Position numbers and translations under genes: made by a program. From positions 1 through 45,775 of the forward strand of contig NZ_JAQGNT010000091.1 of assembly GCF_028291725.1 (NCBI RefSeq): DNA of 45,775 nucleotides. Reading direction: 5' to 3'. How positions within the stretch are numbered: the first letter of the stretch is position 1; each line of letters begins with the position of its first letter. This DNA is from Hydrocarboniphaga sp. (GTDB lineage: Bacteria > Pseudomonadota > Gammaproteobacteria > Nevskiales > Nevskiaceae). Below the pieces are notes generated by a model that saw only the letters and a program-made list of their open reading frames with translations, had not been told where the DNA came from and did no database searches. Positions 1-45,775 of the stretch are shown one piece after another.

Positions 1-487
1 CGATCTGCACGGCAGGGTTCGACGTGCTGATCGAGACCGTGAAGCTCAAGTCGGTGTTGTATTTACCGTCTCGAATGGTACTGACAGGGAATGAGCCCGA
101 AGACTGGCCCGCCGGTAGCGTGTACGAACTCTGCGGCGGGGTGTAGTTGACGGAGGCGGTCGCCGATCCGTTTGCGGCGGCTACCGCCAATACGATCGCG
201 GAAGCGGTGTAGCCGCTGCGTGAAATCTGCAGGGAGATGGCGTTGCCCTCGACACCACTGGCCGTCAGAGCGATGGATACCGTCGAGAGGCCGGTCGAGC
301 CGGTGCTCAGGCGATTGCCGGCCGCATCGTAGGTATAGCTCTGCGCCGTGCTGTCTTCGTAGGAGACGCCTTTGAGCCGCCCCAGATTGTCGTAGGTGTA
401 TGTCGCCGTCCCGGACGCACCCGTGGCGCTGAGTGAGATCAGAACAAGCGCTGCGACAATCCCCGCCTTCTTCGCCCTCATGCTCAT
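1..487 (-). CDS. Secreted YD-repeat / Calx-beta-type protein (N-terminal fragment)
   Basis: The frame is open from an ATG at 487 to the left window edge, so only about 162 N-terminal residues are visible. A second in-frame ATG lies at 481; GGAGGGG sits 5 bases before the first, which I prefer. Residues 1-28 look like a signal peptide (MSMRAKKAG followed by a hydrophobic core, ending near ATGASG). Two YD/RHS units follow directly (YTYDNLGRLKG and YTYDAAGNRLS). The next stretch (EGNAISLQISRSGYT, then GSATASVNYTPP, then TLPAGQSSGSFPVSTI) has the spacing of a Calx-beta domain. The family is expected to be exported, and YD repeats usually build a shell around a toxin or adhesin domain. The C-terminus, and therefore the function, is outside the window. 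Confidence 0.7.
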   Translation of the reverse strand, partial: MSMRAKKAGIVAALVLISLSATGASGTATYTYDNLGRLKGVSYEDSTAQSYTYDAAGNRLSTGSTGLSTVSIALTASGVEGNAISLQISRSGYTASAIVLAVAAANGSATASVNYTPPQSSYTLPAGQSSGSFPVSTIRDGKYNTDLSFTVSISTSNPAVQI

Positions 488-634
488 CAACCCCTCCTTC
501 AATGAGGTAGCAAGTGCCATATGGACCCCGGCCTCAATCGATCCGGACATGCGGCCCGGCGACTATTCGAACACTAATGGACAAGCCGGCATCGGAATGC
601 GAAACAGATCACATTTGCAGAACCTGCAGCCTCT

Positions 635-1288
635 TTACTGCTCGGTCTTCTGGACAATGGCTCCAAAGCGCTGGTCCCAGTCGTCCCGCTCGCGCACCAG
701 CCGCAGGTCCTGCCACAGCACGTAGGGCTCGGTGTTCAGCGACTGGCCGACGCTGCTGGCCGCGAGTTCGACATTGGTCGCCAGGCGCTGACTGCCGACG
801 GTGCGTTCGGCGCGGCCGTTGGCGTCGCGGCGCAGTTGCGGGTCGGCGCGCTTCAGCGCCGCGGCGCAGGCGGCGGCATCGTCGGGCTTGAAGCCGACTT
901 CGAACAGCCGGTCGTTGAAGAACTGCAGGCTCAGCCGCCCCTGAGTACCGAGCATGGAGTAGTGCTCGAGGGTCAGCAGGTCGAGCGCGTGAACCGGATA
1001 ACGCGGATCGGGCGGACGCGACATCGTGCGCCGCACCGGCACCAGTTTCCTGGCGGCGAAATCACGGGTGATCTGGTCGATGCTGGAATAGCTGCTGAGC
1101 CCGGCGAACAGCGGGCGGCCAGGCTGGCGACGCGTGTAGTCCTCGGAGCTGACCGCGACTGTCGGTGCGGGCGCTGTCATCCCTGCCGAGCGCAGGCTCG
1201 GCAACTTGGCATTGATGCCGTACCAGGTCGCCGCCCCCGACAAACAGACGACCGCCATCAATACGTATGGTGGTCCCGTGGAACTCAT
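635..1288 (-). CDS. Membrane-anchored paralogue 1 of a tandem pair, unknown function
   Basis: The product has 217 residues. The start at 1288 is chosen because it places a hydrophobic segment (PPYVLMAVVCLSGAATWYG) at the N-terminus as a single membrane anchor or uncleaved signal, with GGGAGA about 11 bases upstream; an upstream in-frame start would add 43 non-hydrophobic residues. The rest is a soluble, probably periplasmic domain. It is clearly homologous to the next gene (1439-2053). Shared blocks include RPPDPRYP-HALD, TQGRLSLQFFNDRLFE, FKPDDAAACAAALKRADPQL and TEPYVLWQDLRL-RERD-WD-RFGA. I do not recognise the family. Conservation is concentrated in the C-terminal two thirds; the N-termini differ. 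No catalytic motif is evident. Confidence 0.7.
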   Translation of the reverse strand: MSSTGPPYVLMAVVCLSGAATWYGINAKLPSLRSAGMTAPAPTVAVSSEDYTRRQPGRPLFAGLSSYSSIDQITRDFAARKLVPVRRTMSRPPDPRYPVHALDLLTLEHYSMLGTQGRLSLQFFNDRLFEVGFKPDDAAACAAALKRADPQLRRDANGRAERTVGSQRLATNVELAASSVGQSLNTEPYVLWQDLRLVRERDDWDQRFGAIVQKTEQ

Positions 1289-1438
1289 CGCCCAAAGATT
1301 CTCCCGCCCGCTGCAGCAGGCAGCCGATTCTGGCACCAAGCCGCCTTCTACAAATGCGAACGCGGGATATCCGGTGGCAAGCGACGGGCGACCGGTCGCA
1401 GAGAATCTGCGGGCCACGGAGCTGAACGACGCGTCGCC

Positions 1439-2053
1439 TCACTCCACCATCTTGTACGGCAAGGCACCGAAGCGGCGGTCCCATTCGTCGCGCTCGCGGG
1501 TCAGGCGCAGGTCCTGCCACAGCACGTAGGGCTCGGTGCCCAGATACTCGCCGACATGGCTGGACGCGAGTCCCACGTTCGTGGCCAGGCGCCGATCGCC
1601 GACGCTGTGTTCCGCGCGGCCGTTGCGGTCGCGCTGCAGCTGCGGATCGGCGCGCTTCAGCGCCGCGGCGCAGGCGGCCGCATCGTCCGGCTTGAAATCG
1701 ATCTCGAACAGGCGGTCGTTGAAAAACTGCAGGCTCAGCCGGCCCTGCGTATCCAGCAGCGCCAGCTGCTCGACGGTCAGCGTATCCAGCGCATGCGGCG
1801 GATAACGCGGGTCCGGCGGCCGCGCCAGCGTGCGGCGCGACGCGCCCAGCCGGCGTGCCTGCAGCGCCTTGCCGACCTCCGCGACGCTGGAATAGCTGCG
1901 ATAGCCATCCACCAGCTCCACGCCGGCACGGCGCTGCAGAAAATGCGCGGTATCCGGATGCTGCGCCGGCGCGCGCGTCATCAGCCAGACGCCCGCCGCG
2001 ATCGCCAGCAGCAGGCCGCAGCAGCACCAGATCCGGCGTGACGAAAGCTTCAT
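1439..2053 (-). CDS. Membrane-anchored paralogue 2 of a tandem pair, unknown function
   Basis: The product has 204 residues and begins MKLSSRRIWCCCGLLLAIAAG, a positively charged N-terminus followed by one hydrophobic segment. The ATG at 2053 has AAGG about 7 bases upstream; an alternative start at 2068 adds five residues. The soluble part is about half identical to the neighbouring paralogue at 635-1288 over the segment from RPPDPRYP to the C-terminus. The CCC run in the hydrophobic core does not form a lipobox that I would trust. Both genes lie in the same orientation downstream of the GH16-like gene and may be co-transcribed with it (gap 22 bases). Function unknown. Confidence 0.7.
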   Translation of the reverse strand: MKLSSRRIWCCCGLLLAIAAGVWLMTRAPAQHPDTAHFLQRRAGVELVDGYRSYSSVAEVGKALQARRLGASRRTLARPPDPRYPPHALDTLTVEQLALLDTQGRLSLQFFNDRLFEIDFKPDDAAACAAALKRADPQLQRDRNGRAEHSVGDRRLATNVGLASSHVGEYLGTEPYVLWQDLRLTRERDEWDRRFGALPYKMVE

Positions 2054-2075
2054 CGCCGAGCCTTGCACCGGATGC

Positions 2076-2795
2076 TCATGGAGGCGTGAACGTGAAGCCG
2101 CTGATCACGACTTCGAACGGCGTGCCATTCATCGGCGCCTGGCCTTGATTCAGCCAGAGATTCAGATGCACGACTTCCGCGCCCGGCGGCGGAATGCTGC
2201 CGGCGCGGGTGTCGCTCCACTGCGCCAGCGTGACGTCACCGGCGACGCTCTTGAACGACACTTTCTTCGCCGCCCATTTGAACGAGTGCGTGGTCTTGGC
2301 GTAGCCGGTCGTCAGCGGCCACGCATAGTACGTGCCGCTGCGCGGCGGCTGCACGGTGTACTGCACGTTGTCCGGATTGGCCGGATCGCTCCACTTCGCG
2401 AACTCGATGTCGATCTCGCGGTAGTGATACGCCGGGTTGTTGTCGTAGGTGAACAGGCCGAGCACGATGTTGGGATCGATATCGCCAAGATCGGTCGCCA
2501 GTTTGAACTGGTAGCTGCCGTAGCCCAGCGACGGGTTCAGATACACCTCGGCGCATTGCCAGTTGCCATCGCTGTCCTGGGTGATTTTCAGATGCAGCTT
2601 GCCTTTGGAATCGACCCAGACGTTGTCGCTGCTGTCGGAGAAGTGGTTCGGCCCCGGCCCTACAGTGCCGCTGCCGCTGCTTTTCACGGTCCACTGGTAG
2701 CCGGCAAAATCGATCAGCCGGGAATCGGCCCAGGCCGGTGTCAGCAGCAGGCTGGCGAGCATGGTGATCGCAGCGCGAAAATACGGCTTCGTCAT
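2076..2795 (-). CDS. Secreted glycoside hydrolase family 16-like protein
   Basis: The product has 239 residues with a signal peptide (MTKPYFRAAITMLASLLLTPAWA, cleavage near AWA-DS). The core has the GH16 jelly-roll pattern: strands around AEVYLNPSLGYGSYQFKLAT, a GLFTYDNNP strand, and the catalytic signature EIDIE at residues 127-131 (Glu127 nucleophile, Asp129 assisting, Glu131 acid/base), all present. Family enzymes cleave beta-1,3 or beta-1,4 bonds in laminarin, lichenan, agar or similar glucans and galactans, or act as transglycosylases. The substrate cannot be read from this sequence. It is shorter than many GH16 enzymes and lacks an appended carbohydrate-binding module. Export to the periplasm or outside the cell is expected. 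Confidence 0.82.
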   Translation of the reverse strand: MTKPYFRAAITMLASLLLTPAWADSRLIDFAGYQWTVKSSGSGTVGPGPNHFSDSSDNVWVDSKGKLHLKITQDSDGNWQCAEVYLNPSLGYGSYQFKLATDLGDIDPNIVLGLFTYDNNPAYHYREIDIEFAKWSDPANPDNVQYTVQPPRSGTYYAWPLTTGYAKTTHSFKWAAKKVSFKSVAGDVTLAQWSDTRAGSIPPPGAEVVHLNLWLNQGQAPMNGTPFEVVISGFTFTPP

Positions 2796-2882
2796 TGAAA
2801 GTCCCGGAGCGTTTCGTCCGATTCTGCGCCATGGCGCAAGCGCCAGCCAGGCACCTCGGGGCGGCGGCTTCGCCCTTTACGA

Positions 2883-2908
2883 GCTCCCGTCACAGGCTCC
2901 CGTCACAG
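2883..2908. repeat. 13-bp perfect tandem duplication at a stop codon
   Basis: GCTCCCGTCACAG occurs twice head to tail (2883-2895 and 2896-2908). The second copy contains the TGA stop of the GGDEF/EAL gene (read on the minus strand at 2905-2903), so the duplication leaves a spare TGA just beyond it. It looks like a slippage product. Confidence 0.8.
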
Positions 2909-5416
2909 ACTCTCGATCATCGGAATCAGTGCGCCGAATTCGCCCGCGAGCACCGCCTTGCTGTAGCGGAATCCCTGCGCCTGGTCGCAGCCGCGCTCCT
3001 GCAGATAACGCTGCTGCTGCTCGGTTTCAACACCCTCGGCGACAACGCTTATGTTGAGGCTGTGGGCCATCGCGAGGATCGCGCAGATGATCGCAGCGTC
3101 GGCGGTATCGGTAGTCAGATCGCGCACGAAGGAGCGGTCGATCTTGATCTTGTCGATCGGGAAGCGCGTCAGATACGACAGGCTGGAGAAGCCGGTGCCG
3201 AAATCGTCGACCACCACGCCGACGCCGAGCTTGCGCAACGCGCGCAGCATGTCGACGCCGTCTTCCGGATGCTGCATCAGCATGCCTTCGGTGATTTCCA
3301 GCTCCAGGCTGTCGGCTGGCAGGCCGCTGTCGTCGAGCGCGCGCCGCACGATCAGCGGCCACTCCTTCTGCTGGAACTGGCGCGGCGAGACATTGACCGC
3401 CAGTTTCAGCAGGCGCCCGGTCTGCTGCCGGATACCCACGCATTCCGCGCAGGCGCTGCGCAACACCCATTCACCGAGCTGCAGGATCAGCCCGCTTTCC
3501 TCGGCAACCGGGATGAAGCGCTCCGGCGAAACCATGCCCAGCGCGCCCCGATCCCAGCGCACCAACGCTTCCATGCCGACAACGCGACCGTTCTTGAGCG
3601 AAATCTCCGGCTGGTAGTGGATTGCGAGATCTTCGCCGTCGATCGCCCGCCGCAGCGCCGTACTCAGTGCCAGCTTTTCCTCGGTCTGCTCCAACATCGC
3701 CTGGCTGAACCACTGGAAGTTGCTGCGGCCCGCAGCCTTGGCGTGATACATCGCGGTGTCGGCGTGCTTGAGCAGGGTGACAGGATCGTCGCCATCGCCC
3801 GGAAACAGGCTGCCGCCGATGCTGGCCGCGATCAGCAGCTCGTGGCTGTCGATCTGTATCGGCATGACGATGGCCTTGCTGATCTTGTCGACGATCGCCA
3901 CGACTTCGCCGCGGCTGCCGACATCGGTCAGCAGCAGCACGAACTCGTCGCCTCCGAGGCGGGCGACGGTATCGACCTGGCGCACGCTGTCCTGCAGACG
4001 CTTGGCAATGGACAGCAGCAGGCGGTCGCCGATCTGATGTCCCAGAGAATCGTTGACGCGCTTGAAGTGATCCAGATCCAGCATCAGCACCGCCAGCTGG
4101 CCGCCGCTGCGTTGTACCTGGTGGATCGCCATCTCCAGCCGGTCGAACAACAGCGTGCGATTGGGCAGCCCGGTCAGCGCATCATGATGCGCCATGTGGC
4201 GGATGAAGGCTTCGGCGCGCTTGCGCTGGGTGATGTCATAGGCAACCTTGAGGAAGCCGACCACCTTGCCCTGGTCGTCGCGCATCGCCGTGATGGCGAT
4301 GTTGACCGGCAGGCGCGAGCCATCCTTGCGCAGGTAGGTCCACTCGCGCTCGTCGGCCGTGTCCTGGCTGCCGGAGGCGACGATCACCTGGAAGTTCGGC
4401 GGAATCACCGCGTGGGTCTGCAACGACAGCTCGCTGGCGCGGCGTTCCAACTCGACTGCCTCGTGCATCACCAGCGCGGATTGGCCGACGAGTTCATGGC
4501 GCCCAAATCCCAGCAGGCGCTCCGCCGCCGGATTCGCAGTGAGAATACGGCCGTCAACATCGGTGGCGATGATGCTGAACGGCAGGCTGTCGAGAATCGA
4601 CTGGCGCAATAGGTCGGCCTGAGCCGCGCGCGACAGCTTTTCGGCACCGATGCGTTCGGTGATATCGATCACCGAGGCCAGCACGAAGGAACCTTCCTCG
4701 GTCTGCAGCGGATTGAGGCCGATCTCGATCGGCACTTCGCTGCCGTCCTTGCGCAGGCCGTAGAGATCGCGGCCGGCGCCCATGGCGCGCGCGTCAGGCT
4801 GCGCGAAGAAACCCTTGCGGTAGCCCTCGTGACGCCCGCGAAAGCGGCTCGGTATCAGCGCTTCGATCGACAGGGCCAGCAGTTCCTCGCGGGTATGGCC
4901 GAACAGCTGCTCGGTCTGCGAGTTGACCAGTACGATGCCGCCGCGGGCATTGACCATCAGCATGGCGTTGGGCGCGGCCTCGATCACCAGGCGCAGACGC
5001 TGTTCGGCACGCTTGCGCTCGGTGATGTCAATGATCGCCGCCAGCACGAAGTCGCCTTCGGGCATCTGCAGCGGATTGAGACCGATTTCGATCGGCACTT
5101 CGCTGCCATCCTTGCGCAGGCCATAGAGATCGCGACCAGCGCCCATGGCCCGCGTGTCGGGGTGAGCGAAGAAACCCCGGCGGTAGCCGTCATGGTGGTG
5201 GCGGAAACGTGCCGGCACCAGCATCTCCACACGTTGTCCGAGCAACTCGCTGCGGCCGTAGCCGAATAGCTTTTCGGTTTGCGAGTTGACCAGGACGATG
5301 GCGCCGCTTCCATCCACCATGATCATGGCATTGGGCGTCGCCTCTATCACCAAGCGCATGCGCTGCTCTTCGCTGATCGACGCACTGCGTCGTAGTGCCT
5401 CCACCTTCCCAGGCAT
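2903..5416 (-). CDS. PAS-PAS-PAS-GGDEF-EAL cyclic-di-GMP signalling protein
   Basis: A dual-domain protein of about 837 residues predicted to make and/or degrade cyclic di-GMP. Three PAS domains (about 20-140, 140-260 and 270-395) are followed by GGDEF and EAL domains. The GGDEF signature is intact (RLGGDEFVLLL) and is preceded by RQVD exactly five residues upstream, matching the RxxD inhibitory site. The EAL domain keeps EALVRWD, LEITEGML, DDFGTGFSSLSYL, KIKIDRSF and VVAEGVET, so phosphodiesterase activity is plausible. PAS1 and PAS2 are near copies of each other. No membrane segment is visible, so sensing is probably cytoplasmic. Start uncertain: ATG 5416, ATG 5455 and TTG 5497 are all in frame and none has a strong ribosome-binding site. 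Confidence 0.92.
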   Translation of the reverse strand: MPGKVEALRRSASISEEQRMRLVIEATPNAMIMVDGSGAIVLVNSQTEKLFGYGRSELLGQRVEMLVPARFRHHHDGYRRGFFAHPDTRAMGAGRDLYGLRKDGSEVPIEIGLNPLQMPEGDFVLAAIIDITERKRAEQRLRLVIEAAPNAMLMVNARGGIVLVNSQTEQLFGHTREELLALSIEALIPSRFRGRHEGYRKGFFAQPDARAMGAGRDLYGLRKDGSEVPIEIGLNPLQTEEGSFVLASVIDITERIGAEKLSRAAQADLLRQSILDSLPFSIIATDVDGRILTANPAAERLLGFGRHELVGQSALVMHEAVELERRASELSLQTHAVIPPNFQVIVASGSQDTADEREWTYLRKDGSRLPVNIAITAMRDDQGKVVGFLKVAYDITQRKRAEAFIRHMAHHDALTGLPNRTLLFDRLEMAIHQVQRSGGQLAVLMLDLDHFKRVNDSLGHQIGDRLLLSIAKRLQDSVRQVDTVARLGGDEFVLLLTDVGSRGEVVAIVDKISKAIVMPIQIDSHELLIAASIGGSLFPGDGDDPVTLLKHADTAMYHAKAAGRSNFQWFSQAMLEQTEEKLALSTALRRAIDGEDLAIHYQPEISLKNGRVVGMEALVRWDRGALGMVSPERFIPVAEESGLILQLGEWVLRSACAECVGIRQQTGRLLKLAVNVSPRQFQQKEWPLIVRRALDDSGLPADSLELEITEGMLMQHPEDGVDMLRALRKLGVGVVVDDFGTGFSSLSYLTRFPIDKIKIDRSFVRDLTTDTADAAIICAILAMAHSLNISVVAEGVETEQQQRYLQERGCDQAQGFRYSKAVLAGEFGALIPMIESL

Positions 5417-5539
5417 GGCGATTTCGGGCTGAATTATTTCGGCCGAGGCTAGCATGCAGGCGACGGCGGTCCGAGTCCTGCCGCGACCGGCCGGCAAACG
5501 GCACTAAACCCGAGCATCAACGGTACCGCGGGCTGCCGC

Positions 5540-9367
<3,828 letters not shown>

Positions 9368-9372
9368 GGCTG

Positions 9373-9404
9373 ATTATATCTCGTCATCCGGATAGGCGGA
9401 TGAC
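9373..9404 (-). promoter_or_regulatory. Dyad and -10-like box in front of metH
   Basis: A perfect inverted repeat, GTCATCCG (9383-9390) and CGGATGAC (9397-9404) with a 6-base centre, lies immediately upstream of a minus-strand TATAAT (9378-9373) and the metH ATG. It covers the place where a -35 element would sit, as expected for a repressor operator. The regulator is unknown. A hairpin in RNA is possible only if transcription starts further upstream. Confidence 0.45.
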
Positions 9405-9498
9405 TTCAATGAGGGTGTCCGGAGCCACCCGTCGGCAGGCGCTTGCCGGTTGATCGTGACTCTTTTGCCGCGGCGCTCCGGGTAAGCCAAAGTGCCAC

Positions 9499-11190
9499 AT
9501 GCATCCGCCATCCGACACCCGCCAGCCCGCCGGGCCGCAGGGGACCGACCCGCTGGTCGACGAGCTGTCGGCCGCCGCGGTGGACGCCCACCGGCAGCTG
9601 CTCGACGCGCTGCTGAGCGGCGTCGAGGGCTCCGCATCCGGCACCGGGCGCAGCGCCGACACGTCGGCGCTGCCCATCGAGCTGACCCGCCGCCTGCGCC
9701 TGGACCGCTCCAGGCTGCAGCGGCGTTATCTGCATGAAATTGGCCGGCGCTTCCATCCGCAGGCGCTGTCGCAGCCGGCCGGCGGCGGCAGCGAACGCGA
9801 GCTGCAGGGCTATACGCGCCCGCCGTCCGAGGCGCTGGAGGAGCAGCTGGCACTGGCCGCGCTGGCGCGCCGGCTGAGGGCGTCCCCGGCATCGCAGCTG
9901 CAGGAGCTGGAGCAAAAGCTGCGCGCGCTGGTGCGACGCGCCGCGCTGCCGATCGCGACGACGGTCTATTCGCCGTCCACCGCCTTGGAGTGTTTTCGCA
10001 TCGCGCTGGAAGCGCTGGATATCGAACGGCCGCAGCGGCAGTTGCTGTTCGCACGCTACGAGCAGGCCGCTGCTGCGGCGCTCGGGCCGCTCTACGAACA
10101 GGCGCTGAGCATTCTGGATCGCCATGCCGTCGCAGCGGTGGCGGCACCGATCCGACACGCCAGGCTGACGATCGACGATGCCATGCTGGCTGAGCTGCAC
10201 CAGGTGGCGGCCGGCGGATCGCAGCGCGCCGATGCGCGCCTCGCCGCAGCGCTGCTGGCGATCGTCGGCGGCATACCGCCCGACGAGGTCGAAACGCATC
10301 CGGTGCTGCAACGCATCGCGCTGCTCGGCCCGCTGTGCACCGCCTGGTTCGAGCCGCTGCCGCCGGCCGCGCGCCGCGATGTCGAACGTCTACGCTTCAC
10401 ACTGATCAAGATCGTGCTGGCCGATCCGGTCTTCCTGCTCAACGCCGGCCATCCGCAGCGTTCGCTGCTGCGCGATGCCTGCGAGCATCCGGACGAACAG
10501 CGCCGGCAGCGGGCCTGCTCCCGCATCGAGCAGGTCGCGATGAACGCCGACTTCGTGCACGACGGCCTGGCACAACTGGCGCCGCTGTCCGCGCAGCAGA
10601 TCGACAGCTGCCTGGATCAGCGGCATCAGCAGGACGGCACTCGCGAAGAAACACGGCTCGGCGACGCACGCCGCCAGGTGGCGCTGGCGCTAGCGCGCGC
10701 AACGCTGGCGCACGCGCGGCCGCAGGGTCTGCGCTTGTTCCTGCGCGCTGGCTGGGGGCCGTTGCTGACCCAGCGCCTGCTGAAACACGGCCAGCCGTCC
10801 GTACCGTGGCAGGATGCGCTCGATCAACTGGAGCGGCTGTTGAATGCGCTGTCCAGCGAGGCGACGCGGGTGCGTGACTTCGAGCATCTGCTCAGCGCGG
10901 TGTCGGCCGATCTGTTCGAAGCCGGCATGCGCAGCGAACGCTGCGAGCGCCTGCAGCAGGCCTTGCGCGAGGCTTACTACGAGCTGCGGGTCGAAGCCGA
11001 TGCTGCGGACTCCGCGGTGACGGTGGCCGTGGTGAACCGCACGCTGCCCGGCAACGGCGCGCTCGATCTGCCGGAGTTCATCGAAACCGATATTGCGCCA
11101 CAGGCGGCGAAACATCCGCTGCCCGACGACGAACCCGATCTCGAGCTGCGACCGATCCGCGATGAAACCAAGGGGACGCGAGCCCCGTAG
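9499..11190 (+). CDS. DUF1631-like protein
   Basis: The product has 563 residues, is rich in Arg, Ala and Leu, and is predicted to be almost entirely alpha-helical. It has no signal peptide or membrane segment. Late segments (LRLFLRAGWGPLL, PWQDALDQLERLLNAL, then RVRDFEHLLSAVSADLFEAGM) resemble the C-terminal half of DUF1631 proteins of Xanthomonas and Pseudomonas, which are of unknown role; this copy is shorter than typical members. The ATG at 9499 lacks a clear ribosome-binding site. The stop codon TAG (11188-11190) lies inside the left arm of an inverted repeat. The family assignment comes from recall, not a search. Confidence 0.6.
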   Translation: MHPPSDTRQPAGPQGTDPLVDELSAAAVDAHRQLLDALLSGVEGSASGTGRSADTSALPIELTRRLRLDRSRLQRRYLHEIGRRFHPQALSQPAGGGSERELQGYTRPPSEALEEQLALAALARRLRASPASQLQELEQKLRALVRRAALPIATTVYSPSTALECFRIALEALDIERPQRQLLFARYEQAAAAALGPLYEQALSILDRHAVAAVAAPIRHARLTIDDAMLAELHQVAAGGSQRADARLAAALLAIVGGIPPDEVETHPVLQRIALLGPLCTAWFEPLPPAARRDVERLRFTLIKIVLADPVFLLNAGHPQRSLLRDACEHPDEQRRQRACSRIEQVAMNADFVHDGLAQLAPLSAQQIDSCLDQRHQQDGTREETRLGDARRQVALALARATLAHARPQGLRLFLRAGWGPLLTQRLLKHGQPSVPWQDALDQLERLLNALSSEATRVRDFEHLLSAVSADLFEAGMRSERCERLQQALREAYYELRVEADAADSAVTVAVVNRTLPGNGALDLPEFIETDIAPQAAKHPLPDDEPDLELRPIRDETKGTRAP

Positions 11191-11267
11191 GTCGGCAATC
11201 CCGTTGCCGACGTGTACGGTCAATGCGCAACCGGAGCCTCGCGTCGGCAACGGGATTGCCGACCTAC
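11187..11267. repeat. REP-like inverted repeat, family A, copy 1
   Basis: Two perfect 26-base arms (11187-11212 and 11242-11267) flank a 29-base spacer. Each arm is itself a hairpin: GTCGGCAA-TCCCG-TTGCCGAC. It fills the gap between two convergent genes and supplies the TAG stop of the left gene. It probably acts as a bidirectional terminator or RNA-stabilising element. Confidence 0.9.
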
Positions 11268-11272
11268 CGGGT

Positions 11273-11917
11273 TCACTGAAACGGCGCCTCGTGCACCTGC
11301 ACGCCGCGCTGGTCGCTGAGCGCGCAGGCGATCATCGCCCGTGCGACTTCGGCCGCCGTGACCGGCCGATAGCGCGCCAGAAAGCCGCGGGTAATCAGGC
11401 CCAGCGCCGGCGCCAGTTTCTGTGCGACCGCCTCCATCGGCCGCGATTCGGTACGCTCGCCGAGCAGCAGCGAAGGCCGGATGATGTGCAGTGATTCGAA
11501 GCCGAGCGCGCGCAGATCTTCCTCGACGCGACCCTTGGTGCGGCTGTAGAACGACGGCGAATTCGCGCTGCTACCGACCGCCGACACCAGCAGGAACTGG
11601 CGGCTGCCGGCACGATACGCAGCGCCCGCCAGCGCCATCACCAGATCGTGATCGACATGGGCAAAGGCCTCGCGCGATCCGGCCCTGGCCAGGGTCGTGC
11701 CGAGCGCGCAGTAGACGTCGTCGGCAGCGAGCGACGCGGCATGCGCATCGAGATCGCCGAAGTCGGTCAACAGCACCTGCAGGCGCGGATCGCTGGCCAT
11801 CAGAGGCCGCCGGCTCAGTGCGGTGATTTTCGTGTAGCGGGGCTCGGACAGCAGGCCGCTCAGAAGATGACAGCCGATCAGGCCGGTCGCGCCGGCCAGT
11901 ACCGCGTGGCGAGACAT
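11273..11917 (-). CDS. NAD(P)-binding Rossmann-fold oxidoreductase (atypical SDR)
   Basis: The product has 214 residues. It opens with the dinucleotide-binding motif GATGLIG (residues 9-15), followed by LLSEPRYTKITALSRRPL, where Arg residues after the second strand favour NADP(H). The later blocks DVYCALGTTLARAGS, VSAVGSSANSPSFYSRTKGRVEEDLRALG and IIRPSLLLGERTESRP match the HTATIP2/YwnB-like atypical SDR group (NAD(P)H-binding, nucleoside-diphosphate-sugar epimerase fold). YSRTK supplies a YxxxK pair. The substrate is unknown. It converges on the DUF1631-like gene, and the family A repeat between them ends six bases before its stop. Confidence 0.85.
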   Translation of the reverse strand: MSRHAVLAGATGLIGCHLLSGLLSEPRYTKITALSRRPLMASDPRLQVLLTDFGDLDAHAASLAADDVYCALGTTLARAGSREAFAHVDHDLVMALAGAAYRAGSRQFLLVSAVGSSANSPSFYSRTKGRVEEDLRALGFESLHIIRPSLLLGERTESRPMEAVAQKLAPALGLITRGFLARYRPVTAAEVARAMIACALSDQRGVQVHEAPFQ

Positions 11918-12020
11918 GGCGGTCTGGCCTCCCTGACAAAGTCGGCTCAGTGTAGTCGCAGGACCCGGCAGCGGACGCCCGCGGTTTGCCGATTGTCACT
12001 GGCGCGGCATCCGCAGCTGT

Positions 12021-12026
12021 GATAAT
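12021..12026 (+). promoter_or_regulatory. Possible extended -10 box upstream of the lipid cluster
   Basis: GATAAT is preceded by TGT (TGTGATAATGG), an extended -10 pattern, about 85 bases before the methyltransferase ATG. No good -35 is visible at 17 bases, as is allowed for extended -10 promoters. Confidence 0.3.
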
Positions 12027-12110
12027 GGCATAGCCTTGCTCGCCAGGGGACGCTGGTTCCGTGGACTGAAGCTTGCATCCCGATGAGAAAACGGAGGAAA
12101 CCAAACCGCC

Positions 12111-13142
12111 ATGCGAGCCCCTTTCCGACAGCTGGCCGCGATTTGGGACACCTTGATCTACGGTGCTCCCTACGCCCTGATGCAGTACCTGGTTCGTAGT
12201 CCCAGGCTGCTCGACCCTGAAAAGGTCTGGAAGCTGTTGATGCGCCAGCCGCCCGCCGGGCCGGTCTTCAACTTCTTTCGATTCCATCACCCACCGGCTT
12301 TCGCGCGCCGCCTGCTGCTGGCCTCCAGGATGCGGCAGGATCATCGCCTGGGAATTGCCGAGCATTACGATGTCTCGAACGACTTCTACGAGCTGTTCCT
12401 CGACAAGAAATTCATGTTCTACAGCTGCGCGGATTTCCCCACCGGCAAAGAGACCATCGAAGAGGCGCAGACGATCAAGGCGAACTTCATCCTCGGCCTG
12501 ATCGACCCCAAGCCCGGCGAGAAAATCCTGGAACTCGGCTGCGGCTGGGGCCCGATGATGCGGCACATCGCGGCCACCACCGGTGACCCGGGCAGCCTGA
12601 CCGGTTACACGCTGTCGACCGAGCAGGCCAGTTACGTGCAAGCCAAGTTCGGATTCAATGTCGAGTTCAAGAACTTCATCACCGGCGACTACCAGCCTGA
12701 GGCTTTCGACAAGGTCTACGCGATCGGCGCCTGGGAGCACGTGCGCGCCGACGATCTGGATGGGGTGCTGAAAAAGATTTACCAGACGCTCAAGCCGGGC
12801 GGGCGCTTCGTGAATCATTTTTTCGCGCCGCTGACCGACACCATCACGCCCGGCATGTTCGCCGCACAGGTGTTTTTCCCCGGGTCGATGCCGCCCTCGC
12901 ATCCGAGCCAGTTCAAAGCCTATGAAAAGGCAGGCTTTCGCGTCACCCACCGGTCGATCCACGACTATCGCCCGACGCTGCGCGCCTGGTTCGACAACCT
13001 GGTTGCGAACCGCGAACGCGCGATCAGCCTGGTCGGGATGAAGGTATTCAACAAGTATGTCGCGTTCTTTCCGGGCTCCTGGCGCTACTTTGACGATGCA
13101 CAGGCGATTCTGGTGCGGTATGTGCTGGAGAAGCCTTTCTGA
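12111..13142 (+). CDS. Cyclopropane-fatty-acid-synthase family methyltransferase
   Basis: The product has 343 residues. It is SAM-dependent and expected to add a methylene or methyl group to unsaturated acyl chains of membrane lipids. The signature EHYDVSNDFYELFLD (about 83-97) and the SAM-binding ILELGCGWG are intact. The residues that hold bicarbonate in CFA and mycolate cyclopropane synthases appear conserved: Cys in FYSCADF, Glu in AWEHVRADD, His in FVNHFF, and Tyr in DYRPTLRAW. The N-terminal part (about 80 residues) is shorter than in E. coli Cfa and contains a hydrophobic stretch (YGAPYALMQYLV). GGAGG lies 13 bases before the ATG, somewhat far. It is first in a lipid cluster; the stop overlaps the first unit of an 11-bp repeat array. 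Confidence 0.88.
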   Translation: MRAPFRQLAAIWDTLIYGAPYALMQYLVRSPRLLDPEKVWKLLMRQPPAGPVFNFFRFHHPPAFARRLLLASRMRQDHRLGIAEHYDVSNDFYELFLDKKFMFYSCADFPTGKETIEEAQTIKANFILGLIDPKPGEKILELGCGWGPMMRHIAATTGDPGSLTGYTLSTEQASYVQAKFGFNVEFKNFITGDYQPEAFDKVYAIGAWEHVRADDLDGVLKKIYQTLKPGGRFVNHFFAPLTDTITPGMFAAQVFFPGSMPPSHPSQFKAYEKAGFRVTHRSIHDYRPTLRAWFDNLVANRERAISLVGMKVFNKYVAFFPGSWRYFDDAQAILVRYVLEKPF

Positions 13143-13206
13143 TTAGTTCAGGATTAGCCCGGGATTAGTTCAGGATTAGCCCGGGATTAGCTCAGGATTA
13201 GTCTTG
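13141..13206. repeat. Six tandem 11-bp repeats (GATTAGYYCRG)
   Basis: Units begin at 13141, 13152, 13163, 13174, 13185 and 13196. They alternate GATTAGTTCAG and GATTAGCCCGG for four units, followed by GATTAGCTCAG and a decayed GATTAGTCTTG. The array fills most of the gap between the methyltransferase and desaturase genes. The 11-base period places every unit on nearly the same face of the helix. Confidence 0.9.
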
Positions 13207-13255
13207 TGACGGCGGGTGGCCCGGGGGCCACGCCGCCGGGAATGGAGGGACCCGC

Positions 13256-14347
13256 ATGCACATCCCGTTTCAGCTGGACGCGGAGCGCCAGGAGGCGCTC
13301 CGCGCCGAAATCGACACCAAGCGCCGCGAACTCGTGGCCGATCTGGGCGAGCGCGACACGCGCTACATCCGCCGCGTGATGCGGGTGTCGCGGCTGCTCA
13401 GCATCGGCGGCCGCTCGCTGCTGATGTTCAGCTTTTTCAATCCCTACACCTGGATCGCCGGGGTGCTGAGCCTGGCCGTGGCCAAGATTCTCGAGAACAT
13501 GGAGATCGGCCACAACGTGATGCACGGCCAGTACGACTGGACCGGCGACCCGCGGCTCGATTCGCGGACCTACGACTGGGACAACGTCTGCGCCGCCCAG
13601 GACTGGAAGCAGTCGCACAACGTCAAGCATCACGACCTGACCAATATCGTCGGCAGGGACCCCGACTTCGGCTACGGCGTGCTGCGGCTCACCGACGCGG
13701 TACCCTGGCATCGTCGCAGCCGCGCCCAGCTGGTGCTGGGCCTGACCACGACGCTGATTTTCGAATGGGCCGTCGGCATCCACGACGCCGAGCCCGAGGC
13801 GGTGCGCGACGGGCGCATCAGCTTCAAGCAGTTCGTCGACCGGCTCGGCGCTTTCGGGCGCAAGCTGCGGCGCCAGGCGTTCAAGGATTATCTGCTGTTC
13901 CCCGCGCTGGCCCTGCTGACCGGCCATGCGCTGGGTGTGCTGGCCGGCAACGCCCTCGCCAACCTGATCCGCAACATCTGGTCGGCGGTGATCATTTTCT
14001 GCGGCCACTTCCCGCAGCAGACACGCATCTACTCGATCGATGAGACCGCGAACGAAAGCCGCGGCGCCTGGTACGCACGGCAGATCGAAGGCTCGTGCAA
14101 CATCGAAGGCGGCTGGCTGCTGTATGTGATGAGCGGATACCTGAGCCACCAGATCGAGCACCACGTGTTCCCGGATATCCCGTCGCACCGCTATACGGAG
14201 ATCCAGCCCTGGCTCAAGGATCTGTGCAAGCGCTACGGCCTGCAATACAACACGGGTAGTCTGCCGCGGCAGTACTGGTCGGTAGTGCGCCGGGTGGCAC
14301 GCTATTCGGCGCGGCCCAAGCCGGCGACGGGCGCGCTGCCGGCCTGA
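13256..14347 (+). CDS. Membrane fatty acid desaturase
   Basis: The product has 363 residues and is an integral membrane di-iron desaturase. The three histidine boxes are complete: HNVMH at 86-90, HNVKHH at 121-126 and HQIEHH at 298-303. Hydrophobic pairs lie near 52-80 and 155-175, with more at 210-250. The third box and the following VFPDIPSHRY match the acyl-CoA or acyl-lipid desaturase group that includes mycobacterial DesA3-type enzymes; regiospecificity cannot be inferred. Ligand spacing is normal and no box is lost. The start ATG 13256 follows GGAGGGACCCGC. It would generate the double bond that the upstream methyltransferase family uses as substrate. Confidence 0.93.
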   Translation: MHIPFQLDAERQEALRAEIDTKRRELVADLGERDTRYIRRVMRVSRLLSIGGRSLLMFSFFNPYTWIAGVLSLAVAKILENMEIGHNVMHGQYDWTGDPRLDSRTYDWDNVCAAQDWKQSHNVKHHDLTNIVGRDPDFGYGVLRLTDAVPWHRRSRAQLVLGLTTTLIFEWAVGIHDAEPEAVRDGRISFKQFVDRLGAFGRKLRRQAFKDYLLFPALALLTGHALGVLAGNALANLIRNIWSAVIIFCGHFPQQTRIYSIDETANESRGAWYARQIEGSCNIEGGWLLYVMSGYLSHQIEHHVFPDIPSHRYTEIQPWLKDLCKRYGLQYNTGSLPRQYWSVVRRVARYSARPKPATGALPA

Positions 14348-14443
14348 ACCGCATCGGCAGCAGCATCCCGGTGCGCGGCGCGCCTGCGTAGACTAACGCG
14401 GTCATTCGGGGGGCGATGGGTGACGATCGCGGAGCGCCGGTTT

Positions 14444-14884
14444 ATGCAGGCCGATTCAACGAGCGGTTTCTCGCTGCATGCGCAGCTGGCGGCCGACTGC
14501 GCGGTGATCGCCGACGCACCGCTGTCGCGTCTGCTGCTGATGAACGACGCCCAGTATCCCTGGTTCATCCTGGTGCCGCGGATCGCCGGCCTGCGCGAAA
14601 TCTACGAGCTGGATACCGCCGGCCAGCAGCTGCTGCTGGCGGAATCGGTGGCGCTGGGGCGCGCGGCGATGCAGGCCTACGGCGGTGACAAGCTCAACGT
14701 CGCCGCGCTCGGCAATATGGTGCCGCAACTGCACCTGCACCATATCGTCCGGCATCACGGCGATGCGGCCTGGCCGGCACCGGTATGGGGCCGCCATCCG
14801 GCCGTGCCCTATACGCCCGAGCAGCGCAGCGAACGGCTGGCGAAGCTGGGTCCGCTGCTAGGCGCCGACTGGCGCTGGCTGTAG
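14444..14884 (+). CDS. HIT-family hydrolase
   Basis: The product has 146 residues from the ATG at 14444; an in-frame GTG at 14420 would add eight. The HIT core is visible: LLLMNDAQYPWFILVPR near the start, then the histidine triad region VPQLHLHHIVRHHGD. The first two triad histidines (HLH) are present, but the third position is Ile (H-L-H-H-I rather than HxHxH). I recall this variant from a proteobacterial subgroup. HIT proteins hydrolyse nucleotide phosphoramidates or dinucleoside polyphosphates using the middle His. It sits between desaturase and reductase genes, but a lipid role is not implied by its fold. Confidence 0.88.
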   Translation: MQADSTSGFSLHAQLAADCAVIADAPLSRLLLMNDAQYPWFILVPRIAGLREIYELDTAGQQLLLAESVALGRAAMQAYGGDKLNVAALGNMVPQLHLHHIVRHHGDAAWPAPVWGRHPAVPYTPEQRSERLAKLGPLLGADWRWL

Positions 14885-15036
14885 CAGCGAAACGCTTGCC
14901 GAACGGTTGCGGTTGCGGCGCGGCGGCAACACACTGGCGCAATCCGAGCCAGCCCACCTACCAAAACCATCGTCCGCGCATCGACGCAGACGGCAACGGC
15001 GGCTCGACCCGGCTTATTTGCTGATCGGAGTGCGTG

Positions 15037-15861
15037 ATGGAAACCGTTGCAGGCAAGAAGGTGCTGATCACCGGCGCCGCCATGGGCATGGGCAAGCTTT
15101 ACGCCGAACTGGCGGTGCGCGAGAAAGCCGGCGCGGTGGTGCTGTGGGACGTAAACCAGGCCGCGCTCGACGCGACCGTCACTGAGCTCAAGGCCGCCGG
15201 CGGCACCGTGTTCGCCTATGTGGTGGACGTGTCCAACCTGGAGGACATCGAGAAGAACGCGGCGCAGGTGCAGCGCGAAATCGGCGATATCGATCTGCTG
15301 TTCAACAATGCCGGCATCATCCGCGGCAAGTATTTCTGGGATCACGACAACCGCCGCGACATCTGGATGACGATGGCAGTGAATTCGCTGGCGATCATGT
15401 ATATCGCGCGCGCCTTCATCCCGGCCATGATCGCCGGCGGCCGCCAGAGCCGTATCGTCAACATCGCCTCCGCCGCCGGTACCGTCAGCAACCCGCGCAT
15501 GAGTGTGTATTGCGCGAGCAAATGGGCCGCGATCGGCTGGAGCGATTCGCTGCGCCTGGAGCTGGAGCAGGCCGGCCACCGCCACGTGAAAGTCACCACG
15601 GTGATGCCGAGCTACATCTCGACCGGCATGTTCGAAGGCGTGAAGGCGCCGCTGATGACACCGATCCTGAGACCGCAGGTGGTCGTGGACAAAGTCTGGG
15701 CCGCGATGAAGATCGGCAAGGCGCAGCTGACGCTGCCCTGGACCGTGCGCCTGGCGATGCTGAGCCGCGGCCTGCTGCCGCTTGCCGTCTGGGATTTCAT
15801 TGCCGACAAGGTGTTCCACATCTACAGCAGCATGGATCACTTCCAGGGCGGCCGACCGTAG
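15037..15861 (+). CDS. Short-chain dehydrogenase/reductase (retinol-dehydrogenase-like)
   Basis: The product has 274 residues from ATG 15037, with GGAG seven bases upstream (a GTG at 15034 is also possible). It is a classical SDR with TGAAMGMG at 12-19, Asp after the second strand (WDVNQ, favouring NAD(H)), FNNAG ending at residue 93, catalytic Ser in NIASAAG, and Tyr158-Lys162 in YCASK. The C-terminal tail has a hydrophobic stretch (LPWTVRLAMLSRGLLPLAVWDFIAD), typical of membrane-associated SDRs acting on lipids such as the DHRS/RDH group. It lies just upstream of the fatty acyl-CoA reductase and probably acts on a fatty aldehyde, alcohol or ketone. That substrate is inference from context. 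Confidence 0.9.
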   Translation: METVAGKKVLITGAAMGMGKLYAELAVREKAGAVVLWDVNQAALDATVTELKAAGGTVFAYVVDVSNLEDIEKNAAQVQREIGDIDLLFNNAGIIRGKYFWDHDNRRDIWMTMAVNSLAIMYIARAFIPAMIAGGRQSRIVNIASAAGTVSNPRMSVYCASKWAAIGWSDSLRLELEQAGHRHVKVTTVMPSYISTGMFEGVKAPLMTPILRPQVVVDKVWAAMKIGKAQLTLPWTVRLAMLSRGLLPLAVWDFIADKVFHIYSSMDHFQGGRP

Positions 15862-15929
15862 CAGGCCGGGCACAGCCGCCTGTACGGTCTTTGTTGAAAA
15901 TCAAAATATAAAATCATAAGGAGAACGCC

Positions 15930-17915
15930 ATGAACTATTTCGTCACCGGTGCCACAGGCTTCATCGGCAAGTTTCTGCTGGAACGGCTGCTGGCGCGGGA
16001 CGATGCCAAGGTCTACGTGCTGGTCCGCGAAAGCTCCAAGGACAAGTTCGCGATCCAGACCCTGCGCTACGGCGAGGCGGCCAAGCGCCTGGTCCCGGTA
16101 TACGGCGATATCACCGAGGCGGGCCTGGTCAAGCCGGCCGACTTCAAGAAGCTCGCCGGCAAGATCGACCATGTGTTCCATCTCGCCGCGCTGTACGACA
16201 TGAACATGGACGATGCGCTGGCCGACCGCATCAACAACGAGGGCACGCGCAACGTCGTCGAGTTCGCCAACAGTCTCGGCGGCGACGTGCGCCTGCATCA
16301 CGTCTCCAGCGTCGCGGTCGCCGGCGGCGAGCACATCGGCAAGTTCACCGAAGACATGTTCGACGTAGGCCAGAGCGTCGAGCACCCGTATTACCGCACC
16401 AAGTTCCAGTCCGAAGCGATCGTGCGCAACGAGAGCAAGCTGCCGTTCCGCGTGTATCGCCCCGGCATCGTCGTCGGCCACAGCGTCACCGGCGAGATGG
16501 ACAAGATCGACGGCCCCTACTATTTCTTCAAGGCGCTGCAGAAGATCAGCCATAAAGTGCCGAAGTGGCTACCGCTGCTGGGCATCGAAGGCGGGCGCAT
16601 GCCGGTGGTGCCGGTGGACTACGTCGCCGCGGCGATGGACGCGATCGCGCATCAGCCCAAGCTCGACGGCCAGTGCTTCCACCTGATGCAGAACAAGTCA
16701 CCGACGGTCGGCGAACTGCTCGCAACCTGCATGGAAGTCGCGCATGGGCCGGAATTCGCGGCCAAGATCCAGCTGCCGGCGATTCCGGATTTCGTCCGCA
16801 ACATCGGCTCACGAGTGGCCAACGCGGTGCCCAAGGGCACGCAGAAGCGCATCGCCGACACCATCGGCGTGCCGATGTCGGTGATCGGCTATGCGTTCAA
16901 CCGCAGCGTGTTCGACAACAAGCACACGCGCGCCGCGCTGAAGAACACCGGCGTCAGCTGCCCGGACATCCGCGACTACGCCGACAAGCTGTGGGCGTAC
17001 TGGGAGCTGTTCCTGGATCTGAAAGTGAAGATCCCGGCCGATGCGATGCAGAAACTCGCCGGCAAGGTGGTCATGGTCACCGGCGGCAGCTCCGGCATCG
17101 GCTTCAACGCGGCGAAGAAATTCGCTGCCGCCGGCGCCAAGGTGATCCTGGTGGCGCGCACGCTCGACAAGCTCGAGGAAGCCAGGACCGTGCTCGAGCG
17201 CGCCGGCGGCGAGGCCTATGTCTACCCCTGCGATCTGTCCAACATGGAGGACATCGACCGCATGGCCGACGAAGTGCTGCGCGACTTCGATCATGTCGAC
17301 ATCCTGATCAACAACGCCGGCCGCTCGATCCGCCGCGCGGTGATGGAATCGAGCACGCGATTCCACGACTACCAGCGCACGATGGATCTGAATTACTTCG
17401 GCGCGGTGCGGCTGATCATGAAGCTGCTGCCGAGCATGACCAAGCGCAAGAGCGGCCACATCGTCAACATCAGCTCGATCGGCGTGCTCGCCAACGCGGC
17501 GCGTTTCTCGGCCTATGTGGCGAGCAAGGCGGCGCTCGACGCGTTCACGCGCTGCCTGTCGGCCGAAGTGCGCAATCACAACGTGCACACCACCGCGATC
17601 TACATGCCGCTGGTGCGCACGCCGATGATCGCGCCGACCAAGATGTACGACTACGTGCCGACCTGGAGTCCGGATACCGCTGGCGACGTGGTGATGAAGG
17701 CGGTGCTGGAGCGGCCCAAGTCGGTCGCCACCACGCTCGGCACCGCGGCCTCGGTCAGCTACGCGCTGTGGCCCAAGCTCAACGACTACGTGCTGAGCTG
17801 GGGCTTCCGGCTGTTCCCGTCGTCATCGGCCGCGCGCCAAGGTCGCAAGGAAGGCCACAAGCCGACCTTGGAGCAGATGGTGTTCGCCAACGTGTTCAAG
17901 GGCGAGCACTGGTAG
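15930..17915 (+). CDS. Two-domain fatty acyl-CoA (acyl-ACP) reductase, alcohol-forming type
   Basis: The product has 661 residues and a domain order and length matching the Marinobacter fatty acyl-CoA reductase that makes fatty alcohols for wax esters. The N-terminal extended-SDR domain (1-370) has GATGFIG at 7-13, HVSSVAVAG and Tyr154-Lys158 (YYRTK). The C-terminal classical SDR domain (375-661, Acr1-like) has TGGSSGIG at 384-391, INNAG at about 460-464 and Tyr529-Lys533 (YVASK). Both active sites are intact. In the known enzyme the C-terminal domain reduces acyl-CoA to aldehyde and the N-terminal domain reduces aldehyde to alcohol. AAGGAGAA precedes the ATG. Mycobacterial AcrA1 shares this architecture and, as I recall, also lies next to a cyclopropane synthase gene. 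Confidence 0.9.
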   Translation: MNYFVTGATGFIGKFLLERLLARDDAKVYVLVRESSKDKFAIQTLRYGEAAKRLVPVYGDITEAGLVKPADFKKLAGKIDHVFHLAALYDMNMDDALADRINNEGTRNVVEFANSLGGDVRLHHVSSVAVAGGEHIGKFTEDMFDVGQSVEHPYYRTKFQSEAIVRNESKLPFRVYRPGIVVGHSVTGEMDKIDGPYYFFKALQKISHKVPKWLPLLGIEGGRMPVVPVDYVAAAMDAIAHQPKLDGQCFHLMQNKSPTVGELLATCMEVAHGPEFAAKIQLPAIPDFVRNIGSRVANAVPKGTQKRIADTIGVPMSVIGYAFNRSVFDNKHTRAALKNTGVSCPDIRDYADKLWAYWELFLDLKVKIPADAMQKLAGKVVMVTGGSSGIGFNAAKKFAAAGAKVILVARTLDKLEEARTVLERAGGEAYVYPCDLSNMEDIDRMADEVLRDFDHVDILINNAGRSIRRAVMESSTRFHDYQRTMDLNYFGAVRLIMKLLPSMTKRKSGHIVNISSIGVLANAARFSAYVASKAALDAFTRCLSAEVRNHNVHTTAIYMPLVRTPMIAPTKMYDYVPTWSPDTAGDVVMKAVLERPKSVATTLGTAASVSYALWPKLNDYVLSWGFRLFPSSSAARQGRKEGHKPTLEQMVFANVFKGEHW

Positions 17916-17930
17916 GCGCGTCGCAGCGAC

Positions 17931-18006
17931 GTAGTTTGGGGTGAGCTTGCGAACCCAAAAATTTGCGCGCGCGACCGTTGGGGTTCGCAACCTCACCCCA
18001 ACCTAC
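17931..18006. repeat. REP-like inverted repeat, family B, copy 1 (degenerate)
   Basis: The left arm at 17931-17960 (GTAGTTTGGGGTGAGC...) and the right arm at 17977-18006 (...CTCACCCCAACCTAC) pair with several mismatches. It lies between two tandem genes, 15 bases after the acyl-CoA reductase stop. It is the least conserved of four B copies. Confidence 0.85.
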
Positions 18007-18059
18007 AACTGCAACGTCACCGACATCAATCGCGCGAATTCGCTTAGCCTTTTCGGCTA

Positions 18060-19154
18060 ATGGCCGCCGCCCCGCTCAAACCGATGCCGTCGCGACTGTC
18101 GCTCGCATTCGCGGCGGCATTGACGCTGCATGTGCTGGCCGCTTTGACTTGGCCTGGCCTGTATCGCCTGCTCGGCGCGTCCGCTGCTGTGGAAAAGCCG
18201 GCACCCGTGCCGCCGCCCTTGCCACGCGAACCGCCGACGACGCCGAGTGGCGAAGTGATCGCCATCCGTCTGCCGCTCGCCGGCTTCCAGATGCAGACCG
18301 AACTGGGCGCGGTCGCGCGCAACAACCCGCGGCGAGGTTCGCTGCCAAGCGCGGCGAAGGCGCCAGTCGGCAAGTTCGCGATGAGTGCCAGCCTCGGTGC
18401 CGCGGCCGGCGAGGCGCTGGCAGCCGATCGGCGCACACCGCCAATGCAGCAGCCCCCGGAAACCGCAGGTCGGGTCACCGAACTGCGGCTGGCCCGCACC
18501 AACCCGGCACGGCCCACAGCATCACCGACGGCCGAGCGAAACAGGGCATCGGCGGATACGAAGCCGGGCGTCGCTGCGCCGATCGAGCCGGCCGCACCGC
18601 CAGCATCGACGCAGCCGAGCCGCGCGCGCAGCGCTGCGCCGACACCAGCGGAGACATCGGCGCCGCCGCCACCGATCCAGCAACCTATCCGGCCGCCGGC
18701 CTATCCATCGGTGCAGCCGTATCGCGGCGCAGCGGAGGAGAAAGTCGCCGTGGCGCCGCCGCTACCGCCTGCCGGGCCGGACGAGAGCCCGGCATCGCCG
18801 CCGCCGACTGCCGGCAATGCGCTGAGCCTGGCGGCGCCCGATCGCGGGCCCGGCGAACCCAGTGGCGAGCGCGGGCAGTTTTTCCAGAAGCTGACCGAGC
18901 ATCTTTTTCAGGTGAACCAGCAGGTGCTGGCCGAAGCGATCCGCGCGACGCCGCGGCTGACGGTCGAAGTGCGTTTTACAATCGACCGCAGCGGCAGAGT
19001 GCTGGACGTGCAGGTCGTGCGCAGCACCGGCGACCCGGTGCTGGATCGCAAAGCCGGCGACGTGATCCTGCGCGCCTCGCCGGTACCGCAGATGGCAGCG
19101 GACATGCCGCTGCCACACCTGGAGTTGAGCTTCCCGGTGCAGATCTACCGCTGA
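18060..19154 (+). CDS. TonB-like energy transducer (C-terminal TonB domain protein)
   Basis: The product has 364 residues. A short cytoplasmic N-terminus is followed by one membrane segment (RLSLAFAAALTLHVLAALTW), then a long Pro/Ala-rich periplasmic linker (about 45-270) and a C-terminal TonB fold (LTVEVRFTIDRSGRVLDVQVVRSTG, VLDRKAGDVILRASP, LPHLELSFPVQIYR). TonB proteins pass proton-motive energy from ExbB/ExbD to outer-membrane receptors. No exbBD genes adjoin it, so it may be an orphan TonB or a TolA/TonB-like envelope protein. The ATG at 18060 lies at the end of a small dyad (TTAGCC-TTTTC-GGCTAA, 18044-18060) and has no clear ribosome-binding site; an in-frame ATG at 18084 is an alternative start. 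Confidence 0.85.
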   Translation: MAAAPLKPMPSRLSLAFAAALTLHVLAALTWPGLYRLLGASAAVEKPAPVPPPLPREPPTTPSGEVIAIRLPLAGFQMQTELGAVARNNPRRGSLPSAAKAPVGKFAMSASLGAAAGEALAADRRTPPMQQPPETAGRVTELRLARTNPARPTASPTAERNRASADTKPGVAAPIEPAAPPASTQPSRARSAAPTPAETSAPPPPIQQPIRPPAYPSVQPYRGAAEEKVAVAPPLPPAGPDESPASPPPTAGNALSLAAPDRGPGEPSGERGQFFQKLTEHLFQVNQQVLAEAIRATPRLTVEVRFTIDRSGRVLDVQVVRSTGDPVLDRKAGDVILRASPVPQMAADMPLPHLELSFPVQIYR

Positions 19155-19160
19155 CCAACA

Positions 19161-19233
19161 GTAGATCGGCAATCCCTTGCCGACAGGCTCGCTTGCATAC
19201 GCACTCCGTGCCGACAAAGGATTACCGCGCTAC
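19161..19233. repeat. REP-like inverted repeat, family A, copy 2 (decayed)
   Basis: The left arm GTAGATCGGCAATCCCTTGC... (19161-19185) matches family A with one change. The right arm (about 19208-19233) is heavily mutated. The spacer differs from those of copies 1 and 3. It lies between tandem genes and is probably an old, decaying copy. Confidence 0.75.
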
Positions 19234-19311
19234 TCACGCGGGCTTCAGTCGCGGCACAGCCTAATGCCCTGTATCACCTAAACATACAATAACGACAACA
19301 ACGATCCCGTC

Positions 19312-20358
19312 GTGACCGAACTCATCGAACCACCACCGGCGCCTACACGCTGGCTGCCGCTGCAGCGCCTGCTCGCGCGCGTGCTCAGCCTGCTCGATCG
19401 CTATCCCTGGCTGCTGCCGCTGGGCAGTTTCGTCGCCGGCGCCGCGAGCTATTTCATGGTGCGGCGTGGCGAGACCCTGGCGCGCAGCATCGCGATCGTC
19501 GCGCTGCTGGGCTGGCCCTGGCTGCTGGTGCAGGGCTGGCTGCATCGCTATCTGATCCGGCGTTTCAACTCGCGCTGGACACCCTATGCGCTGCAGATGG
19601 TGACGCAGTCGATCCAGCAGGAAGTACTGTTCTTCGCGCTGCCCTTCATCATCGGCGCGACGCAGCGCGACTGGGGCCAGTGGCTGTTCACCAGCCTGGC
19701 CTGCGTCGCGGCGCTGGTCAGCACGCTCGATCCGATCTACGAAAAACGCATCGCCCAGCGGCCAGCGCTGGGCATGCTGTTTCATGCCTATTGCAGCTTC
19801 GTCTGTGCGCTGGTCGTGATCCCGATCGCGCTGAAAGTCCAGCTCGAAAACGCGCTGCCGCTGGCGCTGGCGATCACTGGGCTGTGGCTGCTGCTCGGCC
19901 TGCCGCGCGTCTGGTCGGACCTGTCGACCCAGCGCGCCCGCACGCTCGGCCTGACCGGCCTGCTGCTGGCCCCGTTCCTGCTTTGGCTGTTGCGAGCGCA
20001 CGTGCCGGCGGCCGGTCTGTCGGTGACGGATGCGCGCATTTCACAGACCATCGATGGCCTTGATCCCGGCAACGCGGTGACCACGTTCTCGACCAGCGCG
20101 CTGAAAGGCAGCGGTGCAATCGCGTTCGTCGCGATCCGCGCGCCGATGGGCCTTGAGCAGAGCGTGGTGTTCCAGTGGGTGCAGAACGGCCAGCTGCTCG
20201 ACCGGATTCCGGCCGAGATCCACGGCGGCGGCAAAACCGGCTGGCGCACCTGGAGCCGCAAGCGAAATTTCCCCGAGGACCCGCGCGGCGACTGGAGCGT
20301 GGATCTGGAAACGCCGGACGGACAACTGATCCAGCGCCTGGAGTTCCGCGTTTCATGA
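19312..20358 (+). CDS. Membrane protein with DUF5924-like and DUF2914-like regions
   Basis: The product has 348 residues from a GTG at 19312. The N-terminal two thirds carry several membrane segments (near 38-58, 65-85, 105-125, 130-145, 160-180, 185-200 and 215-232). The C-terminal periplasmic region (from about 240) has FQWVQNGQLLDRIPAEI, GGGKTGWRTWSRK and GDWSVDLETPDGQLIQRLEFRV, the pattern of the DUF2914 beta domain. The arrangement is known from other gammaproteobacteria but has no assigned function. The stop overlaps the next start (ATGA at 20355-20358), so the two genes are translationally coupled. Confidence 0.82.
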   Translation: MTELIEPPPAPTRWLPLQRLLARVLSLLDRYPWLLPLGSFVAGAASYFMVRRGETLARSIAIVALLGWPWLLVQGWLHRYLIRRFNSRWTPYALQMVTQSIQQEVLFFALPFIIGATQRDWGQWLFTSLACVAALVSTLDPIYEKRIAQRPALGMLFHAYCSFVCALVVIPIALKVQLENALPLALAITGLWLLLGLPRVWSDLSTQRARTLGLTGLLLAPFLLWLLRAHVPAAGLSVTDARISQTIDGLDPGNAVTTFSTSALKGSGAIAFVAIRAPMGLEQSVVFQWVQNGQLLDRIPAEIHGGGKTGWRTWSRKRNFPEDPRGDWSVDLETPDGQLIQRLEFRVS

Positions 20359-20666
20359 GCAAGCTGAGCCGGCGCACCAGGCCGGACGCGCTGCTGATCT
20401 GCAAAAAGTGCCTGAAAAAGCAGCGGCGCGATTGCGACGTCGACGGAGTCGAACTCGACGACTGGCTCAAGCAGCAGCTGCGCGCGCTCGACGGCGAGCC
20501 GCTGCCGATGGCCAAGTGCAAATGCCTGGACCTGTGCCCGGACGACGGCGTGGTGCTGGCACTCGGCGGCAAGCTCGCCGGCAAAAAGCCGCTGCACGTG
20601 ATCAAGAATGGTGACAAGCCCGAGCGCGTGATCCGCTGGCTGGGGCAGCGCGGTAGGTTGGGGTGA
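20355..20666 (+). CDS. Small 2Fe-2S ferredoxin-like / metal-binding protein
   Basis: The product has 103 residues. Cysteines occur as CKKC near the N-terminus (LLICKKCLKKQRRDC) and as CKCLDLCPDDGV in the second half. This resembles the thioredoxin-like 2Fe-2S ferredoxin fold, in which an N-terminal pair and a later CxxxC-type pair hold the cluster. Here the second set is C-K-C-L-D-L-C-P. It overlaps the preceding membrane-protein gene by four bases and is probably co-expressed with it. The last four codons (encoding RLG plus the TGA) lie inside the left arm of repeat B2, so the native C-terminus has been replaced or extended by the repeat. Confidence 0.78.
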   Translation: MSKLSRRTRPDALLICKKCLKKQRRDCDVDGVELDDWLKQQLRALDGEPLPMAKCKCLDLCPDDGVVLALGGKLAGKKPLHVIKNGDKPERVIRWLGQRGRLG

Positions 20667-20731
20667 GCATCGCGAACCCCAACATCGGCGCGGAACAAAC
20701 GTTGGGGTTCGCTGCGCTCACCCCAACCTAC
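20653..20731. repeat. REP-like inverted repeat, family B, copy 2
   Basis: The arms at 20653-20683 and 20701-20731 are near perfect around a 17-base spacer. It separates convergent genes and provides both stops: TGA (20664-20666) for the ferredoxin-like gene and TAG (20730-20728, minus strand) for the DAHP synthase gene. Confidence 0.92.
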
Positions 20732-21795
20732 GGCGGGCGCAGCCGCGCGCGACGCTGCGCCACGCTCGCCGACAAGGTCCGCAGCACGTCCACCGTATCG
20801 TCCCAGCCGATGCAGGCGTCGGTGACGCTCTGGCCGTACTTCATCTTGTCAGGCGCCGCGATTTCCTGGCGGCCTTCGACCAGGTGCGATTCCACCATCA
20901 CGCCAATGATGCGGCGGTCGCCGGCGGCGATCTGGCCGCCGACATCCTGCGCGACGACGATCTGGCGCTTGTGCTGCTTGGAGCTGTTGGCGTGGCTGAA
21001 GTCGATCATGATTTCGGGGCGCAGGCCGGCCTTGGCCATCGCCGCGCTGGCCGCTTCCACCGACTGCGCGTCGTAGTTGGTGCCGAGCGTGCCGCCGCGA
21101 AGAATGATGTGGCAGTCCTCGTTGCCGCTGGTCTCGAAGATCGAGATCTGGCCTTCCTGGGTCAGCGACAGGAAACGATGCGGCGTGCGCGCCGACTGGC
21201 AGGCGTCGACCGCAACCTTGACGCTGCCGTCGGTGCCGTTCTTGAAGCCGACCGGGCAGGACAGGCCGCTGGCCATTTCGCGGTGCAGCTGCGACTCGGT
21301 GGTGCGCGCACCGATCGCACCCCAGCTCACCAGGTCGGACAGGTACTGCGGCGTCAGCAGATCGAGGTATTCGACGCCGGCCGGCAGGCCCTGGTTGTTC
21401 AGATCCAGCAGCAGCTTGCGCGCGGTGCGCAGGCCCTGATCGATGTCATAGGTGTCATCCAGCTTCGGATCGTTGATCAGGCCTTTCCAGCCGACCGTAG
21501 TGCGCGGCTTTTCGAAATACACGCGCATGACGATCAGCAGGTTCTGCTTCAACTGCTCGCGCGCGCCGAGCAGGCGCTCCGCGTATTCGAGCGCGGCCCG
21601 GGTGTCGTGGATCGAGCAGGGGCCGACGATTACCAGCAGGCGATCGTCGCGGCCGGCCAGCACTTCCTGGATTTCGCGGCGCGTGTCGAAGGTGGTCTGG
21701 GCGGCGCGCTCGGACAGCGGCAGTTCGGCCTGAACCTGGGCCGGCGTCGAAACCGCGCGGGCGCGCGAGCGGATGTTGTCGGTAACGAACTTCAT
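20728..21795 (-). CDS. aroG: 3-deoxy-7-phosphoheptulonate (DAHP) synthase, class I
   Basis: The product has 355 residues from ATG 21795 (an upstream GTG at 21837 adds 14). It condenses phosphoenolpyruvate with erythrose 4-phosphate, the first step of aromatic amino acid synthesis. Family blocks are intact: VIVGPCSIHD, MRVYFEKPRTTVGWKGLINDP, GARTTESQLHREMASGLSCPVGFKNGTDG, HIILRGG, IDFSHANSSK and GVMVESHLVEG. Length and sequence fit the AroF/G/H type; which amino acid feeds back cannot be told without comparing the allosteric residues, so the symbol denotes the family only. The stop codon lies within a family B repeat. Confidence 0.96.
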   Translation of the reverse strand: MKFVTDNIRSRARAVSTPAQVQAELPLSERAAQTTFDTRREIQEVLAGRDDRLLVIVGPCSIHDTRAALEYAERLLGAREQLKQNLLIVMRVYFEKPRTTVGWKGLINDPKLDDTYDIDQGLRTARKLLLDLNNQGLPAGVEYLDLLTPQYLSDLVSWGAIGARTTESQLHREMASGLSCPVGFKNGTDGSVKVAVDACQSARTPHRFLSLTQEGQISIFETSGNEDCHIILRGGTLGTNYDAQSVEAASAAMAKAGLRPEIMIDFSHANSSKQHKRQIVVAQDVGGQIAAGDRRIIGVMVESHLVEGRQEIAAPDKMKYGQSVTDACIGWDDTVDVLRTLSASVAQRRARLRPP

Positions 21796-21926
21796 GGTGG
21801 CACGGTGCCGTTCGGCAGATCGCGTTTTAAGGGGCACGGATGCTAGCAGAGGCCGCCGCGGCGCCCTAGAGCTGAGCTAAGCTTCGGCATCGCAGGGAGT
21901 GTTCGCAAGGATACAAGGGAGCGTTC

Positions 21927-22913
21927 GTGGTCAAGCTTTTATCACAAAAAATCGTATTACTGGCCGGCCTCACCGCCAGCGCGCTGGCCGCCGCCGGCGA
22001 GCGGCCGCTGGCGGTCTACAACCAGGGCGCGCTGGCGCGGGCCTTCGAGCTGCCGGCGCTCGGCGAAACCAGCGTGCTGGCATCGGGCGCGTCGATCACC
22101 GACCTGCGCTACGACCTGACCACCGAGTATCACGCCAGCGGCGACGCTTCCGAGTCGGTGGTTCTGGACGGTGAAGCCGACCTGCTGACGTTCGCCTTCC
22201 GCCGCGGTATCGGCTCGAACCTGGAGCTGACATTCGACGTGCCGCTGCTGTACCAGGGCGGCGGTTTCATGGACAGCGTGGTCGAGGACTGGCACAGCGC
22301 CTTCGGCCTGCCCAACGGCGGCCGCGAGGACGCGCCGCATAATCGCTATCTGTACCAGTACCAGCGCAACGGCGCGATCCTGCTCGATGAGCAGCGCAGC
22401 GGCACCGGCATCGGCGACCTGCGCATGGGCCTGGGCTGGCAGGCGCTAGCCGGCCTGGCGCTGCGCAGCGAAGCCAAGTTCGGAACCGGCAGCGAATCGC
22501 ATCTGTCCGGCGGCAACAGCGGCATCGCGGTATACGGCGACTACGCGCTGCCGTTCCCGGCAGGCTCGATGTTCAGCGGCTTCTTGTCGGCCGGGGGCTC
22601 GTACAACGGCAAGACCGGCGTGCTTGGCGACATGCAGAACCAATGGATTCCGTTCGGCAGCGCCGGTATCGCGGTGCGCGTGCTGAATTCGCTGTCGCTG
22701 CTCGCGCAGCTCTACGGCAGCGGCGCGCTGTACAGCGGCTCCGATCTGGACCCGTTCCGCGAGGCGCTGCAGTTTTCGATGGGCCTGCGCTACCACATCG
22801 GCCAGCAGCTGGATTTCGACCTGGGCTTCCAGGAAGACCCGATCACCAGTTCCTCGCCGGATTTCAGCATCCACATGGGGCTGAGCTGGCGCGGCGGCGG
22901 TGACCGGGGCTGA
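21927..22913 (+). CDS. DUF3187-like outer-membrane protein
   Basis: The product has 328 residues from a GTG at 21927 with AGGGAG six bases upstream. A signal peptide (KLLSQKIVLLAGLTASALAAAG) is followed by the mature start ERPLAVYNQGALARAFELPALG. The body alternates short amphipathic strands (VVLDGEADLLTFAFRRGIG, NLELTFDVPLLYQGG, MGLGWQALAGLALRSEAKFG) and ends in LSWRGGG, consistent with an outer-membrane beta barrel. The opening and the PLLYQGGGFMDSVVEDWH segment match what I recall of DUF3187. Function unknown. Its stop is only eight bases from the stop of the convergent pirin gene, the one tight convergent pair here without an intervening repeat. Confidence 0.8.
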   Translation: MVKLLSQKIVLLAGLTASALAAAGERPLAVYNQGALARAFELPALGETSVLASGASITDLRYDLTTEYHASGDASESVVLDGEADLLTFAFRRGIGSNLELTFDVPLLYQGGGFMDSVVEDWHSAFGLPNGGREDAPHNRYLYQYQRNGAILLDEQRSGTGIGDLRMGLGWQALAGLALRSEAKFGTGSESHLSGGNSGIAVYGDYALPFPAGSMFSGFLSAGGSYNGKTGVLGDMQNQWIPFGSAGIAVRVLNSLSLLAQLYGSGALYSGSDLDPFREALQFSMGLRYHIGQQLDFDLGFQEDPITSSSPDFSIHMGLSWRGGGDRG

Positions 22914-22921
22914 TGCGCGCC

Positions 22922-23623
22922 CTATCCCGGCAGATCGAACAGCAGGACTTGCGCATCTTCGCCGGCGATCAGGCTCAGCGTGGATTCGCCACTGAAGGTC
23001 AGCGCGTCGCCGGCTTTCAGCCTGCGGCCACCGACGCTGACTTCACCGGCCGCCAGGTGCAGGTAGTAGCGGCGCTGCGGGTCGAGCGTCTGCGTCAGCG
23101 CCTGGCCCTCGCCCGGCCAGGCGATCAGCAGCCGCGCATCCTGCAAAACCGAGAACGGCGCGTTCTCGCTCTTGGGCGCGACGACCATGGTGAAACCGCG
23201 GCGCAGCGCGTCGGCGTCCAGCGCTTTCTGCTGATAACCCGGCGCCGCGCCGCGTTCCGAAGGCACGATCCAGATCTGCAGAAAATGCACGGCCTCGCCA
23301 GGGGAGGCGTTCATCTCGCTGTGCTGGATGCCGCTGCCGGCGGTCATCAGCTGCAGCTCGCCGGGCAGAATCACCGAAGTGCCGCCGGTGGAATCGCGGT
23401 GACGCAAGCCACCCTCGATCACGTAGCTGATGATCTCCATGTCGCGGTGCGAATGCGGCGGGAAGCCGGCGCCGGCAACGACGCGGTCCTCGTTGATCAC
23501 GCGCAGTGCGCCGTAGCCCATCTTGCCGGCGTCGTAGAACTCGCCGAACGAGAAGGTGTGGTGGCTGTCGAGCCAGCCGTGCTGGGCATGGCCGCGCTCG
23601 CTGCCAGCTTGAAGGGTGATCAT
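22922..23623 (-). CDS. Pirin-family protein (YhhW-like)
   Basis: The product has 233 residues, the length of E. coli YhhW, a bicupin with quercetin 2,3-dioxygenase activity in vitro. Metal ligands are visible: His57 and His59 in FPPHSHRDMEI, and His101 and Glu103 in GIQHSEMNASP. The opening (AGSERGHAQHGWLDSHHTFSFGEFYD) is the pirin signature. Transcribed divergently from a LysR regulator, a common pairing, so that regulator is the likely controller. The physiological substrate in bacteria is unresolved. Confidence 0.94.
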   Translation of the reverse strand: MITLQAGSERGHAQHGWLDSHHTFSFGEFYDAGKMGYGALRVINEDRVVAGAGFPPHSHRDMEIISYVIEGGLRHRDSTGGTSVILPGELQLMTAGSGIQHSEMNASPGEAVHFLQIWIVPSERGAAPGYQQKALDADALRRGFTMVVAPKSENAPFSVLQDARLLIAWPGEGQALTQTLDPQRRYYLHLAAGEVSVGGRRLKAGDALTFSGESTLSLIAGEDAQVLLFDLPG

Positions 23624-23749
23624 GACGCTGCTCCTGTAAAAATGTCTGCGATCAATCTATGGCCAATGCCGGCAGCATGAAATCGGAATGTTTTGGAACG
23701 AGTCTTCAGCCACGTTGAACCCCATAGAAATGCCCATGCGAGAACCCCG

Positions 23750-24703
23750 ATGCGCCTGAGCCTGGATGCACTGGAAACCCTGGACGCGATCGAGGAGGCC
23801 GGCAGTTTCGCGCGCGCCGCCGAGCGCCTGCACCGGGTGCCCTCGGCGCTGACCTACACCGTCAACAAGCTCGAATCCGATCTCGGCGTGGCGATTTTCG
23901 ACCGCAGCGGCAAGCGCGCAGTGCTGACTGCCGCCGGCCGCGAATTGCTCGAGCAGGGCCGCGAGCTGCTGCGCCAGGCCGAAAGCCTGGAGCGCCGTAT
24001 CAAACGGGTTGCGCAAGGCTGGGAAACACAGCTCACTATCGCCGTCGACGAGGCGCTGCCGCTGGACCGGCTGTTCCCGCTGCTGTCCGAATTCGACGCG
24101 CAGAGGGCCGGCACGCGGATTCGTTTCATCCAGGAAATCTTCGGCGGCACCTGGGACGCGCTGATCGATCGCCGCGCCGATCTCGCGGTGTGCGCGCCCG
24201 GCGAGGTGCCGGCCGGTTTCGGCATCTGTTCGCGCGAAATCGGCCGCATCGATTTCGTCTACGTGGTGGCGCCGTTCCATCCGCTGGCGGAGGCGCCCGA
24301 TCCGCTGCCGTCCAAGCTGATCACGCGTTATCGCGCAGTCGTCGCCGCGGATTCGTCGCGCCGCATTCCCGGCCGCAGCTCGGGCGTGCTGGCCAATCAG
24401 GAAACGCTGATCGTGCCGACGCTCATCGCCAAGCTTCAGGCGCAGGTCGCCGGTCTCGGCGTCGGTTATCTGCCGGCCTATATGGCCGAGCCGGAGATCG
24501 CCGCCGGGCGGCTGGTCGTCAAACATCCGGAATTGACACGCGAATCGGCGCCCGCACATATCGGCTGGCGTGAGGCCGAAGAGGGCCGCGCCGGCGCCTG
24601 GTTCCGCGAGCGGGTGATCGCCGAAGCCGAGGCTAGCCGGCTGTTTCCGCAGAGCGCGCCCGCGGCAACCGCGAACTCGGCGGCCACCGCCGCGGTCTCC
24701 TGA
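23750..24703 (+). CDS. LysR-family transcriptional regulator
   Basis: The product has 317 residues from ATG 23750, which places the winged helix-turn-helix at residues 1-60 (LDALETLDAIEEAGSFARAAERLHRVPSALTYTVNKLESDLG). The effector domain follows (LTIAVDEALPLDRLFPLLSEF, RADLAVCAPGEVPAG, LGVGYLPAYMAEPEI). A longer in-frame start at 23693 would run into the promoter region. The Ala-rich C-terminal tail (SAPAATANSAATAAVS) is unusual but harmless-looking. It is divergent from the pirin gene across 126 bases and is the likely regulator of that gene and itself. Confidence 0.93.
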   Translation: MRLSLDALETLDAIEEAGSFARAAERLHRVPSALTYTVNKLESDLGVAIFDRSGKRAVLTAAGRELLEQGRELLRQAESLERRIKRVAQGWETQLTIAVDEALPLDRLFPLLSEFDAQRAGTRIRFIQEIFGGTWDALIDRRADLAVCAPGEVPAGFGICSREIGRIDFVYVVAPFHPLAEAPDPLPSKLITRYRAVVAADSSRRIPGRSSGVLANQETLIVPTLIAKLQAQVAGLGVGYLPAYMAEPEIAAGRLVVKHPELTRESAPAHIGWREAEEGRAGAWFRERVIAEAEASRLFPQSAPAATANSAATAAVS

Positions 24704-24747
24704 AAAGTCCTCAGTCGATCCGACAGCGCCGCTGCTACACTCGCCCG

Positions 24748-25155
24748 ATGCGTCCACCCAGGAACCTGCGGTCGAAGACCGCCTCCGAGCTTCCCTCTGC
24801 CGCGCCGCGGGCGAGGGAAGAGATCGGCGCGTTCCAGGCCTCGGGTACGCAAGGGCGGCGTTGCGGCGGCATCTCACCCGTGCTGCGCTATGCGCTGCTC
24901 GCTGCAGTCCTGGTCTGGTCCCAGATCTGGGCGGCGCGGCACGACGCGCAGCACGCCGGCGCCGGTGCCGAGCACGTCGCGTCCTGCGCGTGGTGCGTTT
25001 ACGGCGGCGGCCCGCAGGCGCTGCCGGGGCCGTCGCTGCAGCTGACGCTGGTTCCGCCGGCTGAAGCCTGGCTGGCATCGCTTGCGGCACCGGCCGCCAT
25101 CGCGCAGCCGGTCGGCGTCTACCGCAGCCGCGCACCGCCCGTATCCGCCGTCTGA
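24748..25155 (+). CDS. Small membrane protein with HxxxH and CxxC (putative metal chaperone)
   Basis: The product has 135 residues from ATG 24748; a GTG at 24880 giving 91 residues and an N-terminal membrane segment is equally plausible, because the first 44 codons look unconserved and contain a strong hairpin. The core is VLRYALLAAVLVWSQIWAARHDAQHAGAGAEHVASCAWC: one membrane segment, then H-D-A-Q-H, another His, and C-A-W-C. The same plan recurs at 28199-28525. Small proteins of this type next to znu genes are, as I recall, labelled zinc chaperones of ABC zinc uptake systems. A metal-handling role is inference from motif and neighbours. Confidence 0.65.
   Translation: MRPPRNLRSKTASELPSAAPRAREEIGAFQASGTQGRRCGGISPVLRYALLAAVLVWSQIWAARHDAQHAGAGAEHVASCAWCVYGGGPQALPGPSLQLTLVPPAEAWLASLAAPAAIAQPVGVYRSRAPPVSAV
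24790..24820 (+). promoter_or_regulatory. Strong hairpin near the 5' end of the metal locus
   Basis: CTTCCCTC (24790-24797) pairs with GAGGGAAG (24813-24820), and inside them CCGCG pairs with CGCGG around a single base, across a 2x2 internal loop. If translation starts at 24880 this would be in the leader RNA; if at 24748 it is in coding sequence. Confidence 0.4.
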
Positions 25156-25237
25156 TCCGCAGTTCGTCCGGCCGCGCATTTCGCGCCGCCGGCCTGGCCT
25201 GTTTTCGGGCCAGTTCAGACGTTTTGGAGATTCTTTC

Positions 25238-26455
25238 TTGCTCACCCGATATTCCCGCGCGCGCCGTATCGGCGTGCTGCTGTGCTGTGCCACGCCCGCG
25301 GCCTGGGCCGCCGATGCCGGCAATGCCTTCAATCCGAAAATGAGCCTGGTGCTGCAGGGCACTTTCGCCGACTACCAGCACGACCGGCCGCTGAGCTTCG
25401 GCGGCTTTCTGCTGGACCCGGAGACCGAAGCCCGGCCGGAAGGTTTCTCGCTCGGTGAAACCGAGCTGGCAGTCGAAAGCAACATCGACGACCTGTGGCA
25501 CGGCTGGGCCGCGATCTCGTTCGAGAACAACGCGCAGGGCGACAGCTCGGTGTCGGTCGAGGAAGCCTACGTCAACACGCTGACCTTGCCGGAAGGGCTG
25601 GCCTTCAAGATGGGCCGCTTCTTCTCCGACATCGGCTATCAGAATCGCCAGCACAGTCACGCCTGGGATTTCGTCGAGGCGCCGCTGGTGTATCAGGCGT
25701 TCTATGCCGGGCAGCTCGACGACGACGGCCTGCAGCTGAAATGGGTCGCGCCGACCGATGTATTCCTGGAATTCGGCGCCGAAGCCACGCGCGGCGCGAA
25801 CTATCCGTCCGGCGGCAACCATCGCAGCGGCGTCAACGGCGAAACCGCGTTCGTGCATCTGGGCGGCGATGTCGGCATCGACTATTCATACCGGCTCGGC
25901 GCTTCCTACCTGCATGGCGACAGCCACGATCGCCAAAGCAACGACAGCAGCGACGACAGTGATAGCGGCAACACCTATCTGTTCACCGGCAAATCCGACA
26001 TCGTCGGCCTCGACGGCGTAATGAAGTGGGCGCCGCAGGGCAATGCCACGCGGCGCAATGCGCTGCTGCAGGCCGAAGTGTTCCGCCGTCACGAAAGCGG
26101 CGACGTCACGCTCGGTGACGACAGCGCCACCACGGCGTATCGCGGCAACGCGATCGGCGCCTACGTGCAGGGCGTTGTCCAGTTCATGCCGCGCTGGCGT
26201 GTCGGCGCACGCTACGACTGGCTGTCGGCCGACAACCAGGTTCCGAACAATGCCGACGGCGCTTTCGACATCGTCGCCGACGACGGCCACGACGCGACGC
26301 GCGAAAGCCTGATGGCGGATTACTCGCGCAGCGAATTCTCGCGGCTGCGGCTGCAGTTCAATCACGACGATTCGCGCGCCGACGGCAGCACCGACAACCA
26401 GATTCTCCTGCAATACATCTTCAGCCTGGGCTCGCACCCGGCCCACGTGTTCTGA
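25238..26455 (+). CDS. Outer-membrane beta-barrel protein of the metal locus
   Basis: The product has 405 residues. I choose the TTG at 25238 because GGAGA lies exactly seven bases upstream and it opens a good signal peptide (LTRYSRARRIGVLLCCATPAAWA, cleaved before ADAGN). An upstream in-frame start at 25082 overlaps the previous gene. The mature part alternates strand-like segments (MSLVLQGTFADYQ, LGETELAVESNIDDLWHGWAAISFEN, LAFKMGRFFSDIGYQNRQHSH, VYQAFYAGQLDDDGLQLKWV, DYSYRLGASYLHGDSHD) and ends in ILLQYIFSLG, a barrel-like closing strand. It contains no TonB plug. An Asp/Ser-rich loop (NDSSDDSDSG) and scattered His residues could bind metal. It may be a passive porin for metal or metal chelates; the function is inferred only from its position beside znuA-like genes. 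Confidence 0.75.
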   Translation: MLTRYSRARRIGVLLCCATPAAWAADAGNAFNPKMSLVLQGTFADYQHDRPLSFGGFLLDPETEARPEGFSLGETELAVESNIDDLWHGWAAISFENNAQGDSSVSVEEAYVNTLTLPEGLAFKMGRFFSDIGYQNRQHSHAWDFVEAPLVYQAFYAGQLDDDGLQLKWVAPTDVFLEFGAEATRGANYPSGGNHRSGVNGETAFVHLGGDVGIDYSYRLGASYLHGDSHDRQSNDSSDDSDSGNTYLFTGKSDIVGLDGVMKWAPQGNATRRNALLQAEVFRRHESGDVTLGDDSATTAYRGNAIGAYVQGVVQFMPRWRVGARYDWLSADNQVPNNADGAFDIVADDGHDATRESLMADYSRSEFSRLRLQFNHDDSRADGSTDNQILLQYIFSLGSHPAHVF

Positions 26456-26464
26456 GGCACCGAC

Positions 26465-27406
26465 ATGACGCATTCGCCTTGTTTTTCGTTGTATCGCGCG
26501 CTCAAAGCCAGCGTCGTGCTGGCCGCGCTGACGCTGTCGATGCCGGCGTCCGCCGCATTGAAAATCTTCGCCTGCGAACCTGAGTGGGGAGCGCTGGCGA
26601 AGGAGCTTGGCGGCAGTGACGTCGACGTCTACACCGCCACCACGGCACAACAGGACCCGCATCAGATCCAGCCGCGGCCGAGCCTGCTGGCGCGCTTTCG
26701 CCAGTCCGATCTGTCGGTATGCACCGGCGCCGAACTCGAGATCGGCTGGCTGCCGGTGCTGATGCAGAGCGCCGGCAATCCGAAGATCCAGAGCGGCCAG
26801 CCCGGCTATTTCGAAGCGAGTTCGGCGGTGACGATGCTCGAGGTACCGACGCATCTGGACCGCGCCGACGGCGACGTGCATCCCTACGGCAACCCGCACA
26901 TCCAGACCGATCCGCGCAACATCGGCAAGGTGGCGAAGGCACTGGCTCAGCGGCTGGCGGATCTCGACGGCGCGCATGCCGCGGACTACGCCAAACGCGC
27001 CGCGGACTTCGACGCGCGCTGGAGCGCCGCCGTCGCCAAATGGGCGCTGCAGGCCGCGCCGCTGAAGGACCAGCCGGTGATCACGTATCACAAGGAATGG
27101 GCCTATCTGTTCGACTGGCTCGGCATCAAACTGGCCGGCACGCTGGAACCCAAACCGGGTATTCCGCCGAGCGCGGCGCATCTGCAGGACCTGCTCAACG
27201 GGCTGAAGACGCAGCCGGCGAAGATGATCCTGTACTCGGCCTACCAGGACAATCGCGCCGCCACCTGGCTGTCCGACCGCGCCAAGTTGCCGGCGGTGCA
27301 ACTGCCGTTCACGGTCGGCGGCGACAAGGGCACCGACGACCTGCTGGGCCTGTATCAGGTGACGATCGACAAGCTGCTGGCCGGGCTCAAGGCGAGTGCG
27401 CCGTGA
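26465..27406 (+). CDS. ZnuA-like metal ABC transporter substrate-binding protein
   Basis: The product has 313 residues with a signal peptide ending near MPASA (residues 26-30). It is a periplasmic cluster A-I binding protein for zinc or manganese. Likely ligands are His66 (QDPHQIQPRPS), His145 (GNPHIQTDP), His209 (TYHKEW) and an acidic residue in AYQDNRA. The long His-rich loop of many ZnuA proteins is absent. It lies nine bases after the barrel gene and overlaps the permease gene (GTGA), so the three form one operon. Zinc is favoured by the ZnuD-like receptor downstream, but manganese or another divalent metal is not excluded. Confidence 0.9.
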   Translation: MTHSPCFSLYRALKASVVLAALTLSMPASAALKIFACEPEWGALAKELGGSDVDVYTATTAQQDPHQIQPRPSLLARFRQSDLSVCTGAELEIGWLPVLMQSAGNPKIQSGQPGYFEASSAVTMLEVPTHLDRADGDVHPYGNPHIQTDPRNIGKVAKALAQRLADLDGAHAADYAKRAADFDARWSAAVAKWALQAAPLKDQPVITYHKEWAYLFDWLGIKLAGTLEPKPGIPPSAAHLQDLLNGLKTQPAKMILYSAYQDNRAATWLSDRAKLPAVQLPFTVGGDKGTDDLLGLYQVTIDKLLAGLKASAP

Positions 27407-28161
27407 GCTTCGACTGGACGCTGCTCGGGCCGCCGCTGCTGGCCGGCCTGCTGGTGGTCGCAACGCATGTGACGCTGGGCCGCGAGGTGCTCAGGCGCGG
27501 CATCATCTTCATCGATCTGACCATCGCGCAAATCGCCGCGCTCGGCGTGATCGGCCTGCTGGCGATGGGCGCGGACGATCACGGCTGGGCGCTGCAGGTC
27601 GCGGCCGGCGTATCGGCGCTGATCGCAGCCGGCGTGCTGTCCTGGACCGAGCACAAGTTCCCGCAGATCCAGGAGCCCCTGATCGGCAGCCTGTACGTGG
27701 TGGCAGCGAGCAGCGCGCTGCTGCTGCTCGCGCATAGCCCGCACGGCGCCGAGCATATGACCGAACTGCTGGCCGGGCAGATCCTGTGGGTCAGTTATGC
27801 GCAGCTGCTGCCGGTCGCCGGGCTGTATGCACTGGTACTCGCGGCCTGGGCGCTGGCGGGCGAGCACCGGCGCACGCTGTTCTACTTTCTGTTCGCGCTG
27901 ACGGTTACCGCGTCGGTGCAGCTGGTCGGCGTGTATCTGGTGTTTGCCTCACTGATCCTGCCGGCGCTCGCGGTGCTCGGCATGGGCCGCCGCGGCGTCG
28001 CGCTGGCCTATGGCATCGGCGCGCTGGGTTACGCGCTGGGCCTGAGCATCTCGGTGCCGCTGGATCTGCCGTCGGGCCCGCTGGTGGTGTGCGCGCTGGC
28101 GGTTCTGTCGCTGATCGCCGGCGTCACGGGACGTCTGCTGCGCGGTTCCCGCGCCGCGTAG
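27403..28161 (+). CDS. ZnuB-like metal ABC transporter permease
   Basis: The product has 252 residues. The GTG at 27403 overlaps the stop of the binding-protein gene. Seven to eight hydrophobic segments are visible, with the ABC-3 family signature region (FIDLTIAQIAALGVIGL, LYALVLAAWALAGEHRRTLFYFLFALTVTASVQLVGVYLVFASLILPALAVL). ABC-3 permeases require a ZnuC-type ATPase, but no gene with Walker or ABC signature motifs is found in this locus. It therefore either borrows an ATPase encoded elsewhere or works differently. The operon continues 37 bases later with the second small His/Cys protein. Confidence 0.88.
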   Translation: MSFDWTLLGPPLLAGLLVVATHVTLGREVLRRGIIFIDLTIAQIAALGVIGLLAMGADDHGWALQVAAGVSALIAAGVLSWTEHKFPQIQEPLIGSLYVVAASSALLLLAHSPHGAEHMTELLAGQILWVSYAQLLPVAGLYALVLAAWALAGEHRRTLFYFLFALTVTASVQLVGVYLVFASLILPALAVLGMGRRGVALAYGIGALGYALGLSISVPLDLPSGPLVVCALAVLSLIAGVTGRLLRGSRAA

Positions 28162-28198
28162 ACGCCGCCGCGATGAGACAGCGAGCCTCGACCACCCG

Positions 28199-28525
28199 AT
28201 GAACCGGCCGCGCCTCGGCGAGCTGTTCCACGGTGAGCGTATCCGCGCGCGCCGTCTGCGCGCGGCGCTGCTCGGCTGTGCGCTGCTGCTGACGCAGTGG
28301 CTGACGTTCGCGCACGCGGTCGAACACCCGGCGTTGTCCCAGGACAAGGCCTGCGCGGTCTGCGTGATGGGCCTCAACCTCGACGGCGGCATGCCGTTGC
28401 CGGCACTGCCGACGATCGCGTACTGGTTCCCCACTGAACTGCCGCCGCCACAAGCCGCAGCTGATGCCGCGTCGGCTGGGCTGCCGACGGCCCGCGCCCG
28501 CGGCCCTCCCGTTTCCTCGAGCTGA
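28199..28525 (+). CDS. Second small membrane protein with HxxxH and CxxC (putative metal chaperone)
   Basis: The product has 108 residues. A basic N-terminus (RARRLR) precedes one membrane segment (AALLGCALLLTQWLTFA), then HAVEH and, after eight residues, CAVC. The plan matches the product of 24748-25155 (membrane segment, HxxxH, CxxC, then a Pro/Ala-rich tail), though overall similarity is low. It lies between the permease and the TonB receptor and is probably in the same operon. Orientation predicts the His/Cys part to be periplasmic, where it could pass metal between receptor and binding protein. That role is inference. Confidence 0.68.
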   Translation: MNRPRLGELFHGERIRARRLRAALLGCALLLTQWLTFAHAVEHPALSQDKACAVCVMGLNLDGGMPLPALPTIAYWFPTELPPPQAAADAASAGLPTARARGPPVSSS

Positions 28526-28541
28526 CCCCGTACCGCCGCAG

Positions 28542-28564
28542 CCGCCTGCGCTTTCGCGCGGCGG
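28542..28564 (+). terminator. GC-rich stem-loop between the small protein and TonB receptor genes
   Basis: CCGCC-T-GCGC (28542-28551), loop TTTC, GCGC-GGCGG (28556-28564) forms a nine-pair stem with one bulged base. There is no U tract, so it may attenuate transcription or protect the RNA rather than terminate it. A related weaker hairpin (GCGC-ATTTC-GCGC, 25174-25186) lies at the same place after the first small protein gene. Confidence 0.45.
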
Positions 28565-28642
28565 CCATCGGCGGCCGCGTTGTGTCGTCCGTGCGTATCT
28601 GCGCGGGCCTGCCTGTTTGGCTCAATCTCAAGGAATCCCTCC

Positions 28643-30745
28643 ATGTCCCGTCTTTTTCGCCGCTCCGCGATCGCGAGCGCGCTGTACCCGGCTTTGTACC
28701 TGGCTTACCCACATCCGGCGCTGGCCGCCGATCCCGGCGTTACCGATACCGCACCGACCCTCGCCGCCGCGGACGTCTCCGGCACCGAAGCCCTGCCCGA
28801 AATCATCGTCACCGCCGACCCGTTCGCGCGCGCCGCAGATCAGCTGACGCAGCCGGTCGAAGTGCTCAGCGGCGAGGATCTGGACCGTGAGCGCGGCGCC
28901 TCGATCGGCGAGACGCTGGAGCATGAACTCGGCGTCTCGACCACCGATTTCGGCCGCGGTGCCGGCCGCCCGATCATCCGCGGCCAGGGCGGCCCGCGCG
29001 TACTGGTGATGGAGAACGGCAGCCCGTCCATGGACGCCTCCGATGTCAGCACCGATCACGACGTCAGCATCGATCCGGCGCATGCCGAGCAGGTGGAAAT
29101 CCTCAAGGGACCCTCAGCGCTGATCTATGGCAGCAGCGCGTCGGCCGGTGTGGTCAACGTGGTCGACGGACGACTGCCGGACAGCGTGACGCCGGGGGTC
29201 TCCGGCAGTGCCGGAGCCGGTTACGGCAGCAACGGCGATCAGCGTTTCGGCAGCGCCGACGTCGGCTACGGCTTCGGCGGCACGCAGCTGCATGCCGATA
29301 TTGCCGGCAACAACTCCAGCGACTACGACATCCACGGCAACTCGGCCAGCGACGGCAGCGGCACCGAAGGCCACATGCCGAACAGCGCCACGCGCAAGGA
29401 CTCCGGCTCGGTCTCGGCGGCGCAGGTCTGGGACGGCGGCTCGATCGCCGGCAGCGTCAGCCGGGTGGTCGCCGAATACGGTCTGCCGGTCGAACAGACT
29501 GCGTTCATCGACATGAGCCAGACGCGCTACGACCTCGAGGCCAAGCTCAAGGACCCGCTGCCCGGCATCGCCTCGCTGCGTCTGCGCAGCGGCTACAACG
29601 ACTACGGCCATGTCGAGTTCGAATCACCCGGCGTCGCCGGTACGCGCTTCAGCAACAAGCAGAGCGATACGCGGCTGGAAGCCGTGCACGATCCGCTCGC
29701 CGGCTGGACCGGCGTGTTCGGCCTGCAATACGGGCATCGCGACTTTTCCGCGATTGGCGAAGAGGCTTTTGTGCCGCCGACGATCTCGACCGATCTCGGC
29801 GCTTTCCTGGTCGAGCAGCGGCCGGTGTCCTGGGGCTCGCTCGAACTCGGCATCCGCAGCGATCACACCCAGAGCGACCCGGATGGTTTTCCCGACAAGA
29901 GCTTCGATCCGCTGTCGCTGTCGGCCGGCACCACCTTCGATCTCGGCCGCGACTATCACCTGAAGCTGTACGCGACCCGTTCGCAGCGCGCACCCGAATC
30001 CGAGGAGTTGTATTCGTTCGGGCCGCACGGTGCGACCTCGACCTTCGAGCGTGGTGACGCCGGTCTGAACATGGAGACCGCGAACAACTTCGAGATCGGC
30101 CTGGACAAGCACGGAGGCCGCCTGCAATGGCGCGCGAATGTGTATTACGAAATCATCAAGAATTACATTTTCGAGCAGGAAACCGATCAGGGCTTGAACG
30201 CCGACGGCAGCGGCGTCGCGTCCAGCGACGGCCAGCCCGATCGTGTCGACGCCGAGGGCACATACGACCCGAACGGCGAACTGCTGCTGGTGAACTACCA
30301 GCAGTCGAATGCGCGCTTCTACGGCGTCGAAGGCGAGATCGGCTATGCGCTGCTGCAGGGCGAGCCGATCAATCTGCAGGCCCGCCTGTTCGGCGACGCC
30401 GCTTATGGCGAACTCAGCGGCGGCGACAATCTGCCGCGGATCACGCCGGCGCGTATCGGCCTCGGCCTGGAGGCGGATCACGGCCCGATGTCGGGCAATC
30501 TCGACCTGATCCAGGTGCTGAAGCAGGATCGTGTCGCCAGCCTGGAAACCGACACCGACGGCTACACGATGCTCAATGCCAGCGCCAATTACACGCTGCC
30601 GGGTGCCTCGCACAGCACGACGCTGTACATCCGCGGGCGCAATCTTTTGGATCAGGAAGCGCGCCGCGCGACGTCGTTCATCAAGGACCAAGTACCGCTG
30701 CCAGGCGCGAGCGTGATCGTCGGCTTCGAGGTGAAACTGTTGTAG
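28643..30745 (+). CDS. ZnuD-like TonB-dependent outer-membrane receptor
   Basis: The product has 700 residues from ATG 28643, with AAGGA 8-9 bases upstream. The signal peptide ends near HPALA. A TonB box-like EIIVTA follows at about residue 50-56. The plug domain has SIGETLEHELGVSTTDFGRGAGRPIIRGQGGPRVLVMENG, VEQVEILKGPSALIYGSSASAGVVNVVDG-type blocks (positions about 28900-29170). The rest is a 22-strand-type barrel ending in VIVGFEVKLL. The STDHDVSIDPAHAEQVEILKGP region resembles neisserial ZnuD, a zinc receptor. It needs a TonB system; the orphan TonB-like gene at 18060 is a candidate partner. The family C repeat follows its stop by 19 bases. Confidence 0.9.
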   Translation: MSRLFRRSAIASALYPALYLAYPHPALAADPGVTDTAPTLAAADVSGTEALPEIIVTADPFARAADQLTQPVEVLSGEDLDRERGASIGETLEHELGVSTTDFGRGAGRPIIRGQGGPRVLVMENGSPSMDASDVSTDHDVSIDPAHAEQVEILKGPSALIYGSSASAGVVNVVDGRLPDSVTPGVSGSAGAGYGSNGDQRFGSADVGYGFGGTQLHADIAGNNSSDYDIHGNSASDGSGTEGHMPNSATRKDSGSVSAAQVWDGGSIAGSVSRVVAEYGLPVEQTAFIDMSQTRYDLEAKLKDPLPGIASLRLRSGYNDYGHVEFESPGVAGTRFSNKQSDTRLEAVHDPLAGWTGVFGLQYGHRDFSAIGEEAFVPPTISTDLGAFLVEQRPVSWGSLELGIRSDHTQSDPDGFPDKSFDPLSLSAGTTFDLGRDYHLKLYATRSQRAPESEELYSFGPHGATSTFERGDAGLNMETANNFEIGLDKHGGRLQWRANVYYEIIKNYIFEQETDQGLNADGSGVASSDGQPDRVDAEGTYDPNGELLLVNYQQSNARFYGVEGEIGYALLQGEPINLQARLFGDAAYGELSGGDNLPRITPARIGLGLEADHGPMSGNLDLIQVLKQDRVASLETDTDGYTMLNASANYTLPGASHSTTLYIRGRNLLDQEARRATSFIKDQVPLPGASVIVGFEVKLL

Positions 30746-30764
30746 CCAGCGCCACGGGAAAACC

Positions 30765-30837
30765 ACTGTAGGAGCGGTCCTTGACCGCGATTATGCGCTG
30801 CAAAGCCTCAATCGCGGTCAAGGACCGCTCCTACAGT
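30765..30837. repeat. REP-like inverted repeat, family C, copy 1
   Basis: Perfect 28-base arms (30765-30792 and 30810-30837) with core TAGGAGCGGTCCTTGACC surround a 17-base spacer. Each arm can also fold internally (GCGGTC-CTT-GACCGC). It lies between the convergent receptor and small membrane-protein genes. Confidence 0.92.
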
Positions 30838-30845
30838 TGGCAGAT

Positions 30846-31313
30846 TTAGAGCAGTTCGAGTCGCCGCAGCACACCCGCGAACAGCACCACGAAGCCGCCG
30901 ATCTCGGCGACCGTCAGTGCCACCATCAACAACAGCAGCCCATGTCGCGGCAGCGCCAACGGGCCGATGGTCTGCGGCCGGCGGAACTGGTTGTCGGTGT
31001 CGCGCAGCAGGCCGTGCACCACGTAGCCGACGATCGCGACGGCGAAGAACAGCAAGGGCAGCGCAACCGACCACAGATCGACGGCATTCGACCAGGCCGA
31101 CAGCGAAGCGAACACCGCCAGCAGCAGCGCCGCGAAGCTGTACATCAGCGAAGCCCGATGGGCGATGTCGACATAGGCCGGCGCTGCGGCCCGCGTGCTC
31201 GTGGCGATATGGCCGTACTTCCAGACCCCGGTCAGCAAGCCCGACAGAAAGAAGACGCCGGCAGCAACCAGCGCCAGGCGCACCGCGGGTTCGGTCAAGG
31301 ACTCAGCGGTCAT
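30846..31313 (-). CDS. Four-helix membrane protein, unknown function
   Basis: The product has 155 residues with four predicted membrane segments (about 10-29, 55-72, 80-103 and 122-146). Distinctive residues are GLLTGVWKYGHI after helix 1, AYVDIAHRASLMYSFAALLL leading into helix 2, and VVHGLLRDTDNQFRRP after helix 3. The HR and YSFA pattern suggests a conserved polar face, but I do not recognise the family. It is divergent from the MFS transporter across a 330-base AT-rich region, and its C-terminus meets a family C repeat. Confidence 0.68.
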   Translation of the reverse strand: MTAESLTEPAVRLALVAAGVFFLSGLLTGVWKYGHIATSTRAAAPAYVDIAHRASLMYSFAALLLAVFASLSAWSNAVDLWSVALPLLFFAVAIVGYVVHGLLRDTDNQFRRPQTIGPLALPRHGLLLLMVALTVAEIGGFVVLFAGVLRRLELL

Positions 31314-31354
31314 AAGTGCGTTTTCCCTAAAAAAAGACGTACTAATATAGTTTT

Positions 31355-31373
31355 AATCACATAATATGTGATT
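31355..31373. promoter_or_regulatory. Dyad 1: perfect 19-bp inverted repeat
   Basis: AATCACATA-A-TATGTGATT, nine-base arms around one base. Likely operator for a dimeric regulator. Half-sites TCACA/TGTGA are arranged opposite to a CRP site. Confidence 0.55.
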
Positions 31374-31407
31374 TTAAATCGCTAATTGCTCTTATACGGT
31401 TCGATTC

Positions 31408-31425
31408 AGCACATCGTATTGTGCT
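31408..31425. promoter_or_regulatory. Dyad 2: AGCACA-N6-TGTGCT
   Basis: Perfect six-base arms around TCGTAT. Its centre is 52.5 bases from that of dyad 1, close to five helical turns. Confidence 0.45.
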
Positions 31426-31466
31426 TGATGATTAAATTAATAAAGACATAATATACAATAAAAATA

Positions 31467-31478
31467 CACATTTATGTG
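31467..31478. promoter_or_regulatory. Dyad 3: CACA-TTTA-TGTG
   Basis: Four-base arms. The flank ATGTGATTTAAA is shared with dyad 1 (ATGTGATTTTAAA), suggesting the same protein binds both. Confidence 0.4.
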
Positions 31479-31609
31479 ATTTAAAATTTATTCTTACCGT
31501 TATTTTTAATTTATTAGCACCAACATGATCTCGAATTTCCGCCACCGATCCTGCATCCGCTGCCGCTTTCCCGGACAATACAACATCGCTTATTGATCAA
31601 TTGATAGAT

Positions 31610-31632
31610 AAAGCTGCAATTGCGGCTTTTTT
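31610..31632 (+). terminator. Intrinsic-terminator-like hairpin upstream of the MFS gene
   Basis: AAAGCTGC (31610-31617), loop AATT, GCGGCTTT (31622-31629), an eight-pair stem with one G-U, followed by a T run (T27-T32 in 31627-31632). It sits 14 bases before the MFS ATG, so it could be an attenuator. Confidence 0.5.
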
Positions 31633-31645
31633 ATCGCACCATCGC

Positions 31646-32878
31646 ATGCTGCCGCTCGTCCTTTCCGCTGTTTCGGTCTTCACGGCCGCTGCGCTGTTCG
31701 TCGCCGGACAGATGCTGCTCGGTACCCAGCTGTCGCTGGGTCTGTCCGCGGCCGGCTTCGGGCCGATGCACATCGGTCTGGTCATGATGTGCTACTCGTT
31801 CGGCTTCATGCTCGGCTCGGTCACCGGGCCGCGGCTGATCAGCCGGGTCGGTCATATCCGGGTGTTTTCCGCGTTTGCAGCGCTGACCTGTTGCGCGGCG
31901 CTGATGCACAGCCTGCTCCTGCATGACCTGCTCTGGGCTCTGCTGCGCGCGATCTCCGGTTTCTGCGGTGCGCTGCTGCTGATCGTGTTGGAAAGCTGGA
32001 TCAATGCGCACGCCACGCCGCAGGCGCGCGGCCGGCTGATGAGTCTGTACATGGTCAATTACTACCTCGCCGGCGCCGGCGGCCAGTTGCTGGTGGGCCT
32101 GTATCCGCCCGGCGATCACCGGCTGTTCGCGATCGCCGCCAGCCTGCTGGTGCTGGCCTCGGTGCCGCTGTCGCTGACCTCGCGCCCGGCACCGGCGCTG
32201 CCAACCTCGGGCCGGCTTGCCTTCCGCGAGCTTTTCCGTGCGTCGCGGATCAGCGTCGCCGGGGCGCTGGTCGCCGGCTTTGCGATGGCCGCGTTCTATC
32301 AGCTGTCGCCGATTTCGGTAAAAGGGCTGGGCTATGACGTCGGCACGGTTGCGCGCTACATGGCCTGCGCGGTGGTCGCCTCGATGGCGCTGCAATATCC
32401 GATCGGCCGGCTGTCGGACCGCTACGACCGGCGCCGGGTGATTCTCGGCATTGCGATCGCGGTCGCGGCTTCGTCGCTGCTGGCCGCGACCGTCGGGCAG
32501 TTGTCGCTGGCCGGACTGTTCGTCGCCAGCATGTTGTTCACGGCCACGCTGTCCTGCCTGTATCCCTCGTGCCTGGCGCGGCTCAACGATCGCACCCACG
32601 GCCGCAATCCGGTCGCGGCGAATGCCAGCCTGCTGCTGTGCTACGGCGTCGGCCAATGCCTCGGGCCGATCGTCAGCGCCGCCGTAATGAGCCTGCTCGG
32701 GCCGGCCGGGCTGTACGTCGCAGTGTTCGTGGTGCTGCTGGCCTTCGCCGGATACAGCCTGCGCCGGCTCGAGACCGCCAATACCGGCGTCGACGATCAG
32801 CAGCGTTACGTTCCGATGCCATCGCTGCCGACGCCGGGCATCGTCAACACCGTGCCGGCAGGCGACAATAAGCCATGA
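31646..32878 (+). CDS. MFS transporter (YcaD-like)
   Basis: The product has 410 residues from ATG 31646; a TTG at 31601 is in frame but would put the terminator-like hairpin in coding sequence. Twelve hydrophobic segments are visible, with MFS motifs between helices 2 and 3 ([18 protein letters not shown]) and in the second half ([17 protein letters not shown]). The pattern [34 protein letters not shown] fits the YcaD-like subgroup of unknown substrate. The stop overlaps the hemE start (ATGA at 32875-32878), so translation of hemE may be coupled to it. No ribosome-binding site is evident. Confidence 0.9.
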
Positions 32879-33990
32879 ACACACTCTCAACTGCCAGCGC
32901 GCCCTCACAGGGCCGGATTCTCGACAACGACCTGTTCCTGCGCGCACTGCGCCGCGAGAACGTGGAGCGCACGCCGACCTGGATGATGCGCCAGGCCGGG
33001 CGCTACCTGCCCGAGTACCGCGCCACGCGCGCGAAAGCCGGCGGTTTCATGGACCTGTGCCGCAACGCCGAGCTGTGCTGCGAAGTCACACTGCAGCCGC
33101 TGGAGCGCTACGGCCTGGACGCGGCGATCCTGTTCTCCGACATCCTGACCATCCCCGACGCGATGGGCCTGGGCCTGAGCTTCGCCGAGGGCGAGGGTCC
33201 GCAGTTCGCGCGGCCGCTGCGCAACGCCGCCGACATCGACGCGCTGCCCGACCCGGACCCGGAAGGCGAACTGCGCTACGTAATGAACGCGGTGCGCACG
33301 ATCCGCGGCGCGCTCGGCAGCCGGCTGCCGCTGATCGGCTTTGCCGGCAGCCCGTGGACGCTGGCGACTTACATGGTCGAAGGCCGCGGCGGCCACGACT
33401 TCGCCAAGATCAAGGCACTGGCCTACGAGCAGCCCGAAGTGCTGGACCGGCTGAGCGCCAAGCTGGCGAAGTCGGTGACCCAGTACCTGCTGGCGCAGGT
33501 TGCGGCCGGCGCCGATGCCTTGATGGTGTTCGACACCTGGGGCGGGGTGCTGGCGCCGTCGTTGTATCGCCGGCATTCGCTGGACCCGATGCGTGCGATC
33601 GTCGCCGGCCTGAAGGCGGCGGCGCCGACCGTGCCGGTGATCCTGTTCACCAAGAACGGCGGCCAGTACCTGAGCGAGATGGCCGACACCGGCTGCGACG
33701 GCCTGGGCGTGGACTGGACCACGGACCTGTCCGTGGCGCGCGAGCGCGTCGCGGGCCGCGTCGCACTGCAGGGCAACCTCGACCCGACCACGCTGTTCGC
33801 GTCGCCGGAACGCATCCGGGCCGAAGTCGCGCGGGTATTGCAGAGTTACGGAGCCGGGCCCGGCCATATCTTCAACCTGGGCCACGGCATCCTGCAGCAG
33901 ACGCCGCCGGAACATGCTGGCGTGATGATAGCTGCGGTGCGCGAACTCAGCCCGGCGCATCACGTTACCGGCGCTGCGCTGAAGTCGTAG
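32875..33990 (+). CDS. hemE: Uroporphyrinogen decarboxylase
   Basis: The product has 371 residues. It decarboxylates the four acetate arms of uroporphyrinogen III to give coproporphyrinogen III in haem synthesis. Signatures: [16 protein letters not shown] near the start, [14 protein letters not shown] with the catalytic Asp, [27 protein letters not shown] and [15 protein letters not shown]. The N-terminus is about 15 residues longer than in E. coli. Overlaps the MFS gene by four bases. The TAG stop (33988-33990) lies inside a family A repeat. Confidence 0.98.
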
Positions 33991-34065
33991 GTCGGCAATC
34001 CCTTGCCGACGGGAGGCTCCGGTTGCGCATTCACCGTACACGTCGGCAAGGGATTGCCGACCTAC
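33987..34065. repeat. REP-like inverted repeat, family A, copy 3
   Basis: Perfect 25-base arms (33987-34011 and 34041-34065) surround a 29-base spacer. The spacer is the reverse complement of that in copy 1 apart from two bases, so the element is mobilised as a whole and here lies in the opposite orientation. It supplies the hemE stop codon. Confidence 0.92.
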
Positions 34066-34090
34066 CAGCGGTTCGAGTAGGAGGGCGTTG

Positions 34091-35053
34091 ATGCTGTCGA
34101 TCTTGCTGCCGGCGCCGCTGATCGGTGTGCTGACGCTGGGCCTGATGCTGTGCTGGCTGCTGGCGATCGGCGTGATGCTGGCGCCGGGCATCCTGCTCAA
34201 GGCGATCTTCGCTTATCCGGTTCCGGTGCCGGCGGCGCGCGATCTGTGCACGCGCTATCTGACCGGCGTCGCCGACCTGTGGACCGCGGGCAACGCGGTG
34301 ATCGTCCGGCTGCTGCAGGACCTGCGCTGGCAGGTGACGATAGCCGGGGCCATCGAGCCGGGCCGCAGCTACCTGCTGATGGCCAACCACCAGTCCTGGG
34401 CCGATATCCTGGTGCTGTGCGACGCGTTTCAGGGGCGCATCCGCTTCCCGCGTTTTTTCCTGAAACGCGAGCTGATCTGGGTGCCGATCATCGGAGTCGC
34501 CTGCTGGGCGCTGGACATGCCCTTCATGAAGCGCCACTCGCGCGAGGCGCTGGCCAGAAACCCGGAGCTGCGCAGCGACGATCTGCGCGCAACCCGCGAG
34601 TTCTGCGAGAAATACCGCCGCCAGCCGATCACCGCGATCATGTTCCCGGAAGGCACACGCTTCACCGAGGCCAAGCGCGACGGCAAGCAGTCGCCGTACC
34701 GCCACCTGCTACGAGCCAAGTCGGCCGGCATGGCGTTCACGCTCAATGCGATGGGCGAGCAGTTTGCCGGCCTGATCGACGTGAGCATCGCCTACAAACC
34801 CGCTGCTGGCGCCGGCGGCATCGTCTGGAGCTGGCTGTGCGGGCAGCAGCAGACCCTGGTGGTGCAGGCCGAGCTGCGGCCGATCCCGGCGGAGCTGATG
34901 CACGGCGATTACGACACCGACGCCGAATACCGCGGCCGCTTCCAGGCTTGGCTGAACGGCCTGTGGGCGCGCAAGGATGCTCATCTGGGGCTGCTGAAAG
35001 CCCAGGCGCTGGACGGCATCGGGGGCTCGACGCCGGCCGCTTCGCGCCACTAG
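34091..35053 (+). CDS. YihG-like 1-acyl-glycerol-3-phosphate acyltransferase family protein
   Basis: The product has 320 residues from ATG 34091, with AGGAGGG six bases upstream. An N-terminal membrane segment (about 1-32) precedes the acyltransferase domain. The catalytic NHQSWAD (His100, Asp105) and the acceptor-binding FPEGTRF (185-191) are present, as are FFLKRELIWVPIIGVACWALDMPFMKR and KQSPYRHLLRAKSAG. This spacing matches E. coli YihG rather than the shorter PlsC. It probably acylates lysophosphatidate or another lysophospholipid at the inner membrane. It is separated from hemE by repeat A3 and has its own strong ribosome-binding site. Confidence 0.9.
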   Translation: MLSILLPAPLIGVLTLGLMLCWLLAIGVMLAPGILLKAIFAYPVPVPAARDLCTRYLTGVADLWTAGNAVIVRLLQDLRWQVTIAGAIEPGRSYLLMANHQSWADILVLCDAFQGRIRFPRFFLKRELIWVPIIGVACWALDMPFMKRHSREALARNPELRSDDLRATREFCEKYRRQPITAIMFPEGTRFTEAKRDGKQSPYRHLLRAKSAGMAFTLNAMGEQFAGLIDVSIAYKPAAGAGGIVWSWLCGQQQTLVVQAELRPIPAELMHGDYDTDAEYRGRFQAWLNGLWARKDAHLGLLKAQALDGIGGSTPAASRH

Positions 35054-35082
35054 CAGGCCGATAGGTACAAATATTTACGACA

Positions 35083-35098
35083 GCGCTTCTACAAGCGC
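35083..35098. promoter_or_regulatory. Dyad upstream of the PII gene
   Basis: GCGCTT-CTAC-AAGCGC, perfect six-base arms, 58 bases before the PII start. It could be an operator or the terminator stem of the upstream gene; there is no T run. No sigma-54 (GG-N10-GC) element is convincing nearby. Confidence 0.35.
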
Positions 35099-35155
35099 CC
35101 GCGCTTTGGCTAGACTGAACGAACCTAACTCTCAAGCGCGCAGAAGGCCCCCGTC

Positions 35156-35494
35156 ATGAAAATGCTCATCGCCATCATCAAGCCGTTCAAGCTGGACGCG
35201 GTGCGCGAGGCGCTGTCCGACATCGGCGTCCAAGGCATGACGGTCACCGAAGTCCGTGGCTTCGGCCGCCAGAAAGGCCACACCGAGCTGTATCGCGGTG
35301 CCGAATACACGGTCGATCTGCTGCCCAAGATCAAGCTCGAAGTCGCGCTGGCGCCGGAGAACGTCGACAAGGCGATCGACGCGATCGCCAAGGCCGCCAA
35401 GACCGGCCAGATCGGCGACGGCAAGATCTTCGTCTACGACCTGGGCCAGACGGTGCGCATCCGCACCGGCGAATCCGGCGTCAACGCGGTCTAG
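35156..35494 (+). CDS. glnB: PII nitrogen regulatory protein (GlnB/GlnK)
   Basis: The product has 112 residues, exactly the family length. The opening MKMLIAIIKPFKLDAVREAL, the T-loop with uridylylation Tyr51 (LYRGAEYTVD), TGQIGDGKIFVYDL (ATP site) and the end VRIRTGESGVNAV are intact. PII trimers sense 2-oxoglutarate and ATP/ADP and act on glutamine synthetase adenylylation, NtrB or AmtB. No amtB gene follows, which favours GlnB over GlnK, but sequence alone does not settle it. AGAAGG precedes the start. Confidence 0.96.
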   Translation: MKMLIAIIKPFKLDAVREALSDIGVQGMTVTEVRGFGRQKGHTELYRGAEYTVDLLPKIKLEVALAPENVDKAIDAIAKAAKTGQIGDGKIFVYDLGQTVRIRTGESGVNAV

Positions 35495-35516
35495 AGCTTC
35501 AAGACTGGGTCGCTTG

Positions 35517-35596
35517 GTAGGTTGGGGTGAGCGATAGCGAACCCCAACACCGGCGCGGACCACTGTTGGGGTTCGCTATCGCTCACCCCAACCTAC
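35517..35596. repeat. REP-like inverted repeat, family B, copy 3
   Basis: Perfect 32-base arms (35517-35548 and 35565-35596) surround a 16-base spacer. Between the convergent PII gene and the 35601-36551 gene, ending five bases before the latter's stop. The best preserved B copy. Confidence 0.95.
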
Positions 35597-35600
35597 GCCG

Positions 35601-36551
35601 TCACCGCACCGCGGTGCCCGGCTTCGGCTGCAGCAGCTGGAACCGGAAGCCCAGCAGCGGCGCCCAGTCGCCGACTGCGTACAGGTTGAGGTTGCGCAGA
35701 ATCACTTCGGCCGGCGGGTCCATCACCACCCGGCAGGCCTGCGGGTAGCGGATGAAACCGCGCAGCGCGGCGGCCGACGCCGCGTCCCAGCGCCAGTGCT
35801 CGCGCTTGGCGCGCTGGTCGAGCAGGCCGATCAGGGTTTCCGGCGCGGCCTCGCGGCTGACATTGAGATCGAGCGCGCGCCGATCCAGGTAGCGGCTCAT
35901 CAGCCCGCGATCCTGATAGTCCAGCTGCAGCTTGCGCAGCCCGACCTGGTCGGGCGCATGCGCCAGCTGAGCGGGCGTCGCGTCCAGCTGCAGGCCAAAG
36001 CGCAGGCCGGCGCTGTCCGCTCCGTCCAGATCGCCATCGATCAGCAGCAGGCCGGCATCCGGCAGCGAGCGCACATCGAACTTCGCCTGCAGATCCAAGC
36101 TGGGGTAGCCAAGTGCGGACAGGGCCGGTGGCACGTCGCGGCCGCGCAGGCGATAGCCGTCGCTCATCGGCAGGCTCAGGTCGATCAGCCGAACTCTGGC
36201 GTGCTCCAGCGAACCGTCGTCGGCCAGGTCGAGCCGGTCGATGCGCAGCTCTTTGGCCGTGATCCGGTATTCCAGCGGCGTGCCCAGCATCGCCTGGCTC
36301 AGGCCGCTGGGCTGCATCGAGACGCCGCGCAGAACGCCGCTGCCCCAGAGATTGACCCACAGTGTTTCGTAGCGGATCTGGCCATAGGCCTGCCACTGGT
36401 AGATGAAACGCTGCGCCGCCAGCTCCGCCTGATGCAGAGCCCACCACTGCGCGACGCCGAGAACGACCGCGGCCAGCAGCAGAACCCGCAACAGCAAATG
36501 ACTCAGTCTCAAGGAGCGGTCCGGCGGTAGCGATGGTCGGATTCTAGGCAC
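35601..36551 (-). CDS. Membrane-anchored periplasmic protein, unknown function
   Basis: The product has 316 residues from a GTG at 36551; a TTG about 13 codons later is an alternative, giving a start just before the membrane anchor (SHLLLRVLLLAAVVLGVAQWWAL). The rest looks periplasmic and beta-rich, with repeated short strands (LEYRITAKELRIDRLDLAD, ARVRLIDLSLPMSDGYRL, YPSLDLQAKFDVRSLP, LRKLQLDYQDRGLMSRYLD). This recalls AsmA-like or YdgA-like envelope proteins, but I cannot place it in a family. No catalytic motif is seen. It is divergent from the DUF4124 pair and convergent with PII across repeat B3. Confidence 0.65.
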   Translation of the reverse strand: MPRIRPSLPPDRSLRLSHLLLRVLLLAAVVLGVAQWWALHQAELAAQRFIYQWQAYGQIRYETLWVNLWGSGVLRGVSMQPSGLSQAMLGTPLEYRITAKELRIDRLDLADDGSLEHARVRLIDLSLPMSDGYRLRGRDVPPALSALGYPSLDLQAKFDVRSLPDAGLLLIDGDLDGADSAGLRFGLQLDATPAQLAHAPDQVGLRKLQLDYQDRGLMSRYLDRRALDLNVSREAAPETLIGLLDQRAKREHWRWDAASAAALRGFIRYPQACRVVMDPPAEVILRNLNLYAVGDWAPLLGFRFQLLQPKPGTAVR

Positions 36552-36613
36552 AAGAGGGCCAGGTCAAAGCGAATAGACTGATCGTCGTCCGATTTTTCTC
36601 GACGCATGGCTCC

Positions 36614-37003
36614 ATGACACTCCGGCGGATCTCACTGCGGGTACTGCTGGCTTGGCTGCTGATCGGCTGGATCGGCATCGCCCAGGCCGCGACCATCTAC
36701 CGATGGGTGGACGAGCGCGGCCGTGTGCATTACGGCGACCAGCGCGGTGCCGGTGTCAGCGCGATCGAAATCCGGCCCGGTGGCGGCGAGGCCCGGCCGG
36801 TCGAGCAGGCCGAGGCCGTCCAGCCGCTCACCCAGGAATGCGAACGCCGCAAAAGCCAGCTGGAGGCCTATAAGAGCGCGGCCTCGGTGGTCGAGACCGA
36901 CGCGCTGGGCCAAAGCCATGAATACGACCCGGCACAGAGAACCCAGCTGATGCAGCTCGCCGAGCGACGAGTATTGAGCGCCTGCGGCAGACCGGGCGTA
37001 TGA
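36614..37003 (+). CDS. DUF4124-domain protein 1
   Basis: The product has 129 residues. The signal peptide LRVLLAWLLIGWIGIAQA precedes the DUF4124 motif ATIYRWVDERGRVHYGDQ. The remainder is charged and helical (ECERRKSQLEAYKSAASV). Exported, function unknown. The stop overlaps the start of a second, related gene (ATGA at 37000-37003), so the pair is co-translated and probably arose by duplication. Confidence 0.85.
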   Translation: MTLRRISLRVLLAWLLIGWIGIAQAATIYRWVDERGRVHYGDQRGAGVSAIEIRPGGGEARPVEQAEAVQPLTQECERRKSQLEAYKSAASVVETDALGQSHEYDPAQRTQLMQLAERRVLSACGRPGV

Positions 37004-37440
37004 ACCGCCGCCGGATTGCGCTCCTGCTGCTGTGGATCGCCGCGCTGCCGGTGGTCACGGATGCGGCGGTCTACAAGTGGACCGACAGCCAGGGCGCGCT
37101 GCACTACGACGACATGAACCAGGCGAGCGGCCACGCGATGACCCAGGACGACGTCAAGAAGCGCGTCGTCAAGGCGGTGCCGGAATGGGCCGGCATCGTG
37201 CCCGCGGAGTTTGCGCACGAAGTCGAGCAGCGTTGCGCGCAGACACGGGAACGCCTGGCCGGCTATCGCTCGGCCAAGACGCTGTACGGACGCGATCCGG
37301 ATGGCAATACCTATCGGCTGTCGGCTTCGCAGGCGCGCTTGCTGGTTGCGGAGACCGAACGCGAAACGACGGGTCTTTGCGCTGCGGATGCGCCGCAACG
37401 GCTGTATCAGCAGGTGCGGCCGAAATCGGCAACGAACTAG
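37000..37440 (+). CDS. DUF4124-domain protein 2
   Basis: The product has 146 residues. The signal peptide RIALLLLWIAALPVVTDA is followed by AVYKWTDSQGALHYDDM, the DUF4124 pattern. A second half with QRCAQTRERLAGYRSAKTLYGRDPDGNTYRLSASQ-type text parallels the ECERRKSQLEAYKSA segment of the preceding gene: each has one Cys near this point and one near the C-terminus, which could form a disulfide in the periplasm. Function unknown. Followed two bases later by a family C repeat. Confidence 0.82.
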   Translation: MNRRRIALLLLWIAALPVVTDAAVYKWTDSQGALHYDDMNQASGHAMTQDDVKKRVVKAVPEWAGIVPAEFAHEVEQRCAQTRERLAGYRSAKTLYGRDPDGNTYRLSASQARLLVAETERETTGLCAADAPQRLYQQVRPKSATN

Positions 37441-37442
37441 CG

Positions 37443-37508
37443 GTAGGAGCGGTCCTTGACCGCGATTGAGGCCCCGTCAGCACAATCGCGGTCAAGGACC
37501 GCTCCTAC
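37443..37508. repeat. REP-like inverted repeat, family C, copy 2
   Basis: Perfect 26-base arms (37443-37468 and 37483-37508) surround a 14-base spacer. Between the convergent DUF4124 and speE genes. The spacer is unlike that of copy 1. Confidence 0.93.
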
Positions 37509-37526
37509 AGTTCCAGCACCCAAGCC

Positions 37527-38378
37527 TTACGCCAACGCCTTAGCCACATACCCCGGCAGCGCGAACGCGCCGCGGTGGATCGCCGCGTTGTAGTACAGCG
37601 CATCGAGCTTGGCCAGCGCGGCGCCGTCCAGACGTTCCTGCAGCGGCGCCGCGGTCTTGCAGGCGATTGAACCCGACCACCAGCCGGACGGATACAGCGG
37701 CTGCGGGAACGTGAACAGATGGGTCTGCGCAAAGCCCGCGACCTTCATCGTCTGGTGCATCTCCTGGATCAGCTCCAGATGCAGCAGCGGTGATTCCGAC
37801 TGCTGCACCAGCATGCCGTCGGGCTTCAGCGCCTTCATGCAATCCAGGTAGAACTTCTTGCCGAACAGACCTTCCGCCGGCCCGACCGGATCGGTCGAGT
37901 CGATGATGATCAGGTCGATGCTGCCGGGCGCCGCATCCTTCATCCACTGGATACCGTCGCCGAAGAACAGCGTCGCGCGAGGGTCCTTGTTCGCGGTGCA
38001 CAGCTCGGGGAAATACTGCTCGGACAGCCGCGTGACGCGCTCGTCGATCTCCACCTGCGTGGCCTTGAGCACTTCGGGGTGTTTCAAAACCTCGCGCAAA
38101 GTCCCACAATCGCCGCCGCCGACGACCACCACGTTGCGCGGATCGGGGTGCGAGTTCAGCGCAACGTGCGACATCATCTCGTGATACAGAAAATTGTCGC
38201 GCGTCGACACCATGGTGCAGCCGTCGATGACCATCAGGTAACCGAAGGTCTCGGTGCGATAGATTTCGATCTTCTGGTACGGAGTCTGTTCCTCGACCAG
38301 TTTTTCGCCGAGTTTCAGCGAAAATGCCGTGCCGGTTGCATCGACGGGTTCGGTGAACCAGCTGGTATCCAGTGCCAT
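37527..38378 (-). CDS. speE: Spermidine synthase
   Basis: The product has 283 residues. It transfers aminopropyl from decarboxylated SAM to putrescine. Family blocks: WFTEPVDATGTAFSLKL, TPYQKIEIYRTETFGYLMVIDG, YHEMMSHVAL, VVGGGDCGTLREVLKHP (nucleotide-binding loop; Cys replaces the second Gly run of GGGDGG), FGDGIQWM and DSTDPVGPAEGLF with the catalytic Asp. Divergent from speA across 75 bases, so two steps of polyamine synthesis share one promoter region. The decarboxylated SAM supplier (speD) and agmatine-to-putrescine enzymes are not in the window. Confidence 0.97.
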   Translation of the reverse strand: MALDTSWFTEPVDATGTAFSLKLGEKLVEEQTPYQKIEIYRTETFGYLMVIDGCTMVSTRDNFLYHEMMSHVALNSHPDPRNVVVVGGGDCGTLREVLKHPEVLKATQVEIDERVTRLSEQYFPELCTANKDPRATLFFGDGIQWMKDAAPGSIDLIIIDSTDPVGPAEGLFGKKFYLDCMKALKPDGMLVQQSESPLLHLELIQEMHQTMKVAGFAQTHLFTFPQPLYPSGWWSGSIACKTAAPLQERLDGAALAKLDALYYNAAIHRGAFALPGYVAKALA

Positions 38379-38453
38379 ATCGCGCTCTCATCAATAGGGT
38401 TGCAATGAACGCGCGAGTATAAAGGCCCATAACTTTGTTTGAGTGACGATACG

Positions 38454-40358
38454 ATGTCGAAGCCAGCCTGGACCGCCGACCGCGCCCGCGAGCGCTACAA
38501 CCTGCCGCAGTGGGGCGAGGGCTATTTCGACGTGTCCGACGCGGGCGACAGCCGCGGCCACGTGCTGGTGCGGCCGTTCCGCGATCCCGACGGCCCCGCG
38601 ATCGATCTGTACGAGATTGCCCGGCGGCTGCCGCTGGAAGGCCTCGACCTGCCGGTGCTGGTGCGCTTCAACAATATCCTGGAAGACCGCGTCGATGCGC
38701 TGACCGGCGCGTTCGCGCGCGAGATCGAGGATCTTGGCTACGAAGGTCGTTACACGGCCGTGTACCCGATCAAGGTCAATCAGCAGGCCGACGTGGTCAA
38801 GACCATCGTCCGCCACGGCGGCGCGCGCGTCGGCCTGGAGGCTGGCAGCAAACCGGAACTCGCAGCGGTGCTCGGCCTCGCGCCGGCTGGCAGCCTGATC
38901 GTCTGCAACGGCTACAAGGACCGCGGCTACATCCGCCGCGCGCTGATCGGCCAAAAGCTCGGCCACACGGTTTACATCGTCGTCGAGAAACTGTCCGAAC
39001 TGCCGATCGTGCTTGAAGAGTCACTCGCGCTCGAGGTCGTGCCGGTGATCGGCCTGCGCGTGCGCCTGGCTGCGGACTCGAGCAGCACGCAGCAGAACAC
39101 CGGCGGCGAGAAAGCCAAGTTCGGCCTGACCACGCCGCAGGTGCTCGAAGCAGTCGAGATGCTGCGCGCGGCTGGCCGCATCGCGTCGATCCAGATGGTG
39201 CATTTCCACCTGGGTTCGCAGGTCGCCGCGGTGCAGGACATCGCGCGCGGTCTGCGCGAGGCCGCGCGCTTCTATGTCGAGCTGCGCCGTCTGGGCGCGC
39301 CGATCGACGTGGTCGACGTCGGCGGTGGCCTGGGCGTCGATTACGAAGGCACGCGTTCACGCAGCCACTGCTCGATGAACTACGGCCTGCGCGAATATGC
39401 ACGCAACATCCTGCGCACGCTGCGCGATGTCTGCATCGAAGCCGGCGAGCCGCAGCCGAACGTGATTTCCGAATCCGGCCGCGCGCTGACCGCGCATCAC
39501 GCGGTGCTGATCACCAGCGTGATCGACCAGGAGATCGTGCCGACCTCGGCGATCGAAGCGCCGGCCGCCGACGCGCCGAGCGTGCTGCGCGAGTTGTACG
39601 AGTTGCTGAACGACAGCCCCGGCCGCGGACCGATCGAATCGCTGCATGAAGCAGCCCAATTCCTGTCGGAAGCGCAATCGCTGTACGCCGAAGGCCTGTT
39701 GAGCCTGGGCCAGCGCGCCTGGGCCGAGCGCGCGTACTTTGCGGTCGCGCGCGACGTACAGCCCAAACTCGATTCCGGCATTCGCGCCGAGCGCGAGGCG
39801 ATCGAGGGCTTGAGCGAAAAGCTGTCGGCGAAATACTTCTGCAATTTCTCGGTCTTCCAGTCGGTGCCCGATGCCTGGGCGATCGAACAGGTGTTTCCGA
39901 TTCTGCCGATCCACCGGCTCGACGAGCGGCCCTCGGTTCGTGCGCGTCTGTGCGATCTGACCTGCGACTCCGATGGCCGCCTGGATCGCTACGTCGATCG
40001 CGAAGGCGTGATGCCGACGTTGGCGGTGCACGAGCTGATCGAGGGCCAGCCCTATCTGATCGGCCTGTTCATGGTCGGCGCCTACCAGGAGATTCTCGGC
40101 GACATCCACAATCTGTTCGGCGACACCAACGCGGTGAACGTCGTGCTCGACGCGAAGTCGCCGCAGGGCTGGCACCTGGAAGGCGCCGAGCATGGTGACC
40201 GCACCGACGAACTGCTGCGCTACGTGCACATCGCGCCGGAGGATCTGGCGCAGAGCTATCGCAAGAAGCTGGCGGTGCTGAATCTGCCGCAGGCGCAGCG
40301 CACGGCGCTGCTGGCGGAGCTGGAGGCCGGGCTGTCGGGCTACACTTACCTCAGCTGA
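38454..40358 (+). CDS. speA: Biosynthetic arginine decarboxylase
   Basis: The product has 634 residues from ATG 38454 (a TTG at 38439 is in frame but lacks support). A fold-III PLP enzyme that makes agmatine from arginine. The PLP lysine lies in TAVYPIKVNQ (Lys107), the phosphate-binding loop in DVGGGLGVDYEGT, and the C-terminal active-site segment in LCDLTCDSDGRLD. The blocks NFSVFQSVPDAWAIEQVFPILPIHRL and GAYQEILGDIHNLFGDTN are typical. It is slightly shorter than the E. coli enzyme (658). Expected to need magnesium and to act in the cytoplasm or periplasmic fraction. A family B repeat begins 13 bases after its stop. Confidence 0.97.
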   Translation: MSKPAWTADRARERYNLPQWGEGYFDVSDAGDSRGHVLVRPFRDPDGPAIDLYEIARRLPLEGLDLPVLVRFNNILEDRVDALTGAFAREIEDLGYEGRYTAVYPIKVNQQADVVKTIVRHGGARVGLEAGSKPELAAVLGLAPAGSLIVCNGYKDRGYIRRALIGQKLGHTVYIVVEKLSELPIVLEESLALEVVPVIGLRVRLAADSSSTQQNTGGEKAKFGLTTPQVLEAVEMLRAAGRIASIQMVHFHLGSQVAAVQDIARGLREAARFYVELRRLGAPIDVVDVGGGLGVDYEGTRSRSHCSMNYGLREYARNILRTLRDVCIEAGEPQPNVISESGRALTAHHAVLITSVIDQEIVPTSAIEAPAADAPSVLRELYELLNDSPGRGPIESLHEAAQFLSEAQSLYAEGLLSLGQRAWAERAYFAVARDVQPKLDSGIRAEREAIEGLSEKLSAKYFCNFSVFQSVPDAWAIEQVFPILPIHRLDERPSVRARLCDLTCDSDGRLDRYVDREGVMPTLAVHELIEGQPYLIGLFMVGAYQEILGDIHNLFGDTNAVNVVLDAKSPQGWHLEGAEHGDRTDELLRYVHIAPEDLAQSYRKKLAVLNLPQAQRTALLAELEAGLSGYTYLS

Positions 40359-40371
40359 CCGAATGTACGAT

Positions 40372-40448
40372 GTAGGTTGGGGTGAGCGCAGCGAACCCCA
40401 ACGATCACCCGCGCAATGTTGGGGTTCGCTGCGCTCACCCCAACCTAC
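40372..40448. repeat. REP-like inverted repeat, family B, copy 4
   Basis: Perfect 31-base arms (40372-40402 and 40418-40448) surround a 15-base spacer. Between the convergent speA and CoA-transferase genes, ending three bases before the latter's stop codon. Confidence 0.94.
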
Positions 40449-40451
40449 GCG

Positions 40452-42632
40452 CTACGAGCGGCGCAGCTCTTCGATCAGCAGCGCCCGCGCCACGCGATTC
40501 TCCAGACCTTCGGGCATCACCAGACCGACCCGTTGCAGATCCTCGCGCAGTGCGCCATCGACCCTCAGTGCCGGCTTCGCCGCCATCGCCAGCAGCTTCC
40601 ACTTCGGCGTCCTCGAAACCCGCGCCTGCACCGCCTTCAAGCCCTTCGCGATACGCAGTTCCTGCGCGGTGAACTCATGCCCGAACGGAAACGCCGGAAA
40701 CGCGCTCGCGCGTGACTCGAACAGGCGGCTCAGGCGCTCCGGCGTGTTGTCGCGGTGCCGCTCCGGGATCGCATAGCCCGCCTCGATCTTGCCGGCCTTC
40801 TGAGTCTGCGCCAGCAGACCGGCCTGAAAGCGCGAGTCCGCGACATGGATCATCGCCTTCGCCACGTCCGCATCGGTCTTCGCGCGCAGGTCGGCGATGC
40901 CGTATTCGGTGATGACGATGTCGCGCAGATGCCGCGGAATCGTGCAGTGCGCGTAGTTGAACACGATGTTGCTGGTGCTGGCACCGCCGGCTTCCCGCAC
41001 TGCGCGGATCAGCAAGATCGAGCGACCGGTCAGCAGTTGGTGCGCCTGCGCGACGAAGTTGTACTGGCCACCGACACCGGAAACCACGCGGCCGTCAGCC
41101 AGCCCGTCCGAAATCACCGCACCCGACAGCGTCGCCATCATGCCGGTGTTGACGAAGCGCGCGTGCACACGCTGCGCCTTGTAAAGCCGCGGATCGAGGT
41201 CGAGCTGGTTGACGCGCTCGACGCCAGTCATGCAGATGCAGTCGCGCTGCTGCTGGCTCATTTCGTTCAAGGCGCGATAAAAACTGCGCGGCCCGAGAAA
41301 AAAGCCGCCATGCATGACGACGCCGTTGTGCAAACGAGATCCGAGGCATCGCGCGGCGATCTGTGCGCGGGCGTCCGGATCGGCCAGGTTCGCACTGATG
41401 TGCGTGCCGTCCGCGGCAATCAGCTGGCCGTCTTCATAGACAGTTCCGTCGGCGAAGAAGCCGTGATTCTGCAGCCGGCGAAAGTCCTGGCTGCGTAGCA
41501 GACGCACGCCGCGCGCGACCAGCTCGTCCAGCAATTCGGGCTTCAGCGCGGCCGGCTCGCAGACACCTTCGTCGACCAGCTCCTGCAGCGCCCAGAAATC
41601 ATAGACCTCGCGCGTCAGCACACCGGCGCGGATCAGCTCCAGGAAGCCATCGACGAACATCTCACTGGCGCCGTAAAGACCGCGCTCGAATGCGGATATC
41701 CCGCCGAAGCGAGTGATCATCTCACCGTGCTGTTGCACGCTGCCGAGCGCATCGAGCGCGCTGCGATACGCCGCGTTGTCGCGATGCCGCAGGATCAGCG
41801 CAGCCACGATCGCGTCGCCCAGGCTGCCGATGCCGATCTGCAAAGTGCCGCCGTCGCGTACCAGGGCCGAAGCCTGCAGGCCGATCGCATGATCGGCCGT
41901 GACCACCGGCGTTTTCGGCGTCGAGAACAGTGCGGTGTTGAAACGCGGGTGGTCGATCACGTAGTCGAAAGTCGACGGCGGCACTTCGGCATCGCGCGCC
42001 ATGTATGGCAGATTCTGGTTGACCAGGCCGACGACCGCGATGCTGCGCGTACCCGCGGCTTCGGCCGCACGCAGCATCCGCACCAGCTCCGGGCCGGTGT
42101 CCGGATTGCAGCTCAGGCTGTAGCGCAGGCCATCCGGCGTATCGCGCCGCGCGACCATTTGCGCGACCAGGTTGCAGCCCTGCTCGAACACATCGCGCGC
42201 GGCGAAAGTGTAGTTGGTGCTGATGTAGTCGCGCTGCGCGCGCGGGTTATGCAGGCGGCTGCCGGGCGCCATGAAAAACTCGACGATGCGCACGTTCGCC
42301 GGCAGGCGATCGGCGCTTTGATCCAGGGCGTACTGCAACTCGGGCACGCCTTCGAATACGCGATCCAGAAAAGGATCGAGCAGCGCCGCTTCCAGGCCCT
42401 TGGGATGCGGCCGTTCCAGCGACAGCGCGGTGAGTATCGTCAGCCGCATTGCAGGATCGCAGCGTGCGCGCTCGTAGAGCGCATTCACCAGTTCGACCGG
42501 CTTGCCCAGACCCAGCGGTATACCGAGCCGCACGTCGCGGCCGACGCGCTGAAGAATCGCATCGACGCAGGCGTCGAGCTCACTGAAGATTTCCGGAGCC
42601 GCTGCGGCAGCTGCTGTATTCGATTCGATCAT
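40452..42632 (-). CDS. Acetyl-CoA hydrolase/transferase family protein
   Basis: The product has 726 residues and is a class I CoA transferase of the Cat1/acetyl-CoA hydrolase type, longer than the usual 430-550 residues. Blocks: VRLGIPLGLGKPVELVNALYERA, FFMAPGSRLHNP, QIGIGSLGDAIVAALI, GASEMFVDG (position of the catalytic Glu), MTGVERVNQLD, SGVGGQYNFV and VITEYGIADLRAKTD. The extra length is a middle insertion (about 330-470) and a C-terminal extension of about 110 residues with ERLSRLFESRASAFPAFPFGHEFTAQ. It moves CoA between carboxylates or hydrolyses acyl-CoA; the acyl group is unknown. Confidence 0.88.
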   Translation of the reverse strand: MIESNTAAAAAAPEIFSELDACVDAILQRVGRDVRLGIPLGLGKPVELVNALYERARCDPAMRLTILTALSLERPHPKGLEAALLDPFLDRVFEGVPELQYALDQSADRLPANVRIVEFFMAPGSRLHNPRAQRDYISTNYTFAARDVFEQGCNLVAQMVARRDTPDGLRYSLSCNPDTGPELVRMLRAAEAAGTRSIAVVGLVNQNLPYMARDAEVPPSTFDYVIDHPRFNTALFSTPKTPVVTADHAIGLQASALVRDGGTLQIGIGSLGDAIVAALILRHRDNAAYRSALDALGSVQQHGEMITRFGGISAFERGLYGASEMFVDGFLELIRAGVLTREVYDFWALQELVDEGVCEPAALKPELLDELVARGVRLLRSQDFRRLQNHGFFADGTVYEDGQLIAADGTHISANLADPDARAQIAARCLGSRLHNGVVMHGGFFLGPRSFYRALNEMSQQQRDCICMTGVERVNQLDLDPRLYKAQRVHARFVNTGMMATLSGAVISDGLADGRVVSGVGGQYNFVAQAHQLLTGRSILLIRAVREAGGASTSNIVFNYAHCTIPRHLRDIVITEYGIADLRAKTDADVAKAMIHVADSRFQAGLLAQTQKAGKIEAGYAIPERHRDNTPERLSRLFESRASAFPAFPFGHEFTAQELRIAKGLKAVQARVSRTPKWKLLAMAAKPALRVDGALREDLQRVGLVMPEGLENRVARALLIEELRRS

Positions 42633-42696
42633 GGCGGGCCGACTCTATCGCTAAGATACGTCTGCCGCCTACCGCCGCAAGCCAGAGGCCAACATC

Positions 42697-43191
42697 ATGA
42701 TCGACCGCGCATACGCCATCACCATGGCCCGCTACAACCGCTGGATGAACGCCAGGCTCTATGCCTGCGCAGAGCGTCTGAGCGACGAGCAGCGCAGGCA
42801 GGACCGCGGCGCGTTCTTCAAGTCACTGCACGGCACGCTGGACCACCTGATCAGCGGCGACACGATGTGGATGTACCGCTTCACCGGCCGCAGCATCGAG
42901 AATCTGACGCTCGGCGGCCGCTTCGATACCTTCGCCGAAATGCGCGCACACCGCGAATCACTGGACCAGGAAATCAGCGCCTGGGCTGCCACCGTCGACT
43001 CCACTTGGCTGGCGTCGGATTTCGCTTACTACAGCAAGGCCTACGACATGCACTACACGAAGCCGGCCTGGCTGCTGGTCACCCATTTCTTCAACCACCA
43101 GACCCATCACCGAGGTCAGGCTACGACGCTGCTGATGCAATTCGGAATCGACCCGGAGGCGACCGATCTGCCGGTAATGCCGGGCACCTGA
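42697..43191 (+). CDS. DinB-family putative metalloenzyme
   Basis: The product has 164 residues forming a four-helix bundle. The three metal-binding histidines of the DinB/YfiT fold are visible: His in SLHGTLDHLISGD (near residue 49-52) and HFFNHQTHHRGQ (about 130-141). The opening ARYNRWMNARLYACAERLSDEQR is typical. Family members are nickel- or zinc-binding and include thiol transferases; the substrate here is unknown. The ATG 42697 follows GAGGCCAACATC. It is divergent from the CoA-transferase gene across 64 bases. Confidence 0.92.
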   Translation: MIDRAYAITMARYNRWMNARLYACAERLSDEQRRQDRGAFFKSLHGTLDHLISGDTMWMYRFTGRSIENLTLGGRFDTFAEMRAHRESLDQEISAWAATVDSTWLASDFAYYSKAYDMHYTKPAWLLVTHFFNHQTHHRGQATTLLMQFGIDPEATDLPVMPGT

Positions 43192-43207
43192 TCGCCGGCT
43201 GGGCGAG

Positions 43208-43264
43208 TCGATCGGGCATCCCTGCCCGATCGAGGCCGCTTCAGCCTGCAGCGCTGGAGCTGCA
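43208..43264. terminator. Two stem-loops between convergent genes
   Basis: TCGATCGGGC-ATCCCT-GCCCGATCGA (43208-43233) has a perfect ten-pair stem. TGCAGC-GCTGGA-GCTGCA (43247-43264) has six pairs. Neither has a T run. They occupy the gap where families A-C are absent and may do the same job. Confidence 0.6.
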
Positions 43265-43277
43265 AGCCTGGCCTATC

Positions 43278-44264
43278 TCACTTCACCGACAGCACGTCGG
43301 CGACCGGCACCAGGCAATCACCGGGCGAGTTTTCCAGCACCGACATCGTGCCGCTGCCGTCATTGAGCGACGAGACATCCTGTGTCGCGGTGTCCCACAA
43401 CTGCGGCATCGCATGGCCGTCGGCACCGTTCCAGTGTCCGTCGCTGCGCGTCGAGCCGGGGCCGGCGATCAGTGTGCCGTTGACCGTCGTGGTTTCGCCG
43501 GTTGCGCTGTCGTTGTAGCCGCCGCCGACCTGGCCGTCCGCGCCGATGGTGGTCATCAGCGTCGAGAAGCCGGCCGGCACCAGGCTCATGCTGTAGGCCA
43601 GCGAGCCGCCCGGTATCGTGCGACCCGCGAGCTTCTTGTCGTAGACGAGCGTGGTTCCGGTCTCGCTGGCGCTGGCCAGGATCACGACGAGGCTGGCACC
43701 TTCCGCCAGCGGCGGTACGGCCGAGGACCAGGGGCTGGCGCCACTGACGTCACCCGCTGCACCGGCCGGCAGCGTCACCTGGTAGGACAGCGGCAGGGAG
43801 CCGACAGCATCGATGAAACTCTGGATCGCCTTGGTGGCGTCGGCGCGGTACACAAAAACGCTGCCGCCGCTCCAGCACGGATCGGCGCCGTTGCCGACCG
43901 TGGTTCCCTTCAGCGTAACCTGCGACGAAGTCGGCGCCAGACCCTTGAACAGCATCTTGTTGTGGACGCCATCCGCGGTTTCGCCGGAGATGCTGGCATA
44001 GGCCCAGTAAAGATAGGCGGCCGACAGCGTGTAGCCGGACGGGACGCCGCTGAGGTTGATGACAGCGGAGGGCCGGTTGCGCAGCGCGGCGCCGGCCGCG
44101 ACATGCGTGGTTCCCGGCAGCGTGAACACCGGCGTCAGCACGACGGCTGCGGCCGCCACCGGTCGCTGAACCTCCTTGCTTCCCACCGCTCCATTTCCGG
44201 CAACGGCGGCAACTGAAGTTACCGCAAGTCCGGTACTCATCATCAGTATCGACATTGATTTCAT
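43278..44264 (-). CDS. Secreted protein of unknown function (DUF3344-like pattern)
   Basis: The product has 328 residues from ATG 44264, with AGGAGA eight bases upstream. The signal peptide is MKSMSILMMSTGLAVTSVAAVAG. The mature protein is rich in Gly, Ser, Thr and Ala with alternating strands: GYTLSAAYLYWAYASISG, TADGVHNKMLFKGLAPTSSQVTLKG, CWSGGSVFVYRADATKAIQSFI, GASLVVILASASETGTTLVYD. The AAYLYW and GASLVVI pattern recalls DUF3344 adhesin-like domains; weak assignment. Two cysteines (one in DPCWSG, one in GDCLVPV) may pair. It probably sits on or outside the cell surface. It is downstream of and codirectional with the SDR gene, with its own leader. Confidence 0.7.
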   Translation of the reverse strand: MKSMSILMMSTGLAVTSVAAVAGNGAVGSKEVQRPVAAAAVVLTPVFTLPGTTHVAAGAALRNRPSAVINLSGVPSGYTLSAAYLYWAYASISGETADGVHNKMLFKGLAPTSSQVTLKGTTVGNGADPCWSGGSVFVYRADATKAIQSFIDAVGSLPLSYQVTLPAGAAGDVSGASPWSSAVPPLAEGASLVVILASASETGTTLVYDKKLAGRTIPGGSLAYSMSLVPAGFSTLMTTIGADGQVGGGYNDSATGETTTVNGTLIAGPGSTRSDGHWNGADGHAMPQLWDTATQDVSSLNDGSGTMSVLENSPGDCLVPVADVLSVK

Positions 44265-44406
44265 CGCAGGTTCTCCTCTCGCTTTCCGCAGCTCTTGGGC
44301 TGCGTCCAGACTCCGGGGCGGAGCCGGATTGCCGATGCTATGCCCGTCTATCGTGTGAAGATAGAGACGCAGTTCACACAGAGAGTTGCCGCGCGGTAAT
44401 CGCGAT

Positions 44407-45162
44407 TTAGCTGGAACCCCGACGATGCACGGATAACCCGGCAAAGGACTGCGAAACCGGCATCAGCGAGATCGTGTTGACGTTCATGTGCGCTGGTCGC
44501 GACGCGATCCAATGCACCGTCTCCGCGACATCCTCAGCGGTCAGCGGCGTTGCGTTTTCGTAGAGTTTCGCGGCACTTTCGTCGTCGCCATTGAAACGCA
44601 CCTTGGAGAACTCGGTGCCACCGCAGAGCCCGGGCTCGACGTTGCTGACGCGTAGCGGCGTTCCGGCAAGGTCGGCGCGCAGATTCAGCGAGAACTGACG
44701 GACGAAAGCCTTGGTCGCGCCGTAGACATTGCCGCCCGCATAAGGCCACTCGCCGGCGGTAGATCCGATGTTGATGATGTGTCCGCGGCCGCGCGCAACC
44801 ATGCCTGGCAGCACCGCGTGGGTCACTGACATCAGGCCCTTGACGTTGGTGTCGACCATCGTCTCCCAGTCGTCGAGCGAAGCGCGCTGCGCCGGCGCGA
44901 GGCCGAGCGCGAGACCGGCGTTGTTGACCAGCAGATCGATCTCGCTCCAGTGCGGCGGCAAGGACGCGATTGCATTCTGTACCGACACGCGATCACGCAC
45001 GTCGAGCTCGACGATATACGCACTCGCGCCAAGTTCTTCGCCCAGCGCATCGAGGCGATCACGCCGGCGTGCGGCCAGAATCACGCTGGCGCCAGCGGAT
45101 GCAAAGCGGCGCGCGATGGCGCTGCCGAAGCCGGCACTGGCGCCGGTGACGAGGACGATCAT
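44407..45162 (-). CDS. YdfG-like NADP-dependent short-chain dehydrogenase
   Basis: The product has 251 residues, as in E. coli YdfG (248), a 3-hydroxy acid/serine dehydrogenase. VTGASAGFG (5-13), Arg residues after strand 2 (AARRRDRL, NADP preference), VNNAGLALGLAPAQ, catalytic Ser in NIGSTAGEWPYAGGNVYGATKAF and its YxxxK, and RVSNVEPGLCGGTEFSKVRF are all characteristic. Reduces malonic semialdehyde or oxidises small 3-hydroxy acids in known homologues. The upstream region (45163-45329) is shared with the divergent M48 peptidase remnant. No operator is recognised there; CCTTAAGG and related short inversions are present. Confidence 0.93.
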   Translation of the reverse strand: MIVLVTGASAGFGSAIARRFASAGASVILAARRRDRLDALGEELGASAYIVELDVRDRVSVQNAIASLPPHWSEIDLLVNNAGLALGLAPAQRASLDDWETMVDTNVKGLMSVTHAVLPGMVARGRGHIINIGSTAGEWPYAGGNVYGATKAFVRQFSLNLRADLAGTPLRVSNVEPGLCGGTEFSKVRFNGDDESAAKLYENATPLTAEDVAETVHWIASRPAHMNVNTISLMPVSQSFAGLSVHRRGSS

Positions 45163-45329
45163 GATTCGATTCAGTAGATTGGGCGGGCGTTTAGCCTAAG
45201 GGAACCCGCGCCGCATGTCGCGACCAATGTGCATCCCCTGGCGCACTTTTCCTTAAGGTCCTACCCTCGCTCCACGCTGGCGGGGGCCGCGTGCGCCAAC
45301 AGGCGTCGAACTGAAACCAAGGGGACTTC

Positions 45330-45678
45330 ATGAAACTGGTTTATCCGGGGGGAACGTACACGCTTCGGGATTGCTGCCACGCTGGCGATCATTTTCTGGA
45401 TTGCATTGATTGTCGGCACGGTGGGCATCGCTTTGCTGTGGTTGCTGCTGTTCTATGTCGCCTACGTATTCGCTCATTCCGCCTTCATTTCCTACCTTCG
45501 CGGATCGGCGGTGAAGTTGAGCCCGGAGCAATTGCCTGACCTGTATGCGCGAGTGCAGGCGGCAAGTCGCAAACTCGGGCTCGCCAAGACACCCATCAGC
45601 TATCTGCTCCATGCCGATGGAATGTTCAATGCGCTAGCGACTCGCTTCCTAGTGCCTAATTGCATTATACATCGATAG
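45330..45678 (+). pseudogene. M48-family metallopeptidase, frameshifted and truncated
   Basis: The ATG at 45330 (AAGGGGAC upstream) encodes MKLVYPG, then the frame is lost. Removing one G from the six-G run at 45347-45352 restores VYPGERTRFGIAATLAIIFW and continues through VGTVGIALLWLLLFYVAYVFAHSAFISYLRGSAVKLSPEQLPDLYARV to HADGMFNALATRFL. This is the N-terminal membrane region and start of the protease domain of M48 peptidases of the GERTLL...NAFATRF type. The HExxH motif is never reached: sequence similarity ends at 45650-45669 and the frame stops at 45678, where an insertion element begins. Frameshift could be a sequencing error; the truncation is not. Confidence 0.8.
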
Positions 45679-45775
45679 TATTATGATAACCCCCATTGCG
45701 GCGTTGGGGGGGATGAGATGGCTCGGGTGGCGGTGACACTGTCGTTCACGGCGGAAGTGGAGGCTGAGTTGGAGC
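45651..45775 (+). mobile_element. Left end of an IS630-like insertion sequence
   Basis: Host-like GC-rich sequence changes abruptly to AT-rich sequence near 45650. TA dinucleotides at 45650-45651 and 45668-45669 are candidate target sites for an IS630-type element, which duplicates TA on insertion. A transposase-like frame opens at 45718. The right end is outside the window, so the terminal inverted repeat cannot be checked. Confidence 0.6.
45718..45775 (+). CDS. IS630-like transposase, first 19 codons
   Basis: ATG at 45718 opens MARVAVTLSFTAEVEAELE, which resembles the N-terminus of IS630-family transposases (MARPA...LTxEERAELE). A purine-rich GGGGGGGATGAG precedes it. The gene runs off the window, so the DDE catalytic core is not visible and the assignment rests on 19 residues. 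Confidence 0.55.
   Translation, partial: MARVAVTLSFTAEVEAELE

Follow-up and report, generated by a model that had tools for sequence, protein, structure and literature searches.

Why do inverted repeats of three sequence families lie at gene 3′ ends, mostly between convergent genes, in a single stretch of Hydrocarboniphaga sp. DNA? The window analyzed here is the whole of that stretch (45,775 nucleotides, contig NZ_JAQGNT010000091.1), and the earlier note on it read the placement as a sign of selection for termination or insulation, or of insertion targeted to transcript ends.

Architecture of the elements and their RAYT genes

All nine of the inverted repeats proposed from the sequence are present (Table 1). 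Eight are among the 25 longest of the 37 inverted pairs given by an inverted-repeat search, and the ninth, at 19161, was recognized by reading the sequence. Eight of the nine were folded, and every one greatly exceeds its dinucleotide shuffles in stability, with z between -7.8 and -15.8.

Table 1. REPINs of the window and the gene ends that they adjoin
Position	Family and form	Gap	Inverted-pair bounds	Stop codons and remarks
11187..11267	A	convergent	11180-11274	TAG 11188-11190 is the stop of + gene 9499-11190
17931..18006	B, imperfect, left arm GTAGTTTGG	tandem, 17915/18060	17931-18006	
19161..19233	A, degenerate	tandem, 19154/19312		escaped the strict doublet scan
20653..20731	B	convergent	20649-20735	donates TGA 20664-20666 to + gene 20355-20666 and TAG 20730-20728 (minus strand) to - gene 20728-21795
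30765..30837	C, ACTGTAGG..CCTACAGT	convergent, 30745/30846	30765-30837	
33987..34065	A, loop orientation opposite to 11187	tandem	33987-34065	TAG 33988-33990 is the stop of + gene 32875-33990
35517..35596	B	convergent, 35494/35601	35517-35596	
37443..37508	C	convergent, 37440/37527	37443-37508	
40372..40448	B	convergent, 40358/40452	40372-40448	

A REPIN consists of two inverted REPs forming one mobile unit tied to a RAYT. The window elements are REPINs, each pairing two REP palindromes that are GTAG-tagged and inverted relative to each other. The arrangement of two inverted REPs as a unit appears in the repeat search, the boundary scan and folding, and GTAG is placed at the base of the imperfect palindromes as in the REP superfamily. 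The earlier label REP-like was right. The families had been called unrelated, which holds for their sequences but not for their architecture, a single one being common to all three. With all 256 tetranucleotides compared as outer boundaries of doublets in 1.24 Mb, GTAG is the commonest (161 doublets compared with a median of 2), which excludes chance, and TAGG, shifted one base inward from GTAG, bounds 156. Copy number is high, with 268 + 275 arms genome-wide for family B, 115 + 117 for family C and 52 doublets in the 1.24 Mb for family A. The elements are largely extragenic, with 147 of the 152 doublets outside the window being intergenic, three genic and two at sample edges.

Each of families A, B and C has its own RAYT gene elsewhere in the genome with matching REPs alongside, as had been suggested as a check; the pairing is seen for A (L005), C (L004, upstream side only), B (L026, 6757-7284, minus strand) and two further families, D (L006) and E (L007). 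All five proteins bear the HxH and Y..NP motifs and score above the cut-off of 80 bits with NF047646 (NCBIfam REP_Tyr_transpos), at 198.8 (B), 141.2 (A), 137.7 (C), 200.1 (D) and 191.9 (E), and are predicted to be intact-looking Y1 HUH single-strand transposases. An initial search with PF01797 had indicated that family B is without a transposase; this is refuted as a failure of sensitivity, the RAYT-B protein reaching 15.7 bits with Pfam, under the cut-off of 23. Its gene was found by reading the open reading frames of contig C13 and then confirmed with NCBIfam. B-like REPs are present beside some RAYT-B relatives, for example in Dyella and Methylomonas, and the scanned flanks of 53 of 80 relatives, including the two nearest, hold no GTAG doublet. 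Similarity of the RAYTs weakly suggests a Lysobacterales-like gammaproteobacterium as host.

Placement in the genome and probable displacement of stop codons

Gene calls from a hexamer caller again place six of the nine elements in convergent gaps and three in tandem gaps, with divergent gaps empty, and likewise give eight convergent gaps in the window, of which only 22914-22921 and 43192-43277 lack an element. The six filled of eight are on the high side of the 64 of 148 in the genome sample (P = 0.07). That sample comprises 1,190,190 bases outside the window on 12 contigs chosen non-randomly, the long ones from match listings and C1, C13 and C117 for RAYTs or repeat clusters, with genes taken from our own hexamer caller and no annotation used. 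The window is included in the gene-end, family, stop-displacement and G002-conserved-gap counts and left out of the placement, gap-length and double-occupancy counts, except for the 320 element ends and the three genic elements. The strict doublet scan overlooks degenerate copies such as 19161. A scan for arms with up to four mismatches is mostly chance at its loose end, where 155 of 181 four-mismatch arms are inside genes (reversed patterns give 197 matches compared with 593), and later arm counts are therefore restricted to three mismatches or fewer.

The enrichment in convergent gaps is real beyond the window. The 152 doublets of the sample (1.19 Mb) divide into 61 convergent, 80 tandem, 6 divergent and 5 genic or edge copies, whereas intergenic length predicts 15.7 convergent and 43.3 divergent for the 147 intergenic doublets; the total is unchanged at three gene-calling thresholds. 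The absence from divergent gaps thus stands for the window but not outside it, given the six copies found there. In family C the bias is weaker: of its 16 intergenic elements outside the window, 5 are convergent (P = 0.02), and its divergent depletion is not significant. The elements are close to the genes, 131 of 216 REPIN-adjoining gene ends being within 15 nt.

At 50 of these 216 ends the TAG of GTAG is itself the stop codon. The last residue coincides with that of the orthologue in the genus relative G002 in only 3 of 17 such genes, compared with 135 of 217 genes not beside a REPIN (P = 0.0005; three G002 stretches, L157, L170 and L174, left out), and comparison with the orthologues suggests that the stop has been shifted onto the TAG of the element. 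Among 57 overlaps with coding sequence, 50 stop at the TAG, 4 continue further into the element and 3 are wholly within a called gene; since so many end at the TAG, translation into the hairpin seems to be rarely tolerated.

No doublet is present in the relative in any of 22 orthologous gap comparisons covering 19 elements (18 with G002, 2 with G001 and 2 with G003), and none occurs in the 1.47 Mb of genus relatives' DNA examined. Spread of the elements most likely postdates the separation of this lineage from the compared genus relatives, with gain here being more probable than loss there. Exact insertion boundaries are not readable because the relatives are only ~80% identical. On the putative transposition by the RAYTs the 22 element-free gaps bear only indirectly.

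Explanations for the bias toward 3′ ends

The reading we favor, with a probability of roughly 0.6, is that these are RAYT-paired REPINs whose bias arises mainly from purging elsewhere and retention at or behind stop codons. The REPINs of each window family would be non-autonomous and mobilized by their own RAYT. Copies landing in coding sequence or between a promoter and a start would be purged, and those at or directly behind a stop codon retained; where the original stop is lost, or a copy inserts within the final codons of a gene, the TAG of GTAG would take over as stop. Convergent gaps would be richest because both of their sides are 3′ ends and a promoter is absent. The architecture, copy number, RAYT association, sample bias, element-free orthologous gaps and shifted C termini on which this builds are observed, and the purging step is what we infer. 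Retention near gene 3′ ends accounts for much of the bias, and three families at one kind of position do not by themselves demonstrate termination, insulation or targeting, as tolerance only beside gene 3′ ends would yield much of the pattern. Pure survivorship, however, predicts neither a drop in occupancy with convergent gap length nor an even spread over convergent gaps, and both are seen.

With the element removed, 49 of 85 convergent gaps shorter than 60 bp are filled compared with 10 of 63 longer ones (76 of 112 and 8 of 36 when any dispersed repeat is counted). In gene pairs conserved with G002, a doublet is present in 15 of 25 convergent, 19 of 157 tandem and 0 of 29 divergent gaps. 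Doubles are few, 67 elements being spread over 64 convergent gaps where 54 occupied gaps are expected (P = 1e-4, all families pooled). These observations leave room for function or targeting, and to that extent favor the earlier proposal of termination, insulation or targeting, but they do not separate function from targeting. One palindrome may be retained in tight convergent gaps as a 3′-end element for both genes, one that would block colliding polymerases or antisense readthrough and whose hairpin would shield both mRNAs, and one copy would saturate the need. The scarcity of sites resembling intrinsic terminators agrees with such a role. Set against it are the missing U-tract, the relatives' element-free gaps, which show dispensability, the need for different stem sequences to do one common job, and the unannotated genes that long gaps may conceal; on balance we hold it to be unlikely. 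In the bolder form, tight convergent gaps would recruit and keep one REPIN, from any of several RAYT systems, as a two-way 3′-end insulator, and selfish families of independent origin would thereby converge on one host job with one-per-gap saturation; this is speculative and unlikely. Intrinsic termination is rejected, as only 9 of 320 element ends have a T4 run within 10 nt and an Rfam search of the window gives no match above the gathering threshold. Among convergent gaps, terminator-like hairpins are as scarce in those holding a REPIN (9 of 59) as in those without one (8 of 89, P = 0.30).

The few doubles would also follow if RAYT insertion favors 3′ ends, for example by entry into single-stranded DNA or into convergent regions under supercoiling, and if an occupied gap ceases to attract further copies. 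Of the convergent gaps shorter than 30 bp in G002, a small target for random insertion, 13 of 18 are filled here (any arm with three mismatches or fewer). No sequence target is found except a pyrimidine preference immediately before GTAG, random insertion followed by purging yields much of the same pattern, and the double deficit, pooled over all families, does not separately show exclusion between families; we regard targeting as improbable. IS200/IS605 relatives insert beside a fixed tetranucleotide, and GTAG might likewise be a pre-existing target behind genes already ending in it, as the frequent use of its TAG as stop would allow. This is disfavored by the C termini, unlike those of the G002 orthologues in 14 of 17 genes. 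Of the 17 orthologous stops none is GTAG, a comparison weak alone given 14 of 217 in other genes; we regard a pre-existing GTAG target as very improbable.

Relation to known REP systems

The elements resemble the GTAG REP systems described in PMC3733652 in the GTAG tag, palindrome, inverted dimers, family-specific RAYT, placement and TAG donation. That work reports a predominance of convergent and unidirectional sites, repeat-specific REPtrons and several families per genome, most convergent GTAG REPs of P. entomophila and S. wittichii lying less than 20 bp from both ORFs, and TAG often being donated as stop codon. The convergent and tandem bias, stop proximity, TAG donation and family-specific RAYTs are thus already published for GTAG REPs; per-gap occupancy and the orthologue stop-displacement and double-occupancy tests are added here to what is described there. 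The elements are also like REPINs in general in having two inverted REPs as a RAYT-linked unit, and like the E. coli REP/BIME elements in being extragenic palindromes near stops, although the sequence is different. According to work cited in PMC12306157, ribosomes stall and translation falls where an E. coli REP lies no more than 15 nt from a stop, and the REPIN model paper argues for discounting host benefit (PMC8049555).

Both the kind of element and its bias are known, and this genome shows both in clean form; if the insulation reading is false, the locus is an ordinary example of known biology. REPINs may be useful to the host or tolerated parasites. The stop displacement suggests that they also change protein C termini. 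With several REPIN families, intact-looking RAYTs and doublet-free relatives (1.47 Mb), the genome is a good natural experiment, in which termination, antisense transcription and mRNA stability can be compared between the one-element and the empty members of convergent gap pairs.

Identity, copy number and transposases of the repeats

The nine inverted repeats that the earlier note described in the window are present at its coordinates, and the eight that were folded are all much stabler than shuffles (z -7.8 to -15.8). The arms of all window elements begin with GTAG followed by a palindrome, and the second arm is an inverted copy of the first, giving the layout of a REPIN, two inverted GTAG-tagged REP palindromes. 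In 1.24 Mb of sequence (the window plus 1.19 Mb of the same genome) GTAG ranks first of 256 outer-boundary tetranucleotides with 161 doublets (median 2), which become 160 once overlaps are merged (A 52, B 54, C 20, D 23 and other 11, with family D having the sequence GTAGGGCGGGTC). Genome-wide there are 268+275 B arms with at most one mismatch, 115+117 C arms with at most three, and 8+11 family A arms, the last count covering one stem variant only, without the variant at 33987. CT precedes GTAG at 38 of 40 family C ends in the sample. In the accessible part of PMC8266576, GTAG is described as guiding cleavage, which takes place at CT.

Features by coordinate, with the palindrome that follows GTAG in each window family
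Feature	Location	Description
Family A elements	window 11187, 19161, 33987	GTAGGTCGGCAATCCC.TTGCCGAC; 19161 is a degenerate copy with degenerate GTAG, missed by the strict doublet scan
Family B elements	window 17931, 20653, 35517, 40372	GTAGGTTGGGGTGAGCGCAGCGAACCCCAAC; 20653 provides the TGA stop of one adjacent gene and the TAG stop of the second
Family C elements	window 30765, 37443	GTAGGAGCGGTCCTTGACCGCGATT
AT-rich stretch	window 31314-31645	between divergent genes (window 65% G+C); no match in an Rfam comparison
Imperfect inverted repeat	window 31328-31508	within the AT-rich stretch
Family A RAYT stop codon	L005 1303-1306	within the flanking REPIN
Family B RAYT	L026 (contig C13) 6757-7284, minus strand	B repeats on both sides
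ORF run adjoining the B RAYT	L026 6692-13631	presumably adenosine-deaminase-like and nucleoside-phosphorylase-like; between some of the ORFs lie B repeats whose order is reversed (-,+), at a spacing of about 1.5 kb
ORF adjoining the IS200 transposase	L001 631-1635	taken to resemble a CRISPR-associated Cas3-type helicase

RAYT (Y1 transposase) genes beside matching repeats, for which the earlier note had proposed a search, were found for all three window families. The genome has seven PF01797 matches, with those on contigs C9, C5 and C1 having REPs of families A, D and E, respectively, on both sides and that on C117 having two family C doublets upstream; the B RAYT scores under the Pfam cut-off and was recovered from the C13 ORFs. 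RAYTs A to E all score above 80 bits, the cut-off of the NCBIfam RAYT model. Two more Y1 proteins fall under it (74 at locus L003 and 60.8 at L002), and the same comparison identifies that of L001 as an IS200 transposase. REPtrons are family-specific in the accessible text of PMC3733652.

Exact copies of the B 16-mer number 244+254 in this genome; there are none in three same-genus genomes, and four of 57 further relatives have at most four each. A strict scan of 1.47 Mb of genus relatives detected no GTAG doublets, and in orthologous gaps of relatives the element is absent in 22/22 comparisons (19 elements). A GTAG doublet lies within roughly 800-900 nt of 27 of the 80 fetched RAYT-B relatives, and none in such flanks of the other 53, the two nearest by identity included. 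Several of these doublets share the start GTAGGTTGGGGTGA, for example in Dyella and Methylomonas, indicating that B-like REPs are present in other genera.

Placement behind gene ends and shared stop codons

Gene models from a hexamer-trained caller reproduce the window placement first reported (six convergent, three tandem, none divergent, with 6/8 convergent gaps filled), and the convergent bias holds outside the window. There, 152 doublets divide into 61 convergent, 80 tandem, 6 divergent, 3 genic and 2 at sample edges, and 147 randomly placed intergenic doublets would give 15.7 convergent and 43.3 divergent (each P at most 5e-5). The pooled result is robust across three gene-calling thresholds; by family, the bias is strong in A and B and weak in C, with the convergent excess of D significant at two of the three thresholds. 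Occupied gaps outside the window number 59/148 convergent, 78/716 tandem and 6/151 divergent, and 65 of the 80 tandem-gap elements are closer to the upstream stop. Among pairs conserved with the same-genus relative G002 (window included), doublets occupy 15/25 convergent, 19/157 tandem and 0/29 divergent gaps. As far as its accessible text extends, PMC3733652 likewise places REPs mostly in convergent and unidirectional gaps, at distances under 20 bp, and reports TAG donation; that of PMC1525189 describes REPs as common between convergent genes and connects this with supercoiling and with regulators being absent there.

Of 216 REPIN-adjacent gene ends (window included), 50 use the TAG of GTAG as their stop codon, the next most frequent offset among those listed having nine, and both genes are stopped in this way at 6/67 convergent REPINs. 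The same end residue as the G002 orthologue is found in 3/17 genes stopped by a REPIN TAG, compared with 26/46 with a REPIN within 30 nt (P = 0.009), 3/7 further off and 135/217 genes elsewhere (P = 0.0005 for 3/17 against 135/217). Eight of the 17 are shorter than their orthologues and six longer. This mismatch of end residues suggests that the stop was shifted to the REPIN in most of the 17 genes; GTAG occurs at 0/17 of the orthologous stops, the rate elsewhere being only 14/217. Among about 1,068 called genes in the 1.24 Mb there are 288 TAG stops, 145 of them GTAG, including the 50 REPIN ends. TAG serves as stop at 1/23 family C ends versus 29/74 for family A. In their accessible parts, PMC12306157 links stop proximity with translation and PMC8049555 makes a case for host benefit.

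Gap length and double occupancy

A simple model is survivorship, with copies purged from genes and promoters and kept just behind gene 3' ends. It leaves unexplained a gap-length trend and a scarcity of doubles in convergent gaps. With the element subtracted, convergent gaps under 60 bp are occupied in 49/85 cases and longer ones in 10/63; counting any dispersed repeat gives 76/112 versus 8/36, a count in which subtracting all covered bases shifts occupied gaps toward short bins. Among empty convergent gaps at least 60 bp long, 14/40 match sequence elsewhere in the sample (window included).

In a looser scan pooling all families, 67 elements fall in 64 of the 148 convergent gaps, with 54 occupied gaps expected if elements were independent (P = 1e-4); control scans gave 3 (shuffled) and 10 (GATG boundary) in convergent gaps, so a few of these elements could be chance matches. 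A like result comes from the strict set, also pooled (61 elements in 59 gaps, 50.1 expected, P = 3e-4). Tandem gaps, which are far from saturation, have no such deficit (90 occupied, 88.2 expected). The convergent deficit could possibly reflect selection for one element, blocked re-insertion, or loss of second copies. Neither the trend nor the deficit was found in a limited search of open-access literature, and no priority is claimed. The window repeats are a confirmed, well-formed example of a known phenomenon, of which one distributional feature stays unexplained and is worth testing.
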